DNA of 64,000 nucleotides from Aequorivita sp. H23M31 (GTDB lineage Bacteria; Bacteroidota; Bacteroidia; Flavobacteriales; Flavobacteriaceae), in contig NZ_CP034951.1 in assembly GCF_004022485.1 (NCBI RefSeq), positions 2,604,001-2,668,000 on the forward strand, written 5' to 3'. The first letter of the stretch is position 1. Every line of letters starts with the position of its first letter. Below the pieces are notes generated by a model. That model worked only from the letters and a program-made list of their open reading frames with translations, was not told where the DNA came from and did no database searches. Position numbers and translations under genes: made by a program. Below are positions 1 to 64,000 of the stretch, piece by piece.

Positions 1-422
1 TCGCACCTCCAAGAACAATTTGAAAGTATTATTCAAATCCGTGTTTTTAATTGTTATAATTCCGACCAATCCAAAAAAGAACATATCAACTGGGTCAAGT
101 AAATGTCTTTAAAGGATTCTCCAAAAGTAAGTTTTCGGTTTGTTCCGTTTTTCGGAATCGGTTTAAGTCCGACTAATGAATTTCCGATTGTTGCTCCGAA
201 ACCAATTTCAAGTCCAACTGTCATAATCAGCCAAAAAATTATAGGTATTAATCCAGGCAAACCGTTTAAAGAATATCCGCCTTCATCATTCGGTTCTCCA
301 AATGTGAAAATTAAAAAGAAAGTTACTCCGAAAATTATTATGTAATCTACTAATCCAGCAACAAATCGATTTCCAATATTAGGTTCAGTTTTATTTTTAG
401 CAATTATTTTTGTTTCGTTCAT
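1..422 (-). pseudogene. RDD family membrane protein, frameshifted and cut by window edge
   Basis: The start is the ATG at 422. The opening residues NRFVAGLVDYIIIF and the later GATIGNSLVGLKPI are the two signatures of RDD-domain membrane proteins, whose transport role is poorly defined. The frame ends at 54 after a non-RDD tail. Stepping back one base at about 107-113 (TTTAAAG on the minus strand) gives RHLLDPVDMFFFGLVGIIT, the standard third RDD segment, open to position 1. So one base is missing, by mutation or sequencing error, and the true 3' end lies outside the window. It is probably the outermost visible unit of the cassette-like array and shares its minus orientation. Confidence 0.7.
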
Positions 423-448
423 CGGTTTTTCTCAAATTCTGACTAACG

Positions 449-1828
449 TCAAATTAAGTTGCTGATATTCAGGTTGTTTTTAAACCCTAGGTCCTCTGGT
501 TTCAATTCAAATTTATCCATTTGTTTTTTAATGCGGTTCACTAGTCCGAGTTTTCTTTTTTGGTCCAGGAACAAGTATTGTTTCGGAGGCTGATATTGGA
601 TTTTTTTTGTGATCATGTTCCATATAATTACTGCGAGTTTTCGAGCCGTTGCACTCACTGCCGAATGCCTTCCCTTGCGGTAGGCGACCCTTCGGAAAAA
701 GTCGGATAGATGGGTGCCCTTTAGGTTGCCTATGGCATTGGCCGCTTGGCGCAGGGCGATCTTTAGCCGGTTACTTCCCTTAGGCACTCTGTTGCTTAGT
801 ATTTTCCCTCCTGATATCTTATTATTGGGCGCTAGCCTGAGCCAGGAAGTAAATTGTTTAGATGAGCCGAACTTATTGAAGCCCTCGGGACCTATCTCGC
901 TCATAATGGTCAATATCGTGGAGTGGCTCAATCCTTCGATGGCAAAGAGATCAACCCCGTCAAAATAGCGGAAAGCTATTTGGTTCAGATCTTTGATCTG
1001 TGGTGCATTTTTGTTCATCCTCTTATGCGGCTTTTCAGTTGTTTTCATTTTCCCGCGCTCAGGATGCTGTTTCAGTTCTTGCTTTATAAAATGTTCGATC
1101 TTTTTGTCGCAGTCCGCAATCTTTTTTTGAAAGAACTTATAGGCCTCGAACTCTTGTTGTAGTCCAAAGAGATAGTCAGACCGGTTGTTGCCGTGGAGTG
1201 CACTGGCAATTTCTTCTTTTGGTTTTCTGCAGTTGTAGTGGCGGTGCTCGGCTAGACTAAGGGGATCAAGGTTGCCCTTGCAGATATCCTCAATGATCTT
1301 CATGCCTGTAAGGCCACATACGTCCTTGACCACTACGTCCAATCTAAAGTTCAATAGTTTTAGGTACTTCTGCATCTTGTGCGTAGCCGAAGCGGCCAGA
1401 TCTATCCAGTTTCCCCTTTGGCGACAGAATGTCCTCAACTGTTCGGTTGTAAGATCTGGTAGGAAGCTGCCGCTGAGCAACCCTAGGGTGTGGAGTTTCT
1501 GTATCCATCGGCAATCCTTAACGTCTGTTTTTTTACCCTTGGCATTCTTGGTGAACTTTCCATTGGCCAGCACCACCTCAAAACCGAAGGAGATAAGCTC
1601 TACGTACAGGTTTTGCCAATAGTCTCCAGTGGACTCCATTGCCACTGTGGTCACGTCAGATTCCATGAGCCACTGGCAGAGTGCTGTGAGATCTTCGGCA
1701 TAGACCCCGAATTCCCTTACATTGTCTAGTTCTTGGCCAATGGCCACATAGTGGGAGCGGCTGCCCACGTCGATTCCGGCGGCATTGAAATTTACAACGT
1801 CCATGCCGAGTTTCATTTTTCTTTCCAT
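449..1828 (-). CDS. IS110-family transposase (DEDD recombinase), copy A
   Basis: This 459-residue protein has the two IS110 domains. The N-terminal RuvC-like DEDD domain shows AGIDVGSRSHYVAI (first Asp), AMESTGDYW (Glu) and GKKTDVKDCRWI (two Asp). The C-terminal Transposase_20 domain shows AIEGLSHSTILTIMSEIG and NNKISGGKILSNRVPKGSN, whose Ser in SGGK is at the place of the catalytic serine known for IS110 recombinases. In this family the protein works with an RNA made from the element's own non-coding end. The ORF is intact and probably functional. Copy B differs only by Gly to Lys just after that SG. Confidence 0.95.
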   Translation of the reverse strand: MERKMKLGMDVVNFNAAGIDVGSRSHYVAIGQELDNVREFGVYAEDLTALCQWLMESDVTTVAMESTGDYWQNLYVELISFGFEVVLANGKFTKNAKGKKTDVKDCRWIQKLHTLGLLSGSFLPDLTTEQLRTFCRQRGNWIDLAASATHKMQKYLKLLNFRLDVVVKDVCGLTGMKIIEDICKGNLDPLSLAEHRHYNCRKPKEEIASALHGNNRSDYLFGLQQEFEAYKFFQKKIADCDKKIEHFIKQELKQHPERGKMKTTEKPHKRMNKNAPQIKDLNQIAFRYFDGVDLFAIEGLSHSTILTIMSEIGPEGFNKFGSSKQFTSWLRLAPNNKISGGKILSNRVPKGSNRLKIALRQAANAIGNLKGTHLSDFFRRVAYRKGRHSAVSATARKLAVIIWNMITKKIQYQPPKQYLFLDQKRKLGLVNRIKKQMDKFELKPEDLGFKNNLNISNLI

Positions 1829-1849
1829 GATAAAAAAGTTTATGGATTA

Positions 1850-2100
1850 ATAAAAAATGACCCTAAGGAAATGTAACTTTGATATAGAAAATTATTCTGA
1901 ACGGGGTTCCTCTTTGATGGACCACCACTGAAATTATCAACAAGCCCTTGAATTAGTACTTCGGGGGCTTTTACATTTCAACCAGAATGTGTCCCGGGCT
2001 ATGACGCGCCAGTTTAAAAAACGGCCTTGCATAGGATCAACGTAAAGTTCGGGAGTTCTTACCGTTAGCTCAAGAAATTAATAGAAATTTTTATGTGGGG
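1850..2100 (-). ncRNA. candidate bridge-RNA region of IS110 copy A
   Basis: The long non-coding stretch upstream of the transposase is where IS110-subgroup elements encode the bridge RNA that pairs with donor and target DNA. It contains AAGCCC and GGGCTT arms at 1942-1947 and 1965-1970. Blocks such as ATTCTGA-CGGGGTT, CC(A/G)CCACT and CGGCCTTGCA recur in the otherwise diverged element C at 11520-11730, which points to a constrained RNA or end sequence. The exact RNA ends and guide loops were not determined. Confidence 0.4.
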
Positions 2101-2107
2101 AATGTAT

Positions 2108-2292
2108 GGTAACGGTCTCGGCTATGAGCAGTGCGAGGCAAAAATGCAATCATTTTCGAATTCGCACTAAGCCAAAACTTTTGTTCTTTAATTTCTTATT
2201 ATTCTAAACGCCAAAAAGTTTTGGCGACTTCGTAAATATACACTGCTTTTCGGTTTGGCACTTATCCCGCATTGCTTATAGCTAATGTTGTG
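2108..2292. repeat. attC-like hairpin H1
   Basis: The arms GCTATGAGCAGTGCG (2121-2135) and CGCATTGCTTATAGC (2268-2282) pair fully with two G-T wobbles. The left side begins TAACGGTCTCG and the right side ends TGTTGTGGGC, matching the outer parts of H2-H5. The roughly 130-bp loop holds a perfect inner hairpin, CGCCAAAA (2209-2216) with TTTTGGCG (2219-2226), and the block TTTTCGGTTTGGCACTT also seen in H4. IS110 copy A abuts its left side. Confidence 0.8.
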
Positions 2293-2585
2293 GGCTGTGT
2301 TTTTTGTACTCTGCTTGCGTTCCGATTGCGTTTTCCCTTTTTCTCTTTCACGAACCATCGAAAAAAATCAATTCTGTTCGATGATTAAAACACAGATTTC
2401 GCAAACAAGGATTCTTTTCCGACGTTGCTTGCGTTCCGCTGATAAAAGTCCGACGCAAGGATTGGAAATCTTTCTTTTTTTATCCGCCACTTTTTAAGTC
2501 CGCTGAACGGATTTCAGTTTCGATAAAAATTGTTAACCCAACCTTTCCCTCATTAAACTCTCCCACAACGTTTGGTATAATTCAC
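2292..2585. other. conserved non-coding tail after H1
   Basis: This gap contains no convincing gene. Its first 80 bases (GGGCTGTGTTTTTT, TGCTTGCGTTTTCC, CGAACCATCG, AAATCAATT) recur in the same order after H4 at 8259-8345, so the repeat unit is larger than the hairpin. At 2571-2588 a partial arm, CCCACAACGTTTGGTATAA, looks like the left part of another hairpin whose right part is missing. Confidence 0.6.
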
Positions 2586-2870
2586 TCAGACAGATGTAGG
2601 ATTCACTTGTATTTGTCCTCCAATTGCTTTTAATACTTTCATAATTGTAGCAAATTGAGGTTTTGCTCCATCAGATAATGCTTTATATAAACTCGGACGG
2701 CTTAATCCAGTTTCCTCCGCTATTTTTGTCATTCCGATGGCTTTAGCAACGTGTCCTATTGCATTAATAATATCTGAGTTATCACCATCTTCCAGAACAG
2801 TGTTGAGATATTCTGCAATCATTTCTTTACTGTCTAGATAATCCGCTATTTCAAATTTTGAAGTTCCCAT
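2586..2870 (-). CDS. HigA-type antitoxin (probable addiction-module antidote)
   Basis: The 94-residue protein carries a helix-turn-helix in its second half (IAEETGLSRPSLYKALSDGA, about residues 53-72) followed by KPQFATIMKVLKAIGGQI. This is the pattern of the addiction-module antidote family that partners Gp49-like toxins. It would bind and neutralise the toxin encoded just upstream and repress their shared promoter. The toxin stop and this ATG are three bases apart, so the pair is one transcript in toxin-first order. It is a stand-alone cassette between H1 and H2. Confidence 0.88.
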   Translation of the reverse strand: MGTSKFEIADYLDSKEMIAEYLNTVLEDGDNSDIINAIGHVAKAIGMTKIAEETGLSRPSLYKALSDGAKPQFATIMKVLKAIGGQIQVNPTSV

Positions 2871-2873
2871 TTT

Positions 2874-3173
2874 TTATTTGTTTAATTTTTTCCAAATGTT
2901 CTTTGCTTGTGCAATGTCCTTTTGCTGGGTCGATTTATCTCCTCCTATCAAAAGAACAATAATTTTTCCATCTTTTTCTTTGAAGTAAACACGGTAACCC
3001 TTAGCTAAATTTATTCGCATTTCCTGTATTCCATCGCCCACGGGTTTGCAATCGCCAAAATGCTCGTCAGTTTCCAATTTCTGAATTCTGAAAATTATTT
3101 TAGCCTTAGCCCTAAAGTCTTTTAACTTTTTTAGCCATTTATCAAATTCAGATGTTTTCTCAATGAAGAACAT
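2874..3173 (-). CDS. RelE/HigB-type (Gp49-like) toxin
   Basis: This 99-residue protein starts MFFIEKTSEFDKWLKKLKD and carries AKAKIIFRIQKLETDEHFGD, KPVGDGIQEMRINLAKGYRVYF and IIVLLIGGDKSTQQKDI. These are typical of phage-derived Gp49-like addiction-module killer proteins of the RelE fold, which act as ribosome-dependent mRNA interferases. The basic Arg/Lys residues expected at the active surface are present and the length is normal. It lies first in a two-gene unit with the antitoxin downstream. Confidence 0.88.
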   Translation of the reverse strand: MFFIEKTSEFDKWLKKLKDFRAKAKIIFRIQKLETDEHFGDCKPVGDGIQEMRINLAKGYRVYFKEKDGKIIVLLIGGDKSTQQKDIAQAKNIWKKLNK

Positions 3174-3265
3174 AATTTTTGTATCTACTTGGATACAAAT
3201 CTAAGGAAATTATTCTAATAAATTCAGATTGGGATATGTTTGGAGTTTAATCAGTTTTAATGCAC

Positions 3266-3384
3266 CACAACGGATCGTATAACCGCAGTTACGGGATTTA
3301 ATTAATGTTTTTCGAATAAGTACCGACGGTAGCAATTATGCGTGGATTCGGACGTAGTCGAATCCGCCGTAATTGCGGTTATAC
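3266..3384. repeat. attC-like hairpin H2, interrupted by an IS110 element
   Basis: The arms GTATAACCGCAGTTACGG (3277-3294) and CCGTAATTGCGGTTATAC (3367-3384) pair over 18 bp with one G-T wobble. The left side starts CACAACGGATCG. The expected right terminus (a GTT core) does not follow the right arm. Unrelated sequence begins at 3385, and a fitting core, GTTAGCCACAGG, is found at 4795 beyond the IS110 element. The hairpin therefore appears to be split by that insertion. Confidence 0.8.
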
Positions 3385-3536
3385 ATCTTAAGTTTGATCT
3401 TTAATAAATCAGTTAACTTTCAGTATAAATCAGAAAGAACAAAAGAGCGGAGTAAGGTTACTTTATACAGTGAAGCTTTAGACTTCGACAACATTGATAA
3501 TCCCCGCTCTTTTACTACTTAAATCACGTTCAGTTC

Positions 3537-3556
3537 CCTGCCTGCCGGCAGGCAGG
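3537..3556. repeat. 20-bp palindrome CCTGCCTGCCGGCAGGCAGG
   Basis: This is a perfect inverted repeat in the non-coding left part of IS element E. It is nearly identical to the palindrome inside the transposase at 3668-3686 and resembles CCTGCCCCTTCGGCAGG near 22757. It is probably a short dispersed palindromic repeat of this genome. Confidence 0.8.
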
Positions 3557-3667
3557 TGTGAGGCCTAGACCTCGTTTTCAAGTTGTTGTGACCCAAGTAG
3601 CTGGTTCTTTCATAAACTATTTTCTATGAATGAATATAAGGAAACTTTTGGAGTTGACATCAGCAAG

Positions 3668-3686
3668 CCTGCCTGCAGCAGGCAGG
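3668..3686. repeat. 19-bp palindrome inserted in transposase gene
   Basis: CCTGCCTGCAGCAGGCAGG is a perfect inverted repeat around a central A. Deleting exactly these 19 bases restores the reading frame and the conserved IS110 start (GVDISK then DVFDLHG). It is therefore an inserted sequence rather than ancestral coding DNA, and its length of 18+1 causes the frameshift. Confidence 0.85.
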
Positions 3687-4391
3687 GATGTCTTTGATTT
3701 GCACGGCAGTACCAGTGGCCACGATCAGTTTAAGAATAACGAAAAAGGATTTGCCGCTTTTTTAAAGATCCTTCCCGAAGATTCGATCGTGGTGATGGAG
3801 GCCACGGGCTATTATCATTACAGACTCGCACAGTTTCTTTACAAAAACAACGTAGTTGTATCGGTCGTTAATCCGTTATCGGTAAAACGTTTCATACAAA
3901 TGAAGTTGGCCAAAGTAAAGACGGACAAGAGCGATGCAAAGGCAATCTGCGAGTATGCCCTGGCCAACGAAGTTCCGCTCTACAGTGCCTTGACCGATGT
4001 CCAGGCAGAGTGTTTGCAACTCTTCCGGTTAATGGACAGTTACCTTAAAAAACGCACGGCAACCAAGAACAAGCTGCACGGCGAAGAAACCCTGGGCATT
4101 CCCTCCAAGTTTGTGTACCGCTCCCTAAAACGGGACAGGAAACACTTGGACAAAGAGATTGCCGGTATCGAGGAACGTCTGCTCTCACTGGTCAAGATGG
4201 AACAACAACAACAGCTCACTCTTTTGACCACCGTTCCAGGGATAGGCACAAAGACAGCATTGTTTTTAATTGTAATAACCGATGGTTTTTCCAAGTTTGA
4301 GACTGCTGCGCAGCTCTGCAGTTATGTTGGCATTACACCTACGATCCGGGAGTCCGGAAGCAGTGTGCGTGGCCGTAGCAGGATCAGTAAG

Positions 4392-4431
4392 GACTTGCAT
4401 CCGACGAGCGAATTTTGAGCGAGAGGAATGC
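4392..4431. repeat. second repeat-like insertion in the transposase pseudogene
   Basis: Between the conserved SRISK and the resumed NAYKKLRNLLF segment lies non-family sequence with TGCATCC and GGAATGCA ends flanking GACGAGCGAATTTTGAGCGA. It introduces a stop at 4416-4418. The ends are approximate. The quasi-palindromic form suggests a second kind of dispersed short repeat. Confidence 0.55.
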
Positions 4432-4794
4432 ATATAAGAAACTTCGCAACTTACTTTTTCTTTGCGCTTTCAATGCCTGTAAGTACAACAAGGCCTGCCG
4501 GGAGCTCTATGAACGGATTGTAAACAAGGGAAAGAGCAAGAAGCTGGCACTTATTGGGGTTGCGAACAAATTGCTGAAACAGTGTTTCGCCATAGCAAAT
4601 TCGGGTTTGCCGTATGATGATGCGCACGTTTCAGTGCTAAGAATTAAATAACCAATATTAAAATGTTGGTGTTGTTTATAGCTTGTTGAACTGGAAACAA
4701 ATCGACGAAGGAAGATTTGTTCCATTTCAACAATGCCAGGAAAACTTTGTCAAAATTTAATGGAGAAAATGTTTGGTTTTTACCTCAGTTCTTT

Positions 4795-4806
4795 GTTAGC
4801 CACAGG
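4795..4806. other. cassette core-like end GTTAGCCACAGG
   Basis: This sequence is the inverted partner of CTTGTGGCTAAC at 5601-5612 (11 of 12 positions). The two bracket the DUF2975-HTH gene pair. It resembles the GTTRRRY core of integron recombination sites, with one mismatch. It probably is the right terminus of hairpin H2 displaced by IS element E. Confidence 0.55.
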
Positions 4807-4810
4807 TTTT

Positions 4811-5020
4811 TTATTCAGTTTCTTTGTATTCTAATATGTCAGCAGGTTGACATTCAAGAGCTTTGCATATAGATTCTAATGTCGAAAATCGAATTGCTTT
4901 TGCTTTTCCAGATTTTAAAATCGAAATATTAGCAGTTGTAATTCCAATTATTTCGGCAAGTTCTTTACTTTTCATTTTTCTTTTGGCTAGCATAACATCA
5001 AGATTTATTATAATTGCCAT
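4811..5020 (-). CDS. YozG/XRE-type helix-turn-helix regulator
   Basis: This 69-residue single-domain regulator reads MAIIINLDVMLAKRKMKSKE, then LAEIIGITTANISILKSGKA (the helix-turn-helix) and STLESICKALECQPADILEY. This is the compact Cro/C1-type family that usually sits beside a DUF2975 membrane gene. It begins three bases after the stop of that gene, so they are co-transcribed. It probably represses its own operon. The target is unknown. Confidence 0.88.
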   Translation of the reverse strand: MAIIINLDVMLAKRKMKSKELAEIIGITTANISILKSGKAKAIRFSTLESICKALECQPADILEYKETE

Positions 5021-5023
5021 AAA

Positions 5024-5521
5024 TTAAACTGTTAGTTCATTCTCTTCTTTCATTCCTTTTGCCAAATTCAGAGCGTTACTTTGAATGATAAAAAACATTC
5101 CGATAATGGACAAAAACAAAGGAATTAATAAATTATTATCATATATCAATTCAAATTTTCCTCCTGTTAATTTGCTTATCCATAAAACAACTATAAGAGC
5201 AAATGATAAAATTCCTGTGTATAGAAAATTATTCCCTGATTTTTTTAAATTCTCTATAGTTTTATTGGAAAAATATTTATTCGTTAATAAAAACCTTGCC
5301 ATTTTTCTCAAAAAATACAGACCTCTTAAAAATATTATATAAGCAAATAGACTTACAATAAAAATTAACCAATAAAATAAACTCCAATCTTCTACACTCA
5401 TATTTACTTGGTTAATATTGACAGTTCCAAAAGGTATTATAAATATTATCCCAATTAGTCCAATAAAATGTAGAATGTAAAGTATGTCAACAAGTGTTTT
5501 AAATAATATTGCTTTTTTCAT
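5024..5521 (-). CDS. DUF2975 membrane protein
   Basis: The 165-residue protein has four likely membrane spans: VDILYILHFIGLIGIIFII near 11-29, FYWLIFIVSLFAYIIFL near 49-65, FLYTGILSFALIVVLWI near 99-115 and LLIPLFLSIIGMFFII near 131-146. Length, topology and the downstream small HTH gene match DUF2975. The family's function is not established. The pair forms one cassette, bracketed by inverted core-like ends at 4795 and 5601. Confidence 0.85.
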   Translation of the reverse strand: MKKAILFKTLVDILYILHFIGLIGIIFIIPFGTVNINQVNMSVEDWSLFYWLIFIVSLFAYIIFLRGLYFLRKMARFLLTNKYFSNKTIENLKKSGNNFLYTGILSFALIVVLWISKLTGGKFELIYDNNLLIPLFLSIIGMFFIIQSNALNLAKGMKEENELTV

Positions 5522-5600
5522 ATTTGATGATTTAATTATTCAAATATACAATAATTATTGTTAAACAATAATATAATTATGATTAACGATGTTTTTTTAA

Positions 5601-5612
5601 CTTGTGGCTAAC
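5601..5612. other. cassette core-like end CTTGTGGCTAAC
   Basis: This is the inverted match of the end at 4795-4806 and leads directly into hairpin H3. It is the left terminus of H3 and the right boundary of the DUF2975-HTH unit. Confidence 0.55.
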
Positions 5613-5733
5613 GTTTGGTGTATGGGCAGTAAAGGTTTTCTTGCCCTGCCTTTCGCTGTGGCGATTATTTTGATTTTGTGCTTTTACTTAGAGGCAAGCA
5701 CTTTAGCCTTTATTGCCTATACACGGTGTTGTA
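5609..5733. repeat. attC-like hairpin H3 (uninterrupted)
   Basis: The arms GTGTATGGGCAGTAAAGG (5618-5635) and CCTTTATTGCCTATACAC (5707-5724) pair over 18 bp with two G-T wobbles. The left side begins CTAACGTTTG and the right side ends GGTGTTGT. An inner CTTGCC/GGCAAG pairing is possible. It is the only one of the five with no IS110 element attached, so it shows the native site. Confidence 0.85.
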
Positions 5734-5746
5734 AAACGTACTTTTA

Positions 5747-6037
5747 TCAGATTTCGATTGAAATATTGACCTTTCCTCCAAGCCCTTTTTCTACGATGTC
5801 AAATAAGGTTTTTAAAGTGAGATTACTGCCATTATTTTCTACACGTGAAATATAAGTCCGCTTTTTATCAATCAGCTCGCCAAGTTGTTCTTGTGTCAGG
5901 TTTTTTTCTTCTCGTGCATTTCGTAAAAGCAAGCCGATTTTAAATGACTCAAAATCTCTTTCGAGTTCGTCTCTGCGTTCAGTTCCTTTTTCTCCGTAAA
6001 CGGTATCTTTTATGTCTTTCCAGCTTTTAGTTTCCAT
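5747..6037 (-). CDS. XRE-type antitoxin of a second toxin-antitoxin pair
   Basis: I chose the ATG at 6037 (METKSWKDIKDTVYGEKG), which gives the usual start for this family. An upstream in-frame ATG at 6058 would add seven residues. The helix-turn-helix is NLTQEQLGELIDKKRTYISR, followed by VENNGSNLTLKTLFDIVEKG and a short strand KVNISIEI. It would neutralise the toxin encoded just upstream, whose last 11 bases overlap this start. The unit is distinct in sequence from the pair at 2586-3173. Confidence 0.87.
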   Translation of the reverse strand: METKSWKDIKDTVYGEKGTERRDELERDFESFKIGLLLRNAREEKNLTQEQLGELIDKKRTYISRVENNGSNLTLKTLFDIVEKGLGGKVNISIEI

Positions 6038-6383
6038 CTCTGTTGTTTTTTTCTTCATAATACTCTTTCATTAATCGGACAGCTTTGTCGATTTCTTTTT
6101 TCGGTGTTTTTTGCGTCTTTTTTGTAAATCCGTTTAAGAGTATAACTAACTTACCTTTGTCGAAGAAGCAAAAAACCCGCCAGATATCCGACCCCAATTT
6201 TATTCGAGCCTCATATAATCCTTTATGGGTTTTCATTGGTGCCAAATATGTTTTCGGCACGTGTTGAAAGGTTTCGATTATTTCAATGACCTTAAATATT
6301 TTGTCCTGAATCTTTTTCGGTTGAGCAAGTAGAAACTCCTCGAAATAATGTTTGTACTGTATTACTTGCCTAACTTTTTCCAT
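6027..6383 (-). CDS. RelE/HigB-type toxin
   Basis: I chose the ATG at 6383 (MEKVRQVIQYKHYFEEFLLA). A GTG two codons earlier is possible. Family features are KIQDKIFKVIEIIETFQHVP, GLYEARIKLGSDIWRVFCFF and LVILLNGFTKKTQKTPKKEI, the beta-strand and basic-residue pattern of RelE/HigB mRNA interferases (Gp49-like). It overlaps the antitoxin gene, a typical coupled arrangement. About 75 bp separate its start from IS110 copy B. Confidence 0.87.
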   Translation of the reverse strand: MEKVRQVIQYKHYFEEFLLAQPKKIQDKIFKVIEIIETFQHVPKTYLAPMKTHKGLYEARIKLGSDIWRVFCFFDKGKLVILLNGFTKKTQKTPKKEIDKAVRLMKEYYEEKNNRDGN

Positions 6384-6472
6384 TGGCACAAAGGTAACTT
6401 AAAAGTTACTATTTTCAAAATTCGGAATTGTGTTTTTTACAGATGGATTTTTCTTTGGTATTCTGACTAACG

Positions 6473-7852
6473 TCAAATTAAGTTGCTGATATTCAGGTTG
6501 TTTTTAAACCCTAGGTCCTCTGGTTTCAATTCAAATTTATCCATTTGTTTTTTAATGCGGTTCACTAGTCCGAGTTTTCTTTTTTGGTCCAGGAACAAGT
6601 ATTGTTTCGGAGGCTGATATTGGATTTTTTTTGTGATCATGTTCCATATAATTACTGCGAGTTTTCGAGCCGTTGCACTCACTGCCGAATGCCTTCCCTT
6701 GCGGTAGGCGACCCTTCGGAAAAAGTCGGATAGATGGGTGCCCTTTAGGTTGCCTATGGCATTGGCCGCTTGGCGCAGGGCGATCTTTAGCCGGTTACTT
6801 CCCTTAGGCACTCTGTTGCTTAGTATTTTCTTTCCTGATATCTTATTATTGGGCGCTAGCCTGAGCCAGGAAGTAAATTGTTTAGATGAGCCGAACTTAT
6901 TGAAGCCCTCGGGACCTATCTCGCTCATAATGGTCAATATCGTGGAGTGGCTCAATCCTTCGATGGCAAAGAGATCAACCCCGTCAAAATAGCGGAAAGC
7001 TATTTGGTTCAGATCTTTGATCTGTGGTGCATTTTTGTTCATCCTCTTATGCGGCTTTTCAGTTGTTTTCATTTTCCCGCGCTCAGGATGCTGTTTCAGT
7101 TCTTGCTTTATAAAATGTTCGATCTTTTTGTCGCAGTCCGCAATCTTTTTTTGAAAGAACTTATAGGCCTCGAACTCTTGTTGTAGTCCAAAGAGATAGT
7201 CAGACCGGTTGTTGCCGTGGAGTGCACTGGCAATTTCTTCTTTTGGTTTTCTGCAGTTGTAGTGGCGGTGCTCGGCTAGACTAAGGGGATCAAGGTTGCC
7301 CTTGCAGATATCCTCAATGATCTTCATGCCTGTAAGGCCACATACGTCCTTGACCACTACGTCCAATCTAAAGTTCAATAGTTTTAGGTACTTCTGCATC
7401 TTGTGCGTAGCCGAAGCGGCCAGATCTATCCAGTTTCCCCTTTGGCGACAGAATGTCCTCAACTGTTCGGTTGTAAGATCTGGTAGGAAGCTGCCGCTGA
7501 GCAACCCTAGGGTGTGGAGTTTCTGTATCCATCGGCAATCCTTAACGTCTGTTTTTTTACCCTTGGCATTCTTGGTGAACTTTCCATTGGCCAGCACCAC
7601 CTCAAAACCGAAGGAGATAAGCTCTACGTACAGGTTTTGCCAATAGTCTCCAGTGGACTCCATTGCCACTGTGGTCACGTCAGATTCCATGAGCCACTGG
7701 CAGAGTGCTGTGAGATCTTCGGCATAGACCCCGAATTCCCTTACATTGTCTAGTTCTTGGCCAATGGCCACATAGTGGGAGCGGCTGCCCACGTCGATTC
7801 CGGCGGCATTGAAATTTACAACGTCCATGCCGAGTTTCATTTTTCTTTCCAT
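6473..7852 (-). CDS. IS110-family transposase, copy B
   Basis: This 459-residue recombinase equals copy A except that SGGKILS reads SGKKILS. The change lies two residues after the Ser that I align with the catalytic serine of the Transposase_20 domain. Element C keeps SGGK, so Gly is ancestral and this copy is derived. Whether it stays active cannot be judged. The DEDD residues (GIDVGS, AMESTG, KTDVKDC) are intact. Confidence 0.95.
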   Translation of the reverse strand: MERKMKLGMDVVNFNAAGIDVGSRSHYVAIGQELDNVREFGVYAEDLTALCQWLMESDVTTVAMESTGDYWQNLYVELISFGFEVVLANGKFTKNAKGKKTDVKDCRWIQKLHTLGLLSGSFLPDLTTEQLRTFCRQRGNWIDLAASATHKMQKYLKLLNFRLDVVVKDVCGLTGMKIIEDICKGNLDPLSLAEHRHYNCRKPKEEIASALHGNNRSDYLFGLQQEFEAYKFFQKKIADCDKKIEHFIKQELKQHPERGKMKTTEKPHKRMNKNAPQIKDLNQIAFRYFDGVDLFAIEGLSHSTILTIMSEIGPEGFNKFGSSKQFTSWLRLAPNNKISGKKILSNRVPKGSNRLKIALRQAANAIGNLKGTHLSDFFRRVAYRKGRHSAVSATARKLAVIIWNMITKKIQYQPPKQYLFLDQKRKLGLVNRIKKQMDKFELKPEDLGFKNNLNISNLI

Positions 7853-7873
7853 GATAAAAAAGTTTATGGATTA

Positions 7874-8124
7874 ATAAAAAATGACCCTAAGGAAATGTAA
7901 CTTTGATATAGAAAATTATTCTGAACGGGGTTCCTCTTTGATGGACCACCACTGAAATTATCAACAAGCCCTTGAATTAGTACTTCGGGGGCTTTTACAT
8001 TTCAACCAGAATGTGTCCCGGGCTATGACGCGCCAGTTTAAAAAACGGCCTTGCATAGGATCAACGTAAAGTTCGGGAGTTCTTACCGTTAGCTCAAGAA
8101 ATTAATAGAAATTTTTATGTGGGG
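7874..8124 (-). ncRNA. candidate bridge-RNA region of IS110 copy B
   Basis: This is the same sequence as the candidate in copy A. Both copies carrying one guide and both sitting next to AACG-(G)TCTCG hairpin ends is what programmed targeting would give. RNA ends were not determined. Confidence 0.4.
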
Positions 8125-8131
8125 AATGTTT

Positions 8132-8258
8132 TACAACGTCTCGTATAAACGCAGTAGCGGGATTGGCGCACGGACTTTTCGGTTTATACTAGACTTTAAA
8201 TTTATAAAATTACTTTTCGGTTTTGCACTTGCCCGCTATTGTGTTTATGCAATGTTGT
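8132..8258. repeat. attC-like hairpin H4
   Basis: The arms ATAAACGCAGTAGCGGG (8145-8161) and CCCGCTATTGTGTTTAT (8232-8248) pair over 17 bp with two G-T wobbles. The outer segments ACAAC (8133-8137) and GTTGT (8254-8258) also pair, separated from the main stem by a short unpaired spacer, as in integron attC sites. The loop contains TTTTCGGTTTTGCACTT, shared with H1. IS110 copy B abuts the left side. Confidence 0.85.
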
Positions 8259-8424
8259 GGGCTGTGTTTTTTTACTCTGTTTTCGTTCTGCTTGCGTTTT
8301 CCTTTTTTCTCTTTCCCGAACCATCGCAGAAAATCAATTGCGTTTAATGGTCAGGTAGAAGTTGTTTTTCTTTATTCCACTTTGACAGAAAAGTGAAGCT
8401 AACTGTTTGTTACAGGCTTCTATT
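8259..8424. other. conserved non-coding tail after H4
   Basis: No gene is supported here. The first 80-90 bases repeat the tail after H1. At 8405-8416 GTTTGTTACAGG resembles the cassette end GTTAGCCACAGG and comes just before the stop of the next minus-strand gene. Confidence 0.5.
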
Positions 8425-9522
8425 TTAATATTTTATTATTTCGCTTAATTTTCCGTTAGTAAAATATAGTTTAAGCATACCAGTATATTCCCATATTTCT
8501 ATTTCTCCTTTTGCATCCGTGTATGATTTTTTATTAAGAGTTATTCCATAAATATCTTTACACATTTCTTTTGTCATACCAATAGTTCCTTTTTTATTAA
8601 AAACAAGATTCCCATAATTCTGACCATATTTTTTTACAAGGCTATTTAATTTCTCTTTTCGCTCAGCTTCTGTTTTTTCACTTCGTTTTTCGGCTATATG
8701 TTTAGGGGTGAATACTTCGGAAAACCACCAACGTCCAGAATTTGACTTGGTAATATTCATTATAATCGTGTCATTTCCATTACCTAAAATTGCCATATAT
8801 TTTAAATCTTGGTCTTCATTTGTTATTTCATCTCCAGGGAAAAAATTTATATCTCTACCTCTAAGTAGGCTAAACCTTCCTTTCCATTCTGTTCCTTTGT
8901 CAATATAAAGACTTCCGTTCTTTGTTGAAAGGGGGAGTTTATCAGCGCTGAAATCTTGCGTTGCAATAAATGAGGTTTTCGAAAATAAATCAGTAAGGTT
9001 TTCATAGAATGGTACGAGAACGAAAGAAATTGAAGATTCAACAACATAAACTATTTCTCCGGTCTCTTCATCTTTCAGTGTAAATAGTAAATCTGTTTCG
9101 AGAAACTCTTTGTTCCTATCATTAATTTTGGCATAAAATGGAGTTTTGCCAAGCTCTGCATCAATGCGTTCAATCTTAAAATATCTTTCATTAATAAATT
9201 CTCTTTTTAAGAGGTTAATTGTGGATTCATCCTTAAAAATATAAATATCTTTTTCTCTATAACTGTTTGAATATTTTGGGAAAAATATTTTGGAGTCATT
9301 ATATCTTGAATAAAATTCTTCCTTGGTTGGTGTTTTATCTTTCGGGGGATTATACCCATAGTATTCCTCATAACTTAGGAAATTCTCATGATTTTCATAC
9401 GGAGGTGCTTTTACAATTTCCTTCTCTATATTAGCTCTATCGAGAGAATTCCCCATTGTGATTTGTGATGAAACCATTGATGAACATAATAAAATAAATA
9501 ATGCGCTAATAGTTTTTTTCAT
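8425..9522 (-). CDS. secreted protein of unknown function with BamE-like C-terminus
   Basis: I do not recognise this 365-residue protein as a whole. It starts with a signal peptide (MKKTISALFILLCSSMVSSQ). The middle is rich in charged residues and beta-strand-like stretches. The last 60 residues (IGMTKEMCKDIYGITLNKKS, then EIEIWEYTGMLKLYFTNGKL) resemble the GMTxxEV...WxY...LxFxxGxL pattern of the BamE/SmpA lipoprotein fold, which is inference from pattern only. It follows the GIY-YIG-like gene by 10 bases, so the two form one transcript and one cassette between H4 and H5. Confidence 0.75.
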   Translation of the reverse strand: MKKTISALFILLCSSMVSSQITMGNSLDRANIEKEIVKAPPYENHENFLSYEEYYGYNPPKDKTPTKEEFYSRYNDSKIFFPKYSNSYREKDIYIFKDESTINLLKREFINERYFKIERIDAELGKTPFYAKINDRNKEFLETDLLFTLKDEETGEIVYVVESSISFVLVPFYENLTDLFSKTSFIATQDFSADKLPLSTKNGSLYIDKGTEWKGRFSLLRGRDINFFPGDEITNEDQDLKYMAILGNGNDTIIMNITKSNSGRWWFSEVFTPKHIAEKRSEKTEAERKEKLNSLVKKYGQNYGNLVFNKKGTIGMTKEMCKDIYGITLNKKSYTDAKGEIEIWEYTGMLKLYFTNGKLSEIIKY

Positions 9523-9532
9523 GGTTTTTTAA

Positions 9533-10102
9533 TTAATGTTTTCCAATAATTGGTTTTAATTTTTTACTTAGCCTTTTTTCTAATAAAATTAAATAGTCTC
9601 GACTTTCTTGTTCAAAGAAAATTACAGTAAATGATAACTTTAAATCTTTGGTTGTTTTATTTCCCCATAGTCCAACTTGAAGTCCATGAGATTTTCTTTG
9701 TTTATGATAACCTAAATGTTGAATTAACCTACCCCATGCACAGGAAGTAACCTTTCCAACATACAAAAAAACGTTATTCTCTTTATAATTATTAATTGCA
9801 GGAGTTTTTAATGAATCATTTACTTTAATTAATTCCAAAACTTCTGTCTTACTTAATTCTTGGTTGATTTGAAAAAAATAAAGAGCGGGATAATCGTTAT
9901 ATTCTCTTAACGTGTCAAACATTTCTTTGAAGTTTACGTCTTGTGTAATATCATGCGTGATAAAATCTTCTGTGAAATGCTTGGAATCGATGTCAAATTT
10001 AAAGCTATTAACAATTTGTCCTTTTGTAATTGCGTCAAATATTGAAACTGCTTTTGTAGCCTCATCGCATATTAATTTTTCGATTTGTTCTTTTTGAATC
10101 AT
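9533..10102 (-). CDS. GIY-YIG nuclease-like protein
   Basis: The C-terminal half of this 189-residue protein reads ALYFFQI, then VFLYVGKVTSCAWGRLIQHL, HGLQVGLWG and a late SRDYLILLEKRLSKKLKPII. This follows the Y...LYVGK...RL.QHLG order of GIY-YIG-fold endonucleases, with Arg, the QH pair and a late Glu as candidate active-site residues. The N-terminal part (about 1-90) is unfamiliar. It is the first gene of a two-gene unit with a secreted protein. The target is unknown, and a catalytic role is inference. Confidence 0.6.
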   Translation of the reverse strand: MIQKEQIEKLICDEATKAVSIFDAITKGQIVNSFKFDIDSKHFTEDFITHDITQDVNFKEMFDTLREYNDYPALYFFQINQELSKTEVLELIKVNDSLKTPAINNYKENNVFLYVGKVTSCAWGRLIQHLGYHKQRKSHGLQVGLWGNKTTKDLKLSFTVIFFEQESRDYLILLEKRLSKKLKPIIGKH

Positions 10103-10151
10103 TTGTACATTTCTTTTACATTCTGACTAACGTATTATATTTAATTGTTTA

Positions 10152-11507
10152 TTAGGTATTTACAAAACCTATAACTTCATTGGTCAAACCAAATTTATCG
10201 ATTTGTTTCTTTATACGCTTCACCAATCCCAGCTTTCTTTTTTGGTCTAGGAATAGGTACCCTTCTGGATTTATATAGGGCACTGCCTTGACCACCATGT
10301 TCCAAATAATCACTGCAAGCTTTCGTGCTGTGGCACTAATGGCCGATACGCGTCCTTTTCTAAAGTTGACACGATGGAAGAAGTCACGCAATGGGGTTGA
10401 TTCTTTTAAGTTCCCTATGGCATTTGCGGCATTGCGTAGCGCAATTTTTAAACGGTTGCTACCCTTGGGCACTTTGCTGGATAGCACCTTGCCACCGCTT
10501 ACTTTATTGTTTGGCGCCAATCGCAACCAGCTCGCAAAGTGTTTTGCGGTTGGAAACTTCCGGATCCCTTCGATTCCCACCTCACTCATTAGTGCCAGAA
10601 CTGTGGAGTAGCTCATTCCCTCTATGGCCAATAGGTCTGTTCCCTCGAACATCTGATACGACTTTAAGTTTAGGTCTATTTCCCTGGGCGTGTTTTTGTT
10701 GATCCTTTTATGGGGTTTTGGATCAATGTGGTGCTCCCGCTTGTTGTCGTCCGAACCGATGATCTCCTCGAGCATTTTTGCTATCTCCTTGTCGCACTGT
10801 CCTATTTTTAATTGCAGGTGGTCATAGGTCTCCAATTCCTGCCCAAGAGCGAATAGGTAATCCTTTCTTCCATTTGATTGCAAAGCACTGGCTATCTCCT
10901 CTTCACTTCTACGACAGTTGCCGTGCCTTAGTGACGCAAGCTTTTGCGGATCCTTTTCCCCCTGGCAAATTGCGCGAATGATCAAAAGTTCCGTAAGGCC
11001 ACAGATATCCTTCACTACCACATCCAAGCGGAAATTGAGCAGTCTGAGATATTTCTGCATTTTTTTGGAGGTAGAGGCTGCCGCATGGAGCAGATTGGAC
11101 CTGTGCCTGCAATAGGTGCGCAACTGCTCGGTCTGTCCATCGGGCAGGAAACTGCCGCTGAGCAGTCCCAGAGTGTGCAGCTTTTGTATCCATTGGCAGT
11201 CCATTACATCACTTTTTTTTCCTTTGATGTTCTTGGTAAACTTGCCATTGCACAGGATTACGTGAAAACCCCGAGCGACAAGAACTGCATAGAGATTTTG
11301 CCAATAAGTACCAGTACTTTCCATGGCAACAGTCATGATTTTCCTTTCATCCAACCAATCGGCCAGGGCAAAAAGATCTTGATTAAAAACGCCAAACTCG
11401 CGAACATCCGGTTCGGATTGGCCAACGGCCACCCAATGTGAGCGGCTCCCAATGTCTATTCCCGCAGCATGGGGATTGACAATTTCCATTGAAACAGTTT
11501 CTTCCAT
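10152..11507 (-). CDS. IS110-family transposase C
   Basis: I chose the ATG at 11507 (MEETVSMEIVNPHAAGIDIG), which matches the start of copies A/B. An open frame extends 24 codons further but lies over the conserved non-coding end. The 451 residues contain AGIDIGSRSHWVAV, AMESTGTYW and GKKSDVMDCQWI for the DEDD domain, and AIEGMSYSTVLALMSEVG and NNKVSGGKVLSSKVPKGSN for Transposase_20. It is clearly related to A/B over its whole length but is a distinct element. It appears intact. Confidence 0.92.
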   Translation of the reverse strand: MEETVSMEIVNPHAAGIDIGSRSHWVAVGQSEPDVREFGVFNQDLFALADWLDERKIMTVAMESTGTYWQNLYAVLVARGFHVILCNGKFTKNIKGKKSDVMDCQWIQKLHTLGLLSGSFLPDGQTEQLRTYCRHRSNLLHAAASTSKKMQKYLRLLNFRLDVVVKDICGLTELLIIRAICQGEKDPQKLASLRHGNCRRSEEEIASALQSNGRKDYLFALGQELETYDHLQLKIGQCDKEIAKMLEEIIGSDDNKREHHIDPKPHKRINKNTPREIDLNLKSYQMFEGTDLLAIEGMSYSTVLALMSEVGIEGIRKFPTAKHFASWLRLAPNNKVSGGKVLSSKVPKGSNRLKIALRNAANAIGNLKESTPLRDFFHRVNFRKGRVSAISATARKLAVIIWNMVVKAVPYINPEGYLFLDQKRKLGLVKRIKKQIDKFGLTNEVIGFVNT

Positions 11508-11519
11508 AGTTATAGAGTT

Positions 11520-11730
11520 TAAAATAGCTCTGAGGAGATGTGCTTTTGGCTTGTAAATATTCTGATCGGGGTTGCCCAAAGATCGGCACCGCCACTGGAG
11601 TCATCGCAAACATCTCAACCAGGATTGCGCTCGTGCTTCCCGAGGGAGCAACAGTTGAAAAATCGGCCTTGCAAAGAGCATCACTAATTTATGAAAAAAG
11701 TAAATGCGCAACGTTAGCTTTGGGAGTCAA
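11520..11730 (-). ncRNA. candidate bridge-RNA region of element C
   Basis: Non-coding DNA upstream of the transposase shares ATTCTGA-CGGGGTT, CCGCCACT, CGGCCTTGCA and TTAGCT blocks, in order, with the matching region of copies A/B, while the sequence between them differs. That is expected of a structured RNA whose guide loops diverge. Limits are not determined. Confidence 0.4.
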
Positions 11731-11754
11731 TGGTGGGGTATAGGTGGGATTACT

Positions 11755-11871
11755 GCTAACGTTTCGTGTATGAGCAGTGGCGTGGGCTGGCACGAACTAT
11801 TGCAAACAGTTACTTGCCAGAGGAAAATCCGCAGGATTTTCCAAGTAGGCGGGAAAAAGCCATTGCTTATA
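11755..11871. repeat. attC-like hairpin H5, flanked by IS110 elements on both sides
   Basis: The arms TATGAGCAGTGGC (11769-11781) and GCCATTGCTTATA (11859-11871) pair over 13 bp with two G-T wobbles. The left side begins GCTAACGTTTCGTG. An inner hairpin AAAATCC/GGATTTT lies at 11824-11840. The right terminus is missing after TATAGCA. A fitting CATTGTTGCCCACAG occurs at 13307-13321 beyond IS element D, so D interrupts the site. Confidence 0.8.
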
Positions 11872-13304
11872 GCATCTATGAAAAAGCAGCGAGTCTCGTA
11901 TCTTTAAAGTTCACCAAAAACAATAAGATATGAAAACTGAACCCACTGCCCAACCAAAGTTATACATAGGCATCGATATCCACAAGAGGAGCTGGAAAGT
12001 TCATTGTGCTACAGATCTCTTTGCTGGCAAGTCGTTTGCCATGCCTCCAAAGCCTGAAGTCTTACAGGAGTATGTTTCTAAACACTTTCCTAATTATGAG
12101 GTCACTACGGCTTATGAAGCTGGCTGTTGCGGCTATTATGCGCATCGTAGTTTTATACAGTATGGATGGACCTCCCTTGTGGTCAACCCTGCCGATATCC
12201 ACCGCAAGGGAAAGGAACGCTTTACTAAGACCGATAAAATAGATGCCCAGCTTATAAGCAGGGAATTAAAAGATGGTAGATTGGAAAGTATACATGTACC
12301 TGAAATTGAACGAGAACAACTGCGCAGTCTCTTTAGAAGGCGCAATGATCTGGTAAAGGATTTTAGACGCATCAAGAGCCATATCAAGATGCAGCTGCTT
12401 TATTTCGGTGTTGCCATTCCCGAGGAGTTTGACAATGATCATTGGAGCCATAAATTCCGTGGCTGGATTGACGATCAATCATTTGTTTACCCATCGGCCC
12501 GTGAGACGCTGGATAGCAGAATGCGCAGTTTTAGGTTTATCGATCAAGAACTACGAGATGTGTCTTCAAAGATTCGTGCCTATTGTCGCAAGCATTACAA
12601 GAAGGATTATTATCTCTTAAAAAGTATTCCGGGAATAGGTGGGATCGTTGCCAGCGGTATCATCTGCGAGCTTGGTGACCTGCGGCGCTTTAACAGCATA
12701 AAACATTTGGCGGGCTATGTAGGTCTGGCACCGGGGGTCCATCAAAGTGGCGACAACCAAAAGAGCACCGGTATTACAATGCGTGCCCATAGATTGATGC
12801 GCAGTTATTTTATAGAAGCATCGTGGCAGGCCATCAGGACAGATCCGATAATGCAGGCCTATTATCGCAAGCATTTGGGAAAGGACGTCAAATCAGTAAT
12901 AATCAAGGTCGCGCGTAAATTACTCAGCAGGACCTTGGCGGTAATAAAAACAGAGACTCCCTATGCAATAGGAGTAATAGAATAATAATATAAACAGATA
13001 ACAAAGCTCACAAAGAAGTATTCAAAACCTGTATCACAAAACAATGTAGGTGGCCTCCGCCGAAGGCGGATGGACCACATCTTTTTAGCAAGTGGCCAGG
13101 TTTATTCTAACTTATAATCATACAGATGCTGGTGACCGCGCTTAGACGATGGATCACATATAGGATGCGGAGCAAGTTATATGGTATTGAAATATTGATA
13201 ATCCTTCGGAATTATCAACATTCCAACACCCCAAAATAATCATTATGAGATAATTAAAATATAAATACTATTTTTGAAGAACGGGATTAGTGCTTTTCAT
13301 AGGA
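11872..13304 (+). mobile_element. IS110-family insertion sequence D
   Basis: Limits are inferred from the broken hairpin H5: its stem ends at about 11871 and its GTT core reappears at 13311. About 55 bp lie before the transposase and about 320 bp after it, so in this element the large non-coding end is downstream, as in the IS1111 subgroup. That end contains a GTGGCCTCCGCC-type palindrome (13049-13077) and a perfect TTGATAAT/ATTATCAA hairpin (13195-13218). It may encode this element's guide RNA. No other gene is seen in 12986-13324. Confidence 0.65.
11930..12985 (+). CDS. IS110-family transposase D
   Basis: This 351-residue recombinase has the DEDD domain (YIGIDIHKRSWKVHCA, TAYEAGCCGYYAHR, KTDKIDAQLISREL) and the Transposase_20 domain (LKSIPGIGGIVASGIICELG, GYVGLAPGVHQSGD), where the Ser of HQSGD is the likely catalytic serine. 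The sequence is far from A/B/C, so it is an independent lineage. The ORF is intact. The ATG at 11930 follows an A-rich leader. Confidence 0.93.
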   Translation: MKTEPTAQPKLYIGIDIHKRSWKVHCATDLFAGKSFAMPPKPEVLQEYVSKHFPNYEVTTAYEAGCCGYYAHRSFIQYGWTSLVVNPADIHRKGKERFTKTDKIDAQLISRELKDGRLESIHVPEIEREQLRSLFRRRNDLVKDFRRIKSHIKMQLLYFGVAIPEEFDNDHWSHKFRGWIDDQSFVYPSARETLDSRMRSFRFIDQELRDVSSKIRAYCRKHYKKDYYLLKSIPGIGGIVASGIICELGDLRRFNSIKHLAGYVGLAPGVHQSGDNQKSTGITMRAHRLMRSYFIEASWQAIRTDPIMQAYYRKHLGKDVKSVIIKVARKLLSRTLAVIKTETPYAIGVIE

Positions 13305-13310
13305 CACATT

Positions 13311-13321
13311 GTTGCCCACAG
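13311..13321. other. cassette core-like end GTTGCCCACAG
   Basis: This is the inverted partner of TTGTGGGCAAC at 14246-14256 (10 of 11 positions). Together they bracket the hydrolase gene, with this copy four bases before its stop codon. Its preceding CACATT fits the missing right terminus of H5. Confidence 0.55.
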
Positions 13322-13324
13322 TTT

Positions 13325-14236
13325 TTAATTCTTCATCCAGTTTATTAATTCTTTTTCGTTTACTATTGACCAAGAATGTGGATGCCTTTCTCCATTTTCC
13401 CGATAACCTCTATTTTCTGTTTTTATCAGTTCGATATTATTATAACCAAATTCGGTTTTTAATTTTTCCGACAATTTTTCAATGTAGAAGGCATTTAAGT
13501 CTTCATAATCATTATTGGCATTTTCCTTCCACCATTTTAAATCGGGTTCTGTGTAAAGTCTGATTTTTAAATTTTCTAATCCTTTGAGATTATCGATGTT
13601 TTGAGTTTCCAATGTGAACGGTGAGTTCAGTTCGTATTTGACGATACCACTCTCTAGATTTCCAAACTCATTATCTAACATTCCTTTAATCCACTTTGAT
13701 TCCGCAACAGCTGGTTCGGAAAAATTAAGTTTTAAATTCTTTTCTGCGGTTTTATAAAGTCCGAAAAGGTCAACGGGCGAATCCACTATAAAAACTCCTT
13801 TTGGTTGAATTTGACTTTTGCTTTTTACGAGATAATCACTAATTATTAAGCTTACATTTCCTCCGCTCGAAAATCCGCCAACAAATATGTTCTTTTCAGA
13901 TAAATTTTGTTCTCTAATTATTCCTGTTATTTTTTCCGCTAACTTTTCCTTTTCTCGCAGATTTAAATATAAACGTTCGTTTAAGTTCATTGCCAAAACT
14001 GAAAAGCCATTTTCCTTGCTAATTTCAGCAATTTTAAATTCGGACAATGTATTTTCTGCATCACACGGAAAACAAGGAAATAGAATTAAAAGTCCTTGTT
14101 GATTTTCTGCTTTGATTAGTTCAAATTCAGAGGTTTTTATTATTTCAGATGTAGCTTTTTCGGTCGGTTTATTTTTCTCGTTTTGTCCTTTGCAAGACAT
14201 TGTAATCAAAGCTAAAATTATTATGTATTTCTGCAT
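13325..14236 (-). CDS. alpha/beta-hydrolase-like lipoprotein
   Basis: The protein of 303 residues opens with a lipoprotein-type signal (MQKYIIILALITMSC, with Cys at about 15). The nucleophile elbow is GGFSSGG (G-x-S-x-G), preceded by the strand NIFVGG. A late His near the end (RHPHSW) could complete a triad, with an Asp such as that in VDSPVDLFG. It probably acts as an esterase or peptidase at the cell envelope; the substrate is unknown. It is the single gene of the last cassette and is bracketed by inverted core-like ends. Confidence 0.75.
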   Translation of the reverse strand: MQKYIIILALITMSCKGQNEKNKPTEKATSEIIKTSEFELIKAENQQGLLILFPCFPCDAENTLSEFKIAEISKENGFSVLAMNLNERLYLNLREKEKLAEKITGIIREQNLSEKNIFVGGFSSGGNVSLIISDYLVKSKSQIQPKGVFIVDSPVDLFGLYKTAEKNLKLNFSEPAVAESKWIKGMLDNEFGNLESGIVKYELNSPFTLETQNIDNLKGLENLKIRLYTEPDLKWWKENANNDYEDLNAFYIEKLSEKLKTEFGYNNIELIKTENRGYRENGERHPHSWSIVNEKELINWMKN

Positions 14237-14245
14237 TTTTTCAAA

Positions 14246-14256
14246 TTGTGGGCAAC
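14246..14256. other. cassette core-like end TTGTGGGCAAC
   Basis: This is the partner of 13311-13321. It is followed by ATGGTTATATACG, which resembles a hairpin left arm, but the matching right arm is badly degenerate. It probably marks the right edge of the array. Confidence 0.5.
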
Positions 14257-14414
14257 ATGGTTATATACGAATATTTTAAAGAAGCTATGTCGTTTATATC
14301 GCCAATCCACGACACATTTATTTCCATTTAGCGAATGATCTCCTCCTAACTCGGTTTATAAATTGATTAATCAAAAGGTATAAAAAGCTTGGGGAATGGT
14401 TTCAATCGCTTTAA

Positions 14415-14455
14415 TAAAAAAGCTCCCAGATTACTTTTTAATCTGAGAGCCTTTT
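14415..14455. terminator. intrinsic terminator after the TM2 gene
   Basis: The arms GCTCCCAGATTA and TAATCTGAGAGC flank a short TTTT loop, with an A-run on the left and a T-run on the right, so it can act in both directions. It ends the minus-strand TM2 gene and separates the island from the housekeeping region. Confidence 0.75.
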
Positions 14456-14462
14456 ATATAAA

Positions 14463-14807
14463 CTAGAACCAACCCTTTTTTCCTACCTGGTAGGTCTGGT
14501 AGAATTCTTCATCACTTTTGGTTAGGTATATTATACCTTCAATAAGGCCAATGATACTTCCCATTCCACAAGTAACAATTGTAATAACAATTTGAATGAT
14601 TCCTTCCTGAGTATAGCCGAGTATGAATTTGTGAACTCCAAAACCTCCTAGGACGATTCCCAGAATTCCCGCTAATACCTTTTTATTCTCTTGGGTATGT
14701 TGCACTTGGTTCCATCCTTCCTTAAACTCATTTGCAGTATTACTTGCCTGTCTTCTTGTGCTATCGTAACCTGTATTGTCTTGTTCTTCCATAATTAGTT
14801 TCGTCAT
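14463..14807 (-). CDS. TM2 domain-containing membrane protein
   Basis: This 114-residue protein has a polar N-terminus and a TM2 domain: AGILGIVLGGFGVHKFILGY, then EGIIQIVITIVTCGMGSIIG and LIEGIIYL. The GxxGxHxFxxG pattern in the first helix is the family hallmark. An in-frame ATG at 14792 (MEEQDNTG) is an equally good start. The function of bacterial TM2 proteins is not settled. Confidence 0.9.
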   Translation of the reverse strand: MTKLIMEEQDNTGYDSTRRQASNTANEFKEGWNQVQHTQENKKVLAGILGIVLGGFGVHKFILGYTQEGIIQIVITIVTCGMGSIIGLIEGIIYLTKSDEEFYQTYQVGKKGWF

Positions 14808-14886
14808 TAGTTAATATTCCGACTAAAAATAGGAAAAAGAGACCGATTAGCAATTCTTTCGAAGTATAATTGTAGATGGTGCTAGA

Positions 14887-15825
14887 TTACCTGAAGTCTT
14901 TTATAATCTTTTCAGCGATGGTGCGGGCCAGTCCGATTTTGCTTTCTACCGTCCATCCGGCAATATGCGGAGTCAATAGCACATTCTCCATATTAAAAAG
15001 TTCCTTGAGTGCAGTGGGGAAATTATCGGAATCAAAGAGGGTTTCGAAAGAGGATTTTTCATATTCCAAAACATCCAAACCAGCTCCCAGAATCTTTCCG
15101 GATTGCAGGGCATTAACCAAATCGACTGTGACCACACTTTTTCCGCGGGCGGTATTTATCAACCAAAATGGTTTTAAGAAGGAATTGATAAAATTGGAAT
15201 CTACCATTTTGTCCGTTAGGAGAGTCCAAGGAGTGTGAAGACTTAGCACATCGGCTTGTTGTTGTAATTCTTTTAAAGAAACTTGTTTGGCATTTTCATC
15301 TCCCACATTATTCTTGATGTCGTAACATAGAACTGTGCAATCAAATCCGCGCAGTTTTTTGGCGAAAGATTTGCCCATATTTCCATAGCCGATAATCCCC
15401 ACGGTTTTACCATCGAGTTCCACTCCGCGATTTGCTTCGCGGTTCCATTGACCATTTTTTACTTCTCGATCGGCTTTGTTGAGATTGTTGAATAAAGAAA
15501 GTAACATGCCCAAAGCATGTTCGCCAACGGCATTTCTGTTTCCCTCGGGAGCGGCGATCAGGTCAATTCCGAGTTCCTCGGCATATTCGATATCAATACT
15601 TTCCAGTCCAGCGCCTACTCTGGCAATAAATTTTAAATTTTTTCCGGCATCCAAAAATTGGCGGTCGATATTAAATCGACTTCGGATTATGATTCCGTCA
15701 TAATCTGGAATTATTCTTTCTACTTCTGTTTTGCTAGCCTTAAAATTTTCGACATTTTGGAAACCTGCTTTTTCAAGCATTTCGATCAATAAGTGATGAT
15801 TGCTGTCAATATGAAGAACTTTCAT
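14887..15825 (-). CDS. D-2-hydroxyacid dehydrogenase (phosphoglycerate dehydrogenase-like)
   Basis: This 312-residue NAD-dependent oxidoreductase shows IIGYGNMGKSFAKKLRGFD as the Rossmann loop (about 145-163). The catalytic Arg is in INTARGK, the Glu in GAGLDVLEYE and the His in LLTPHIAGWT. It lacks the ACT regulatory domain of long SerA forms. It interconverts 2-oxo acids and D-2-hydroxy acids, and 3-phosphoglycerate is a plausible substrate, unproven. A lipoprotein gene ends 11 bases upstream, so the two are probably co-transcribed. Confidence 0.9.
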   Translation of the reverse strand: MKVLHIDSNHHLLIEMLEKAGFQNVENFKASKTEVERIIPDYDGIIIRSRFNIDRQFLDAGKNLKFIARVGAGLESIDIEYAEELGIDLIAAPEGNRNAVGEHALGMLLSLFNNLNKADREVKNGQWNREANRGVELDGKTVGIIGYGNMGKSFAKKLRGFDCTVLCYDIKNNVGDENAKQVSLKELQQQADVLSLHTPWTLLTDKMVDSNFINSFLKPFWLINTARGKSVVTVDLVNALQSGKILGAGLDVLEYEKSSFETLFDSDNFPTALKELFNMENVLLTPHIAGWTVESKIGLARTIAEKIIKDFR

Positions 15826-15836
15826 GGTAGAAAAGA

Positions 15837-16361
15837 TTAATTCGGATTGTTGGGATTGGATTGGGGATAGGCAAGGTGTTCCTTTTCGGAGAGGTGGGAA
15901 ATTTTATAAAAATTTTCTTTGCCATTGAACAAATAGCCAAGCACTGCTTCATTCTTATTTAGCTCAAAGGGAAAGTTTCCAGAGGGTGTATTCGCAGCTT
16001 CTTTTACTGGATCAATATCCATTACAATATCATTTCGAGAAGAATTGGGAAAATCTGCGGTATATTCCCGTGGGTTTGCAGAGGATTTTTGAGCCTTAAT
16101 AATCTGGTTTTGGAAATAGATATTCTTTATCACCACATTTGGTTCCATGCTCCTAAAAGTAAGATGAACTTTTGTTCCAGAACCACCTTCTTCAATACCG
16201 GCTACCCATTTTTGGAAATAAGCATTTTCAATAGTGAATGGTGGATTTTCTTCGAATATCATTTTATCATCGGCGATTTTGCTACTCCCACAACTTCCTA
16301 TTCCAATAGAAAGAATAAAGAGAGGTATAAAAAGATAAGAGGTTTTTAAGAGATCAAGCAT
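15837..16361 (-). CDS. small lipoprotein of unknown function
   Basis: This 174-residue protein has a signal peptide ending in GIGSC, a good lipobox, so it should be lipid-anchored. The mature part contains FTIENAYFQKWVAGIEEGGS and VHLTFRSMEPNVVIKNIYFQ and is probably beta-rich. I know no function for it. It precedes the dehydrogenase gene by 11 bases. Confidence 0.85.
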   Translation of the reverse strand: MLDLLKTSYLFIPLFILSIGIGSCGSSKIADDKMIFEENPPFTIENAYFQKWVAGIEEGGSGTKVHLTFRSMEPNVVIKNIYFQNQIIKAQKSSANPREYTADFPNSSRNDIVMDIDPVKEAANTPSGNFPFELNKNEAVLGYLFNGKENFYKISHLSEKEHLAYPQSNPNNPN

Positions 16362-16415
16362 AAGTTGAAAGTATTAACGACTTCTAAAAGAACTGAGAAG
16401 ATCTATTATCCCAAT

Positions 16416-17405
16416 TTAAACAACTCCATTAGGTTCCACCCATTTGAAATAGTGGGTATCCACGGGTACTTTTACTCTTTCAGCAATACGAAGCATTCTA
16501 GAGGGAAGTTTGATCAAATAATCTCTTGCTTTTTCAGCGTCATCGGTTAAATTGGACATTTTGGAAATTTCCCAATGGGCATTCAATTTTTCCAAAATAT
16601 CGATATAATCATAAGTTGTATAAACTCCCAAGCGTTGCGCGGCATTACTGAAGTCATCAAAAGCTGAAGCCATTTTTCCACCGCTCTGTCTAAGATTTTG
16701 GGCAGGCATGATTATTTTTTTCTGCATCATATCTGCAAAAGCTAGCATCATTTCGCTTGTGTCGTATTCAAATATGGTTTTTACAAAATGACGATAGGCT
16801 AAATGGTGGCGCATTTCATCCCCAGCAATGATATTGCACATTTTGGCAAGCATTTTATTCCCTTTATCTTTTGCAATCTTCGCCACTCGTTTATGGGAAA
16901 TATTGGTTGCCAATTCCTGAAAACTGGTATAGACAAAATTTCGATAAGGATCCCGTCCTGTACCAACCTCAAATCCATCGTTAATTAAGTGGTGTGTAGT
17001 AATTTCGACCTCCCTCATATTTACTCTACCGGATAAATAAAGGTATTTATTCAAAGTATCTCCATGACGGTTTTCCTCTCCCGTCCATTGGCGGATCCAC
17101 TTGCTCCAACCGTTTCGGCCATGCTGATCCACTCCTTCCATATCCATCAACCAACTTTCGTAGGTTGGCAATGCTTCCTCGGTTACCATATCACCCACAA
17201 GCACAATCCAGAAATCATAGCCCAATTCCTTCGCTTCCTCACGAAGTTGGGTTACCTCATCCATATAGTTTTCTTTTTGGAAATTAGGCAACATATCTGT
17301 TGGCTGCCAGATTTCCTCTACAGGTAAAAGGTATTTGTCAATATAATTATCGACTTCCTTTTCAACCGTTTGCATAACTTCCAATCTGATGTTCTTAAGT
17401 GCCAT
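16416..17405 (-). CDS. acyl-[acyl-carrier-protein] desaturase (stearoyl-ACP desaturase type)
   Basis: This 329-residue soluble di-iron enzyme introduces a cis double bond into an acyl chain on ACP, using O2 and reduced ferredoxin. Iron ligands are visible in EENRHGD (about 110-116), E164 in SFQELATNISH and the second E-x-x-H in GDEMRHH (197-200). A -7-like box TATATTTG lies on the minus strand at 17427-17434, about 22 bp before the start. Length is normal for the family. Confidence 0.95.
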   Translation of the reverse strand: MALKNIRLEVMQTVEKEVDNYIDKYLLPVEEIWQPTDMLPNFQKENYMDEVTQLREEAKELGYDFWIVLVGDMVTEEALPTYESWLMDMEGVDQHGRNGWSKWIRQWTGEENRHGDTLNKYLYLSGRVNMREVEITTHHLINDGFEVGTGRDPYRNFVYTSFQELATNISHKRVAKIAKDKGNKMLAKMCNIIAGDEMRHHLAYRHFVKTIFEYDTSEMMLAFADMMQKKIIMPAQNLRQSGGKMASAFDDFSNAAQRLGVYTTYDYIDILEKLNAHWEISKMSNLTDDAEKARDYLIKLPSRMLRIAERVKVPVDTHYFKWVEPNGVV

Positions 17406-17468
17406 AATTTTCTTTTAGGGGATTTACAAATATAGGTAGGAGAGGGCTTATTTAGTAATAAAAAAGTC

Positions 17469-18194
17469 TTAATTCCTACCTTTTTCATTAGGGTAGAGCA
17501 AATGCACGGGATCGCTTTGCCAAATTTGTTTGGTATCCACATCGAGCATGGATAATGAACCCTTATAAGCAGCACCGGTGTCGACATTCCAGACGTTGGC
17601 AAAATTAGCAGGCTTGTCATATCCCACGCGGGTTACGGGAGTATGACCGATAAATATTTCTTTGAAAAGTTTTAGTCTTTTTGGAAATCTGTTATCATTT
17701 TCAGAAATGCTTATGTCCATCGCGCAAGCCATCTCCCATAAGGTTCTATCCCAATAGACCAAGTTGGGATAATATTCGTATTCAGGACCCGCTTGATTTG
17801 TAAATCCCGCATGAACGAAAAGGCGGTTTTCGGAATCGATATGGTAATTGACCAGATTCTCAAAAAACCTTCTGTGTATTTCCTTCAGTCCTCTTGAAAT
17901 ATTCATGTAGCTTTTAACGCTTGTTTCTCCGCCTTGCGATAGCCACATAGGATTGGATTCTCCAGAAGCTAAATATTTATAAAACAGTTCGTCATGGTTT
18001 CCACGAATAAAAACGCATTCATTTTTGTGCGAAAAATCTATTAAAAATGAAATTACCTCGACGGTTTCACTCCATCCATCCACATAATCCCCAACAAAAA
18101 TATACTTTGTTTTAGCAGGAAGATCTGCTCTTTCAATCAATTGGGTCAAAGCTCTAAACCCACCATGGATGTCTCCTATTACTACTGTTCTCAT
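17469..18194 (-). CDS. metallophosphoesterase / serine-threonine protein phosphatase
   Basis: This 241-residue protein carries the PPP-family metal motifs GDIHG (7-11), GDYVDG (35-40) and GNHDE (65-69), with later His ligands in LFVHAGF and IGHTPV. It resembles PrpA/ApaH-like bacterial phosphatases. It could dephosphorylate proteins or dinucleoside polyphosphates; the substrate cannot be told from sequence. It is transcribed toward the desaturase gene. Confidence 0.9.
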   Translation of the reverse strand: MRTVVIGDIHGGFRALTQLIERADLPAKTKYIFVGDYVDGWSETVEVISFLIDFSHKNECVFIRGNHDELFYKYLASGESNPMWLSQGGETSVKSYMNISRGLKEIHRRFFENLVNYHIDSENRLFVHAGFTNQAGPEYEYYPNLVYWDRTLWEMACAMDISISENDNRFPKRLKLFKEIFIGHTPVTRVGYDKPANFANVWNVDTGAAYKGSLSMLDVDTKQIWQSDPVHLLYPNEKGRN

Positions 18195-18284
18195 TCGGAA
18201 AATATAATCAATTCCTTATTTCCAACAGTTAATAATTTTATAATTCTCTCAGGTTCGCATAACCTTTAATAGTAAAATTTTAAA

Positions 18285-19270
18285 TTACTCTCTGATGAAT
18301 TTCAATGAATATTTATCTGCTTCAGAAGTAATAACCTGCATAAAATATATTCCAGGATTTAATTGTGACACGTCGATTTCTTGGGAAACGTTTTCTAAGG
18401 ATTGAACTAATTTTCCTTCAACCGAAAAAATTTGGATATGTTCTACATCCGAAGAAATACCCCTTAAATATATTTTATTCGAGGTGGGATTGGGATAAAT
18501 TACTAATTTTTCAAATGAATTTGAAGGAGTGGAAAGCACTTCGCATTCTTCAGTTACGCGAGCATATCTGGCTTCCTGTAATAGACATCCAGCCATACAA
18601 TCATATGCATAAAGAATAAAAGTAAATAAGTCTCCATCCACTATAATATCGCAGACTTCGATGGGGCGGTTATCGATATAATAAGGAATTCCAGTGTAAT
18701 TAAAGCGAACGGACATGTCAGAAATATTGACTGTAGCCCTGTCTATAGTTTCAATTGCCTCAAAGTCATCAATCAAGGCATACATATTCAAGAAATCGAA
18801 ATTAGTTTCCAAATGGAAATGGGTGCATTCACAAGTTGGCAAAACGATATAATTAAAAATGGAAAGTTGATATTGTGCCATCAAATTATCCAATGCGGGG
18901 ATACCCGAAATGCCAGTATTCTTAAAATCCTCAATCCATGGAACATCATTAGCTACTCGGATAATAATTTTTTTGTATTCAATTTGGTAATTATATTCCG
19001 AATTAACGTGAATTTTAAAATCGTTGAAAATAGAGTCTACAACCGAACTGTTAAAAGGATTTTCGTATAAGGCCGACAACCGTTCCAGATATGGAATATA
19101 GCGCGTCTCGGGAAGGAAAGGGATCTAAAGTATCGCTTCTAATCTCTCGCATAGCCAAAAGCTGTGCGTCCAACTTATAGTTATCTTGAATAAATGGATT
19201 TATAGAGCATTGGGAAAACCCCTCAAATCCTAAAATCGCAAGAAGTAGAAGAAGTATAGTTTTTTTTCAT
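18285..19270 (-). pseudogene. T9SS-secreted protein gene with frameshifted 5' end
   Basis: The intact part (18285-19079, opening TTG-SALYENPFNSS) ends in a typical type A T9SS sorting domain: VIYPNPTSNKIYLRGISS, then IQIFSVEGKLVQSL and LNPGIYFMQVI. It has no signal peptide. One exists upstream in another frame (KTILLLLLAILGFEGFSQ), starting at the ATG at 19270 if one A is dropped from an A8 run (19260-19267). A second shift at about 19115 is needed to reach LPETRYIPYLERLSALYEN. So two single-base indels separate the signal peptide from the body, either real decay or homopolymer sequencing errors. The function of the body is unknown. Confidence 0.7.
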
Positions 19271-19308
19271 AACCTATAAAGTTTAGATCTTCCTAAGATA
19301 CGATAAAA

Positions 19309-20445
19309 TTAATTATAACTCACCTTCCTCAATATCCGTAGCGATTCCTTTGAAAGCTGATAAGCTGCTGAATTATACTCTCTTAAAAACTCTTTAGCTT
19401 CCTGAAGTTTCTCTTTTGCATCCTCAAATCCGTTTAAAAAACAAATTAAATACGTGGAGGGAAGATGCTGTAAATCTTTGCTTTCAGAAGAATTTAAAGG
19501 GACTTTCCTTTTAAGTTTTTCCAATATTGAATTGTTGGCATTATAAATATGAAAAAGTGTTTTTTTATTGAATTGAGGTGGCTCAAAAAGCAATTTCGAA
19601 TCCATTTGATACGACCCGTTTTCTTGGAAATGAATTGTTACCTCTTCCAACGGATAATATTTAAATTGATCATTTAGCCCCAAATGCACATATTCTACCA
19701 TTTGAAAATAATCATCCGTATAGCTTATGGTAATCTCATCCAAAGCCGAATAAAAAAGGCGTACTTGTTCATTGATAAGTTCAATATCCACACGGGAATA
19801 ATAAGTTTCATCCTTAACTCTTTTAGGATTTCCCGCCCAACACAAAACGAATTGTTCCTTAAAAACTTTGTAGTGGCTTTCAAAGTCCTTGTGGCGATTA
19901 TTGATAAAATCAAGAACGCCGTCCAAGGTCATTTCGATATTGTTTTTTGCCGCATTTTCTATCGATTTTACAATTTCGGAATTGACATCTTTTATTTCAA
20001 TATCAAAAGTCTTGGGCATTGAGATGCTGCCATCGCGAAGAAAAATAGACCCGCCCCAATATTTCCATATATTTTTTCGAAGTGAAGTAATTTTTCCGTT
20101 GGGCCTTATGGTTACCAAACCCAACACTTTATCGGATGGCAAATTTGGAAAGGCAACGTTTTCATAAGAAATTAAGGACGGATTGGTTAAATACGCATTT
20201 ATAAGATTCTGTATTTTGCTATCGTCAAAGAAATCGGTCCCGATAATTTCATTGGTTTCATCTTCAACTCCGATTACAATAAACGAATTGTTCGCCGGAT
20301 TGCTATTGCTCAGGGCACAGATATGTTTTAAAAATTTTGCCTTACCCTCTTTTGTTCCAAGATCTATTTTTCGCTTTTTATCATAGAAACTGCTCTCGTC
20401 ATTGTGGGCGAGTAGGTTTTTGATAAGAAGGCGTTTATTGATCAT
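19309..20445 (-). CDS. AlbA_2 (Schlafen-like) putative ATP-binding protein
   Basis: The N-terminal 150 residues of this 378-residue protein show the AlbA_2 pattern: FYDKKRKIDLGTKEGKAKFL, then NSFIVIGVEDETNEIIGTDF, PNLPSDKVLGLVTIRPN and GSIFLRDGSISMP. This domain is common in Schlafen-related regulators, and some members act in defence. The rest is unfamiliar. It stands alone, with about 240 bp of non-coding DNA upstream. Function is not known. Confidence 0.75.
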   Translation of the reverse strand: MINKRLLIKNLLAHNDESSFYDKKRKIDLGTKEGKAKFLKHICALSNSNPANNSFIVIGVEDETNEIIGTDFFDDSKIQNLINAYLTNPSLISYENVAFPNLPSDKVLGLVTIRPNGKITSLRKNIWKYWGGSIFLRDGSISMPKTFDIEIKDVNSEIVKSIENAAKNNIEMTLDGVLDFINNRHKDFESHYKVFKEQFVLCWAGNPKRVKDETYYSRVDIELINEQVRLFYSALDEITISYTDDYFQMVEYVHLGLNDQFKYYPLEEVTIHFQENGSYQMDSKLLFEPPQFNKKTLFHIYNANNSILEKLKRKVPLNSSESKDLQHLPSTYLICFLNGFEDAKEKLQEAKEFLREYNSAAYQLSKESLRILRKVSYN

Positions 20446-20685
20446 ATTTTATTGTTTCAGGTTTCAGGTTTAATGTTTGTCTGAATAGTAGTCTTTTAGG
20501 TTATAAATTTCCAAGGTGTGCTAATCATATTTGTAGCCTTTTCTGTGGGAGTTCTTTAAATATTTCTAGTGAGTTGCCAAATTTGTAAATCCTCAAATTT
20601 CTCAATTTTAGCCATAATCTTATTTTCAAAATTTAAACATTTAACAAGCAACTTTTAACCTGCATCGTCATTCAACCTGTAATTT

Positions 20686-21450
20686 TTAACTTGTAACCTT
20701 ATTTACAATTGTCGAGGACGCTTGATCCAAACACATCACGGTTAAATCGGCAATATTCACGTGTGGCGGACGGGTTACGGCAAACCATATAATGTCCGCA
20801 ATATCTTCTGGTTTTAAGGGAGTGAAACCTTGGTACACTTTTTCGGCTCGTTCATTGTCTCCTTTAAATCGGACTTCGCTGAATTCCGTTTCCACAAGTC
20901 CTGGGTTTATGGCTCCCACTTTTATACCTTTTCCATTCAAGTCAATTCGCATTCCCTGATTGAGGGCATCCACGGCAAATTTGCTGGCGCAATACACATT
21001 TCCTTTAGGATAAACTTCCTTGCCGGCAGTGCTTCCGATGTTAATGATGTGTCCCGATTTGCGTTCAATCATGTTTGGTAAAATGGCGTTGGTTACATAT
21101 AATAACCCTTTCACATTAATGTCCAACATTGCATCCCAATCCTCCGTTTTTCCCTCGTCTATTGTGTCCAATCCGTGGGCATTGCCGGCGTTGTTTATCA
21201 GAATGTCTATGTCTGAAAAATTTGCTGGAATTGATTTTATTGCCCACTCAACTTTCTCCTTGTCACGTACGTCAAAATTGAGGATAATGACTTCCGTGAT
21301 TGCTGAAAGTTCTTCAGAAAGTTTTTGGAGCCGTTCCTCGCGCCTTCCGCAGATTATTATCCTGATTCCGTTTTGTGCAAAAAGTCTTGCTGTTGCTCTC
21401 CCAATTCCGGAAGTGGCTCCCGTTATAATTGCAGTTTTATTATTTTTCAT
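20686..21450 (-). CDS. SDR-family NAD(P)-dependent oxidoreductase
   Basis: This 254-residue classical short-chain dehydrogenase has the cofactor motif TGATSGIGRATA (about 10-21), NNAG, and the active-site Ser in NIGSTAGKE followed by YCASK (Tyr and Lys). The sequence is close to the YdfG/serine-3-dehydrogenase branch (LRGSVG replaced here by INPGLVETEFS). Substrate probably a small hydroxy acid or serine-like compound; this is inference. Confidence 0.9.
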   Translation of the reverse strand: MKNNKTAIITGATSGIGRATARLFAQNGIRIIICGRREERLQKLSEELSAITEVIILNFDVRDKEKVEWAIKSIPANFSDIDILINNAGNAHGLDTIDEGKTEDWDAMLDINVKGLLYVTNAILPNMIERKSGHIINIGSTAGKEVYPKGNVYCASKFAVDALNQGMRIDLNGKGIKVGAINPGLVETEFSEVRFKGDNERAEKVYQGFTPLKPEDIADIIWFAVTRPPHVNIADLTVMCLDQASSTIVNKVTS

Positions 21451-21731
21451 ATATATTCTTATTTTAGTTTTTAGGGTTAAAACTTCTGATGTGCAGAAAA
21501 TGAATTTAAATTGTTCGGGATACTATTTTTCTTTTTAAAATTACTATTTCTTCCGAAAAATTATTTCAATTTCTAGGATTAAGGAATTTTTAATGAAAAC
21601 GCTATTTTTTTGGCTGAACTTTAAAGTTTTAGCATTCTACATTTAACCAATTATTAACAAGGTTTTTAGCAATTTATGTACAATTTGCAGCGTCTTTTTA
21701 CAGAGCATTCTACATTGAATCTAAATACAGT

Positions 21732-22736
21732 ATGGAAAATACAAATTCGACCTTTGACATTGGGGCATTAAATGAAAAGATTGAAAGAGAAAGTGCATTT
21801 GTGGACATTCTTTCAATGGAAATGAACAAAGTAATCGTTGGCCAAAAACATATGGTGGAACGATTGATGATCGGTCTATTGGGCCAGGGCCATATTCTTT
21901 TGGAAGGAGTTCCAGGCTTGGCCAAAACCCTTGCCATAAATACCTTATCGAAAGCAGTTCACGGTACCTTTAGCCGAATCCAATTTACGCCGGATTTACT
22001 ACCTGCCGACGTTATAGGAACTCTTATTTACAACATGAAACTTAACGATTTCAGCATTAAAAAGGGTCCTATTTTTGCCAATTTTGTACTTGCTGATGAG
22101 ATTAACCGTGCGCCAGCCAAAGTGCAATCTGCACTGTTGGAGGCGATGCAGGAGAAACAAGTTACTATCGGCGATACTACTTTTAAACTGGATAAGCCAT
22201 TTTTGGTTATGGCTACCCAAAACCCAATCGAACAGGAAGGTACTTACCCACTGCCGGAAGCGCAAGTGGACCGTTTTATGCTAAAAACGGTAATAAAATA
22301 TCCCCAGCTGAACGAAGAACAACTTATTATCCGTCAGAACCTGAAAGAAGAATACGAGCAGGTAAATCCCGTGGCAACTTTGGAGCAGATAAAAAGAGCA
22401 CAAGCAGCCGTGCGGGAGGTTTATATGGACGAAAAGATAGAAAAGTATATTCTCGATATAATCTTTGCCACTCGGACCCCAGAAAACTTCGGACTTGCCG
22501 ATATTAAGCCACTAATCAATTTTGGCGCCTCTCCACGTGGAAGTATAAACCTCGCAATAGCTTCAAAATGCTATGCCTTTATCCGCCGTCGTGGTTATGT
22601 TGTACCCGAGGATGTTCGCGCAGTGGTTAACGACGTATTGCGCCACAGAATCGGTATAACCTACGAAGCCGAAGCCGAAAACATTACTTCCGAAGATCTT
22701 ATCAACAAGATCGTGAATGTTATTGAAGTACCGTAG
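21732..22736 (+). CDS. MoxR-family AAA+ ATPase
   Basis: The 334-residue ATPase has Walker A GVPGLAKT (59-66), Walker B FVLADEINRA (118-127) and the sensor stretch ATQNPIEQEGTYPLPEAQVD. MoxR proteins act as chaperone-like ATPases for von Willebrand A (VWA) proteins. It leads the Bat operon (DUF58, BatA, BatB, BatC, BatD, BatE), widely kept in Bacteroidota and linked to envelope stress and aerotolerance. About 280 bp of AT-rich DNA upstream should hold the operon promoter. Confidence 0.95.
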   Translation: MENTNSTFDIGALNEKIERESAFVDILSMEMNKVIVGQKHMVERLMIGLLGQGHILLEGVPGLAKTLAINTLSKAVHGTFSRIQFTPDLLPADVIGTLIYNMKLNDFSIKKGPIFANFVLADEINRAPAKVQSALLEAMQEKQVTIGDTTFKLDKPFLVMATQNPIEQEGTYPLPEAQVDRFMLKTVIKYPQLNEEQLIIRQNLKEEYEQVNPVATLEQIKRAQAAVREVYMDEKIEKYILDIIFATRTPENFGLADIKPLINFGASPRGSINLAIASKCYAFIRRRGYVVPEDVRAVVNDVLRHRIGITYEAEAENITSEDLINKIVNVIEVP

Positions 22737-22863
22737 TCCCCCAAACCCCTACCTACCTGCCCCTTCGGCAGGAAGGCCTAGAGGGGGCTTCCAGATTGTG
22801 AAAAAATGAAAATATTTAAGGAAAATCGAAATTTAAAAGTCCTCCCCTCTGGGGAGGACTTAG
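22733..22863. repeat. two palindromic repeats between moxR and the DUF58 gene
   Basis: The first repeat contains CCTGCCCCTTCGGCAGG inside CCCCC...GGGGG flanks (about 22739-22790). The second is a perfect 11-bp inverted repeat, AAGTCCTCCCC (22837-22847) and GGGGAGGACTT (22851-22861), that ends just before the first possible ATG of the next gene. Both look like dispersed repeats that have landed in an operon spacer. Confidence 0.75.
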
Positions 22864-23736
22864 ATGGGGAAAATGGATACTAAAGAACTTCTTCAAAAAG
22901 TACGGAAAATCGAAATCAAAACGCGTCGGCTTAGCGACAACGTTTTTGGTGGCGAATACCATAGTACTTTTAAAGGTCGAGGGATGACTTTTAGCGAAGT
23001 GCGCCAATATCAATTTGGTGATGATGTCCGGAATATAGATTGGAACGTTACCGCCCGATACAGCGAGCCCTTTGTAAAAGTTTTTGAAGAAGAGCGCGAG
23101 CTCACTCTTATGCTTTTGGTTGACATTAGCGGTTCGGAATTTTTTGGTACCCAAGAACAGTTTAAGAATGAAATTATTACTGAAATAGCAGCAACGCTGG
23201 CTTTTTCGGCTATGCAGAATAACGATAAAACGGGATTGATTCTTTTTTCGGATGAAATTGAGCTTTACATTCCTCCTAAAAAAGGAAAATCCCATGTGTT
23301 GCGAATCATACGTGAGCTGTTGGAATTTGAACCAAAAAGCAACAGAACAGACATTGCCAACGCCCTAAAGTTTTTGAGTAATGTTATGAAGAAGAAGGCG
23401 ATCGTATTTGTCCTCTCAGATTTTATCGATGATAATTATCGGGATACGCTAAGGATTGCTGCTAAAAAACACGATTTAACCGGAATTCGGGTTTATGATA
23501 AGGCTGAAGAAACCATTCCAAATTTGGGAATGGTGCAAATGGAGGATCAAGAAACGGGAGAATTGATTTTGGTAAATACAGGTTCTAAAAGTGTGCGGAA
23601 TCATTATTACGCATATCACCGAGAGCGGATAGATTACTTTGTGGATTCATTTACCAAAAGTGGAGCAGGAGCCTTGAGCTGCCGTGTGGATGAAAGTTAT
23701 GTGAAAAAATTACTTGGTTATTTTAAGAGACGTTGA
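22864..23736 (+). CDS. DUF58 domain-containing protein
   Basis: The ATG at 22864 gives MGKMDTKELLQ. The second ATG at 22873 (MDTKELLQKVRKIEIKTRRL) matches the usual start and is the better choice. The DUF58 core is RQYQFGDDVRNIDWNVTARY (48-67), followed by a VWA-like stretch with LLVDISGSEF, whose D-x-S-x-S form (87-91) may bind metal. Later VFVLSDFIDDNY is also typical. It probably works with MoxR and the BatA/BatB proteins. Confidence 0.93.
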   Translation: MGKMDTKELLQKVRKIEIKTRRLSDNVFGGEYHSTFKGRGMTFSEVRQYQFGDDVRNIDWNVTARYSEPFVKVFEEERELTLMLLVDISGSEFFGTQEQFKNEIITEIAATLAFSAMQNNDKTGLILFSDEIELYIPPKKGKSHVLRIIRELLEFEPKSNRTDIANALKFLSNVMKKKAIVFVLSDFIDDNYRDTLRIAAKKHDLTGIRVYDKAEETIPNLGMVQMEDQETGELILVNTGSKSVRNHYYAYHRERIDYFVDSFTKSGAGALSCRVDESYVKKLLGYFKRR

Positions 23737-23772
23737 TAGACGAGATTTTAGATGTTAGAGGTTAGATTAAAT

Positions 23773-25416
23773 ATGAATTTTATATATAGAAATTTTAATT
23801 TTCAGGGGAAGTTACTTCTCTGTTCTCTTATCTTTTTTCTCTATTCTTCCATTTCCTTTTCACAAATAACAACTTCGGTCGATTCTACAAAGATTCGAAT
23901 TGGTGAAGAAATACTTTATTCCATTGGTGTAGATGCGGATTCAACTGATATGGTCGTTTTTCCAGAAGAGCAGACTTTCGCTCCTTTGGAAATGATTGAA
24001 TCCTATAAAGTGGATACTACTTTCGAAGCCTCAAAATACCACTTAATTAAGAAATATGGGCTTACCCAATTTGACAGCGGACATTACACAATTCCCCCTC
24101 AGCGAATTCTTATCAATAATAAACCATTTTATACCGATTCTATAAAGGTTGAGGTAAATGATGTGGTTGTTGATACGGCCAAGCAGAAGATGTTTGATAT
24201 TAAGCCAGCCGTGGAAGTGCAGGGTCCGCCTTTTAATTGGAAGCAGGTTTTATATTGGGTGGTGCCACTGATTTTATTAGTTCTGCTGGGTATTTATCTT
24301 TTCAGAAGAAAAAAACGAAGAGATGCTGCTGAAAAGCAATTGCCACCCTACGAAGAAGCGATTGTAGCATTAAAAAAACTGGATAATTCCCAACTTCTTC
24401 AGGAGAATAAAAGCAAGGAATACTATAGCAGTTTAACCGAAATAGTTAAACGCTATCTAGATCGTGAAGTGGACGAATCTGCAATGGAAAGTACTAGCGA
24501 CGAATTGATCACTCGCTTGATGATGCATAAGGAGGCCGGAAATTTCGATTTCGATAACGAAACAATCCGAAGACTGGATATGATTTTCAAACGTGCGGAT
24601 TTGGTGAAATTTGCCAAAATGAATCAGCTGGCCGGACAGGCAGAAGTGGACCGAAAAACCATTGAAGAGATAATTAATGAAACTCACGAGGTAATTCCGG
24701 AGCCAACAGAAGAAGAGCTTCTTAAAAATGAGGAATATCTTGAAAAACTAAGAAAAAGACGCCAAAGAAGGAAATGGATATTGGGGATTTCCGGAATTGT
24801 GGTTGCTGTGATCTTGGCTGGAGTTGTGTACGGAAGCCTCACAGGATTTGATAATCTGAAAGACAAACTTTTTGGGAATGATCTTAGGGAACTCGCCGAA
24901 GGTACTTGGATAAAAAGTGAATATGGATTTCCGGCGGTTATTATAGAAACTCCCAAAGTGTTGGTAAGGGCCGAAGCACCGGTAACAAATGCCGCTAATA
25001 GCGCCATAAGCAGGAAAGATATTTTTACTTATGGTAAAATGACTTCCGATTTTTACATAATGGTTTCCACCATTCAATTTCAACAAAAAAATGACATTGC
25101 CCTAGATACCGCTCTTGATTCGGTCCTTGATGATCTAGAACAGAGCGGAGCAAAAAATATGGTCGTGAAGCGGGATGATTTTGAAACGGATAAGGGCATC
25201 AAGGGACTAAGAGCCCACGGTGATTTCAACGTTCAAGTTTCTGACAAAAAGATTCAGGACCAAAAAAGCTCTTATGAATTGTTACTATTCGCCCAAGAAA
25301 ATGGGTTGCAGGAAGTGTTGATCGTATTTCAGGATGACGGTAAGTACGCGAAAGAAATAATCAAAAGAATAGAAGCTTCCATAGAGCTTGAAATAACTCA
25401 GAAAGATGGGAAGTAA
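23773..25416 (+). CDS. Bat-operon membrane protein (BatD-like N-terminus)
   Basis: I chose the ATG at 23773 (MNFIYRNFNFQGKLL), which precedes the signal peptide LLLCSLIFFLYSSISFSQ. One 21 bases upstream is in frame. The periplasmic part has a beta-rich segment (TTSVDSTKIRIGEEILYSIG), one helix WVVPLILLVLLGIYLFRRKK near 165-185 and a cytoplasmic region YYSSLTEIVKRYLDREVDES common in Bat-operon proteins. A second helix (GISGIVVAVILAGVVYGSL, near 340) is followed by a C-terminal domain of about 180 residues. The stop overlaps the batA start by 11 bases. Exact function is unknown. Confidence 0.88.
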   Translation: MNFIYRNFNFQGKLLLCSLIFFLYSSISFSQITTSVDSTKIRIGEEILYSIGVDADSTDMVVFPEEQTFAPLEMIESYKVDTTFEASKYHLIKKYGLTQFDSGHYTIPPQRILINNKPFYTDSIKVEVNDVVVDTAKQKMFDIKPAVEVQGPPFNWKQVLYWVVPLILLVLLGIYLFRRKKRRDAAEKQLPPYEEAIVALKKLDNSQLLQENKSKEYYSSLTEIVKRYLDREVDESAMESTSDELITRLMMHKEAGNFDFDNETIRRLDMIFKRADLVKFAKMNQLAGQAEVDRKTIEEIINETHEVIPEPTEEELLKNEEYLEKLRKRRQRRKWILGISGIVVAVILAGVVYGSLTGFDNLKDKLFGNDLRELAEGTWIKSEYGFPAVIIETPKVLVRAEAPVTNAANSAISRKDIFTYGKMTSDFYIMVSTIQFQQKNDIALDTALDSVLDDLEQSGAKNMVVKRDDFETDKGIKGLRAHGDFNVQVSDKKIQDQKSSYELLLFAQENGLQEVLIVFQDDGKYAKEIIKRIEASIELEITQKDGK

Positions 25417-26410
25417 TTTCGAATTTGTAAATCCGCAGTTTTTCTGGTTGTTCCTATTACTTCCAGTGCTTATTCTATGGTATCTATGGAAACGAAAAAA
25501 GCAAACCGCTACTTTAAAAATCTCCAGCATTCAAGGGTTTAAAACTGGAAAGAACTGGCTTGCCAGATTAAAACCTGTTTTGTTTGCTCTCAGGCTCTTA
25601 GCGCTTTCGGCAATAATTGTTGCAATGGCTAGACCCAGAACGGTAGATGAAACCACAAAAACGAAAACCACTCGCGGTATAGACATTGTAATGGCAATGG
25701 ACCTTTCAGCAAGTATGTTGGCGAGAGATTTAAAACCAAACAGACTGGAAGCTCTAAAAACAACCGTTGCACATTTTATCAAAGGTCGTCCAAATGACAG
25801 AATAGGACTGGTTGAATATGCTGGTGAGAGTTATACCCGAACGCCATTAACCAGTGATAAAAACTTATTGCTTTCCTCTCTAAAGAGTATGGAATACAAC
25901 ACTACAATTGAAGGTGGCACTGCAATTGGATCTGGTCTGGCAACCGCTGTAAACCGTTTAAAAGATAGTCGTGCCAAGAGTAAGGTTATTATTCTTTTAA
26001 CCGACGGTGTTAATAATACGGGCTTTATAGATCCTAAGATTGCAAGTGAATTGGCCGTAGAATTTGGAATTAAAGTTTACACCATTGGAATCGGGACTAA
26101 CGGTATGGCAATGTCGCCTATTGCTATTCGGCCAGACGGCGGATTCCAATATGGAAATGTACCTGTAGAAATTGATGAGCAATTGATGAAGGATATTGCC
26201 AAAAGAACCGGAGGTCAATATTTTAGAGCAACCGACAACCAAAAATTGGAAAAGATTTATGATGAAATAAATAAATTGGAAAAAACAGACATTGAAGAAT
26301 TCAAATACACAAATTATAACGAAATGTTCCGCCAATGGGTCATTTTAGGCTTGATATTGATCGGTTTCGAGTTCCTATTGCGGATTTCATTATTTAGAGG
26401 ATTTTTATAA
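25406..26410 (+). CDS. batA: BatA, VWA-domain membrane protein
   Basis: This 334-residue protein has an N-terminal span (FFWLFLLLPVLILWYLW), a second span (LFALRLLALSAIIVAMA), the BatA linker ARPRTVDE, then a VWA domain with the MIDAS motif DLSAS (99-103) and LLTDGVNNTG. A last span, WVILGLILIGFEFLLRI, lies at the C-terminus. The VWA domain probably faces the periplasm and binds partner Bat proteins. It overlaps the preceding gene by 11 bases. Confidence 0.95.
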   Translation: MGSNFEFVNPQFFWLFLLLPVLILWYLWKRKKQTATLKISSIQGFKTGKNWLARLKPVLFALRLLALSAIIVAMARPRTVDETTKTKTTRGIDIVMAMDLSASMLARDLKPNRLEALKTTVAHFIKGRPNDRIGLVEYAGESYTRTPLTSDKNLLLSSLKSMEYNTTIEGGTAIGSGLATAVNRLKDSRAKSKVIILLTDGVNNTGFIDPKIASELAVEFGIKVYTIGIGTNGMAMSPIAIRPDGGFQYGNVPVEIDEQLMKDIAKRTGGQYFRATDNQKLEKIYDEINKLEKTDIEEFKYTNYNEMFRQWVILGLILIGFEFLLRISLFRGFL

Positions 26411-26456
26411 ACGAACGATTAACCATTAACCCAGTAACAATTAACTTTTTTCAAAG

Positions 26457-27497
26457 GTGTACCAACTAGAACAACCCATATATTTCTACATCCTTTTTGC
26501 CATTCCGGTGATTGTGGTTCTGTACCTAATGCTGATGGTTTGGAAAAGAACGGTACAAAAGCGTTTTGTTGACAAAGAACTTCTCAAAAAACTGAGTCCG
26601 AGTCGTTCAACTTTTAAATCCGTTCTAAAAATTTTGGTGCTTTGTCTTGCTGTTGCCTGTCTGAGCTTTGCCTTGGTAAATCCAAAAATAGGGACTAAAC
26701 TGGAAACGGTAAAAAGAGAGGGTGTGGATATTGTTTTTGCATTGGACGTTTCAAAAAGTATGTTGGTGGAGGATATTGCCCCAAATCGGTTGGATAAAGC
26801 CAAACAACTCATCACCCAGATAATAAATAACCTCGCTGGTGATAGAGTGGGAATTATTGGGTACGCAGGTAGTGCTTTTCCACAGGTTCCAATTACTACA
26901 GATTTTGCCGCCGCGAAATTATTTTTAGCGGGAATGAATACCGATATGGTCTCATCACAAGGAACTGCCATAACCCAAGCTATTGAAATGGCGCAAACTT
27001 TTTACGATGATGAAGATCAAACCAATCGTGTTTTATTTTTAGTTTCGGATGGAGAAGATCACGGTGGAAACATCTCTAAAATAGCTGAAGAAGCCGCAGA
27101 AAAAGGTATTCGTATTTTTCCAATCGGTGTAGGAACCGTGGAAGGCGGACCTATTCCCATTAAAAAGAATGGAATACTTCAATATTACCTACGTGATAAA
27201 AATAACGAACAGGTAATAAGTCGTTTAGGTGAAGAAACTCTTAAGGAGATTGCGAAAATCACCAATGGAGAGTATATTAACGGCGCAAATACAAAAGAAG
27301 TCGTTGATAGAGTGAAATCCATTCTCAATGCAATGGACAAAAAGGAGTTTGAATCAAAACAGTACACCGATTTTAAAGACCAATTTCAATGGTTTTTAGC
27401 TGGGGCATTATTTTTGCTGGTATTGGACTTGTTCTTACTTGAACGAAAAACCGCTTGGTTAGAAAAATTGAACCTGTTTAACGAAAAGAAAAAGTAA
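26457..27497 (+). CDS. batB: BatB, VWA-domain membrane protein
   Basis: This 346-residue paralogue of BatA has spans FYILFAIPVIVVLYLMLMVW and ILVLCLAVACLSFALV, a VWA MIDAS DVSKS (97-101) within DIVFALDVSKSMLVEDI, LVSDGEDHGG and a C-terminal span FLAGALFLLVLDLFLL. The start is GTG, since no in-frame ATG lies between the batA stop and the first span. It probably pairs with BatA. Confidence 0.94.
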   Translation: MYQLEQPIYFYILFAIPVIVVLYLMLMVWKRTVQKRFVDKELLKKLSPSRSTFKSVLKILVLCLAVACLSFALVNPKIGTKLETVKREGVDIVFALDVSKSMLVEDIAPNRLDKAKQLITQIINNLAGDRVGIIGYAGSAFPQVPITTDFAAAKLFLAGMNTDMVSSQGTAITQAIEMAQTFYDDEDQTNRVLFLVSDGEDHGGNISKIAEEAAEKGIRIFPIGVGTVEGGPIPIKKNGILQYYLRDKNNEQVISRLGEETLKEIAKITNGEYINGANTKEVVDRVKSILNAMDKKEFESKQYTDFKDQFQWFLAGALFLLVLDLFLLERKTAWLEKLNLFNEKKK

Positions 27498-27563
27498 AGT
27501 CTAGTTTCAATATTTAAATTGAACTATGAATCTTGCTAAGTGAGCAACTAAGGAGTTTAAGAA

Positions 27564-28451
27564 ATGAAGAGCATTTCACATTATAAAATAAAACAAGGTA
27601 AAGTGGGACAAAACCTGTTGCTGGTATTGTTGATGCTTCCTTTTCTCAGTTTTGCCCAACAACAGACCAAGGAACAGAAAAAGCAGTTAAAAGCATCGCA
27701 AGAATATATGAGCGAGGCACAACAATCCCTTCAAAAAGGAAAATTTGTAGATGCTGAGGCAGATTATCGTCAAGCTATTTCACTAAACCCTAAAAGTGAA
27801 ACTGCAAAGTACAACCTCGGCACTGCCTATTATGAACGGGAGCAAAACGCTGAAGCGATGTTGCGGTTTAAACAGGCGGCGACAACAGCCAATACTAAGA
27901 CAGAAAAACATCAGGCATTTCACAATTTGGGAAATACCTATATGAAAGAAAAAAAATATCAGGAAGCCGTAGCGGCATATAAGGATGCGCTTCGAAACAA
28001 TCCGAATGATGATGAAACCCGATATAATTTGGCTTTAGCAAAAGATATGCTAGAGAAAAATCCGCCACCACCAGAGGATAATGACGATAAGGATAAGGAT
28101 AATCAGGATAAACAAGAGCAGGACCAGGACAAAAAGGATCAGCAGGACCAAAAAGATCAGGATAATAAGGACAAGAATGAAGGTGATGAAGGAGACAAGA
28201 AAGAGGATAAGGATAAAGGAGATCAAAAAGAAGATAAACAAGAAGGAGATAAAGATAAGGGAGAATCCAATAAGCCTAAGGAAGAAGAAGGTGATAAACC
28301 CCAACAGCAACAACAAGTTCCTGGTCAGCTTTCTCCCCAACAAGTAAAAAGTCTTTTAGAGGCCATGAACAATGAGGAGAAAAAAGTACAGGAAAAAATA
28401 AATGCCGAAAAAGAGAAAGGTGTTAAAGTCAAATCGGACAAAGATTGGTAG
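27564..28451 (+). CDS. batC: BatC, TPR protein with long charged tail
   Basis: This 295-residue protein has a signal-like hydrophobic N-terminus (NLLLVLLMLPFLSFAQQ) and about three TPR units (QSLQKGKFVDAEADYRQAIS, AFHNLGNTYMKEKKYQEAVA, YNLALAKDML). From about 171 to 245 it is almost only Asp, Lys, Gln and Glu, a low-complexity stretch probably disordered. The C-terminus (QLSPQQVKSLLEAMNNEEKK) is the usual BatC end. It probably scaffolds the Bat complex. Confidence 0.92.
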   Translation: MKSISHYKIKQGKVGQNLLLVLLMLPFLSFAQQQTKEQKKQLKASQEYMSEAQQSLQKGKFVDAEADYRQAISLNPKSETAKYNLGTAYYEREQNAEAMLRFKQAATTANTKTEKHQAFHNLGNTYMKEKKYQEAVAAYKDALRNNPNDDETRYNLALAKDMLEKNPPPPEDNDDKDKDNQDKQEQDQDKKDQQDQKDQDNKDKNEGDEGDKKEDKDKGDQKEDKQEGDKDKGESNKPKEEEGDKPQQQQQVPGQLSPQQVKSLLEAMNNEEKKVQEKINAEKEKGVKVKSDKDW

Positions 28452-28454
28452 ACT

Positions 28455-30227
28455 ATGAAGATGAAGAATTTAATATTTCTATTTGGATTTATGCTGTGTG
28501 GCTTAGCTGCGAAGGCACAAGTTCAATTTGATGCAAAGGTGAGCAAAAACCGGCTTGGGGTCAATGAGCGACTGCGAGTTGATTTTGAGATGAACCAAGA
28601 TGGCGATAATTTTACCCCACCTAGTTTTGAAAATTTCCGGGTCGTGGGGGGTCCGAACCAGTCCATCAGTAATTCGTGGATTAATGGTAAGCGTAGCTTT
28701 TCAAAAACGTATTCTTATTTTTTAGCTCCACAAAAAACAGGGAAGATCTTAATAGGCCAAGCCACAATTGAAGTAAAGGGCGAAATCTATAAAACTTCTC
28801 CGGTCGAGGTTACCATAACCGCGGCAGTGGATGTTCCCAAAGATGGCAACAATGCGGATTATTTGGCAAGTGAAAATGTTCACTTAGTTGCCGAAATTTC
28901 CAAAACTAATCCTTATTTAAATGAAGCGATTACGGTAACCTATAAACTGTACGTCTCTCACGAAGTGAGCATTACCAGTCAATGGCGTGAAATCGATACC
29001 CCAAAATATGCTGATTTCTGGAGTCAGAATATTGATAATCGTAATAACTACAAGGTTTACGATGGAAAGTATAATGGTCAGGATTATCGATATGTAATTT
29101 TAAGAACAACTGTGCTGTATCCACAGAAAACAGGAGAGCTTGAAATTGAACCTCTTACTTTGGATATACCAATAGACGTTCAAGGTAACCGTCGCGATAT
29201 TTTTGGTCGTCGTGTAATGGAGCGGGTAAACAAAACCATTTCTGCCGGGAAGAGAACCATCAACGTAAAACCATTACCTATTGCTGGAAAACCCGATGGG
29301 TTTAACGGGGCAGTTGGAGATTTCCAATTTGATGTTACTACAAATAAGACCCAGCTTAATGCAAATGAATCCCTTCAAATGGATGTGAAGGTTTCGGGAA
29401 AAGGGAATTTGAAGTTATTTACTACACCTACAGTAAAATTACCTAGCTCCCTTGAAGTATATGAGCCAGAGCATTCGGAAAATGTCACTACCACCATTGC
29501 GGGGATGCAAGGTTCTATTAGCGATTCTTATACGATTGTACCACAATTTAAAGGTACTTATCCAATTCAACCTTTATCTTTTTCATTTTTCGATCCAAAA
29601 TCTGAAAAATATAGAACTATTACTTCCAAGGAATTTACTATTGATGTTGAGAATGGGCCATTAACTGCTAATACCAACCAGAACAGCGCAAAGGATCATA
29701 AGCAAGCAGTGGTTCTTTCGCAGGACAATTTTAAGTATATCAAGCTGGATGCAAATTTAAAATCCTTAGATCAAGAACCATTTTTTAATTCACCGCTTTT
29801 TTGGTCGCTATTGGGCGGACCATTCCTTTTAATTCCCTTGTTCATTCTTGTAGGAAAAAAACGTAAAGAACGCTTGGCCGATGTTGAAGGAAATAAATTA
29901 CGTCGAGCGAACAAGCTTGCCAAAAAATATTTATCAGAAGCTAAAAGGAATATTTCCAATCCCATTGCTTTTTATGAAGCTTTGGAGCGTGCCTTACACA
30001 ATTACCTAAAAGCCAAACTTAATATCGAGACTTCCGAAATGGAAAAAGTACTGATCTCAGAAATGTTGGTTGATAGAAAAGTTGAGGCCACTACCGTGGA
30101 TAGCTTTATAGGCTTATTAAAGAGTTGTGAATTTGCGAGATACGCATCTTCCTCCCAGGCATCCGTAGCGCAGGACTACCAGAAAGCGGTCGAGGTAATT
30201 TCTAATATTGATAAACAAATACAGTAA
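28455..30227 (+). CDS. batD: BatD, Bat-operon protein with multiple beta domains
   Basis: The 590-residue protein starts with a signal peptide (LIFLFGFMLCGLAAKAQ). Next are the BatD beta domains: FDAKVSKNRLGVNERLRVDF, ENFRVVGGPNQS and YSYFLAPQKTGKILIGQATI. One span, FWSLLGGPFLLIPLFILVGK, follows near 445, then a cytoplasmic tail with AFYEALERALHNYLKAKLNI. It follows batC by three bases. Role in the Bat complex is known only genetically in related bacteria. Confidence 0.94.
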   Translation: MKMKNLIFLFGFMLCGLAAKAQVQFDAKVSKNRLGVNERLRVDFEMNQDGDNFTPPSFENFRVVGGPNQSISNSWINGKRSFSKTYSYFLAPQKTGKILIGQATIEVKGEIYKTSPVEVTITAAVDVPKDGNNADYLASENVHLVAEISKTNPYLNEAITVTYKLYVSHEVSITSQWREIDTPKYADFWSQNIDNRNNYKVYDGKYNGQDYRYVILRTTVLYPQKTGELEIEPLTLDIPIDVQGNRRDIFGRRVMERVNKTISAGKRTINVKPLPIAGKPDGFNGAVGDFQFDVTTNKTQLNANESLQMDVKVSGKGNLKLFTTPTVKLPSSLEVYEPEHSENVTTTIAGMQGSISDSYTIVPQFKGTYPIQPLSFSFFDPKSEKYRTITSKEFTIDVENGPLTANTNQNSAKDHKQAVVLSQDNFKYIKLDANLKSLDQEPFFNSPLFWSLLGGPFLLIPLFILVGKKRKERLADVEGNKLRRANKLAKKYLSEAKRNISNPIAFYEALERALHNYLKAKLNIETSEMEKVLISEMLVDRKVEATTVDSFIGLLKSCEFARYASSSQASVAQDYQKAVEVISNIDKQIQ

Positions 30228-30228
30228 T

Positions 30229-30990
30229 ATGTTGAAGATGATGAAAAAGCTGTTATTTCTTTCGATTTTATTCTTTTCTATTTTTGGTTTCGGCCAGAAC
30301 GAAAAACTTTTTGATCAGGGTAAGGAACTTTATAAAAATGGTAAATACCAACAAGCGATCAATTCCTGGATGCAAATTCTTGAAAATGGCCAAGCTTCTG
30401 CTGAACTATATTTTAATATAGGGAATGCACAATACAAGTTGAATCAAATCGGTCCGAGTATTTACTATTATGAGAAAGCCTTACAGTTGCAACCAAACGA
30501 TAGTGATATAAAAAACAATCTTGCGTTTGCCGAAAATGCGCGGATTGATGCAATCGAGCCCTTACCACAATCTGTATTTTCAAAATGGTACGAGAATGTC
30601 GCCACAACTTTCACTTTTGATGGATGGGCCATTGCCGGAGTTATTTTTTCAATTGTTTTTGTCGGCTTGTTTTTGCTGTATTATTTTTCCTATTCTGAAA
30701 GAAGAAAAAGACTGCTATTTGCTACCTCTATTCTCGCAGTTCTTTTAATGGTGGGAACGGTAACAATGGCTTTTTTAACCTATGGAGACTATAGCAACAA
30801 CCAACCAGCCATAATATTTTCCACTCAAAGCGAGGTGAAATCTGAACCTTCAATGGGAAGTAATTCTGCATTTGTTCTCCACGAAGGCACCAAGGTCCAA
30901 ATTACCGCACAAGATGGAAATTGGTACCGTATTGCTCTCGCTGACGGAAAAGATGGCTGGATCCCGGCGTCAGATTTGAAGCAACTTTAA
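30229..30990 (+). CDS. batE: BatE, TPR and SH3-like membrane protein
   Basis: I chose the ATG at 30229 (MLKMMKKLLFLSIL), right after the batD stop. The longer frame would need a TTG inside batD. The 253 residues contain a signal peptide, TPR units (QGKELYKNGKYQQAINSWMQ, ELYFNIGNAQYKLNQIG), two spans (GWAIAGVIFSIVFVGLFLLY and LLFATSILAVLLMVGTVTMA) and a C-terminal bacterial SH3 domain (GTKVQITAQDGNWYRIALAD). It is the last gene of the operon. Confidence 0.94.
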   Translation: MLKMMKKLLFLSILFFSIFGFGQNEKLFDQGKELYKNGKYQQAINSWMQILENGQASAELYFNIGNAQYKLNQIGPSIYYYEKALQLQPNDSDIKNNLAFAENARIDAIEPLPQSVFSKWYENVATTFTFDGWAIAGVIFSIVFVGLFLLYYFSYSERRKRLLFATSILAVLLMVGTVTMAFLTYGDYSNNQPAIIFSTQSEVKSEPSMGSNSAFVLHEGTKVQITAQDGNWYRIALADGKDGWIPASDLKQL

Positions 30991-31004
30991 TTTCCGTGGC
31001 TAGT

Positions 31005-31032
31005 ATAGGAAAATCATTTTCCTATTTTTTTC
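31005..31032 (+). terminator. terminator of the bat operon
   Basis: The arms ATAGGAAAA and TTTTCCTAT flank a TCA loop and are followed by a T-run. It lies 15 bases after the batE stop, so the operon ends here. Confidence 0.75.
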
Positions 31033-31200
31033 AAGAGAGACAACTTAAATTTAAGATGTCGGTTATACAAATATTGATACCCTGGGGTTTCTTTGTCGGT
31101 CAATATTGCAATTTATTTTCGGGTTCTTTCTTCAGAATTATCTTTCCTGACAATTCTCATAAGGCTCCTGTTGTTTCACCTTCAATTAGGAAATAAAGGT

Positions 31201-31208
31201 TAAATTTG
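31201..31208 (+). promoter_or_regulatory. -7 box TAAATTTG upstream of kbl
   Basis: The motif fits the Bacteroidota TAnnTTTG consensus and lies 33 bases before the kbl ATG. A convincing -33 TTG box at normal spacing was not found. Confidence 0.45.
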
Positions 31209-31241
31209 CGACTTATATACTCATATTAAAATTTCAAGAAA

Positions 31242-32441
31242 ATGTACGGAGAAATCAAAGATCACTTACGTAAGGAACTTAAGGATATAGAAGAAAACGG
31301 TCTTTATAAAAAAGAGCGGATTATTACTTCACCCCAAGATGCGGTAATAAAAATCTCCACCGGGCAGGAAGTTATCAATTTTTGTGCAAACAATTATTTG
31401 GGTCTTTCAAACCATCCCGAAGTGGTTCAGGCGGCAAAGGATGCAATGGACACCCATGGCTTCGGAATGTCTTCCGTGCGCTTTATTTGTGGAACCCAAG
31501 ACATACATAAGGAATTGGAGAAAAAGATCGCTGATTTTTATGGGTATGAAGATACCATTCTATATGCCGCTTGCTTTGACGCTAATGGCGGAGTTTTCGA
31601 ACCACTTTTGGGAGAGCAAGATGCCATCATTTCCGACTCGTTAAATCACGCTTCCATAATTGATGGGGTTAGGCTCTGTAAGGCCTCTCGCTATCGCTAT
31701 GAAAATAGCAATATGGAGGATCTTGAAAAACAATTAAAAGCTTCACAAGCAAACGGTGATAGATTTAAGCTTATCGTTACAGATGGTGTATTCTCTATGG
31801 ATGGTTTGGTAGCTCCTCTGGATAAAATTTGTGATCTGGCAGAGAAATATGATGCTATGGTTATGGTGGACGATTGCCACGCTACAGGATTTCTAGGGAA
31901 AACCGGACGAGGAACAGTGGAGGAAAAGGGTGTAATGGATAGAATTGATATCGTTACAGGAACTCTGGGTAAGGCTTTGGGAGGTGCAATGGGAGGTTAT
32001 ACAACCGGTAAAAAGGAAATAATTGAAATGTTGCGTCAGCGTTCCCGTCCATATCTCTTTTCGAATTCACTTGCTCCTGCAATTGTTGGGGCATCAATTA
32101 AAGTTTTCGATCTGCTCGCCAATGACAACACCTTGAGCGATAAATTAGCTGAAAATGCTGATTATTTCAAAAAAGGAATGAAAGCCGCAGGTTTCGACAT
32201 AATTGAGGGGGATTCCGCAATTGTACCAGTAATGCTATATGACGCCAAGCTTTCGCAACAAATGGCCGATATGTTATTGGAGGAAGGGATATATGTAATA
32301 GGATTTTTCTTTCCTGTAGTTCCAAAAGGGAAGGCTCGAATTCGTGTGCAACTATCTGCTGCCCACACAAGAGAGCATCTGGATAAGGCTATAAATGCAT
32401 TTAAAACTGTTGGTAAAAAATTAGGTGTAATTAATGCCTAA
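31242..32441 (+). CDS. kbl: glycine C-acetyltransferase (2-amino-3-ketobutyrate CoA ligase)
   Basis: This 399-residue PLP enzyme of the alpha-oxoamine synthase family converts 2-amino-3-oxobutyrate and CoA to glycine and acetyl-CoA, the second step of threonine breakdown. The PLP lysine is K244 in [11 protein letters not shown]210 and H213 in [13 protein letters not shown] bind the cofactor, and NYLGLSNHP and [13 protein letters not shown] are further family motifs. The partner tdh gene is not adjacent. The sequence could in principle be another alpha-oxoamine synthase, but Kbl fits best. Confidence 0.93.
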
Positions 32442-32497
32442 ACCCCACAATTCCATAGTAAACATGCCTATTTTAGGAAAACTTTATTAGATTTGCT

Positions 32498-32528
32498 TTT
32501 GTATATACATTTTAACAACTTACTTTTG
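32498..32528 (+). promoter_or_regulatory. promoter of the OmpA-family gene
   Basis: TTTG at 32498-32501 and TACTTTTG at 32521-32528 are 19 bases apart, matching the Bacteroidota -33 TTTG and -7 TAnnTTTG boxes. It lies 37 bases before the ATG. Confidence 0.7.
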
Positions 32529-32564
32529 CCTTTAATTAACACTTAAAAAATTAAACAATCGAAT

Positions 32565-33947
32565 ATGAAACATCTGTTCAAATTATTAGTTGCTGCTGTC
32601 CTTTTTATGGGGATTGGCGTAGCGAACGCGCAAGACGAGAATCATCCTTGGGCCATTGAAATAGGAGTCAATGCTGTTGACGTCTATCCAGTTGGCACTA
32701 GTGATAAAGGACGAATTGACCCTTCCATGAGAGGCGAAATGTTCGACGAGTATTTCAACGCGGCCGATCACTGGAATATTATTCCATCGGTTTCTAGATT
32801 GGCAGTAAGCCGTTACATTGGTAGCGGATTTGTATTTACAGCTGCTGGTTCTCTTAACAGAATTAAAAAACTTGGTGATTATTCTGCTGACAACTTGACC
32901 TATTACGGCGCAGACGGTGAAATTAAGTATAGCTTCAAAAATGCTATCGGAAGTTCATGGTTTGATCCTTCTATCGGTGTTGGTGGAGGTTACACTTGGG
33001 TAGATGATATCGGATTTGGAACCGCTAACGGTTTGGTTGGAATTAAATTCTGGCTTAATGATAATATCGCAATTAACTTCCAATCTACTTACAAACATGC
33101 GTTTGAAGATGACTACGGAATTAGCCACTTCCAGCACTCTGCAGGATTGGTGTTCCAGTTTGGAGGAAAAGATACTGACGGTGACGGAATATATGATAAA
33201 GATGATGAGTGTCCAGAAACTCCAGGTTTAGCTGAGTTTAACGGTTGTCCTGATACTGATGGTGACGGAATCCCAGATCACCTAGATGAGTGTCCAGATA
33301 CTCCAGGTCTTGCTGAGTTCAACGGATGTCCTGATACTGACGGTGACGGAATCCCTGATCATTTAGATGAGTGTCCTACTGTTGCAGGTCTTGCTGAGTT
33401 CAACGGATGTCCTGATACTGATGGAGATGGTATCCCAGATCATAAGGATAAGTGTCCAAACGAAGCTGGTCCAGCTGAAAACGATGGTTGCCCTTGGCCA
33501 GATAGAGATGGGGATGGTGTTCTTGACAAAGACGATCAGTGCCCAGATGTTCCTGGAACTGTTGCAAACCACGGTTGCCCAGAAGTAACTGTTGAAGTTA
33601 TCAAACAATTGAATGAGTTCTCAAAAACTATCTTGTTCGATCTTGGTAAATCAACTATCCGTCCAGAATCTTACGCGGTACTTCAAAAAATCGTTGATGT
33701 AATGAAAGAATATCCAAACGCTAAGTTTGAGGTTGAAGGACATACTGATAGTTCAGGTAGCCTAAAACTGAATGAAAGACTTTCTAAAGAAAGAGCTGCG
33801 GCAGTTAAAGATTATCTTGTAACAATCGGAATGGACGCAAGCAGATTGACTTCAGAAGGATACGGTCCATCTAGACCAATCGCTTCAAACAAAACTGCGG
33901 CTGGAAGACAACAAAACCGTCGTGTTGAAATCTCTTTAAAGAAGTAA
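32565..33947 (+). CDS. OmpA-family outer-membrane protein with TSP3 repeats
   Basis: The 460-residue protein has a signal peptide ([20 protein letters not shown]). An eight-strand-type barrel region follows to about 200, ending [12 protein letters not shown]. About five thrombospondin type 3 calcium repeats ([15 protein letters not shown] units with LAEFNGCP) run from about 204 to 340. The C-terminal OmpA domain (about 345-460) binds peptidoglycan, with [20 protein letters not shown] and RRVEISLKK. It links outer membrane and cell wall and is probably abundant. The repeats are near-identical in DNA (33180-33450), so unit number may vary by recombination. Confidence 0.95.
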
Positions 33948-33979
33948 TTTCAAACGAGAAGTTTAAATAATAATTCAGG

Positions 33980-34012
33980 AACGCCTCCCAAATTCGGGGG
34001 CGTTTCTTTTTT
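33980..34012 (+). terminator. terminator after the OmpA-family gene
   Basis: The arms AACGCCTCC and GGGGGCGTTT form a strong GC stem around CAAATTC and are followed by CTTTTTT. Confidence 0.85.
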
Positions 34013-34146
34013 CCACCAAGACCTAACTTCAAATATAGAAAGGTGCAACCCTTCCTCATTAAGAGTTTTAATTTGGTTTCGTGGGGTATGTTAAACAGTT
34101 TCAATACATTACTCCAACTCTTCAAAAATGTAAAATAAATGATAAG

Positions 34147-34986
34147 ATGATAATAAAGAAGAATTTAGTTTTAAACACGGCAAACAAAAAGCCAATCCTA
34201 TATGACCTCTACTATTATAAATCAGGAGAACCACTTCCATTGGTTATTTTTAGTCACGGCTACAAGGGTTTTAAAGATTGGGGTGCTTGGAATTTGGTGG
34301 CAGAGGCTTTTGCCGAAGCTGGTTTTTGCTTCATAAAATTCAATTTTTCCCATAATGGAGGAACAATGGAACAACCAATAGATTTCCCCGATTTGGAGGC
34401 TTTTGCGGAAAATAACTTTTCACTGGAGCTAGATGATCTAAATAGGGTTTTAAATGGCATAGAAGATAATGAAATGAATTTGGAGCAACTGGTTTCCAAA
34501 GTATATCTCATTGGACATAGCCGTGGTGGTGGAACAGTTTTGATAAAGGCACAGGAGGATTCAAGAATCGACAGGGTAGTAACCTGGGCGGGAGTAAGTG
34601 ACTTCAAATCTAGATTTCATGAGAATTCACCTGAATTCGAAAATTGGAAAAATAGCGGAATTACCTACGTAGAAAATAGCCGAACTAAACAGCAACTTCC
34701 CCATCATTTTCAGTTTTATGAAGATTTCAAAAGACATGAAGAGCGCTATACCATAAGCCGAGCCGTAAAGAATTTAAAAATTCCTTATCTCATTGTTCAA
34801 GGAGAGGATGATGCTACTGTTACCCTATCAGAAGCGCGAAAACTTCACGGATGGAACCCTACCAGCAAATTGGAAGTTATCCCGTCGGGCGATCACGTTT
34901 TTGGCGCTGTACATCCCTGGAAAGAATCCACCTTACCCGAAAACTTAAGAAAAGTTGTAGATAAAACAATAGATTTTTTAAAATAG
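34147..34986 (+). CDS. alpha/beta hydrolase (dienelactone-hydrolase-like)
   Basis: I chose the ATG at 34147 (MIIKKNLVLNTANKKPILYD), which fits the start of the fold. A GTG at 34081 would add 22 unlikely residues. The 279-residue enzyme shows FSHGYKGFKDWGAWN as the oxyanion region, GHSRGGGT as nucleophile elbow (Ser), VQGEDDATV with the acid and SGDHVFGAVHPW with the His. It is a cytoplasmic serine hydrolase; the substrate is unknown. Confidence 0.9.
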   Translation: MIIKKNLVLNTANKKPILYDLYYYKSGEPLPLVIFSHGYKGFKDWGAWNLVAEAFAEAGFCFIKFNFSHNGGTMEQPIDFPDLEAFAENNFSLELDDLNRVLNGIEDNEMNLEQLVSKVYLIGHSRGGGTVLIKAQEDSRIDRVVTWAGVSDFKSRFHENSPEFENWKNSGITYVENSRTKQQLPHHFQFYEDFKRHEERYTISRAVKNLKIPYLIVQGEDDATVTLSEARKLHGWNPTSKLEVIPSGDHVFGAVHPWKESTLPENLRKVVDKTIDFLK

Positions 34987-35065
34987 GTGTAGGTATTAAA
35001 AAAATTATTACTTTTGGCATCCCAATCTAGTAGATTCTTATGGAATCTTCCAAAAACTGGGAAAC

Positions 35066-35142
<77 letters not shown>

Positions 35143-35165
35143 AATGAAGATGATCTTCAATTTCT

Positions 35166-35195
35166 AACCACTGGTAATACGGTGGTTTTTTATTT
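35166..35195 (+). terminator. terminator after tRNA-Ala
   Basis: AACCAC and GTGGTT arms around TGGTAATACG are followed by a T-rich run. Confidence 0.65.
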
Positions 35196-35221
35196 TTAGG
35201 AAGTTTATTAGAAATAATATA

Positions 35222-35260
35222 AAAAAATCCGTTGAGAATAAGAAGATCTCAACGGATTTT
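35222..35260 (-). terminator. terminator after the superoxide dismutase gene
   Basis: AATCCGTTGAGA and TCTCAACGGATT form a perfect 12-bp stem, with an A-run on the left that reads as a T-run on the minus strand. Confidence 0.85.
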
Positions 35261-35280
35261 CAATAATTGGATTAGCCAAA

Positions 35281-35889
35281 TTATTTGTGTTTTGCGTAAT
35301 TGGAAGCTACTTCATCCCAATTCACTACGTTCCAGAATGCTTCCACATAATCAGGACGCTTATTTTGATACTTTAGATAATACGCGTGTTCCCAGACATC
35401 CAATCCTAAAATAGGATAACCATCACATTTAGTTCCAGGCATCAAGGGATTATCTTGGTTTGGTGTAGCGGAAATTTCCAATTTGCCACCTTTGTTCACG
35501 CAAAGCCAAGCCCAGCCTGAGCCAAATTGGGTTTTGGCAGCAGTTGAAAACTTTTCTTTAAAGGCATCAAAACTTCCAAAGGCCTCATCAATCGCTTTGG
35601 CAAGATCTCCACTAGGTTTTCCACCTCCATTAGGTGACATTACTTTCCAAAATAAACTATGGTTAAAAAACCCTCCTCCATTGTTGCGGACGGCCTTATT
35701 TTCCATATCAAGGTTTTTAAGGATATCCTCAATGGATTTTTTTTCGAGGTCCGTACCTTCAATGGCCTTATTTAAATTATCTGTATAACCTTTATGGTGT
35801 TTATCATGGTGGATTTCCATGGTTTTGGCGTCGATGTTGGGCTCTAATGCATCAAATGCATAGGGCAATTTTGGCAATTCGAATGACAT
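35281..35889 (-). CDS. Fe/Mn superoxide dismutase
   Basis: The 202-residue enzyme converts superoxide to O2 and H2O2. The metal ligands are H27 ([11 protein letters not shown]), H77 ([11 protein letters not shown]), D164 and H168 ([14 protein letters not shown]). The iron/manganese choice cannot be fixed from sequence alone. There is no signal peptide, so it is cytoplasmic. A -7-like TAGCTTTG lies on the minus strand at 35928-35935. The gene has its own terminator. Confidence 0.96.
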
Positions 35890-36376
35890 AATATTTTGTT
35901 TTTTTAATTAATTATTTCTCAGGTTCACAAAGCTATGCATTATCTTCATTTTAAAGTGTTATAGATTTGATAAGATTTTGGCTATTGTCTGCGAAATCGG
36001 TATTGTGCAAAAGAAACTGAGGTCTATTTTTTGAAAATGATTTCAAAATGGAAATAAGTAGCCATTCTTGATTTATCTAAACAAAGTTCTTCCTATTATA
36101 TATTTTCCAGTTTTGACTCTTAATTCTGCCCCGTACGCTTTACAAATATTTCTTGGTTAATTTTTCATCTACTCTTTAGATTCTGGAGACAAGTGGGCCC
36201 TGGTGGAATCTTGATTCTTCCACCTATTCCTTAATTTCGGCGGGAAAGTGATTCTTGGTTGATTCTTAATTGGGTATTGGCGCTTCCGGGCTCTTGGTTC
36301 CTCGCTCCTATTTCTTGAGTCTTCCCTTCTCTTTACGACGGACAAATGGTGTAACTGATTCTTGACTCCCCACCGT
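35890..36376. other. 487-bp gene-free gap with degenerate GATTCTTG repeats
   Basis: Apart from the leader of the dismutase gene I see no gene or RNA here. GATTCTTG or close forms (GATTCTTA, CATTCTTG) recur about seven times between 36065 and 36370, often next to TTGATTCTT, as in a decaying tandem repeat. Confidence 0.5.
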
Positions 36377-36922
36377 TTATCTTAAGGTATCACGTTTAGA
36401 ATTTATTGGGAACTCTAGTTGTGGATGGAGATCCAATTCTTCAAGATGTTTTTCAATTGTGGGAAGAATTGTGGGTGCCAATACGGCAATCGGTGCATAT
36501 AACGTTGAAGTTTCACGCTTTTCTGGAGTTAGAATGCTATAATTTTCTGAAGAATTTACCAACATAAAAATAACACTAATGAGAAAAGCAGTTTTTATGA
36601 CATTAAGGATTCCACCCATAAATTTATTTAGAAATCCCATAAGGGCAAAATTTGCCACCTTAGTTAAAACACGGCCCAGAAGAGCAAAAAGAAGGACTAC
36701 CAATACTAAGGTTATAACAAACGCGGCTATTCGATTAATATCTGAACTCCAATCAAACCAACGGACCAAATAATCCGCTACATATCCCGAAAAAAATACA
36801 GCACAATAAACTCCAGCGACTAAACCGATCAGGGATGCCAGTACGCGGAGAAAGCCTTTGCGGAAACCCATAAAAAAGGCAATAATTAAAATCAATCCCA
36901 GAACGATATCGATGGTATTCAT
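36377..36922 (-). CDS. CvpA family membrane protein
   Basis: I chose the ATG at 36922 (MNTIDIVLGLILIIAFFMGF), since the longer frame adds 12 residues with no family match. The 181-residue protein has four spans, with the CvpA signature GFRKGFLRVLASLIGLVAGV after the first. CvpA proteins take part in envelope stability and were first tied to colicin V production. The gene is divergent from the unit at 37043, next to pheS. Confidence 0.9.
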   Translation of the reverse strand: MNTIDIVLGLILIIAFFMGFRKGFLRVLASLIGLVAGVYCAVFFSGYVADYLVRWFDWSSDINRIAAFVITLVLVVLLFALLGRVLTKVANFALMGFLNKFMGGILNVIKTAFLISVIFMLVNSSENYSILTPEKRETSTLYAPIAVLAPTILPTIEKHLEELDLHPQLEFPINSKRDTLR

Positions 36923-37012
36923 TATGTAGAATTTTTCATAAATATAGCTATTTCCCATTTTAAATCTTGATTTCTGATTTCTGAAAAATTCAAAATTCAG
37001 AATAGTAAAATG

Positions 37013-37020
37013 TATCTTTG
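37013..37020 (+). promoter_or_regulatory. -7 box TATCTTTG
   Basis: A consensus Bacteroidota -7 element lies 23 bases before the ATG at 37043. No clear -33 box is seen at the standard distance. Confidence 0.5.
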
Positions 37021-37042
37021 CAGATATTTAAATGTGAATAGG

Positions 37043-37399
37043 ATGGCACGTGATGAACAATTAAAAGAAAGATGGGACGCCGTGGTAAAACTTCTTGGCG
37101 AGCGTTTTGCCGATGGGGTCGTACTGGATCTTGATGCAATCATTTATTTGGTCGGTCTTCAGGAGTTGGGCCAATTGCATAGAAAATTCAAAAAGGACGA
37201 AAAATTGAATCTGATGCATATTGCAATCTGTCGCCTGCTGCAGCCCTACGGCTACTATGAATTTGAATATGTGGACAAGGACGGATGGCCGCACTATAAG
37301 GTTTTGGAACAATTGCCCCCATTAAAAGCTGGAGAGCAAAGTGTCTTAATGAAGGAAGCTATTGTGCAGTATTTTATGGAGAAAGACGTAATTGCTTAA
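37043..37399 (+). CDS. conserved hypothetical protein upstream of pheS
   Basis: I chose the ATG at 37043 (MARDEQLKERWDAVVKLLGE), because an upstream frame start at 37010 overlaps the promoter box. The 118-residue soluble protein is mostly helical, with GVVLDLDAIIYLVGLQELGQ and YGYYEFEYVDKDGWPHYKVL. I do not recognise a domain. It ends 20 bases before pheS and is probably co-transcribed with it. Confidence 0.85.
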   Translation: MARDEQLKERWDAVVKLLGERFADGVVLDLDAIIYLVGLQELGQLHRKFKKDEKLNLMHIAICRLLQPYGYYEFEYVDKDGWPHYKVLEQLPPLKAGEQSVLMKEAIVQYFMEKDVIA

Positions 37400-37418
37400 T
37401 CGGATTAATTATCTAAAA

Positions 37419-38438
37419 ATGATAGAAACAATAAAGAAACATATTGCCGAGGTAGAATCTTTTTCATCTGCCAAAATAGAGGAAATCGAAAACTTCCGGA
37501 TAAAGTATTTGGGTAAAAAGGGAGTTCTAAACACTTTCTTCGCTGAGTTCAAAAATGTACCCAACGATCAAAAGAAGGAATTTGGACAGGTTATCAATAC
37601 TCTTAAGAATGCTGCCCAGGATAAGATCAATGAATTGAAGGAAGCCTACGAGGGATCACAGGAAACCAAAGCATCCTACGGTGATCTTTCCAGACCAGGA
37701 GAGACGGTTCAATTAGGCTCCCGACATCCTATTTCACTTGTTAAGAATAGGATAATCGATATCTTTTTACGCATTGGGTTCAACGTTTCTGAGGGACCTG
37801 AAATGGAGGACGACTGGCATAATTTTTCGGCTTTAAACCTTCCAGAATATCATCCCGCACGAGATATGCAGGACACATTCTTTATCCAAACTAATCCCGA
37901 TGTACTCCTGCGTACGCACACTTCGTCTGTTCAGGTGCGTTATATGGAAAATAATAAACCGCCAATCCGCACTATTTCTCCAGGACGAGTCTATAGAAAC
38001 GAAGCTATTTCTGCACGTTCACATTGCTTCTTCCACCAAGTAGAAGGTCTCTATGTGGATAAGGGAGTCAGCTTTGCCGATTTAAAGCAGACTTTACAAT
38101 ATTTTACAACAGAAATGTTCGGGAAATCAAAAATCCGACTTCGTCCTTCCTATTTTCCCTTTACTGAACCTAGTGCGGAGGTTGATGTTTATTGGGGCCT
38201 GGAAACAGAAACTGACTATAGAATGACTAAGGGAACAGGTTGGTTGGAGATTATGGGTTGCGGTATGGTCGACCCCAATGTGCTAAAGAATTGTGGAATT
38301 GACTCTGATATTTACTCCGGTTTCGCCTTCGGAATGGGAATAGATAGAATTGCCATGCTACTCCATCAAATTCCGGATATAAGAATGTTTGCGGAAAATG
38401 ATGTGAGGTTCCTGGAGCAGTTTAAAAGTGTATTGTAG
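37419..38438 (+). CDS. pheS: phenylalanine-tRNA ligase alpha subunit
   Basis: I chose the ATG at 37419 (MIETIKKHIAEVESF). The 339-residue class II synthetase subunit has an N-terminal coiled coil. Motif 1 lies around ISLVKNRIIDIFLRIGFNVS, motif 2 is RTISPGRVYRNEAISARSH with CFFHQVEGLYVD, and motif 3 is FAFGMGIDRIAMLLH. It charges tRNA-Phe together with PheT, which is not in this window. Confidence 0.96.
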   Translation: MIETIKKHIAEVESFSSAKIEEIENFRIKYLGKKGVLNTFFAEFKNVPNDQKKEFGQVINTLKNAAQDKINELKEAYEGSQETKASYGDLSRPGETVQLGSRHPISLVKNRIIDIFLRIGFNVSEGPEMEDDWHNFSALNLPEYHPARDMQDTFFIQTNPDVLLRTHTSSVQVRYMENNKPPIRTISPGRVYRNEAISARSHCFFHQVEGLYVDKGVSFADLKQTLQYFTTEMFGKSKIRLRPSYFPFTEPSAEVDVYWGLETETDYRMTKGTGWLEIMGCGMVDPNVLKNCGIDSDIYSGFAFGMGIDRIAMLLHQIPDIRMFAENDVRFLEQFKSVL

Positions 38439-38571
38439 TTGTCGGGAACGTTAAGACTTCGATAAAATATGGCTTATCAATCTAACTTGAAGGGTGCTGT
38501 AAAGTAACATTATTTATCTTTAACATTCGAAAGTTGAATTCTTATAATTTAATTCCAAAAAAAGATATACC

Positions 38572-38736
38572 ATGACCAAATACCTTGTTATTGCATTATT
38601 GATCATTGTTGCTTTAGTTGTAGCCTATTTTACATTTGTTGTAGCAACCATTAAAATCGCTTTTGGTGGTATAATGCTTGGCATAGCCGCTATTGCTCTA
38701 TTGGTAGTTTGGATAATGTGGAAATCAAAAGACTAA
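38572..38736 (+). CDS. small two-span membrane protein (54 residues)
   Basis: The frame starts MTKYLVIALLIIVALVVAYF and ends VVWIMWKSKD. Two hydrophobic helices leave almost no soluble part. It starts 134 bases after pheS and stops three bases before the next ATG, which suggests a real gene co-transcribed with it. Function is unknown. Confidence 0.65.
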   Translation: MTKYLVIALLIIVALVVAYFTFVVATIKIAFGGIMLGIAAIALLVVWIMWKSKD

Positions 38737-38739
38737 TCT

Positions 38740-39135
38740 ATGCGTAAGGATATAGAAATCCCTAAAGCAAAGAATGTATATGTCGTGGCCGTGAAAGAAT
38801 GGGATGAAGATTTCCAGTCCCAAGAATGGAATATTTATCTTATAAATGGCCGAACGGACGTAATTTCCATGGTGTTGGTAGTTTCCAGAGGGAAAAGTGA
38901 AGATAGAAAGACTTCAACTTTGAGGCAATCATTAGGTGATATACAACCAAACCAATCCATAAAAATAGAATTTATTCCTTCTGAAGTTCTTGGTTTTACC
39001 AACGAATATCTTGTTACTTTCTTTGCTGAAAACAAACTGTTCGAGAAAAATTATGTTTTTGATCCCAAAAGTATTTCAGATTCAAACCTTGATGGAATTC
39101 CATTACTGGAGAAGGAAGGTGTTTTCGCTAGATAA
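38740..39135 (+). CDS. conserved hypothetical protein
   Basis: This 131-residue soluble protein reads MRKDIEIPKAKNVYVVAVKE, EWNIYLINGRTDVISMVLVV and IKIEFIPSEVLGFTNEYLVT, with alternating hydrophobic residues suggesting a beta-rich fold. I recognise no domain or active site. It follows the small membrane protein by three bases. Confidence 0.85.
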   Translation: MRKDIEIPKAKNVYVVAVKEWDEDFQSQEWNIYLINGRTDVISMVLVVSRGKSEDRKTSTLRQSLGDIQPNQSIKIEFIPSEVLGFTNEYLVTFFAENKLFEKNYVFDPKSISDSNLDGIPLLEKEGVFAR

Positions 39136-39208
39136 ACGATAGGAAATTACATCTTTCCAATAATTCGGAATTCTTTTTAATTTTAGAGTTCTTATAAAAT
39201 TTCTGTCA

Positions 39209-40147
39209 ATGCTCAAAGTTGATATTGATTCCTTTTCTTATTCTGAAGTTACCATTCTGAAGGATATCCACTTCCGCATAAAATCTGGTGAACATTTAAG
39301 CATTCTTGGCGAAAGCGGTTGTGGTAAATCCACTCTTCTTCATCTTATCTATGGGCTTCTTAACCTAGATGAAGGTGAAATCCATTATAATAATACCAAA
39401 CTTTTAGGCCCCGGACATTCGTTGGTTCCTGGGGAACCTTTTATGAAGCTGGTGGCACAGGAATTCGATATTATGCCTTTCACTACTGTAGCGGAAAATT
39501 TGGCCTCATTTCTTACAGGACTAGATGAGGATAAGAATAGGATTGAAGAACTGTTGGAAGTTGTGGAGCTGCAGCCTTTTAAAAACACCTTGGTCAAAAA
39601 TCTTAGTGGCGGACAAAAACAGCGAGTTGCCCTTGCCAAAGCTTTGGCAAATGAACCACAGATTTTACTCTTGGACGAACCCTTTAGTAATATCGATGTC
39701 TTTAAAAAAAGCAAACTAAGGCGAAATCTCTTCAATCATCTTAAAGAGAAAAATGTCAGTTGTATTTCTGCTACCCACGATAGTGAAGAAGCTTTGGCTT
39801 TTTCAGATTATATCCTGATGTTGAAAAATGGTAGTATGGAAATGTTCGGAAGACCAGAAGAGATATATCAAAATGTTTCCGACGAATACCAAGGAGGGTT
39901 TTTTGGCGATGTCAATGTGTTGCCTAAACAGTTGTTCTCTTCAGCAAGGACAGAAGGAGAAGTTTTAATCTTTCCACACCAACTACAAATTTCCACAATG
40001 GAAACAGATTTTCCCGTGGTAGTAGAAAAATGTTATTTCCATGGCACCCATTATCTAATTCAGAGTAAGTGGAACAATAAAGATATTTTCTTTAATCATT
40101 TCAAAAAACTTAAAAAAGGAAGTGTTTTTCATCTCGAATATCATTAA
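39209..40147 (+). CDS. ABC transporter ATP-binding protein
   Basis: This 312-residue ATPase has Walker A GESGCGKST (about 35-43), a Q-loop VAQEFDIMPFTT, signature LSGGQKQR, Walker B ILLLDEP and the H-loop SATHDSEEA. About 70 residues after position 240 (LIFPHQLQISTMETDFPVVV onward) look like a TOBE-type regulatory domain, as in importers of the MalK/FbpC kind. No permease or binding protein is adjacent, so partner and substrate are unknown. Confidence 0.9.
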   Translation: MLKVDIDSFSYSEVTILKDIHFRIKSGEHLSILGESGCGKSTLLHLIYGLLNLDEGEIHYNNTKLLGPGHSLVPGEPFMKLVAQEFDIMPFTTVAENLASFLTGLDEDKNRIEELLEVVELQPFKNTLVKNLSGGQKQRVALAKALANEPQILLLDEPFSNIDVFKKSKLRRNLFNHLKEKNVSCISATHDSEEALAFSDYILMLKNGSMEMFGRPEEIYQNVSDEYQGGFFGDVNVLPKQLFSSARTEGEVLIFPHQLQISTMETDFPVVVEKCYFHGTHYLIQSKWNNKDIFFNHFKKLKKGSVFHLEYH

Positions 40148-40236
40148 AAATTGGATTTTTGATTGATACCTGATTTTAATTGTGGTTTTTGAATGTTAAA
40201 TTTCTAAATTTACTTCAAAGCTCAAACCTTCCGTGA

Positions 40237-41694
40237 ATGAATTGGATTCTACTTCTTGAGATAATCTATATTCTTATTGTAATCTTTACTTGTGGCCGGG
40301 TCATTTATGATACACAGAGCACCACTAAGACCTTTGCCTATCTTCTAGCAATCATATTTTTACCGTTTATTGGAATTATTATTTATTTTTCCCTGGGCAT
40401 CAATTATCGGAAACGTAAAATTTATAGTAAGAAGATTTTTGGTGATGATAAGAGGGTAGCCGCAATACGAAAGCAAATATCCGTGGATTCCAAAGCGATT
40501 TTCTCAAATAAGGAATCCCCAGTGATTAATTTTAAAAAACTCGCGCTTCTTATTCTTAACCAAACTCTTAGTCCTATTATTGGCGATAATGACGTTTCTC
40601 TGTTGTTGAACGGTGAAAATAAATTCCCAAAAGTGTTTGAAGCTTTAAAAAGCGCCAAGGACCACATCCATATTGAGTATTATATTTTTAATGATGATTC
40701 GGTAGGATGCAAAATAATAGATTTATTGATTGAGAAGGCCAAGGAAGGCGTGAAGGTTCGATTTATTTACGATGATTTTGGAAGCCGTGCAATCCGAAAG
40801 GTGCAAGTCCCACGATTAATTGCTGCAGGTGTAGAAGCATTTCCATTCTATCGTATAAAGCTTATTAGTTTCGCAAACAGGCTGAATTATCGTAACCACC
40901 GAAAGATAATTATAATTGATGGAACGATTGGATTTGTGGGAGGCATTAACGTCAGCGATAAATATGTTAACTCTACCACGGAAAAGGAGATCTTATTTTG
41001 GCGCGATACCCATTTGATGATTGAGGGTCCGGCAGTAAGGACCTTGCAATATATTTTTATAGGCGATTGGAACTATTGTTCAGGAACCTTGTTGGAACCT
41101 AAGGATCATTTCTTTCCTCAGATGCATCGAATTCCGGTTGAAAAAGGAAAAATTGTCCAAATTGTTGCAAGTGGTCCCGATTCTGATACCGCACTGATCG
41201 AACAATCCTTAATGCAGGCTATAAATCTCGCGAAGGAAGAAATTCTTATTACCACTCCTTATTTTATCCCCGGCCTGAGTCTGCTGGATTGTTTAATGCT
41301 AGCTGCATATAGTGGGATTAAGATAAAATTGTTGGTGCCTGGAATCTCAGATTCCCATTTGGTAAATTTTGCGGCGCGCTCCTATTATGGTCGGCTTATG
41401 AAAGCTGGCGCCGAGATTTATCGCTACGATAAGGGATTTGTGCATGCCAAAACCATGGTTGTGGATAAACAATTGGCCATAGTTGGCACGGCGAATATGG
41501 ATATTCGAAGTTTCGATCTCAACTTTGAGGTAAATGCAATTGTTTATGACGAGGAAATTGCCAAAGAACTTTCACAAGCATTTTATGACGATTTAAATTG
41601 TGCAACAAAAATAGATAATGAACAATGGAGAACCCGCTCCAATGCAATCCAACTGATAGAAAAGATTGCTGGATTATTTTCGCCGTTGATGTGA
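40237..41694 (+). CDS. cls: cardiolipin synthase (phospholipase D family)
   Basis: The 485-residue enzyme has two N-terminal spans (LLEIIYILIVIFTCGRVIYD and FAYLLAIIFLPFIGIIIYFS) and two HKD motifs: NHRKIIIIDGTIGFVGG and HAKTMVVDKQLAIVGTAN. It joins phosphatidylglycerol units into cardiolipin at the inner membrane. The length is standard for bacterial Cls. It stands as a single gene before a tRNA. Confidence 0.94.
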   Translation: MNWILLLEIIYILIVIFTCGRVIYDTQSTTKTFAYLLAIIFLPFIGIIIYFSLGINYRKRKIYSKKIFGDDKRVAAIRKQISVDSKAIFSNKESPVINFKKLALLILNQTLSPIIGDNDVSLLLNGENKFPKVFEALKSAKDHIHIEYYIFNDDSVGCKIIDLLIEKAKEGVKVRFIYDDFGSRAIRKVQVPRLIAAGVEAFPFYRIKLISFANRLNYRNHRKIIIIDGTIGFVGGINVSDKYVNSTTEKEILFWRDTHLMIEGPAVRTLQYIFIGDWNYCSGTLLEPKDHFFPQMHRIPVEKGKIVQIVASGPDSDTALIEQSLMQAINLAKEEILITTPYFIPGLSLLDCLMLAAYSGIKIKLLVPGISDSHLVNFAARSYYGRLMKAGAEIYRYDKGFVHAKTMVVDKQLAIVGTANMDIRSFDLNFEVNAIVYDEEIAKELSQAFYDDLNCATKIDNEQWRTRSNAIQLIEKIAGLFSPLM

Positions 41695-41757
41695 TCTAAG
41701 ATAGGAAGTTCTTCGAAATCAATCATCAAATACGTGTCGTACCCGAATTAGGGCCAT

Positions 41758-41794
41758 AAAAAAATCCCTAAACAGTTAAACCATTTAGGGATTC
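41758..41794. terminator. terminator beside tRNA-Leu
   Basis: AAATCCCTAAA and TTTAGGGATT arms surround CAGTTAAACCA, with an A-run on the left. It can end the minus-strand tRNA and possibly cls on the other strand. Confidence 0.75.
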
Positions 41795-41795
41795 G

Positions 41796-41877
41796 TACTC
41801 GAGGCGGGAATCGAACCCGCACGTCCGAAAACACTGGATTTTGAATCCAGCGCGTCTACCAATTCCGCCACTCGAGC
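41796..41877 (-). tRNA. tRNA-Leu (anticodon CAA)
   Basis: On the minus strand GCTCGAG opens the acceptor and pairs with CTCGAGT. The anticodon stem CTGGA/TCCAG encloses TTCAAAA with CAA in the centre. A variable arm (TGTTTTCGGACG) and T arm GCGGGTTCGATTCCCGC follow. CCA is not encoded. Confidence 0.95.
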
Positions 41878-41902
41878 TTCTATTAGGTTCTTACCTTTCC
41901 GC

Positions 41903-41918
41903 CTCCCGATAGCCATCG
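41903..41918. repeat. short palindrome CCCGATAGCCATCGGG
   Basis: A perfect 6-bp stem with an AGCC loop lies just upstream of tRNA-Leu on its strand. It resembles other short GC-rich palindromes in the window and is probably dispersed. Confidence 0.5.
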
Positions 41919-42012
41919 GGACCGGCAATGGGTGGCAAAAATAAACAAATATTTAGAATATCAACAGAATTTTTGCTGTCTTATTTTTATAAATTCTCGT
42001 GTCAATAATCTT

Positions 42013-42020
42013 TACCTTTG
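42013..42020 (+). promoter_or_regulatory. -7 box TACCTTTG upstream of prs
   Basis: It fits TAnnTTTG and lies 30 bases before the ATG. A standard -33 box is not obvious. Confidence 0.5.
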
Positions 42021-42049
42021 TTGGCAGTTAAAAAACAAAACCTGATACT

Positions 42050-42988
42050 ATGCCAACCCTTGCACCCGAACCAAAAATTTTTGCCTGTAAACAAAGTGAA
42101 GCCCTTGGAAAAGATATAGCCGATGCTTTCGGAACCGATCTGGGGAATGTAATAACTTCCCATTATTCCGATGGAGAGTTCCAGCCATCATTTGAAGAAT
42201 CTGTTCGCGGTAGCCGTGTATTTTTAATCGGTTCTACTTATCCTAATAGCGACCACTTGATGGAGCTTTTGTTGATGATTGACGCTGCAAAACGTTCCTC
42301 TGCCAGGCACATTACCGCCGTAATACCTTATTTTGGTTGGGCACGCCAGGATAGAAAGGATAAACCACGAGTTCCTATTGCTGCAAAATTAGTCGCCAAA
42401 ATGCTGGAGACTGCCGGTGCTACGCGGATTATTACAATGGATCTTCACGCCGACCAAATTCAAGGATTTTTTGAGAAACCCGTGGATCACCTTTTTGCAT
42501 CTACTATTTTTCTTCCCTATCTACGAAGTCTAAACTTAGACAACCTTACCATCGCATCTCCCGATATGGGCGGTTCAAAAAGAGCATATGCCTATTCCAA
42601 ATTTCTTAATAGTGATGTGGTAATTTGCTATAAGCAAAGAGAAAAGGCCAATATTATTTCGCACATGGAACTTATAGGAGACGTACAAGGAAAGAATGTT
42701 GTTCTTGTTGATGATATGGTCGATACAGCGGGTACTCTTACCACTGCCGCCGACTTGATGATGGAACGAGGTGCGGTTAGCGTTCGTGCAGTTTGCACGC
42801 ATCCTTTGCTTTCTGGAAATGCTTATGAGCGTATTGAAAAATCGCAGTTAGTGGAATTGATTGTTTCAGATACCATCCCTACCAAGAAAAGTGATAAGAT
42901 AAGAGTAATTAGTTGCGCAAAACTCTTTGCCGATGTGATGCTCAGTGTAAATGCAAATAAATCCATCAGCGGGAAGTTTTTAATGTAG
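42050..42988 (+). CDS. prs: ribose-phosphate pyrophosphokinase
   Basis: The 312-residue enzyme makes PRPP from ribose 5-phosphate and ATP for nucleotide, His and Trp synthesis. It shows the substrate loop RQDRKDKPRVPIAAKLVA, the metal site TMDLHADQIQGFF and the PRPP-binding signature VVLVDDMVDTAGTL. SDGEFQPSFEESVRGSRVFL near the N-terminus is also typical. Length is normal. Confidence 0.96.
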   Translation: MPTLAPEPKIFACKQSEALGKDIADAFGTDLGNVITSHYSDGEFQPSFEESVRGSRVFLIGSTYPNSDHLMELLLMIDAAKRSSARHITAVIPYFGWARQDRKDKPRVPIAAKLVAKMLETAGATRIITMDLHADQIQGFFEKPVDHLFASTIFLPYLRSLNLDNLTIASPDMGGSKRAYAYSKFLNSDVVICYKQREKANIISHMELIGDVQGKNVVLVDDMVDTAGTLTTAADLMMERGAVSVRAVCTHPLLSGNAYERIEKSQLVELIVSDTIPTKKSDKIRVISCAKLFADVMLSVNANKSISGKFLM

Positions 42989-43118
42989 TTTTCGTTTTTT
43001 TCTGGATTATTCTTGGATTTATAGTGATGAAATATAAATAAAATCTAATCCATAACTTTTGTTACCCTCCAATAATACACTCAGTTTTCTCGGTAATATT
43101 AAAACCTTCTTTATTTCG

Positions 43119-43126
43119 TAAGTTTG
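43119..43126 (+). promoter_or_regulatory. -7 box TAAGTTTG upstream of recJ
   Basis: It matches TAnnTTTG and lies 78 bases before the recJ ATG. The leader between them has no visible ORF. Confidence 0.4.
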
Positions 43127-43204
43127 CAATTCTCCCCTTGATAGAAATATTCCCGATTCATTTATCATTGAAAAAGGGAAAGAGTAACCTAGGAACTTTC
43201 GATT

Positions 43205-44896
43205 ATGCGCTGGACTCTTAAACCAAAACCTAATCCTGGAAAAGTAGATTCCCTTTCAAAATTGTTGGGTGTACATCCTATTATTGCAACCTTATTGGTC
43301 CAGCGTGGCATTGAAACTTATGAGGAAGCCAAAGCATTTTTTAGGCCGAGTTTAAGCGCACTGCATGATCCTTTTCTTATGAAGGATATGGAAAAGGCCG
43401 TAGAACGCATTGAAAGGGCTGTAGCCAATGGCGAAAATATAATGGTTTATGGCGATTACGATGTGGATGGAACAACGAGCGTGGCGCTAATGTCTTCTTT
43501 TCTGAAAAGTTATTATCCAAATGTTTCAACCTATATTCCGGACCGATATGACGAAGGTTATGGAATTTCATATAAAGGAATCGATTTTGCCGATGATAAT
43601 GATTTCACCTTAATAATCGCACTGGATTGTGGGATTAAGGCCATCGATAAGGTAGCTTATGCTTCCGAAAAAAACATCGACTTCATTATTTGCGACCATC
43701 ATTTGCCTGGAAAGGAGATTCCAAAAGCGGTTGCTGTTTTAGATCCAAAACGCTTGGATTGCGTTTACCCATATAAAGAACTGTGTGGATGTGGAGTTGG
43801 TTTTAAATTAATACAAGCCTTGTCTCAAAATCTCGGATTGGAGATTGAGCACCTTGTCCCGTATTTGGATTTGGTAGCGACTGCTATTGGTGCAGATATT
43901 GTCCCCATCACAGGGGAAAATAGAATTCTTGCCTATTATGGACTTCGGGTTATAAACACCAATCCCCGCACGGGTTTTCAGGCTATTATAAAGCAGATTA
44001 AGAAACAAACTCTTACAATCACTGATGTTGTTTTTATCATCGCACCCCGGATTAACGCGGCGGGAAGAATGAAACACGGAATTCACGCTGTGGATCTGCT
44101 CACGGAAACAAATATGGAGAAAGCAGAGGTGTTTGCCAGTGAAATTGAAAAATTCAACGCCGATCGGAGGGAGACGGATAAGAGAATCACCCAAGAAGCT
44201 CTTGCTCAAATAATTCAGAATAAGGAGGAGGAAAGAAGGACCACCGTGGTTTATCACGAGAGTTGGCATAAGGGAGTTATTGGAATAGTGGCATCCCGAT
44301 TGACGGAAACCTATTATCGCCCAACCTTGGTTTTTACCCGTAGTGGTGAGCGATTGGCAGCATCAGCACGCTCGGTTAAAGATTTCGATGTGTACAATGC
44401 CTTGGAAAGCTGCGCACAGTATATTGAACAATTTGGAGGACATAAGTATGCGGCCGGCTTGACATTGTTGGAAAAGGATTTTGAGGATTTTAAGATGGAA
44501 TTTGAGCGGGTGGTTTCAGAAACAATTGAGCCACGCTTGCTACATCCCGAAATACATATTGATGCGGAGATAGATTTGGAGGATATTACCCCGAAATTCT
44601 ACAGGATTATAAAACAATTCGCTCCTTTTGGTCCCGGTAATATGACCCCTACTTTTATGACCCAAAATTTGAGAGATGTGGGATATGGAAAATGCGTGGG
44701 GGAGGACCAGTCACATTTACGACTGGTAGTAAAACAAGATAGTTCTACCCAATTTATTGGTATTGGATTTGGAATGGCGAATAAACAGGATATAGCATGC
44801 ACAGGGAAGCCTTTTAAAGCCGTTTATAGTATTGATGAGAATGAATGGCAGGGAAATTTGAGTTTGCAACTAAGGTTAAAGGATATTCGCGAGTGA
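43205..44896 (+). CDS. recJ: single-stranded-DNA-specific exonuclease RecJ
   Basis: The 563-residue nuclease digests single strands 5' to 3' in recombination and mismatch repair. DHH-family motifs are YGDYDVDGTTS (about 81-91), IALDCGIKA, ICDHHLPGKE (about 162-171) and APRINAAGRM. The DHHA1 domain shows GGHKYAAGLTL, and an OB-like C-terminal domain follows. It converges with lpxH, with 37 bases between the two stops. Confidence 0.96.
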   Translation: MRWTLKPKPNPGKVDSLSKLLGVHPIIATLLVQRGIETYEEAKAFFRPSLSALHDPFLMKDMEKAVERIERAVANGENIMVYGDYDVDGTTSVALMSSFLKSYYPNVSTYIPDRYDEGYGISYKGIDFADDNDFTLIIALDCGIKAIDKVAYASEKNIDFIICDHHLPGKEIPKAVAVLDPKRLDCVYPYKELCGCGVGFKLIQALSQNLGLEIEHLVPYLDLVATAIGADIVPITGENRILAYYGLRVINTNPRTGFQAIIKQIKKQTLTITDVVFIIAPRINAAGRMKHGIHAVDLLTETNMEKAEVFASEIEKFNADRRETDKRITQEALAQIIQNKEEERRTTVVYHESWHKGVIGIVASRLTETYYRPTLVFTRSGERLAASARSVKDFDVYNALESCAQYIEQFGGHKYAAGLTLLEKDFEDFKMEFERVVSETIEPRLLHPEIHIDAEIDLEDITPKFYRIIKQFAPFGPGNMTPTFMTQNLRDVGYGKCVGEDQSHLRLVVKQDSSTQFIGIGFGMANKQDIACTGKPFKAVYSIDENEWQGNLSLQLRLKDIRE

Positions 44897-44933
44897 TAAC
44901 GGACCCTTCAACTTTCTAGGGCTCTGATTGGCT

Positions 44934-45695
44934 TCAACGAGAAGTAAACTCTTTCAGCTCAAATTTCTCTCCATCAAAAACCCCATAGGTAAAATGGTTT
45001 ATCCAGTCGCCCAGATTAAAATAGGTTGAATTGTCAGCAATTTTTATTTCCATGGGTAAATGGCGGTGGCCAAACACAAAAAAGTCGTAATGTTTATTTT
45101 CCAGCTTTCTTTTGGAATACTGCGCTAACCATTCTTTTTCTTCCCCTAAAAATTCCTTATCATCATCCCCTGAAATCAATTTGTTTTTTACCGAAAGATG
45201 TTGCGCTACACGCACTCCAATATCTGGATGCAGCCATCGGAAAAACCATTTTGACACCGGATTTATAAAAACTTTTTTCATCCTTTTGTAACCCTTATCC
45301 CCCGGACCTTTTCCGTCGCCGTGACCTATAAAGAAGGTTTTTTCGTTAAAAACAAATTCCATGGGCTTATGAAAAACCGGAATATTGAGTTCGGTTTCAA
45401 AATAATCGTTCATCCACAGATCGTGGTTACCTACGAAAAAATAAATTTGGATTCCGCTATCCCGGAGTTCCGCCAATTTGCCCAGAGTTCTTACAAATCC
45501 TTTGGGAACAACGGTTCTATATTCAAACCAAAAATCAAAAAGATCCCCGAGTAAGAAAATGGTGTGGGCATCATCCTTTATGGTATCCAACCATTTCACG
45601 AAAATTTTTTCTCGCGGCATGCTTTCCACCATTGTAGGAGCTCCCAAATGATTGTCACTGGAGAAGTAGATTTTTTTATCTTGTGGGATTTGCAT
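44934..45695 (-). CDS. lpxH: UDP-2,3-diacylglucosamine diphosphatase (LpxH-like)
   Basis: The 253-residue metallophosphoesterase has SDNHLGAP (the usual Asp-x-His with N at the middle), LLGDLFDFWFEY, VGNHDLWM, FIGHGDGKGPGDKGYK and FGHRHLP. It removes UMP from UDP-2,3-diacylglucosamine in lipid A synthesis on the inner face of the membrane. A -7-like TATCTTTG lies on the minus strand at 45700-45707. Confidence 0.92.
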   Translation of the reverse strand: MQIPQDKKIYFSSDNHLGAPTMVESMPREKIFVKWLDTIKDDAHTIFLLGDLFDFWFEYRTVVPKGFVRTLGKLAELRDSGIQIYFFVGNHDLWMNDYFETELNIPVFHKPMEFVFNEKTFFIGHGDGKGPGDKGYKRMKKVFINPVSKWFFRWLHPDIGVRVAQHLSVKNKLISGDDDKEFLGEEKEWLAQYSKRKLENKHYDFFVFGHRHLPMEIKIADNSTYFNLGDWINHFTYGVFDGEKFELKEFTSR

Positions 45696-45707
45696 TTCGC
45701 AAAGATA

Positions 45708-46273
45708 GTTAAAGTGAGTAATTGGTTAAGATTTTTCATTTCGCTTGATTATGTAATAACTTCGGAACAAAGTATTTTAAATTATGTAAGTAAAATTAAT
45801 CAGGGTCGGGAATTCTAATGGGATAATTATTCCTTCAAAATTCCTGGAGCTAATGAACATAAGAGATAAGGTCTCTATTTAAATTGAAAATGATAAGATT
45901 ATACTAACAGCTTCTAAAACCAAACCATGAGAAGGCTGGGAAAAAATGCTTGCCAAGGATATATAGAGGTATTGGCAACCTGAGAAGTTGCGGCCAGATT
46001 TTTTTGGAAAACGAAGAAAATAAGGAATGGGAATGGGAAAGCAATATGATAATTTCTGGGTTAATCTAGATCCAACAAATGGGGAGTGAAATAAAAAATA
46101 GGAGCCTGCGTAATAATTTCACCCGGGTTCTCAAATAGAATTCTCAATACTTTATTTATTGCGCCTGTAACTTCTACCATCTGAAACTTTCCAATGCGAG
46201 TTAATATTGAATTACAGGAAAAAGATAGACAAATAGTTCTAGATCAATTTAGGTGTATATATAAAATTAAGAT
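45708..46273. other. large gene-free gap
   Basis: The 566 bases before the QueD terminator contain no credible gene on either strand. Codon-like periodicity is absent and stops are frequent in all frames. It may be decayed sequence. Confidence 0.5.
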
Positions 46274-46320
46274 GATTAAAAAAATGGGAGGTTTGAACAA
46301 GAAACATATTCCAAACCTCA
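46274..46320 (-). terminator. terminator after the QueD-like gene
   Basis: On the minus strand GAGGTTTG (46312-46319) and CAAACCTC (46288-46295) form a stem, then CCA and a run of T (the plus-strand A-run at 46277-46283). Confidence 0.7.
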
Positions 46321-46356
46321 AAGAAATTCTATCCGAAAATCTAGTAGCGTAAAATA

Positions 46357-46806
46357 TTAATTATCCTCAGAGTACCATTCCGCATAACTGCTATCCGTTT
46401 CTTGAAGTTTTAGTGAATGTAGTTTTATTCCTTCTGGCAACCTTTTTTTTATTTTCTCAGAAAAATCGATAACCATCATTTCACTTGTGGGCTGATAATC
46501 TACCAAAAGAACGCTATGATCGCGGTCACTGAGTTCTTTGGCCAACTGCACGTGAGGAGTGTTTTTATTGAAAACCGTGGCGTGGTCAAAAACATCTACG
46601 ATTTCTTCCTTAACTATTTTTTTTAGATCACTGAAATCTATCACCATTCCGTATTTTACATTATTGCTATCCGAAATAGGACTGCCAATAACCGTTACCG
46701 AAAGTTTGTAGCTATGTCCGTGAACATTTCTGCACTTTCCATCGTAACCATAAAGGGCGTGTCCGGTCTCAAAAGAAAAAATCTTGGTAATACGTATTTG
46801 TTTCAT
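46357..46806 (-). CDS. queD: 6-carboxytetrahydropterin synthase (QueD / PTPS family)
   Basis: I chose the ATG at 46806 (MKQIRITKIFSFETGHALYG), which starts the fold. Eleven extra residues upstream are unlikely. The 149 residues show zinc ligands H in FETGHAL and H-x-H in NVHGHSY, the catalytic Cys in DGKCRN, FDHATVFN and late PTSEMMV. It probably makes 6-carboxytetrahydropterin for queuosine, though other PTPS activities are possible. A -7-like TATCTTTG lies at 46826-46833 on the minus strand. Confidence 0.9.
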   Translation of the reverse strand: MKQIRITKIFSFETGHALYGYDGKCRNVHGHSYKLSVTVIGSPISDSNNVKYGMVIDFSDLKKIVKEEIVDVFDHATVFNKNTPHVQLAKELSDRDHSVLLVDYQPTSEMMVIDFSEKIKKRLPEGIKLHSLKLQETDSSYAEWYSEDN

Positions 46807-47106
46807 CGTAAAAGAAAATTGACCACAAAGATACGACAATCTTATTCCTTGACATTGGTTGCGGATGAGAAGGTATAAGGGGCAATAGTGCCAACAAAGA
46901 CCAGTTTCGTTAAATATAAAAGCATGGTCACGCTAAGCCTACCTGTACCAAGACTTCCGCAGGGGTCGAAGCGCAGCGCGAAACGATATTAACAAAGATA
47001 TTCATAGGTTTAACTTATTATATTAGGAGAATTTATCATATAAATATTTCTTGATAAGTGACTGGTTTCTATACTATATTTGGGAGAGATTTAAAATATC
47101 TAGACT

Positions 47107-47742
47107 ATGGCAAACGAGCTCTATGAGCAATTGGAATTTGTTGAGAATGTATTGTTCGAAAGAATTATTGAGGATTTACTTTCGAAAAAATACAGCATTG
47201 TAAACGACTTTTTTTCTTCGGAAGAAGTTACAATTTTGCGCGATTCACTTTTGGCAAAATACGAAGCCGATAAGTTTAAGAAATCTGCTATTGGAAACCG
47301 TGTAAATGAAGAAATAGATAAGACCATTCGTGGCGATTTTATTCTGTGGATGGATGAGAAGAGTGCTGATATGGCAGAATTGCTCTTTTTCTCCAAAATA
47401 AATGAGCTGGTAAATTATCTCAATAGAACTTGTTTTTTGGGAATTCTGCATAAGGAATTCCACTATGCGGTTTATCCTACGGGAACGTTTTACAAGAGGC
47501 ACCTGGACACCTTTCAAAATGATGATCGCCGGAAACTTTCGATGGTCTGTTATTTAAATGAAGATAACTGGCTACCCGAAAATGGAGGAGAGCTTACTAT
47601 TTATTCGGAAAAGGAAGATCTGGATATTTTGCCCTTACCAGGAAGAGTAGTTATTTTTGAAAGTCAGATATTGGAACACGAAGTAAAAGCAGTGAAGGCT
47701 TCCGAAAGACTCAGCATTACGGGTTGGCTAAAAACTAGATAA
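47107..47742 (+). CDS. 2OG-Fe(II) oxygenase (prolyl-4-hydroxylase-like)
   Basis: The 211-residue protein carries a double-stranded beta-helix domain with the iron triad: H and D in YKRHLDTFQ, and the distal H in ILEHEVKAV. The Arg of SERLSITGWLKTR would bind 2-oxoglutarate. LSMVCYLNEDNWLPENGGEL is the central strand motif. It hydroxylates an unknown substrate, perhaps a protein proline. It stands alone. Confidence 0.92.
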   Translation: MANELYEQLEFVENVLFERIIEDLLSKKYSIVNDFFSSEEVTILRDSLLAKYEADKFKKSAIGNRVNEEIDKTIRGDFILWMDEKSADMAELLFFSKINELVNYLNRTCFLGILHKEFHYAVYPTGTFYKRHLDTFQNDDRRKLSMVCYLNEDNWLPENGGELTIYSEKEDLDILPLPGRVVIFESQILEHEVKAVKASERLSITGWLKTR

Positions 47743-47877
47743 AGTTGTTCGTAGTCTCAGGTTTCTAGTTCCGAGTTTCTAGGGATCGTTTTCTGGATAG
47801 ATATTTACCACGAATAAACGAATATTTTTATTGAAGATACTGTAAACTGCAACTGTAAACTGATACTTCTTTTAGAC

Positions 47878-48189
47878 TTACAAATAGATCTGATGCTCTT
47901 TACAATAATCAATAATGTAGTTACCCAGATTTTCTACGGCATTTTTAAAATCAATGCGCTCACTTTCGCCAAAACGTTCGGCTTCTAAATCCCGTTTTAA
48001 TTCCATAGAAATGCTTTCTCGAATTTCTCTAACTAAAATTTTAAGATATTTTTCCTTGTTCATTTCCAAAACTTGTTGCAAGTCTATAAGGGCATCGCAG
48101 ACATCTTCATATTCGGAAAGCAGTTCCTTGACTGTAGGATTTTCCAGCAGTTCAGGATTTTCCTTAAATATTTCAAGAGGTGGTTTCAT
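47878..48189 (-). CDS. conserved hypothetical helical protein
   Basis: The 103-residue protein is strongly helical and charged (ELLSEYEDVCDALIDLQQVL, EKYLKILVREIRESISMELK). I recognise no domain. It ends FKNAVENLGNYIIDYCKEHQ. It lies between the oxygenase gene and a MATE transporter and has no signal peptide or membrane span. Confidence 0.75.
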   Translation of the reverse strand: MKPPLEIFKENPELLENPTVKELLSEYEDVCDALIDLQQVLEMNKEKYLKILVREIRESISMELKRDLEAERFGESERIDFKNAVENLGNYIIDYCKEHQIYL

Positions 48190-48305
48190 TTGGATAATTC
48201 TCTTTTTTAGATAAAAAGGAATAGCGTCAATCAGAATTCTTCATTATTAATATTTTTCTATTCCCTAGTTTCTAGCTTTTCTCTGTTCGTTCGTCATTTT
48301 AATAA

Positions 48306-49640
48306 CTATACTTCTATAAGGGGAATATATTTCCTTTGGTATTTGAAAATTAGCGCAATTCCTCGGTATGCAACCCAAATAATCATGGCCAGCCAAATAC
48401 CCTTGAGTCCCCAATCCATAAACTTAGTAAAATAAAGCACGGGAATAAATCCAAATAGGGTTGCGCCAATAAGTACATTTCTTAAATATCGCATTTCTCC
48501 TAAACCCTTAAAAATGGAATCGAAAGTAAAAGCAATGGCGTTTAAGGGAAGACAGATCAAAACCAAAAAGAACATTCCGTAGAATATAGAAAGTACATTT
48601 TCGTCCTTATTAAATAACAATCCCACAGGTTTATAGAGAAATAAACCGATCAAAACCAAAGCCAAGGCGACAATAATATTATATAAATTCACTTTTTTGG
48701 TCAGCTCCCATAAGTCTTTAAAATTGCGTTCTCCCAAGAGTTTCCCAGATAGAATATTCCCTGCTGCTCCGTACCCGTCCAGAAAAAACGCTGTAAAAAT
48801 CCAGACATTAAAGGCTATGGTATGGGCGGCGATATATTCATTTCCCAAATCGGCTGCTTCGCGTGTTGCAAGGATTAATGCGGTGTTTAGAGCCAGGGAG
48901 CGTAAAAACAAATTAAAACTCATCTCTACCAACCGTCGCATTTCGGGATGTAAAGGGAGTTTTAGTCTCAATGATATATCTGTCTTTTGAAGAAGCAGAA
49001 CAAAAGCCAAAATGGCCATTACAAGTTGTGAAAGAAGACTTGCCCAAGCGGCGCCTTTAATTCCCATTGGTAATATAATTCCCTCAATTCCGTAAACCAA
49101 CATAAAGTCCAAGCCTATATTTAATGCCGCTCCTACAGAAGCGATTATCATTGGCCAAAACGTATTTTGAAGACCTCGAAAAATCCCGAAAACAGCAAAA
49201 GTAAAAAGTGTGAGCGGAAAGCCCCATACTCGGATATTATAGTAGTCGATGCTGAAATCTAGAACCATTCCCTCGGCATTCATCAAGGAAAAAATTTCCT
49301 CGACAAAGAAATAAGTGGAGAATAGGACAATAAGACTGAGAACAAGGTTGAAGTAAATAGCTTGGGCGGGAAAATTGTGGAGATCCTTTAACTTTCCGGC
49401 CGCCAAATTTTGCGCCACTATGGTAGCGATAGCACTGCGGGTTTGAGCCAAGATCCAGATAATTGCCGACAAAAAGGAACCTACAATTCCTACTGCGGCG
49501 AGTGATTCCATCCCAAATTCCTGAATGTTTCCCACAATAGCTGCATCTGTAGCCGAAAGCACAGGTTCTGCGATTCCAGAAATTATTGCGGGAATGGCTA
49601 ATTGCTGGATTCGCTTAAACGAAATATCTGTTAGGCCCAT
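48306..49640 (-). CDS. MATE family efflux transporter
   Basis: This 444-residue protein has about 12 spans in two related halves. The start ISFKRIQQLAIPAIISGIAE, then SATDAAIVGNIQEFG, and the later AAHTIAFNVWIFTAFFLDGY and NAIAFTFDSIFKGLGEMRYL follow the MATE (DinF-like) pattern. It would export drugs or metabolites with Na+ or H+. Substrate is not known. Confidence 0.94.
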   Translation of the reverse strand: MGLTDISFKRIQQLAIPAIISGIAEPVLSATDAAIVGNIQEFGMESLAAVGIVGSFLSAIIWILAQTRSAIATIVAQNLAAGKLKDLHNFPAQAIYFNLVLSLIVLFSTYFFVEEIFSLMNAEGMVLDFSIDYYNIRVWGFPLTLFTFAVFGIFRGLQNTFWPMIIASVGAALNIGLDFMLVYGIEGIILPMGIKGAAWASLLSQLVMAILAFVLLLQKTDISLRLKLPLHPEMRRLVEMSFNLFLRSLALNTALILATREAADLGNEYIAAHTIAFNVWIFTAFFLDGYGAAGNILSGKLLGERNFKDLWELTKKVNLYNIIVALALVLIGLFLYKPVGLLFNKDENVLSIFYGMFFLVLICLPLNAIAFTFDSIFKGLGEMRYLRNVLIGATLFGFIPVLYFTKFMDWGLKGIWLAMIIWVAYRGIALIFKYQRKYIPLIEV

Positions 49641-49692
49641 TTAGAATTCCAAATTTACCGAAAAATGGGATATTCCTTGTTTGGGAAATACG

Positions 49693-51066
49693 TTATCCCA
49701 GATGTAGATTTTCAGGATTATAGCCTAGATAATTCACCTCCTCTTCTCTAAAAATAATTCCATGTTCCTTTAGTTCATTTAGAATTGGTTCGTAAACTTC
49801 TTTTGCAATTGGCAATTGAACTCCTGGCGTGGCTATTTCGCCATTTAGGATTTTCAACGCAGCAATAGCCACGGGAAGTCCTACTGTTTTTGCCATGGCA
49901 GTATAAGTTTGATCTTCCCCTATTAATGCCATATGGCTGTCTATCTGGTGTTTTTCTCCATTCAGTTCATATCCGAATTTATGGTACATTACAATCATAT
50001 CTTTGTCCTCTGGATCTAAAGTCCATTTGTCTTCCAGTATTTTTTGAAGTGCCATTGCGGGAGTAGCATCTTTGATACCAATAGTTTTTTCTTTGCTGAA
50101 AATATCAAGTTCTTCCAATTTTTCCCACATCAAATCATCTTGATCTATTTTTAGAGCGTATCGAAGTTTTAACTCTACGGTATCCGTTGGAGAGTATGCC
50201 AAAAAGAGATTTATAAATTCGCGATAGCTCAAATTTTCCGAGTCTGGAATAACATAGGTATCATCTGTCATTCCCAATTGGACAAACATGTTCCACGCTT
50301 TACTAAAACCTACTCTTCGTATGGTTCCACGGTAAAGGGTAAGTATATTATCCAATCCGTAAACCGATTGGTACTGCAGTGAGTTGCGATTGGCAAGAAC
50401 CTCAAATTTGCCAAATCCTTCTATATTGATAAATTCCGTCCTGCGAAAAAGTCTGTGATATGGAATATATTTGAATTTTCCTTCTTGAATAAATTCCGCT
50501 GCTCCACCTTGTCCTGCTAAAACAACATTCCGAGGATTCCATGTAAATTTATAATTCCAAAGGTTGTTATCACTTTCGGGAGCTATCAAGCCACCACAGA
50601 ATGATTCGAACAATAACATTTTCCCGCCTTTAGCTCTCACTCGGTCAATAACCTGCATTGCACTCATATGGTCAATTCCGGGATCGAGGCCAATCTCATT
50701 CATCAACACCAATCCTTTTTCCTTTGCTTCTTTATCAAGAGACTTCATTTCCTTGCTTATATATGAAGCTGTAACCATATGTTTTCCATACTCAATACAG
50801 TCCTTCGCCACCTCAAAGTGGTAACGTGCGGGCAGCATAGAAATAACCAAATCACTATTCTTTACGGCTTCTTTTCGCTGCGCTTCGTTAAAAACATCCA
50901 ATTGGATTCCTTGTGTATTTCTATGATCTTTTGTGAATCTTTTTGCGGCTGCTTCGGAGATATCTCCTATCGTTATAAAGAGGTTTTCGGCTTCACTTCG
51001 ATTCAACAGATATCGTATTAAACTTGTTGCCGATCGTCCTGCGCCTATTATTAATATGTTTCTCAT
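49693..51066 (-). CDS. saccharopine dehydrogenase family protein
   Basis: The 457-residue enzyme has an N-terminal NADP domain with ILIIGAGRSATSLIRYLL and VISMLPARYHFEVAKDCIEY, then the saccharopine dehydrogenase C-domain with EIGLDPGIDHMSAMQVIDRV and GGLIAPESDNN. Related enzymes make saccharopine, carboxynorspermidine or aminoadipate products. The role in Flavobacteriaceae is unclear, and lysine-catabolic saccharopine reductase is one possibility. Confidence 0.92.
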   Translation of the reverse strand: MRNILIIGAGRSATSLIRYLLNRSEAENLFITIGDISEAAAKRFTKDHRNTQGIQLDVFNEAQRKEAVKNSDLVISMLPARYHFEVAKDCIEYGKHMVTASYISKEMKSLDKEAKEKGLVLMNEIGLDPGIDHMSAMQVIDRVRAKGGKMLLFESFCGGLIAPESDNNLWNYKFTWNPRNVVLAGQGGAAEFIQEGKFKYIPYHRLFRRTEFINIEGFGKFEVLANRNSLQYQSVYGLDNILTLYRGTIRRVGFSKAWNMFVQLGMTDDTYVIPDSENLSYREFINLFLAYSPTDTVELKLRYALKIDQDDLMWEKLEELDIFSKEKTIGIKDATPAMALQKILEDKWTLDPEDKDMIVMYHKFGYELNGEKHQIDSHMALIGEDQTYTAMAKTVGLPVAIAALKILNGEIATPGVQLPIAKEVYEPILNELKEHGIIFREEEVNYLGYNPENLHLG

Positions 51067-51137
51067 TTAGGGAGAGTTTTTTGTTAACTTTGAAGAAAAT
51101 TTTAGATCGGCGAATTTACTAATTCTACCTTGGTTAA

Positions 51138-51536
51138 ATGAGGATTTTAGATAGAAATATAACGGCAACAGGAGCTTTTATCACCGCTGCCACCATTGCA
51201 ATTGGGGGCTTCGGAGCCCATGGGCTCAAACAATTAATCGATGGTTCTTCCCTAGTTACGTTCGAAGTTGGTGTGCGCTACCAAATGTATCATGGATTGG
51301 CAATAGTTATTCTTGGTTTTGCACCTTGGCTTTCGGAGAAACTGAAAAAGGCCGTCTTTTGGTTCTTTATAATCGGAATTGTTTTTTTCTCTGGATCTAT
51401 TTTTTTGCTTTCCTTAAATTCTATTTTACCTTTTGATGCCACCAAAATTGGTTTTATTACTCCTATTGGAGGCCTGATGTTTATCTTGGGCTGGCTACGA
51501 TTGGCGTATGGGTTACTAAAACTCAGGAGCCAATAA
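51138..51536 (+). CDS. DUF423 (YgdD-like) membrane protein
   Basis: The 132-residue protein has four spans and the DUF423 features GAFITAATIAIGGFGAHGLK, RYQMYHGLAIVILGF, FFSGSIFLLSL and ITPIGGLMFILGWLRLA. The family is conserved but without known function. It lies between a saccharopine-dehydrogenase-like gene (divergent) and pckA. Confidence 0.92.
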   Translation: MRILDRNITATGAFITAATIAIGGFGAHGLKQLIDGSSLVTFEVGVRYQMYHGLAIVILGFAPWLSEKLKKAVFWFFIIGIVFFSGSIFLLSLNSILPFDATKIGFITPIGGLMFILGWLRLAYGLLKLRSQ

Positions 51537-51574
51537 TTATCTTTTTTAAGTTCCTGAATCTATTTTAGATTTCT

Positions 51575-51582
51575 TATTTTTG
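51575..51582 (+). promoter_or_regulatory. -7 box TATTTTTG upstream of pckA
   Basis: A TAnnTTTG match lies 24 bases before the chosen pckA start. Confidence 0.45.
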
Positions 51583-51606
51583 TGCTCTACAAAATTTAAA
51601 CTAGAA

Positions 51607-53208
51607 ATGGTGGATAATAATCAGACTAAAAGAACGATTTCATTAGAAAAATATGGAATCGAAAACGCAACAGTTCTTTATCAACTTTCTTCCAAGGAAC
51701 TACACGACAAAACGCTAGAGTTAGGACAAGGGGAAGAGGCCGCCAGCGGTGCACTCTCTGTAAACACCGGAGAATTTACCGGAAGAAGTCCGAAGGATAG
51801 ATTTATCGTAAAGGACAATGTTACCGAGGATAAAGTATGGTGGGGAGATATAAATATCCCATTTTCTCCCGAAAAATTTGATGCACTTTACAATAAAGTT
51901 ACCGATTACCTTTCCGGCAAGGAAATATATGTACGCGACAGTTATGCAGGAGCAGATATGAGTCGTAAACTTAACATTCGCGTAATTACCGAAACTCCTT
52001 GGGCCAATAAGTTTGCACATAATATGTTTTTGCGCCCAACAGATCAGGAGTTGAAAACTTTTGAGCCTGAGTGGCTTTTAATAAATGCTCCGGGTTTTAT
52101 GGCAGATCCCGATGAAGATGGAACACGCCAACACAATTTTGCAATTTTGAACTTTTCTAGGAAGATTGTTCTTATTGGTGGTACTGGCTATACAGGAGAA
52201 ATTAAGAAAGGAATTTTCTCCGCTCTTAACTTTATTATGCCCGTAGATAAAAACACCCTGCCGATGCACTGTTCTGCAAATGTGGGTGATAATGGTGAAA
52301 CAGCGATTTTCTTCGGTCTTTCTGGAACGGGTAAAACAACTCTTTCCGCAGATCCTAACCGAAAACTGATCGGGGATGACGAACACGGATGGACTCCTGA
52401 AAATAGCATTTTCAATTTTGAAGGTGGTTGCTATGCCAAGGTGATCAATCTTGATGAAGAGCACGAACCGGATATTTATAATGCTATTAAACCGGGCGCT
52501 ATTCTTGAGAATGTGAAACTTGATAAAGACGGGAATGTTGATTTTGCAGATACATCTATAACACAGAATACTCGGGTCAGTTATCCGATCTATCATATTA
52601 ACAACATTCAGGAACCTTCGGTTGGGCAAAACCCGAAGAATATCTTCATGTTGACGGCTGATGCTTTTGGGGTATTGCCTCCAATCTCAAAATTAACTCC
52701 AGGCCAGGCCGCTTATCACTTTATCAGTGGTTATACCGCTAAAGTTGCAGGAACTGAGGAAGGAATTAACGAGCCAACTCCAAACTTTTCGGCTTGTTTT
52801 GGTGCTCCTTTTATGCCACTTCATCCTACTGAATATGCCGAGATGCTGAGCAAGAAAATGAAAGAAGCCGGAGTGGATGTATGGTTGGTCAATACAGGAT
52901 GGACTGGTGGTCCTTATGGTGTTGGGTCTAGAATGAAGCTTAAATATACCCGCGCCATGATCGCTGCGGCGTTGGACGGAGAATTAAGAGAAGTAGAATT
53001 TGAAAAACATCCTATTTTTAATCTTATGATGCCTAAATCTTGTCCTAATGTACCTTCAGAGGTTTTGAATCCTAGAGAGACTTGGAAGGATAAGGAAGCG
53101 TACGATAAAAAGGCTAAAGAATTGGCCAACTCCTTTAAGAAGAACTTCGCTAAATACGAATCTTATGCCAATGAAGAAATTCTAGCTGGCGCCCCAGTCT
53201 CGGAATAA
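51607..53208 (+). CDS. pckA: phosphoenolpyruvate carboxykinase (ATP)
   Basis: I chose the ATG at 51607 (MVDNNQTKRTISLEKYGIEN), since the longer frame covers the promoter box. The 533-residue enzyme turns oxaloacetate and ATP into phosphoenolpyruvate, the entry to gluconeogenesis. It shows NTGEFTGRSPKDRFIV, the P-loop GLSGTGKTTLSADP (about 237-250), the metal-binding LIGDDEHGW and the late NTGWTGGPYGVG. Single gene with its own terminator. Confidence 0.96.
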   Translation: MVDNNQTKRTISLEKYGIENATVLYQLSSKELHDKTLELGQGEEAASGALSVNTGEFTGRSPKDRFIVKDNVTEDKVWWGDINIPFSPEKFDALYNKVTDYLSGKEIYVRDSYAGADMSRKLNIRVITETPWANKFAHNMFLRPTDQELKTFEPEWLLINAPGFMADPDEDGTRQHNFAILNFSRKIVLIGGTGYTGEIKKGIFSALNFIMPVDKNTLPMHCSANVGDNGETAIFFGLSGTGKTTLSADPNRKLIGDDEHGWTPENSIFNFEGGCYAKVINLDEEHEPDIYNAIKPGAILENVKLDKDGNVDFADTSITQNTRVSYPIYHINNIQEPSVGQNPKNIFMLTADAFGVLPPISKLTPGQAAYHFISGYTAKVAGTEEGINEPTPNFSACFGAPFMPLHPTEYAEMLSKKMKEAGVDVWLVNTGWTGGPYGVGSRMKLKYTRAMIAAALDGELREVEFEKHPIFNLMMPKSCPNVPSEVLNPRETWKDKEAYDKKAKELANSFKKNFAKYESYANEEILAGAPVSE

Positions 53209-53228
53209 ATCTGATTCAGATATCGAAC

Positions 53229-53267
53229 AAAAAAAGGCTTGCTATACGATGGCAGGCCTTTTTTTAT
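53229..53267. terminator. terminator between pckA and hemD
   Basis: AAAAAGGC and GCCTTTTT arms enclose TTGCTATACGATGGCAG, with T-runs on both strands, so it serves both converging genes. Confidence 0.8.
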
Positions 53268-53282
53268 AGGTAGTAAGTAGAT

Positions 53283-54032
53283 TTATTTTTTGTTGTTCAC
53301 CTCTTTAATGTACTTCTCTAGAGCCATTGTCATAGAAGGAGTTTCAGGCGTTGGAGCTTGGATATCAACTCTCAGGCCCATATCTGTGGCTGCTTTAACA
53401 GTGGTGTTCCCAAACACGGCAATCCGGGTTTTATTTTGTTTGAAGTCGGGAAAATTTTCAAACAAGGATTCAATTCCGCTTGGGCTGAAAAATACCAGGA
53501 TATCGTAATACACATCACGCAAATCCGACAGATCGCTTATCACCGTTTTATAAAAAGTAGCTTCTTTCCAATCAACTTTTAGTTCATTGAGAATTAAAGG
53601 TATATCGGCTTTGAGTTTATCCGACGAAGGAAGTAAAAACTTTTCGCTCTTATATTTTTTTATAAGAGGAGCCAACTCGGAAAAAGTTCTTTTCCCAACA
53701 TAGATTTTTCTCTTCCTATAAACCACATATTTCTGAAGATAGTAAGCTACGGCTTCGCTCAAGCAGAAATACTTCATGGTATCTGGCACCTTAAAACGCA
53801 ATTCTTCCGTAATCCTGAAATAATGATCCACAGAATTTCTGCTGGTCAAAATTATGGCAGTATACTTAGCCAAATCGATTTTTTGGGCACGAACATCCTT
53901 TCCGGATACCCCTTCCACGTGAATGAAAGGACGAAAGTCAATCTTTACTTTTTGCTTATCTATTAAATCGAAATAGGGAGAATTTTCAATTTTAGGTTCT
54001 GGCTGGGAAACCAAAATGGTTTTCACTTTCAT
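53283..54032 (-). CDS. hemD: uroporphyrinogen-III synthase
   Basis: The 249-residue protein has the HemD two-lobe pattern: KVKTILVSQPEPKIENSPYF, AIILTSRNSVDHYF (the active-cleft SRN segment), KFLLPSSDKLKADIPLILNE and DILVFFSPSGIESLFENFPD with a late AVFGNTTVKAATDMG. It closes hydroxymethylbilane to uroporphyrinogen III in haem synthesis. Identity across the family is low, but the motif set is consistent. It follows the DUF4271 gene on the same strand. Confidence 0.9.
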   Translation of the reverse strand: MKVKTILVSQPEPKIENSPYFDLIDKQKVKIDFRPFIHVEGVSGKDVRAQKIDLAKYTAIILTSRNSVDHYFRITEELRFKVPDTMKYFCLSEAVAYYLQKYVVYRKRKIYVGKRTFSELAPLIKKYKSEKFLLPSSDKLKADIPLILNELKVDWKEATFYKTVISDLSDLRDVYYDILVFFSPSGIESLFENFPDFKQNKTRIAVFGNTTVKAATDMGLRVDIQAPTPETPSMTMALEKYIKEVNNKK

Positions 54033-54067
54033 ATAATTTCCAGATTTTTTTTAAGTTTTAAACTCTA

Positions 54068-54721
54068 TCAAAAAAATACCTTGTAGAGAATGATATATGG
54101 TGATATTTCAAGTGCGCAAAGATACAAAATAAAATGAAAGAAATTCGATGCGATTAAGTTTCCGTTTTTTTTATAACTGTAAAACAGCGCAATAGTATTT
54201 AGTATTAAAATACAGATGGCAAAAATAAGCAAGGACAAATGGGGGGTGCGTAAAACATAAAGAAAAAAGAGATTTCCCGCGAAAAGAATAAGACCCAAAA
54301 AATTGCGGTGACTTAATTTTTGATATAAATATTGATCGATGAGAGCATCTATAGAAAAAATATTCGCCAGCATTTTTTCTATGGAAAGTTTGATAAAAAC
54401 GAAAATTGTATAGCCAGAGAAAATCTGAATAAATAACCATTCATTGGTTTGGATTTCCGACGGTTTGTAAGCTCTAAAAAGAAGAAATATAAATATAGAA
54501 ACGCAAATTGCCTGTATTGCGAATAGAATAATATTAAATGGATGGTAAATACTGTCGTCTTTCCCCCTCACCGTAAAGTACTTATCCCGAATGGGCAGAA
54601 ATGCAAATTCCTCAAATCGCTTTGGATAGCTATATTTTGCCAGAACCAGGAGCGCAAAGCAGCCAACCAGCAAATAGGTGGCCCAATCGTTAGATTCTAT
54701 AATTCTTTCGGTGTACTCCAA
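54068..54721 (-). CDS. DUF4271 membrane protein
   Basis: The 217-residue protein has about six spans (YLLVGCFALLVLAKYSY, FAIQAICVSIFIFLLF, IQIFSGYTIFVFIKLSI, GLILFAGNLFFLYVL and two later). YPKRFEEFA after the first span is typical of DUF4271. It commonly neighbours hemD in Flavobacteriaceae. Function is unknown. It probably forms a transcript with hemD 35 bases downstream. Confidence 0.9.
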   Translation of the reverse strand: MEYTERIIESNDWATYLLVGCFALLVLAKYSYPKRFEEFAFLPIRDKYFTVRGKDDSIYHPFNIILFAIQAICVSIFIFLLFRAYKPSEIQTNEWLFIQIFSGYTIFVFIKLSIEKMLANIFSIDALIDQYLYQKLSHRNFLGLILFAGNLFFLYVLRTPHLSLLIFAICILILNTIALFYSYKKNGNLIASNFFHFILYLCALEISPYIILYKVFF

Positions 54722-54838
54722 TCAGCCGATTTTCTGGCAAAGGTACATCAAATTAATATTCTCTTTTTCGTCTCCCAATTGGATTTCATTCACATTTTGT
54801 TTATTCAAAAATAGGTACATTTGCGCAAAACAGGAAGT

Positions 54839-55588
54839 ATGTCCAAGGCGGTGGTAGTGGTACCGACTTACAATGAAATTGAAAACATTGAACGTTTGCT
54901 GCGAACCGTATTTTCACTGCAACGTGAGTTCCATATTTTAATCGTTGATGATAATTCGCCCGACGGTACTGGGCAATGTGTAAGGGAGAATATTCCCAAT
55001 TATCCCGATAAGCTTTTTTTGATAAGTCGGGAGGGAAAATCCGGTTTGGGAACTGCTTATATTGCCGGCTTTAAGTGGGCATTGGAAAACGGCTACGACT
55101 ATATTTTTGAGATGGATGCCGATTTTTCCCACAATCCAAATGATCTGATCCGTCTTTATAATGCCTGCCATAAAGAAGGTTTTGATATGGCAATAGGCTC
55201 CCGATATGTAAAAGGTGTTAATGTTGTCAATTGGCCCATGAGCAGGGTTTTGATGTCTTGGTTGGCATCAAAATATGTGCAGTTGATAATGAGGATGGAT
55301 ATTTTTGACGCAACTGCCGGCTTTATCTGTTATAAAAGAAAAGTTCTCGAAAAAATAAATTTGGAGAACATTCGTTTTGTGGGGTATGCCTTTCAAATAG
55401 AAATGAAATTCAAGGCCCATCTTAGTAAGTTCAAAATAAAGGAGGTGCCCGTGATATTTCGGGATAGGACCCGCGGAGAATCTAAAATGAGCTCAAGAAT
55501 TATTTCCGAAGCTATCTTTGGGGTAATGGGTTTGAAGTTTAATAGTATCTTCTTAAGGAAAAAATTCAAGAGATCTTCTTTTCGGTAG
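54839..55588 (+). CDS. polyprenol monophosphomannose synthase (GT2 family)
   Basis: I chose the ATG at 54839 (MSKAVVVVPTYNEIENIERL). A TTG six codons upstream is less likely because it overlaps a possible -7 box TACATTTG (54816-54823). The 249-residue glycosyltransferase has a GT2 nucleotide site DDNSPDGTG and DADFSHNP as the D-x-D metal site. GFICYKRKVLEKI and FRDRTRGESKM match dolichyl-phosphate mannose synthase. It loads a sugar on a polyprenyl phosphate at the membrane. Confidence 0.93.
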   Translation: MSKAVVVVPTYNEIENIERLLRTVFSLQREFHILIVDDNSPDGTGQCVRENIPNYPDKLFLISREGKSGLGTAYIAGFKWALENGYDYIFEMDADFSHNPNDLIRLYNACHKEGFDMAIGSRYVKGVNVVNWPMSRVLMSWLASKYVQLIMRMDIFDATAGFICYKRKVLEKINLENIRFVGYAFQIEMKFKAHLSKFKIKEVPVIFRDRTRGESKMSSRIISEAIFGVMGLKFNSIFLRKKFKRSSFR

Positions 55589-55672
55589 TGTTGCAGTGAA
55601 GTGGATGAATGATAATTTGTATTTCTCTTTTATAGGAAATAACCATCGAATAAAAATTTAATAAAAGGTCTG

Positions 55673-57016
55673 ATGAAATCAGTATTGATCAAGAATGCGA
55701 ATATTGTCAATGAAGGGCAAATAATTAAGGGGGATGTGCTGATAGAAGAAGGGTATATTGTCGAAATTGCAGATTCTATAAGCATGAAATCTGCAAATAC
55801 CAAGATTATCGATGCCGATGAAAGATATTTGCTTCCGGGAATGATTGACGATCAGGTTCATTTTAGAGAGCCCGGACTTACCCATAAGGCCAATATAGAA
55901 AGTGAGTCGAAGGCAGCAATAGCAGGTGGAACAACTACCTTTATAGAAATGCCAAACACTGTACCCCAAGCTACCACAATAGAATTACTGGAAGAAAAAT
56001 TTGATATCGCCGCAAAGACTTCTTGGGCGAATTATTCCTTTATGTTCGGTGGGACCAATGACAATTTAGATGAAATTCTAAAGGTTGATCCCAAAAAAGT
56101 CGCCGGTCTTAAACTTTTTCTAGGTTCCTCCACCGGAAATATGTTGGTGGATGATCCAAAAACTTTGGAGAATATTTTCAGCAAAACCAAACTGCTCATT
56201 TCGGCACACTGTGAAGATGAAACCACGATTAAAAAGAACCTTGCGGCCTACCAGGAGGAATATGGAGATGATATCCCCATGGAATGCCATCCAAAAATTA
56301 GAAGCGAGGAAGCGTGTTATCTTTCTTCTTCTCGGGCAATAAAACTTGCCGAAAAAACTGGCGCGAGACTTCATGTTTTTCACGTTTCTACCGAAAGGGA
56401 AACCCATCTTTTTACTAATAAGAAACCACTTGCCAAAAAGAAAATAACTGCGGAGGTCTGCATACACCATCTTTGGTTTACAGATCAAGACTATAAGACA
56501 AAGGGTTCTAAGATAAAATGGAATCCAGCCGTTAAAACTGAAAAGGATCGTGACGGACTTTTAAAGGCATTATTGGATGATCGCATAGATGTTATTGCGT
56601 CAGATCACGCACCACATACTTTGGAGGAGAAAAATAATAATTATATGAACGCCCCTTCTGGGGGTCCCTTGGTACAGCATACATTGGTTGCACTTTTGGA
56701 AATGTACCACAAGGGAAAGATTTCGATAGAGAAAATCGTTGAAAAAACTGCACACAATCCGGCTATTCTATTTCAGATTAAGGAACGTGGCTATATTCGA
56801 AAAGGGTATAAAGCCGATTTGGTTTTAGTGGATCTTAATTCCCCCTGGACCGTTAAGAAAGAGAATATTTTGTATAAATGTGGCTGGTCTCCGTTTGAAG
56901 GAACTACTTTTAAATCTCGAGTTACCCATACTTTGGTAAACGGGACTGTAGTTTATGAGAATAATAAGTTCGCGAATAAGAGCACTGCTGAAAGACTAAC
57001 TTTTGACCGAGAATGA
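55673..57016 (+). CDS. pyrC: dihydroorotase
   Basis: The 447-residue amidohydrolase has DDQVHFREPGLTHKA (metal His pair, about 58-72), AAIAGGTTTFIEMPNT, a late metal His in HVFHVST and the Asp of IASDHAPHT (about 305-313). These fit class I dihydroorotase (and the related allantoinase branch), which cyclises carbamoyl-aspartate in pyrimidine synthesis. The last four bases overlap the DUF4296 start (ATGA). Confidence 0.9.
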   Translation: MKSVLIKNANIVNEGQIIKGDVLIEEGYIVEIADSISMKSANTKIIDADERYLLPGMIDDQVHFREPGLTHKANIESESKAAIAGGTTTFIEMPNTVPQATTIELLEEKFDIAAKTSWANYSFMFGGTNDNLDEILKVDPKKVAGLKLFLGSSTGNMLVDDPKTLENIFSKTKLLISAHCEDETTIKKNLAAYQEEYGDDIPMECHPKIRSEEACYLSSSRAIKLAEKTGARLHVFHVSTERETHLFTNKKPLAKKKITAEVCIHHLWFTDQDYKTKGSKIKWNPAVKTEKDRDGLLKALLDDRIDVIASDHAPHTLEEKNNNYMNAPSGGPLVQHTLVALLEMYHKGKISIEKIVEKTAHNPAILFQIKERGYIRKGYKADLVLVDLNSPWTVKKENILYKCGWSPFEGTTFKSRVTHTLVNGTVVYENNKFANKSTAERLTFDRE

Positions 57017-57438
57017 AATATTTAGTAATCTTTCTGTTTTTAGTGGGATTGGCGGCTTGTCAGAATGTCAAGTACCCCGAAAAGCCAAAAGATCTTATTG
57101 GAAAGGAGAAAATGGCAGAAATCCTCGCCGAAGCCTATCTTGCCAATGCTGGCCGAAGTATCGATAACAAGACCATGTTGAAGGAAGGTGTGAATATGGA
57201 TTCCCATTTTTATACCAAATTTGGTGTTGATAGTCTTCAGTTCGCCCGAAGCAATGATTATTATGCCGCAGATGTAAACGCTTATATTTCCATATTTCAG
57301 AACGTAGAGGCAAAGCTCCAAAAAATAGAGAAGCACCTTGACAGTATCCAGAAAATTGGTGCAAAACCAGACAAAGTCATTCCAGATGATGCCCCAAAGA
57401 AGAAAGAAGCGCAGGGGACCTTTAGAAAAAGGGAGTAA
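57013..57438 (+). CDS. DUF4296 lipoprotein
   Basis: The 141-residue protein has a lipoprotein signal (FLFLVGLAAC, Cys at about 16). The DUF4296 core follows: KPKDLIGKEKMAEILAEAYL and MDSHFYTKFGVDSLQFARSN. It ends in a charged tail. It overlaps pyrC by four bases and is translated with it. Function is unknown, but this pair is common in Flavobacteriaceae. Confidence 0.92.
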   Translation: MKYLVIFLFLVGLAACQNVKYPEKPKDLIGKEKMAEILAEAYLANAGRSIDNKTMLKEGVNMDSHFYTKFGVDSLQFARSNDYYAADVNAYISIFQNVEAKLQKIEKHLDSIQKIGAKPDKVIPDDAPKKKEAQGTFRKRE

Positions 57439-57441
57439 AAT

Positions 57442-58446
57442 CTATTCCGTGCTGCTGTTGTCCACAATTCTTTTTAAAGTTTCTTGTAAGGGTGTAAATT
57501 CAAAATGGAGTTGTTCTTTTATCTTAGAAGAATCATATTGTGAAGTAGAGAACATAGAGCGCACCATTGCTTTGGATAATCTCCTCTTTGTCCCAAAAAA
57601 AACGCTCGAAAACCAATCTAATTGACTTAAAAATATCATTAGTGGTTTTGATAATTTTTTTGAGGGAGGCTTCTTTCCATATAAAAGAGCCAGTTTGGTA
57701 AGGATTTCCTTATAGTAAACATTTTCCGCTACAAGTATGTATTGCCCATTTTTTATCTCTGAATCCATCAACCTTTTCATTGCCCTTACAACGTCCTTTA
57801 CATCTACAATTCCCATTCCTCCGGAAGGATAATATGAAAGTCCCCGTGGTCCCAACTTGGTAATCAATCCACTGCCCTCTGCCTTTGGGGAAATTCCGAA
57901 GATTATTCCAGGGTTTACAATCACCGCGTCAAGACCTTCCTGGGTGCCCCGCCAAACTTCCATTTCGGCAGCATATTTTGTAATGGAATAAACATTATTT
58001 CTTTCATCAGGATTCCACGAAGTTTCCTCATTGATAAATTGCCCATTCGGTACATTTCCAAAGGTTGCGACCGAACTTACGTAACATAATTTTTGCACTC
58101 CATTGGCCAAGCAGAGATTCACGATATTGGCTGTTCCTTCTACATTTATTTTCTTTAATATCTTATATTTCGCCGGGTTAAAATTGATAAGGGCTGCGCA
58201 ATGGTAAACATGAGTTACATCCTTGAATGCAAATGTCAATGCGGGAATATCAATTATGTCTGCTTCTTTCCATTCAATTTTATTAAAGAGTGTATCTACC
58301 TCGGAAGTGTAAATTGCGAATATCTTTTTTATGGAATGGATATCACTATCTTTTCTGTAGATAGCACGCACAGAAGTATTGTCCTCTAATAAGGAATAAA
58401 GCAAATGTGCTCCAACTATTCCAGTTCCACCGGTCACTAAAATCAT
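57442..58446 (-). CDS. NAD-dependent epimerase/dehydratase family protein
   Basis: This 334-residue extended SDR has the cofactor motif VTGGTGIVGAHLL (4-16), VYHCAALINF, active-site YVSSVATFG and YSITKYAAE (Tyr-x-x-x-Lys). VIVNPGIIFG follows. It resembles dihydroflavonol-reductase/3-beta-HSD-like enzymes. Substrate is unknown. It converges with the pyrC-DUF4296 pair with almost no gap. Confidence 0.92.
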   Translation of the reverse strand: MILVTGGTGIVGAHLLYSLLEDNTSVRAIYRKDSDIHSIKKIFAIYTSEVDTLFNKIEWKEADIIDIPALTFAFKDVTHVYHCAALINFNPAKYKILKKINVEGTANIVNLCLANGVQKLCYVSSVATFGNVPNGQFINEETSWNPDERNNVYSITKYAAEMEVWRGTQEGLDAVIVNPGIIFGISPKAEGSGLITKLGPRGLSYYPSGGMGIVDVKDVVRAMKRLMDSEIKNGQYILVAENVYYKEILTKLALLYGKKPPSKKLSKPLMIFLSQLDWFSSVFFGTKRRLSKAMVRSMFSTSQYDSSKIKEQLHFEFTPLQETLKRIVDNSSTE

Positions 58447-58583
58447 AAAACGAAAATACTGCTTTTTATAAAGGAATTGACCATCCCTTTAAATTGATAT
58501 AGCTTAAAAATATTTTAAGGATGGAATGGGAATTAATGTTTATCAAATGTGAATGATCGGTTCTAATTTTAAATTATGAACCT

Positions 58584-58591
58584 TATCTTTG
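58584..58591 (+). promoter_or_regulatory. -7 box TATCTTTG upstream of tyrS
   Basis: A consensus -7 element lies 49 bases before the tyrS ATG. The -33 element is unclear. Confidence 0.5.
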
Positions 58592-58639
58592 CACCCTCAT
58601 ATTCCAAAAATCTGGCAATAGAGGAAAACATCAATAAAA

Positions 58640-59938
58640 ATGAAGCTGAAAAATTTCGTTGAAGAACTAAAATGGCGTGGAATGGTCCACGACGTAATGC
58701 CCGAAACCGAAGAACATCTAATGGAGACCATGCGCTCGGCTTATGTAGGTTTCGATCCTACGGCCGATTCCCTGCACATTGGAAACCTGGTACCTATTAT
58801 GATTCTGTCGTTTTTTCAACGCTGCGGACATAAACCTGTAGCGCTTGTTGGTGGAGCTACCGGAATGATCGGCGACCCCTCCATGAAAAACACAGAACGT
58901 AACTTGCTGGATGAAGCTACACTGAAAAAAAATCAGGAAGGCGTCCGAAATCAGCTCTCCCAATTTCTGGATTTTTCTTCGGAAATAGAAAATCCAGCAG
59001 TATTGGTGAACAATTACGATTGGATGAAGGAATTTTCATTTTTGGATTTCATCAGAAACATCGGCAAGCATATAACCGTTAACTATATGATGGCCAAGGA
59101 TTCCGTAAAGACCCGCTTGAGTGGCGATAGTGCTGATGGTCTTTCCTTTACTGAATTTACCTACCAATTGATCCAAGGTTACGATTTTGTTCATTTATAC
59201 AGAAATTTGGGTTGTACCCTTCAAATGGGTGGCAGTGATCAATGGGGAAATATTACTACTGGAACCGAACTTATCCGAAGAATGGATGGAGGAAAAGGTT
59301 ATGCCCTTACCTGTCCCTTGATTACAAAAAGTGACGGCAGCAAATTCGGCAAAAGTGAAGGCGGTAATATCTGGTTGGATGCAAATCGCACTTCACCTTA
59401 TAAATTTTACCAATACTGGTTGAACAGCAGTGATGAGGATGCCGAAAAATATATTAAGATTTTTACTTTTTTGGATAAAGAAACCATAGAGAATTTAATC
59501 TCCGAACACAAGGAAGCCCCTCACTTACGTACTCTCCAAAAAAAATTGGCGGAAGAAGTAACTAATACAGTTCACGGTTCCACGGAAGTTGAAAACGCAA
59601 TTAAAGCCTCGGAAATCCTGTTCGGGAATTCAACTTCAGAAGATTTGAAAACCTTAGATGAAAAAACTTTTTTGGATGTATTCGATGGCGTTCCCCAAGG
59701 GGAAATTTCAAAAGAAGAAATAAAAAGCGGAATCGATATAATAGGAGCTTTGGCAGAAAAAACCGGCTTTCTAAAATCAAATGGCGAAGCACGTCGCGCT
59801 CTGAAAGAGAATTCAATTTCGGTAAACAAAGAGAAAGTTTCAGAAGATTACCAAATTTCAGAAAACGATTTAATAAACGGCCAATTTGTACTGCTTCAGC
59901 GCGGTAAGAGAAACTACTTTATTATACGCGCTATTTAA
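58640..59938 (+). CDS. tyrS: tyrosine-tRNA ligase
   Basis: The 432-residue class I synthetase has the HIGH-type HIGN (46-49) after [11 protein letters not shown], tyrosine-pocket residues in [11 protein letters not shown] and [27 protein letters not shown] and the KMSKS-type KFGKS (about 234-238). A C-terminal S4 RNA-binding domain is present ([17 protein letters not shown]). It charges tRNA-Tyr. Length is normal. Confidence 0.96.
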
Positions 59939-60044
59939 GTCGCAGAAAACAAGAACACTAAGGCAAGTCTAATTCATACTAAAACCAAGGGTTTAAGGAG
60001 TTCAGGCTCATGATAAAACCGTTTAAATATTTTCAACAATCACG

Positions 60045-60076
60045 TTGCAACTTTAAGCAATAAAAAACTATCTTTG
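60045..60076 (+). promoter_or_regulatory. promoter of atpD-atpC
   Basis: TTG at 60045-60047 and TATCTTTG at 60069-60076 are 21 bases apart and match the Bacteroidota -33/-7 pattern. The ATG lies 61 bases further. Confidence 0.65.
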
Positions 60077-60122
60077 CACCGTTCAAAATAGGGCTTATTT
60101 TTTTATCCCTAGATAACTATAA

Positions 60123-61643
<1,521 letters not shown>

Positions 61644-61648
61644 TTTAA

Positions 61649-61727
61649 TTCAGAATTAAGAATTAAGAATTCAGAATTAAATGGAAGTTCTGAATTCATA
61701 ATTCATAATTCATAATTCATAATTGAA
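61649..61727. repeat. AT-rich tandem and inverted repeat between atpD and atpC
   Basis: The left part has AATTAAG/AATTCAG units and the right part has AATTCAT in four direct copies. The two halves are mutually complementary around GAAGTTC and could form a long AT hairpin in the operon spacer. No protein is encoded. Confidence 0.75.
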
Positions 61728-61730
61728 AAG

Positions 61731-62006
61731 ATGTACTTAGAAATAGTAAACCCAGAAGCGTCCTTAGTATCCGGTGAAGTGGAAAGCGTAACCGTTCCTG
61801 GTGTGGATGGAGAATTCCAAATGCTGAACAACCACGCTCCTATTGTTTCCGTCCTACAAGCTGGAAAAGTGAAATTCAGAGGAAATCCTACCATTGCTGA
61901 AGGTTTCCAGAATAAATTTTCCAAGGAAGGCGATAAATGGGTACTTCACATAACCGGAGGAACTGTTGAGTGCAATAAGAATCGTGTGATTGTATTGGCT
62001 GACTAG
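61731..62006 (+). CDS. atpC: F0F1 ATP synthase epsilon subunit
   Basis: This 91-residue subunit consists of the N-terminal beta-sandwich only: LEIVNPEASLVSGEVESVTV, VPGVDGEFQMLNNHAPIVSV and GGTVECNKNRVIVLAD. The C-terminal helical pair present in longer epsilon subunits is missing, as in many Bacteroidota. It regulates F1 and joins it to the rotor. A diverged copy of its last 51 bases lies at 63598-63648. Confidence 0.94.
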   Translation: MYLEIVNPEASLVSGEVESVTVPGVDGEFQMLNNHAPIVSVLQAGKVKFRGNPTIAEGFQNKFSKEGDKWVLHITGGTVECNKNRVIVLAD

Positions 62007-62260
62007 CTTCGGTACAATTCCGACCTTTGAGGGTCGGAATCACTCAGCTACCTTTTTTAAGTAAGTCTAATTACCATTCGGCTTCGGTACAATCCCGACA
62101 AAATGTCCAAAAACATTTTATCGGGATTACTCAGCTACCTTTTTAAAGAAAGTTTAATTAACATACGGCTTCGGTACAATTCTAAAAAATATAAATCCCA
62201 AATTCCGGATTGCTTCCTTAGAGTCGCAATGGAATTTGGGATTTTCTATTGGGTGGCTAT
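62007..62260. repeat. three tandem hairpin units with conserved flanks and different stems
   Basis: The unit GCTTCGGTACAAT - stem - ACTCAGCTACCTTTTT occurs at about 62006, 62079 and 62167, with the third lacking the right flank. The stems differ: ATTCCGACC/GGGTCGGAAT (62017-62040), ATCCCGACAAAATGT/ACATTTTATCGGGAT (62092-62127) and AAATCCCAAATTCC/GGAATTTGGGATTT (62193-62244). Each stem is self-complementary despite its different sequence. The first may serve as terminator of atpC. Confidence 0.75.
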
Positions 62261-62346
62261 AATGCTCCTAAAGCCTGTCCGAGGTGGATCTATATCGTCA
62301 ATATCCTTATTAAAAACAATAAGGACATCATAAGATTAAATTGGCG

Positions 62347-63471
62347 TTAATTATCCTTTTTTGTTGAATGTGTGGAGAGATATTTTTCTATTACCCCTGT
62401 CAATTCTTCTTCCATATTTTCGCTATAACCGAATTCAGAATATAGAATATTGAAATCTTTGTCAATAATTATAACCGTTGGAAAAGAATTTACGGATAAC
62501 GGATTTTGCTTAGTAAAAATACTTGGATAATTTACCCTATTTTTCTTTATAAATTTATCCAGATAAGCCCTATCCTTTATTTTGTCATCAATGATATTTA
62601 TTCCAACTACACCTACAAGACTGTCAGGGTATTTAGCATTCAAGTTATTGAGTTTTGGAATTGCCTTTATACAGGGATAACACCGAAAATACCAATAGTC
62701 CAAAATTAATATCTCACTTTTAAAATCATCCAGAACTACCTTATTATCTCCATTTAAAAGTGTTCCATCAATTCTTGGAAAAACTTTCTGATCTATTACA
62801 GTTCTTTCAATTCTTACGAAGGGTTGGGAAACCTTCAAAAACTGTTCAATTTCACCCTCGAAATCAATGTCAAAATCGTATGCTAAACTTCCAAAGTCCA
62901 AATGACGGTATTGTTGGGAATCTTGAAAATATACCGAACTGGTAAACGAAATCAACTGGGCATCAGCAACTGAAAATTTATAGGTTAAATCAATATTTTT
63001 AATTTGGTTAATACTATCGTAATGTTTGTGTACAATGTATCCTTCATCCACTTTAGAAACCGTTGTGTGCAGGGTATCCACTAAATCTCCTGCATTCAAA
63101 TTCATATTCGGTATAAGCAACAAGTCCAATTTACCGTCCTTTTTTTGTTCCGTGAGGAATTTCCTATCTCCATTATCATCGAAAAACTTGTATAAGGTAC
63201 CATTTAAATTATAAATAGTTGCATGAGGCTTTACTATTTTGAAATTGTATCCATAGATAGTATCTTCCTTATTTCTTTCGGCAAAAACCTGATAGCTAAT
63301 TTTTAAAGTATCATCTTGAAAAAATGATTTTTCGTGAACGTCAACTTTGTAAGCTAATTTTTGTTGATCCCTGTGCAGGTATTGGACCAGAGTTTCAGAA
63401 TTGACAACCTCTTGGGCCACGCTACTTGAAGCAATTAGAAACATTAAAAAGAGAATAGGTAGTTTGCACAT
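62347..63471 (-). CDS. thioredoxin-like (TlpA/redoxin-type) exported protein
   Basis: The 374-residue protein has a signal peptide (CKLPILFLMFLIASSSVAQ). A beta-rich part of about 220 residues follows. The C-terminal thioredoxin fold has ILDYWYFRCYPCIKAIPKLN (C-x-x-C), VGVVGINIIDDK and the cis-Pro in VNSFPTVIIID. It probably acts as a periplasmic thiol reductase. Its substrate is unknown. It lies alone between the atpC end and its 51-bp duplicate. Confidence 0.9.
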   Translation of the reverse strand: MCKLPILFLMFLIASSSVAQEVVNSETLVQYLHRDQQKLAYKVDVHEKSFFQDDTLKISYQVFAERNKEDTIYGYNFKIVKPHATIYNLNGTLYKFFDDNGDRKFLTEQKKDGKLDLLLIPNMNLNAGDLVDTLHTTVSKVDEGYIVHKHYDSINQIKNIDLTYKFSVADAQLISFTSSVYFQDSQQYRHLDFGSLAYDFDIDFEGEIEQFLKVSQPFVRIERTVIDQKVFPRIDGTLLNGDNKVVLDDFKSEILILDYWYFRCYPCIKAIPKLNNLNAKYPDSLVGVVGINIIDDKIKDRAYLDKFIKKNRVNYPSIFTKQNPLSVNSFPTVIIIDKDFNILYSEFGYSENMEEELTGVIEKYLSTHSTKKDN

Positions 63472-63597
63472 AATATTGGACGAAGCAAAAAATTATCAAA
63501 ATTAAATAATAACTTACGAAACAGAGTCACCTCAATAATACTAAATCTTTTTCGTCAAGGAAAATATCCTCAAGATAATTAATTGACATCAGCATCT

Positions 63598-63648
63598 GGA
63601 GGAACTGTTGAGTGCAATAAGAATTGTGTAATTGTGTTGGCAGACTAG
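63598..63648 (+). pseudogene. 51-bp remnant copy of the atpC 3' end
   Basis: These bases align to 61956-62006 (last 16 codons and stop of atpC) with four mismatches, three synonymous and one Arg to Cys. Similarity starts and stops sharply. It is a fragment and cannot be expressed alone. It probably marks the original or former atpC terminus before insertion of the segment in between. Confidence 0.8.
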
Positions 63649-63711
63649 CCTATCACCAAGAGGATTTTCCAGAACCCCAATTTTCTGTAATAGTTAGTTG
63701 GGTTTTTAATC

Positions 63712-63719
63712 TATATTTG
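63712..63719 (+). promoter_or_regulatory. -7 box TATATTTG
   Basis: The box fits TAnnTTTG and lies 19 bases before the ATG at 63739. Confidence 0.45.
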
Positions 63720-63738
63720 CTTGCACAATGCGAAAGCC

Positions 63739-64000
63739 ATGAAAAAAACACTGTCCTATTTCCTTTTCTTGTTTATAGTTGTCTCCTGTTCTACAAAAGA
63801 TGACGCTCCAGCAAATAATTGCAACGCTTCCCTGACCCTTGAGACTCGAGGAATTTCAACCAGTTCAGTGATTCTCGGTTGGAATGACGTTTTGGAAAGC
63901 CAGCCCGCCATCTATGTAGCAGAATTTGGTCCAGAAGGATTTAATCCCGGCACTGGAACCATTGTCGAGACCCAAGAATTTGAATATCGTGTAGAAGGTC
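63739..64000 (+). CDS. lipoprotein with fibronectin III-like region, cut by window end
   Basis: The ATG at 63739 starts a lipoprotein signal (TLSYFLFLFIVVSCS, Cys at about 17). The visible part then reads SLTLETRGISTSSVILGWND and AIYVAEFGPEGFNPGTGTIV, with the Trp and Tyr spacing of a fibronectin type III domain. The 3' end is outside the window. It probably is a surface-exposed protein; more cannot be said. Confidence 0.75.
   Translation, partial: MKKTLSYFLFLFIVVSCSTKDDAPANNCNASLTLETRGISTSSVILGWNDVLESQPAIYVAEFGPEGFNPGTGTIVETQEFEYRVEG

Follow-up and report, generated by a model that had tools for sequence, protein, structure and literature searches.

Integrons are gene-capture systems known for spreading antibiotic resistance. 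According to the part of its description available, IntegronFinder recognises integrases by PF00589 together with a profile of the IntI-specific domain, and the accessible passages on version 2.0 give one complete integron for the Bacteroidetes proper, in Salinibacter ruber M1 (PMC9024848). In a chromosomal integron of Treponema, as far as the available excerpt goes, intI is transcribed toward attI and the cassettes run in the same direction (PMC3607928); the system described here shares this gene direction, a likeness of orientation alone. For Riemerella, the excerpt at hand reports a 140-bp, attC-like stem-loop at the 3' end of aph(3')-IVb and an insertion without flanking homology, and names no recombinase (PMC13148043); this stem-loop resembles the sites below by description only. 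No account of such a system was recognised in the titles, abstract beginnings and passages covered, a scope outside which bioRxiv and most subscription papers fall. Like IntI integrons, the system comprises an integrase, an attI-like site, co-oriented cassettes, a bottom-strand bias and GTT borders; the hairpin lengths of about 45–64, 120–129 or 175–189 nt are common to both, and group II introns lie in or beside some arrays, as they do in IntI integrons. It differs in an integrase without the IntI-specific domain, in 7-nt arms followed by A at +8, and in extra N-terminal residues in most members.

The region studied lies at the left end of the window, a stretch of 64,000 nt from Aequorivita sp. 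H23M31, and is very probably, judging from its sequence, a detached CALIN-like cassette array of an integron-type gene-capture system. An earlier note had proposed such an array, or an analogous cassette system of Bacteroidota, from five hairpins with shared sides. The five proved to be one family of attC-like sites, with the genes on the minus strand, when matched to a covariance model (R1) built from hairpins of this genome, 13 in number and four of them from the window. The long-class site at 2103–2297 (E 3e-8) is outside the training set, and its R' box is followed by an IS110-family element, one end of which lies a few nt past the GTT. The other four are training members: 3261–3398 (E 1e-15), with a degenerate R'' box; 5602–5738 (E 8e-20) and 8127–8264 (E 2.5e-27), both with both boxes, the latter with an IS110 element after its R' box; and 11750–11889 (E 1e-13), which has lost its R'' side beside an IS110 element (the R'' box of sites 3261 and 11750 was judged by reading). 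A CALIN was taken, following the part of its definition available, as two or more attC sites spaced by less than 4 kb and without an integrase; the sites at 2103, 3261, 5602, 8127 and 11750, called by R1 in place of the published attC model, fit this description and have no integrase nearby. The array is thus like a CALIN, with the difference that its related integrase, about 85 kb off, lacks the I2 helix.

Between the hairpins lie minus-strand units, two of which the earlier note had described as bracketed by inverted core-like ends. Both were confirmed: the cassette GTTAGCCACAAG...CCTGTGGCTAAC at 4795–5612, with GTTAGCCACAAG from 5612 and CCTGTGGCTAAC at 4806–4795, encodes a DUF2975 protein (5024–5521) and an HTH protein (4811–5020), and the cassette GTTGCCCACAA...CTGTGGGCAAC at 13311–14256, with GTTGCCCACAA from 14256 and CTGTGGGCAAC at 13321–13311, holds one ORF (13325–14236). 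A third inverted pair, absent from that note, joins GTTGTAAAAC from 8137 with GTTTTACAAC ending at 5728 and delimits a cassette at 5728–8137, which carries a toxin-antitoxin pair (5747–6389) and is split by an IS110 element. Further genes are an HI1419/HI1420-type toxin-antitoxin pair at 2586–3173 (TIGR02683 and TIGR02684), genes at 8425–10102 with no Pfam or NCBIfam match at 1e-3, and an RDD-family protein (PF06271) at 54–422 belonging to the next unit. Of the names given previously, DUF2975, the HTH protein and both toxin-antitoxin pairs are backed by family matches in Pfam and NCBIfam, while no family at E≤0.001 stands behind the labels 'GIY-YIG-like' and 'hydrolase', the latter given to the ORF at 13325–14236. 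PADLOC returned partial matches for five of ten cassette proteins, all of toxin-antitoxin type (NsnC, control-protein, HTH and similar models), and Rfam searched over positions 1–16000 at E≤0.1 gave mir-133 matches only, below the gathering score.

The units and hairpins of the reported array stand, but five IS110-family elements were overlooked, which break up the array and occupy about half of the region (the ends of two are estimated). Their transposases lie at 449–1828, 3630–4418, 6473–7852, 10152–11579 and 11930–12985. From IS ends and a family scan, three minus-strand elements were delimited at the GTT of attC sites: 436–2105, inserted a few nt past it, 6460–8129, a near-identical copy (99.6% over 1685 nt) with the same type of target, and 10120–11751. 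On the plus strand, the transposase frame at 3630–4651 is broken into two ORFs, the first of which was scanned, and that at 11930–12985 adjoins the cut attC. All five of the 5' ends found lie 5–7 nt past the GTT of an attC; for two further 3'-end motifs no matching 5' end occurred in the sequence read. That IS110 or some other insertion sequence has spread the hairpins as repeats, the genes being bystanders, is suggested by these five transposases and by IS ends that adjoin hairpins. The ends fall, however, inside R' boxes, so that IS110 appears to use attC-like sites as targets; moreover, the pattern of hairpins and units recurs beside the integrase in many genomes, and from about 2519.8 to 2530.6 kb of this genome hairpins alternate with units and no transposase-like ORF was seen between them by reading, without a family scan. 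We consider such an origin scarcely credible.

R1 also defined the family beyond the window. Its consensus stem has 14 pairs, in nine of which at least one sequence is changed on both sides with pairing kept, and it recovered thirteen sites of about 190 nt, none of them used in training and the 2103 site among them. Scoring of 150 out of 2857 first-look candidates gave 32 matches at E≤0.01 across the genome: 16 at 2.520–2.534 Mb, six in the window array (one of these just left of the window), five at 135–153 kb and five elsewhere. Four control loci (L039–L042) and the rest of the window gave no match at E≤0.1.

In the main cluster, about 85 kb from the window array, a tyrosine recombinase gene (2516603–2517709) and an attI-like site accompany a co-oriented array. 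This array has 16 sites of the same hairpin family, and three of its hairpins share 87–89% identity with that at 8127–8264. The array had been described as lacking an integrase, which holds for the window and fails for the genome; a tyrosine recombinase near such arrays, for which that note had advised a search, is present here and in relatives. The protein scores 136.5 bits against PF00589, and its gene is transcribed along the array in the same direction. The recombinase group lacks I2 (patch III), the IntI-specific additional domain: the spacing from the KDR-type motif to HxLRH is 58–65 residues in all 44 integrase loci vs 100–102 in all 28 IntI, counts that combine two runs, each of which misread rows of the other set via another motif (4 of 14 IntI at 34–38, and 9 of 44 of the new group at 124 or 72). 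All 11 members tested score 174–216 bits against TIGR02249, below its cut-off of 265. An N-terminal extra domain is present in most members, with weak likeness to the structure-binding domains XPB DRD/HARP; as CASTOR1 and eIF1 rows tied with XPB in fold searches, it is assigned to no fold. L126 and L129 are without it, and L129 still has one attC-sized unit. NF040815 ('site-specific tyrosine recombinase/integron integrase'), a model called XerA_Arch and silent by name on arrays, ranked first or second among the NCBIfam matches of each of the 11 members scanned; four passed its cut-off of 220 bits and seven fell below. A copy of the recombinase on a Chryseobacterium plasmid carries its name. 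Two other tyrosine recombinases near hairpins, at 152 kb and 773 kb, were dropped, their neighbouring genes reading as IS91-type elements.

Of 395 sampled Bacteroidia genomes, 102 matched the integrase profile, and 40 stretches, from 36 of these 102 and picked for score and downstream sequence, were read. As a simple stem detector was too strict, a unit-chain detector was used instead, with shuffles and other genome stretches as controls; the reverse strand is unfit for this purpose because the unit pattern is palindromic. Chains of at least two units (score at least 9) were found in 26 of 48 loci, namely the integrase array of H23M31, four of six and 21 of the 40 stretches of relatives, so that the same architecture follows relatives of the recombinase in 25 of 46 Bacteroidia stretches; none of 480 dinucleotide shuffles gave such a chain. 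Among the 44 loci that have an integrase ORF, 26 show a detected chain beginning 12–148 nt past its stop (four of these chains have a single unit); of the remaining 18, eight begin at least 660 nt away, including the array of H23M31, whose first units the detector misses, and ten have none. Many contigs among the 22 loci failing the chain test end soon past the integrase, although six of about 15 kb (L112, L113, L114, L118, L135 and L138) have one unit each; L116 has two units at a score of 8.9, and L112, L118 and L132 have no integrase ORF. The window array itself scored as one unit, no more than some shuffles, and the detector also picked up nine of ten conventional IntI arrays tried.

Each unit starts with GTT-N7-A and ends with the complementary N7-AAC, followed by the hairpin. 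Among 103 units, A occurs at +8 in 102 and the arms stop at 7 nt in 102, vs arms of 5–12 nt and an R' of GTTA throughout in 25 IntI units. The longest ORF runs toward the hairpin in 77 units and against it in five, the other 21 having none of 80 aa. Of the 103 hairpins, 84 are predicted to fold more stably as the bottom strand (with one tie), vs 110 of 309 control windows. Compared with RYYYAAC/GTTRRRY, the R boxes show GTTR in 98 of 102 and YAAC in 101 of 103; the full consensus is present in 7/102 (R') and 9/103, and in 6/25 of the IntI control.

On these data it is most unlikely that the window holds an ordinary CALIN, left behind when a conventional IntI integron lost its integrase. Its architecture and the attC lengths near 120 do resemble the IntI arrays of the phylum, but hairpins of this one family also make up the array next to a recombinase without I2, the unit ends differ (7-nt arms and A at +8 against arms of 5–12 nt and GTTA), and the H23M31 genome has no TIGR02249 match at 1e-60.

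In related loci the likeness breaks off at GTT. Two integrase copies in one genome share 99% identity over 1237 nt ending at GTT, where the 33 nt that lead to it match at 1.00 and the next 30 at 0.37; likewise five related integrase-attI loci have identity 0.70 up to GTT and 0.38 after it, so that the putative attI beside the integrase gene is alike up to GTT and then divergent. Where two genomes have a cassette in common, it starts at (C)GTT, as in L134/L047 (76% over 787 nt) and L115/L144 (88% over 786 nt). The window 'hydrolase' unit (query 15–960) matches another genus over query 4–965 at 83%, where it is the middle one of a three-unit chain and has a full attC; counting that genus, the unit occurs in two genera besides its own, with borders no more than about 11 nt from GTT and AAC. 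Six of the eight other genomes matched give partial, weaker matches (66–74%). The DUF2975 unit matches 89 of 299 genomes, its own included, mostly over query 576–799, one genome (G652) matching nearly the whole unit at 69%. Cassettes thus appear to move as whole units, cut at GTT. Hairpins moving without their genes, or units never precisely gained or lost, which the earlier note had named as contrary outcomes, were not seen in the comparisons. With the bordered 'hydrolase' unit, the divergence at GTT and a recombinase heading the sister array, its proposal of a cassette system was upheld.

The place of the recombinase was sought in three trees, in which sampling of other recombinases is thin. 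The first, from which 10 of 28 IntI, a short H23M31 recombinase and three near-duplicates within the new group were left out, made the group paraphyletic to IntI; the second also left out three more near-duplicates and one more H23M31 recombinase, 14 of 28 IntI being out in all, and united the group as a single clade in 55% of its 200 bootstrap trees. In the best-sampled tree, for which the longest-branched H23M31 recombinase was also left out and three rows were added, several changes being made together, the group holds together as a clade (98/87) whose sister is IntI (100/95), with two XerA cores and three Xer proteins for comparison. On this last tree the recombinase group, which has no IntI-specific insertion, would be the sister of IntI, a position that the earlier trees left open. 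The best solved relatives by sequence are archaeal Xer proteins (4a8e and 5hxy, the latter also best by fold), which in the best-sampled tree fall outside the clade that unites IntI with the new group; we know of no cassette arrays associated with them. A Xer-like recombinase could instead have come to hairpins independently of IntI, with no shared integron ancestor. The branch to IntI is long (1.07 to 1.73), the IntI-specific insertion is missing, an extra N-terminal domain is present and the integrase gene runs along the array; the single clade sister to IntI speaks against such convergence, tempered by the thin sampling and by the earlier trees. We regard convergence as possible but lean against it.

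Our best verdict is that the system represents a second, apparently overlooked integron lineage, recombination being inferred. As to how it would work, the recombinase would cut at the GTT of a double-stranded attI and in the R' box of the folded single-stranded bottom strand of the hairpin, and the circular cassette would thereby be captured beside the integrase. Within the circle both N7 arms would pair fully, which would account for each cassette keeping its own matching pair. In place of the IntI-specific insertion, other parts of the protein may bind the folded site, with the N-terminal XPB/HARP-like domain as one candidate; this is the weakest step of the scheme. Arrays far from the integrase, the window array among them, would stem from rearrangement or from capture at scattered sites, and would decay as IS110 inserts into them. 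We tentatively go further and propose two ancient integron branches. The Bacteroidia branch would capture folded single-stranded cassettes without the I2 helix, which would be a later addition of IntI and not the enabling key, and for which an N-terminal structure-binding domain may substitute; widespread and also carried on plasmids, this branch would have given cassettes, including a tetracycline-inactivating gene, to other phyla.

Having no IntI-specific domain, these integrases would escape recognition by IntegronFinder, and their arrays would at best be listed as CALINs. The system would make a natural experiment on whether folded attC sites require the I2 helix, and would offer a gene-capture platform of Bacteroidota to study. 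Its recombinases may, as a class, be candidates for the attC-like insertion of Riemerella, as described in the excerpt available (PMC13148043), and suggest a possible origin of the recombinase adjoining tet(X3) on Acinetobacter plasmids. Phage records contained no integrase match at 1e-40; viral contigs contained 118 relatives with 24–44% identity, of which 80 were retrieved.

The array in the window has its genes on the minus strand, and its sites are described in that direction. The five hairpins on which the earlier note had based an integron-like array without an integrase are present and form one family. A 14-pair stem aligns across 13 hairpins of the Aequorivita sp. H23M31 genome (3.68 Mb, one contig, with the window at 2604001-2668000), and nine of its pairs have a pair-keeping change on both sides in at least one sequence. 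The model built from these 13 hairpins, R1, also detected 13 sites of a long class (about 190 nt), none of them in the training set and with the site at 2103-2297 among them; at E ≤ 0.1 it gave no match in control loci L039-L042 or in the remainder of the window. The unit ends proposed in the same note proved exact, while five IS110-family transposases, whose elements occupy about half of the array region, had been overlooked.

A second array in the same genome was found by blastn with one window hairpin. It is headed by a tyrosine recombinase gene, P0001 (2516603-2517709, 368 aa), with about 90 nt between this gene and GTTATAGCCAATGC. A unit follows, then GCACTGGCTATAAC, then a hairpin with GTT after it, and the pattern repeats from unit to unit. 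A toxin-antitoxin cassette is present twice as an 899-nt block (94% identical), both copies beginning at CGTT. By reading, no clear gene is apparent in several inter-hairpin units of this stretch, each about 310-390 nt long (L033, 12753-14240 and 17685-19575), and near copies of some of them are present. Across the whole genome, scoring 150 of 2857 candidates gave at least 32 R1 matches with E ≤ 0.01: 16 in the integrase-headed array at 2.520-2.534 Mb, six in the window array, one of them just left of the window, five in a third cluster (135174-153617) and five singles (949245, 1516667, 2315015, 2361088 and 2924343). The third cluster and the singles place attC-like sites away from the integrase as well.

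The same architecture was found in relatives. The closest integrases among the named genomes found were those of Aequorivita viscosa (83%) and Profundicola chukchiensis (82%). In six named relatives, read by eye, a GTT after the integrase starts the first unit, and the unit end complements its own start; the sequence preceding this GTT is clearly similar in four of them (L043-L046). A profile of the integrase family, A3, matched at E ≤ 1e-80 at least 102 of 395 genomes of the class, in 63 of 197 genera, with up to four candidates scored per genome. From 36 of these 102 genomes, 40 stretches were chosen for high score and downstream sequence and were read with a detector of unit chains (GTT plus at least 5 nt, unit, complement plus AAC, stem, GTT). 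Chains of at least two units with a score of at least 9 were obtained in 26 of 48 loci and in none of 480 shuffles; the 26 comprise the array of P0001, four of the six named relatives (L043, L044, L047 and L048; L045 gave one unit and L046 none) and 21 of the 40 unnamed stretches. The window array, interrupted by IS110, scored one unit only, as did six stretches of about 15 kb each (L112, L113, L114, L118, L135 and L138). As a positive control, ten genomes were drawn from the 85 in other parts of the phylum that matched IntI, and the detector gave at least two units, score at least 9, in at least one reading direction for nine of the ten loci.

The detected units have GTTR in 98 of 102 cases, a C preceding GTT in 97 of 102 and YAAC in 101 of 103. 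Pairing of their arms goes no further than 7 nt in 102 of 103. Position 8 is A on the GTT side in 102 of 103 and C on the AAC side in 81 of 103. Among IntI units (25, from six control loci), arm length ranges from 5 to 12 nt and every R' reads GTTA. Among the 103 attC, 60 are 120-129 nt long, 19 are 175-189 nt and 14 are 45-64 nt. The bottom strand is predicted to fold more stably in 84 of 103, whereas random windows from the same loci show the opposite tendency (110 of 309). Recombination of the bottom strand is established attC behaviour (PMC2727003).

Comparisons between copies place the borders at GTT. A pair of integrase copies from a single genome shares 99% identity over 1237 nt and diverges at GTT: identity is complete across the 33 nt leading up to it and 37% in the 30 nt beyond. 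Alignments of L045 with L046 (95%) and of L043 with L044 (87%) stop within a few nt of GTT, and cassettes common to different genomes (L134/L047 and L115/L144) begin at (C)GTT; the first cassette common to L047 and L134 holds, by reading, a nucleotidyltransferase-like gene. The earlier note had proposed, as a test, to see whether single units come and go between related strains with clean junctions in the GTT cores, and the 'hydrolase' unit of the window answers it. This unit (query 15-960) was matched over query 4-965 at 83% in another genus, where it is a bordered cassette, the middle of a three-unit chain, with a complete attC roughly 190 nt long, and over query 9-967 at 79% in a further genus; any match was found in nine of 299 genomes of the family, own included, six others being partial only. 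The DUF2975 unit has a nearly whole match (69%) in another genus (G652, C1:2654353-2655153).

Units, borders, linkage to the integrase and orientation are shown by sequence comparison. The cassettes would be circular, the single-stranded bottom strand of attC would be the substrate, and the cut would fall at GTT. Only in the circle would the matched 7-nt arms of a cassette face each other, an arrangement consistent with selection during capture.

IS110 end motifs were sought in ten stretches of the Aequorivita genome. Five 5'-ends were identified, two of them near 143-146 kb and the other three in the window, and each lies 5-7 nt past the GTT of an attC, the range reflecting how a shared base is counted; two of the seven distinct 3'-end motifs had no matching 5'-end in the stretches searched. 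The elements, at 436-2105, 6460-8129 and 10120-11751 of the window and near 3532 and 6461 of the third-cluster stretch (L036), have their 5'-ends in the R' box, which IS110-family elements thus seem, from these positions, to use as a target. IS1111-attC elements offer a parallel. The window array is most likely a detached or scattered part of the system, now decaying under IS110 insertion.

Integrons are already recorded in Bacteroidota, and for Salinibacter ruber M1 IntegronFinder 2.0 names one that is complete. IntegronFinder separates IntI from other recombinases through an IntI-specific domain profile. No published description of the present recombinase lineage was recognised in the literature searched. 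For aph(3')-IVb of Riemerella, a 140-bp attC-like 3' stem-loop and insertion without flanking homology are described, the part of the text consulted naming no recombinase (PMC13148043). The gain of an I2-like domain by a Xer-like ancestor has been presented as a conceivable step in integron origin (PMC4792948), and a sister lineage without such a domain makes this idea testable.

Acinetobacter accounts for 50 of the 75 plasmid records on which tblastn at 1e-40 found integrase relatives, all below 60% identity. On an Acinetobacter baylyi plasmid (L231; NZ_CP104737.1, 13268-26359) a relative of 198 aa, with 55% identity to residues 176-366 of P0001, begins after IS26 and sits just upstream of tet(X3) (6508-8530 of the stretch); by reading, an apparent half of an attC-like arm lies 3' of tet(X3). 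The tblastn alignment covered residues 11-366 in one piece, overlapping the annotated IS26, and its first part was taken for a chance extension. These observations are descriptive, and capture of tet(X3) as a cassette is put forward as a hypothesis. A Chryseobacterium sp. SNU WT5 plasmid (L232; NZ_CP041688.1) carries an integrase of the P0001 kind, annotated as 'site-specific tyrosine recombinase/integron integrase', with a three-unit chain at a laxer stem threshold, an IS110 element and a group II intron. On a second plasmid, L233, the detector scored only a weak chain (6.8). Group II introns are on record for IntI integrons and CALINs (PMC7923331). They were also seen, with several copies in one genome, downstream of integrases or beside attC-like sites in L113, L114, L137 and the third cluster of the Aequorivita genome (about 151 kb).
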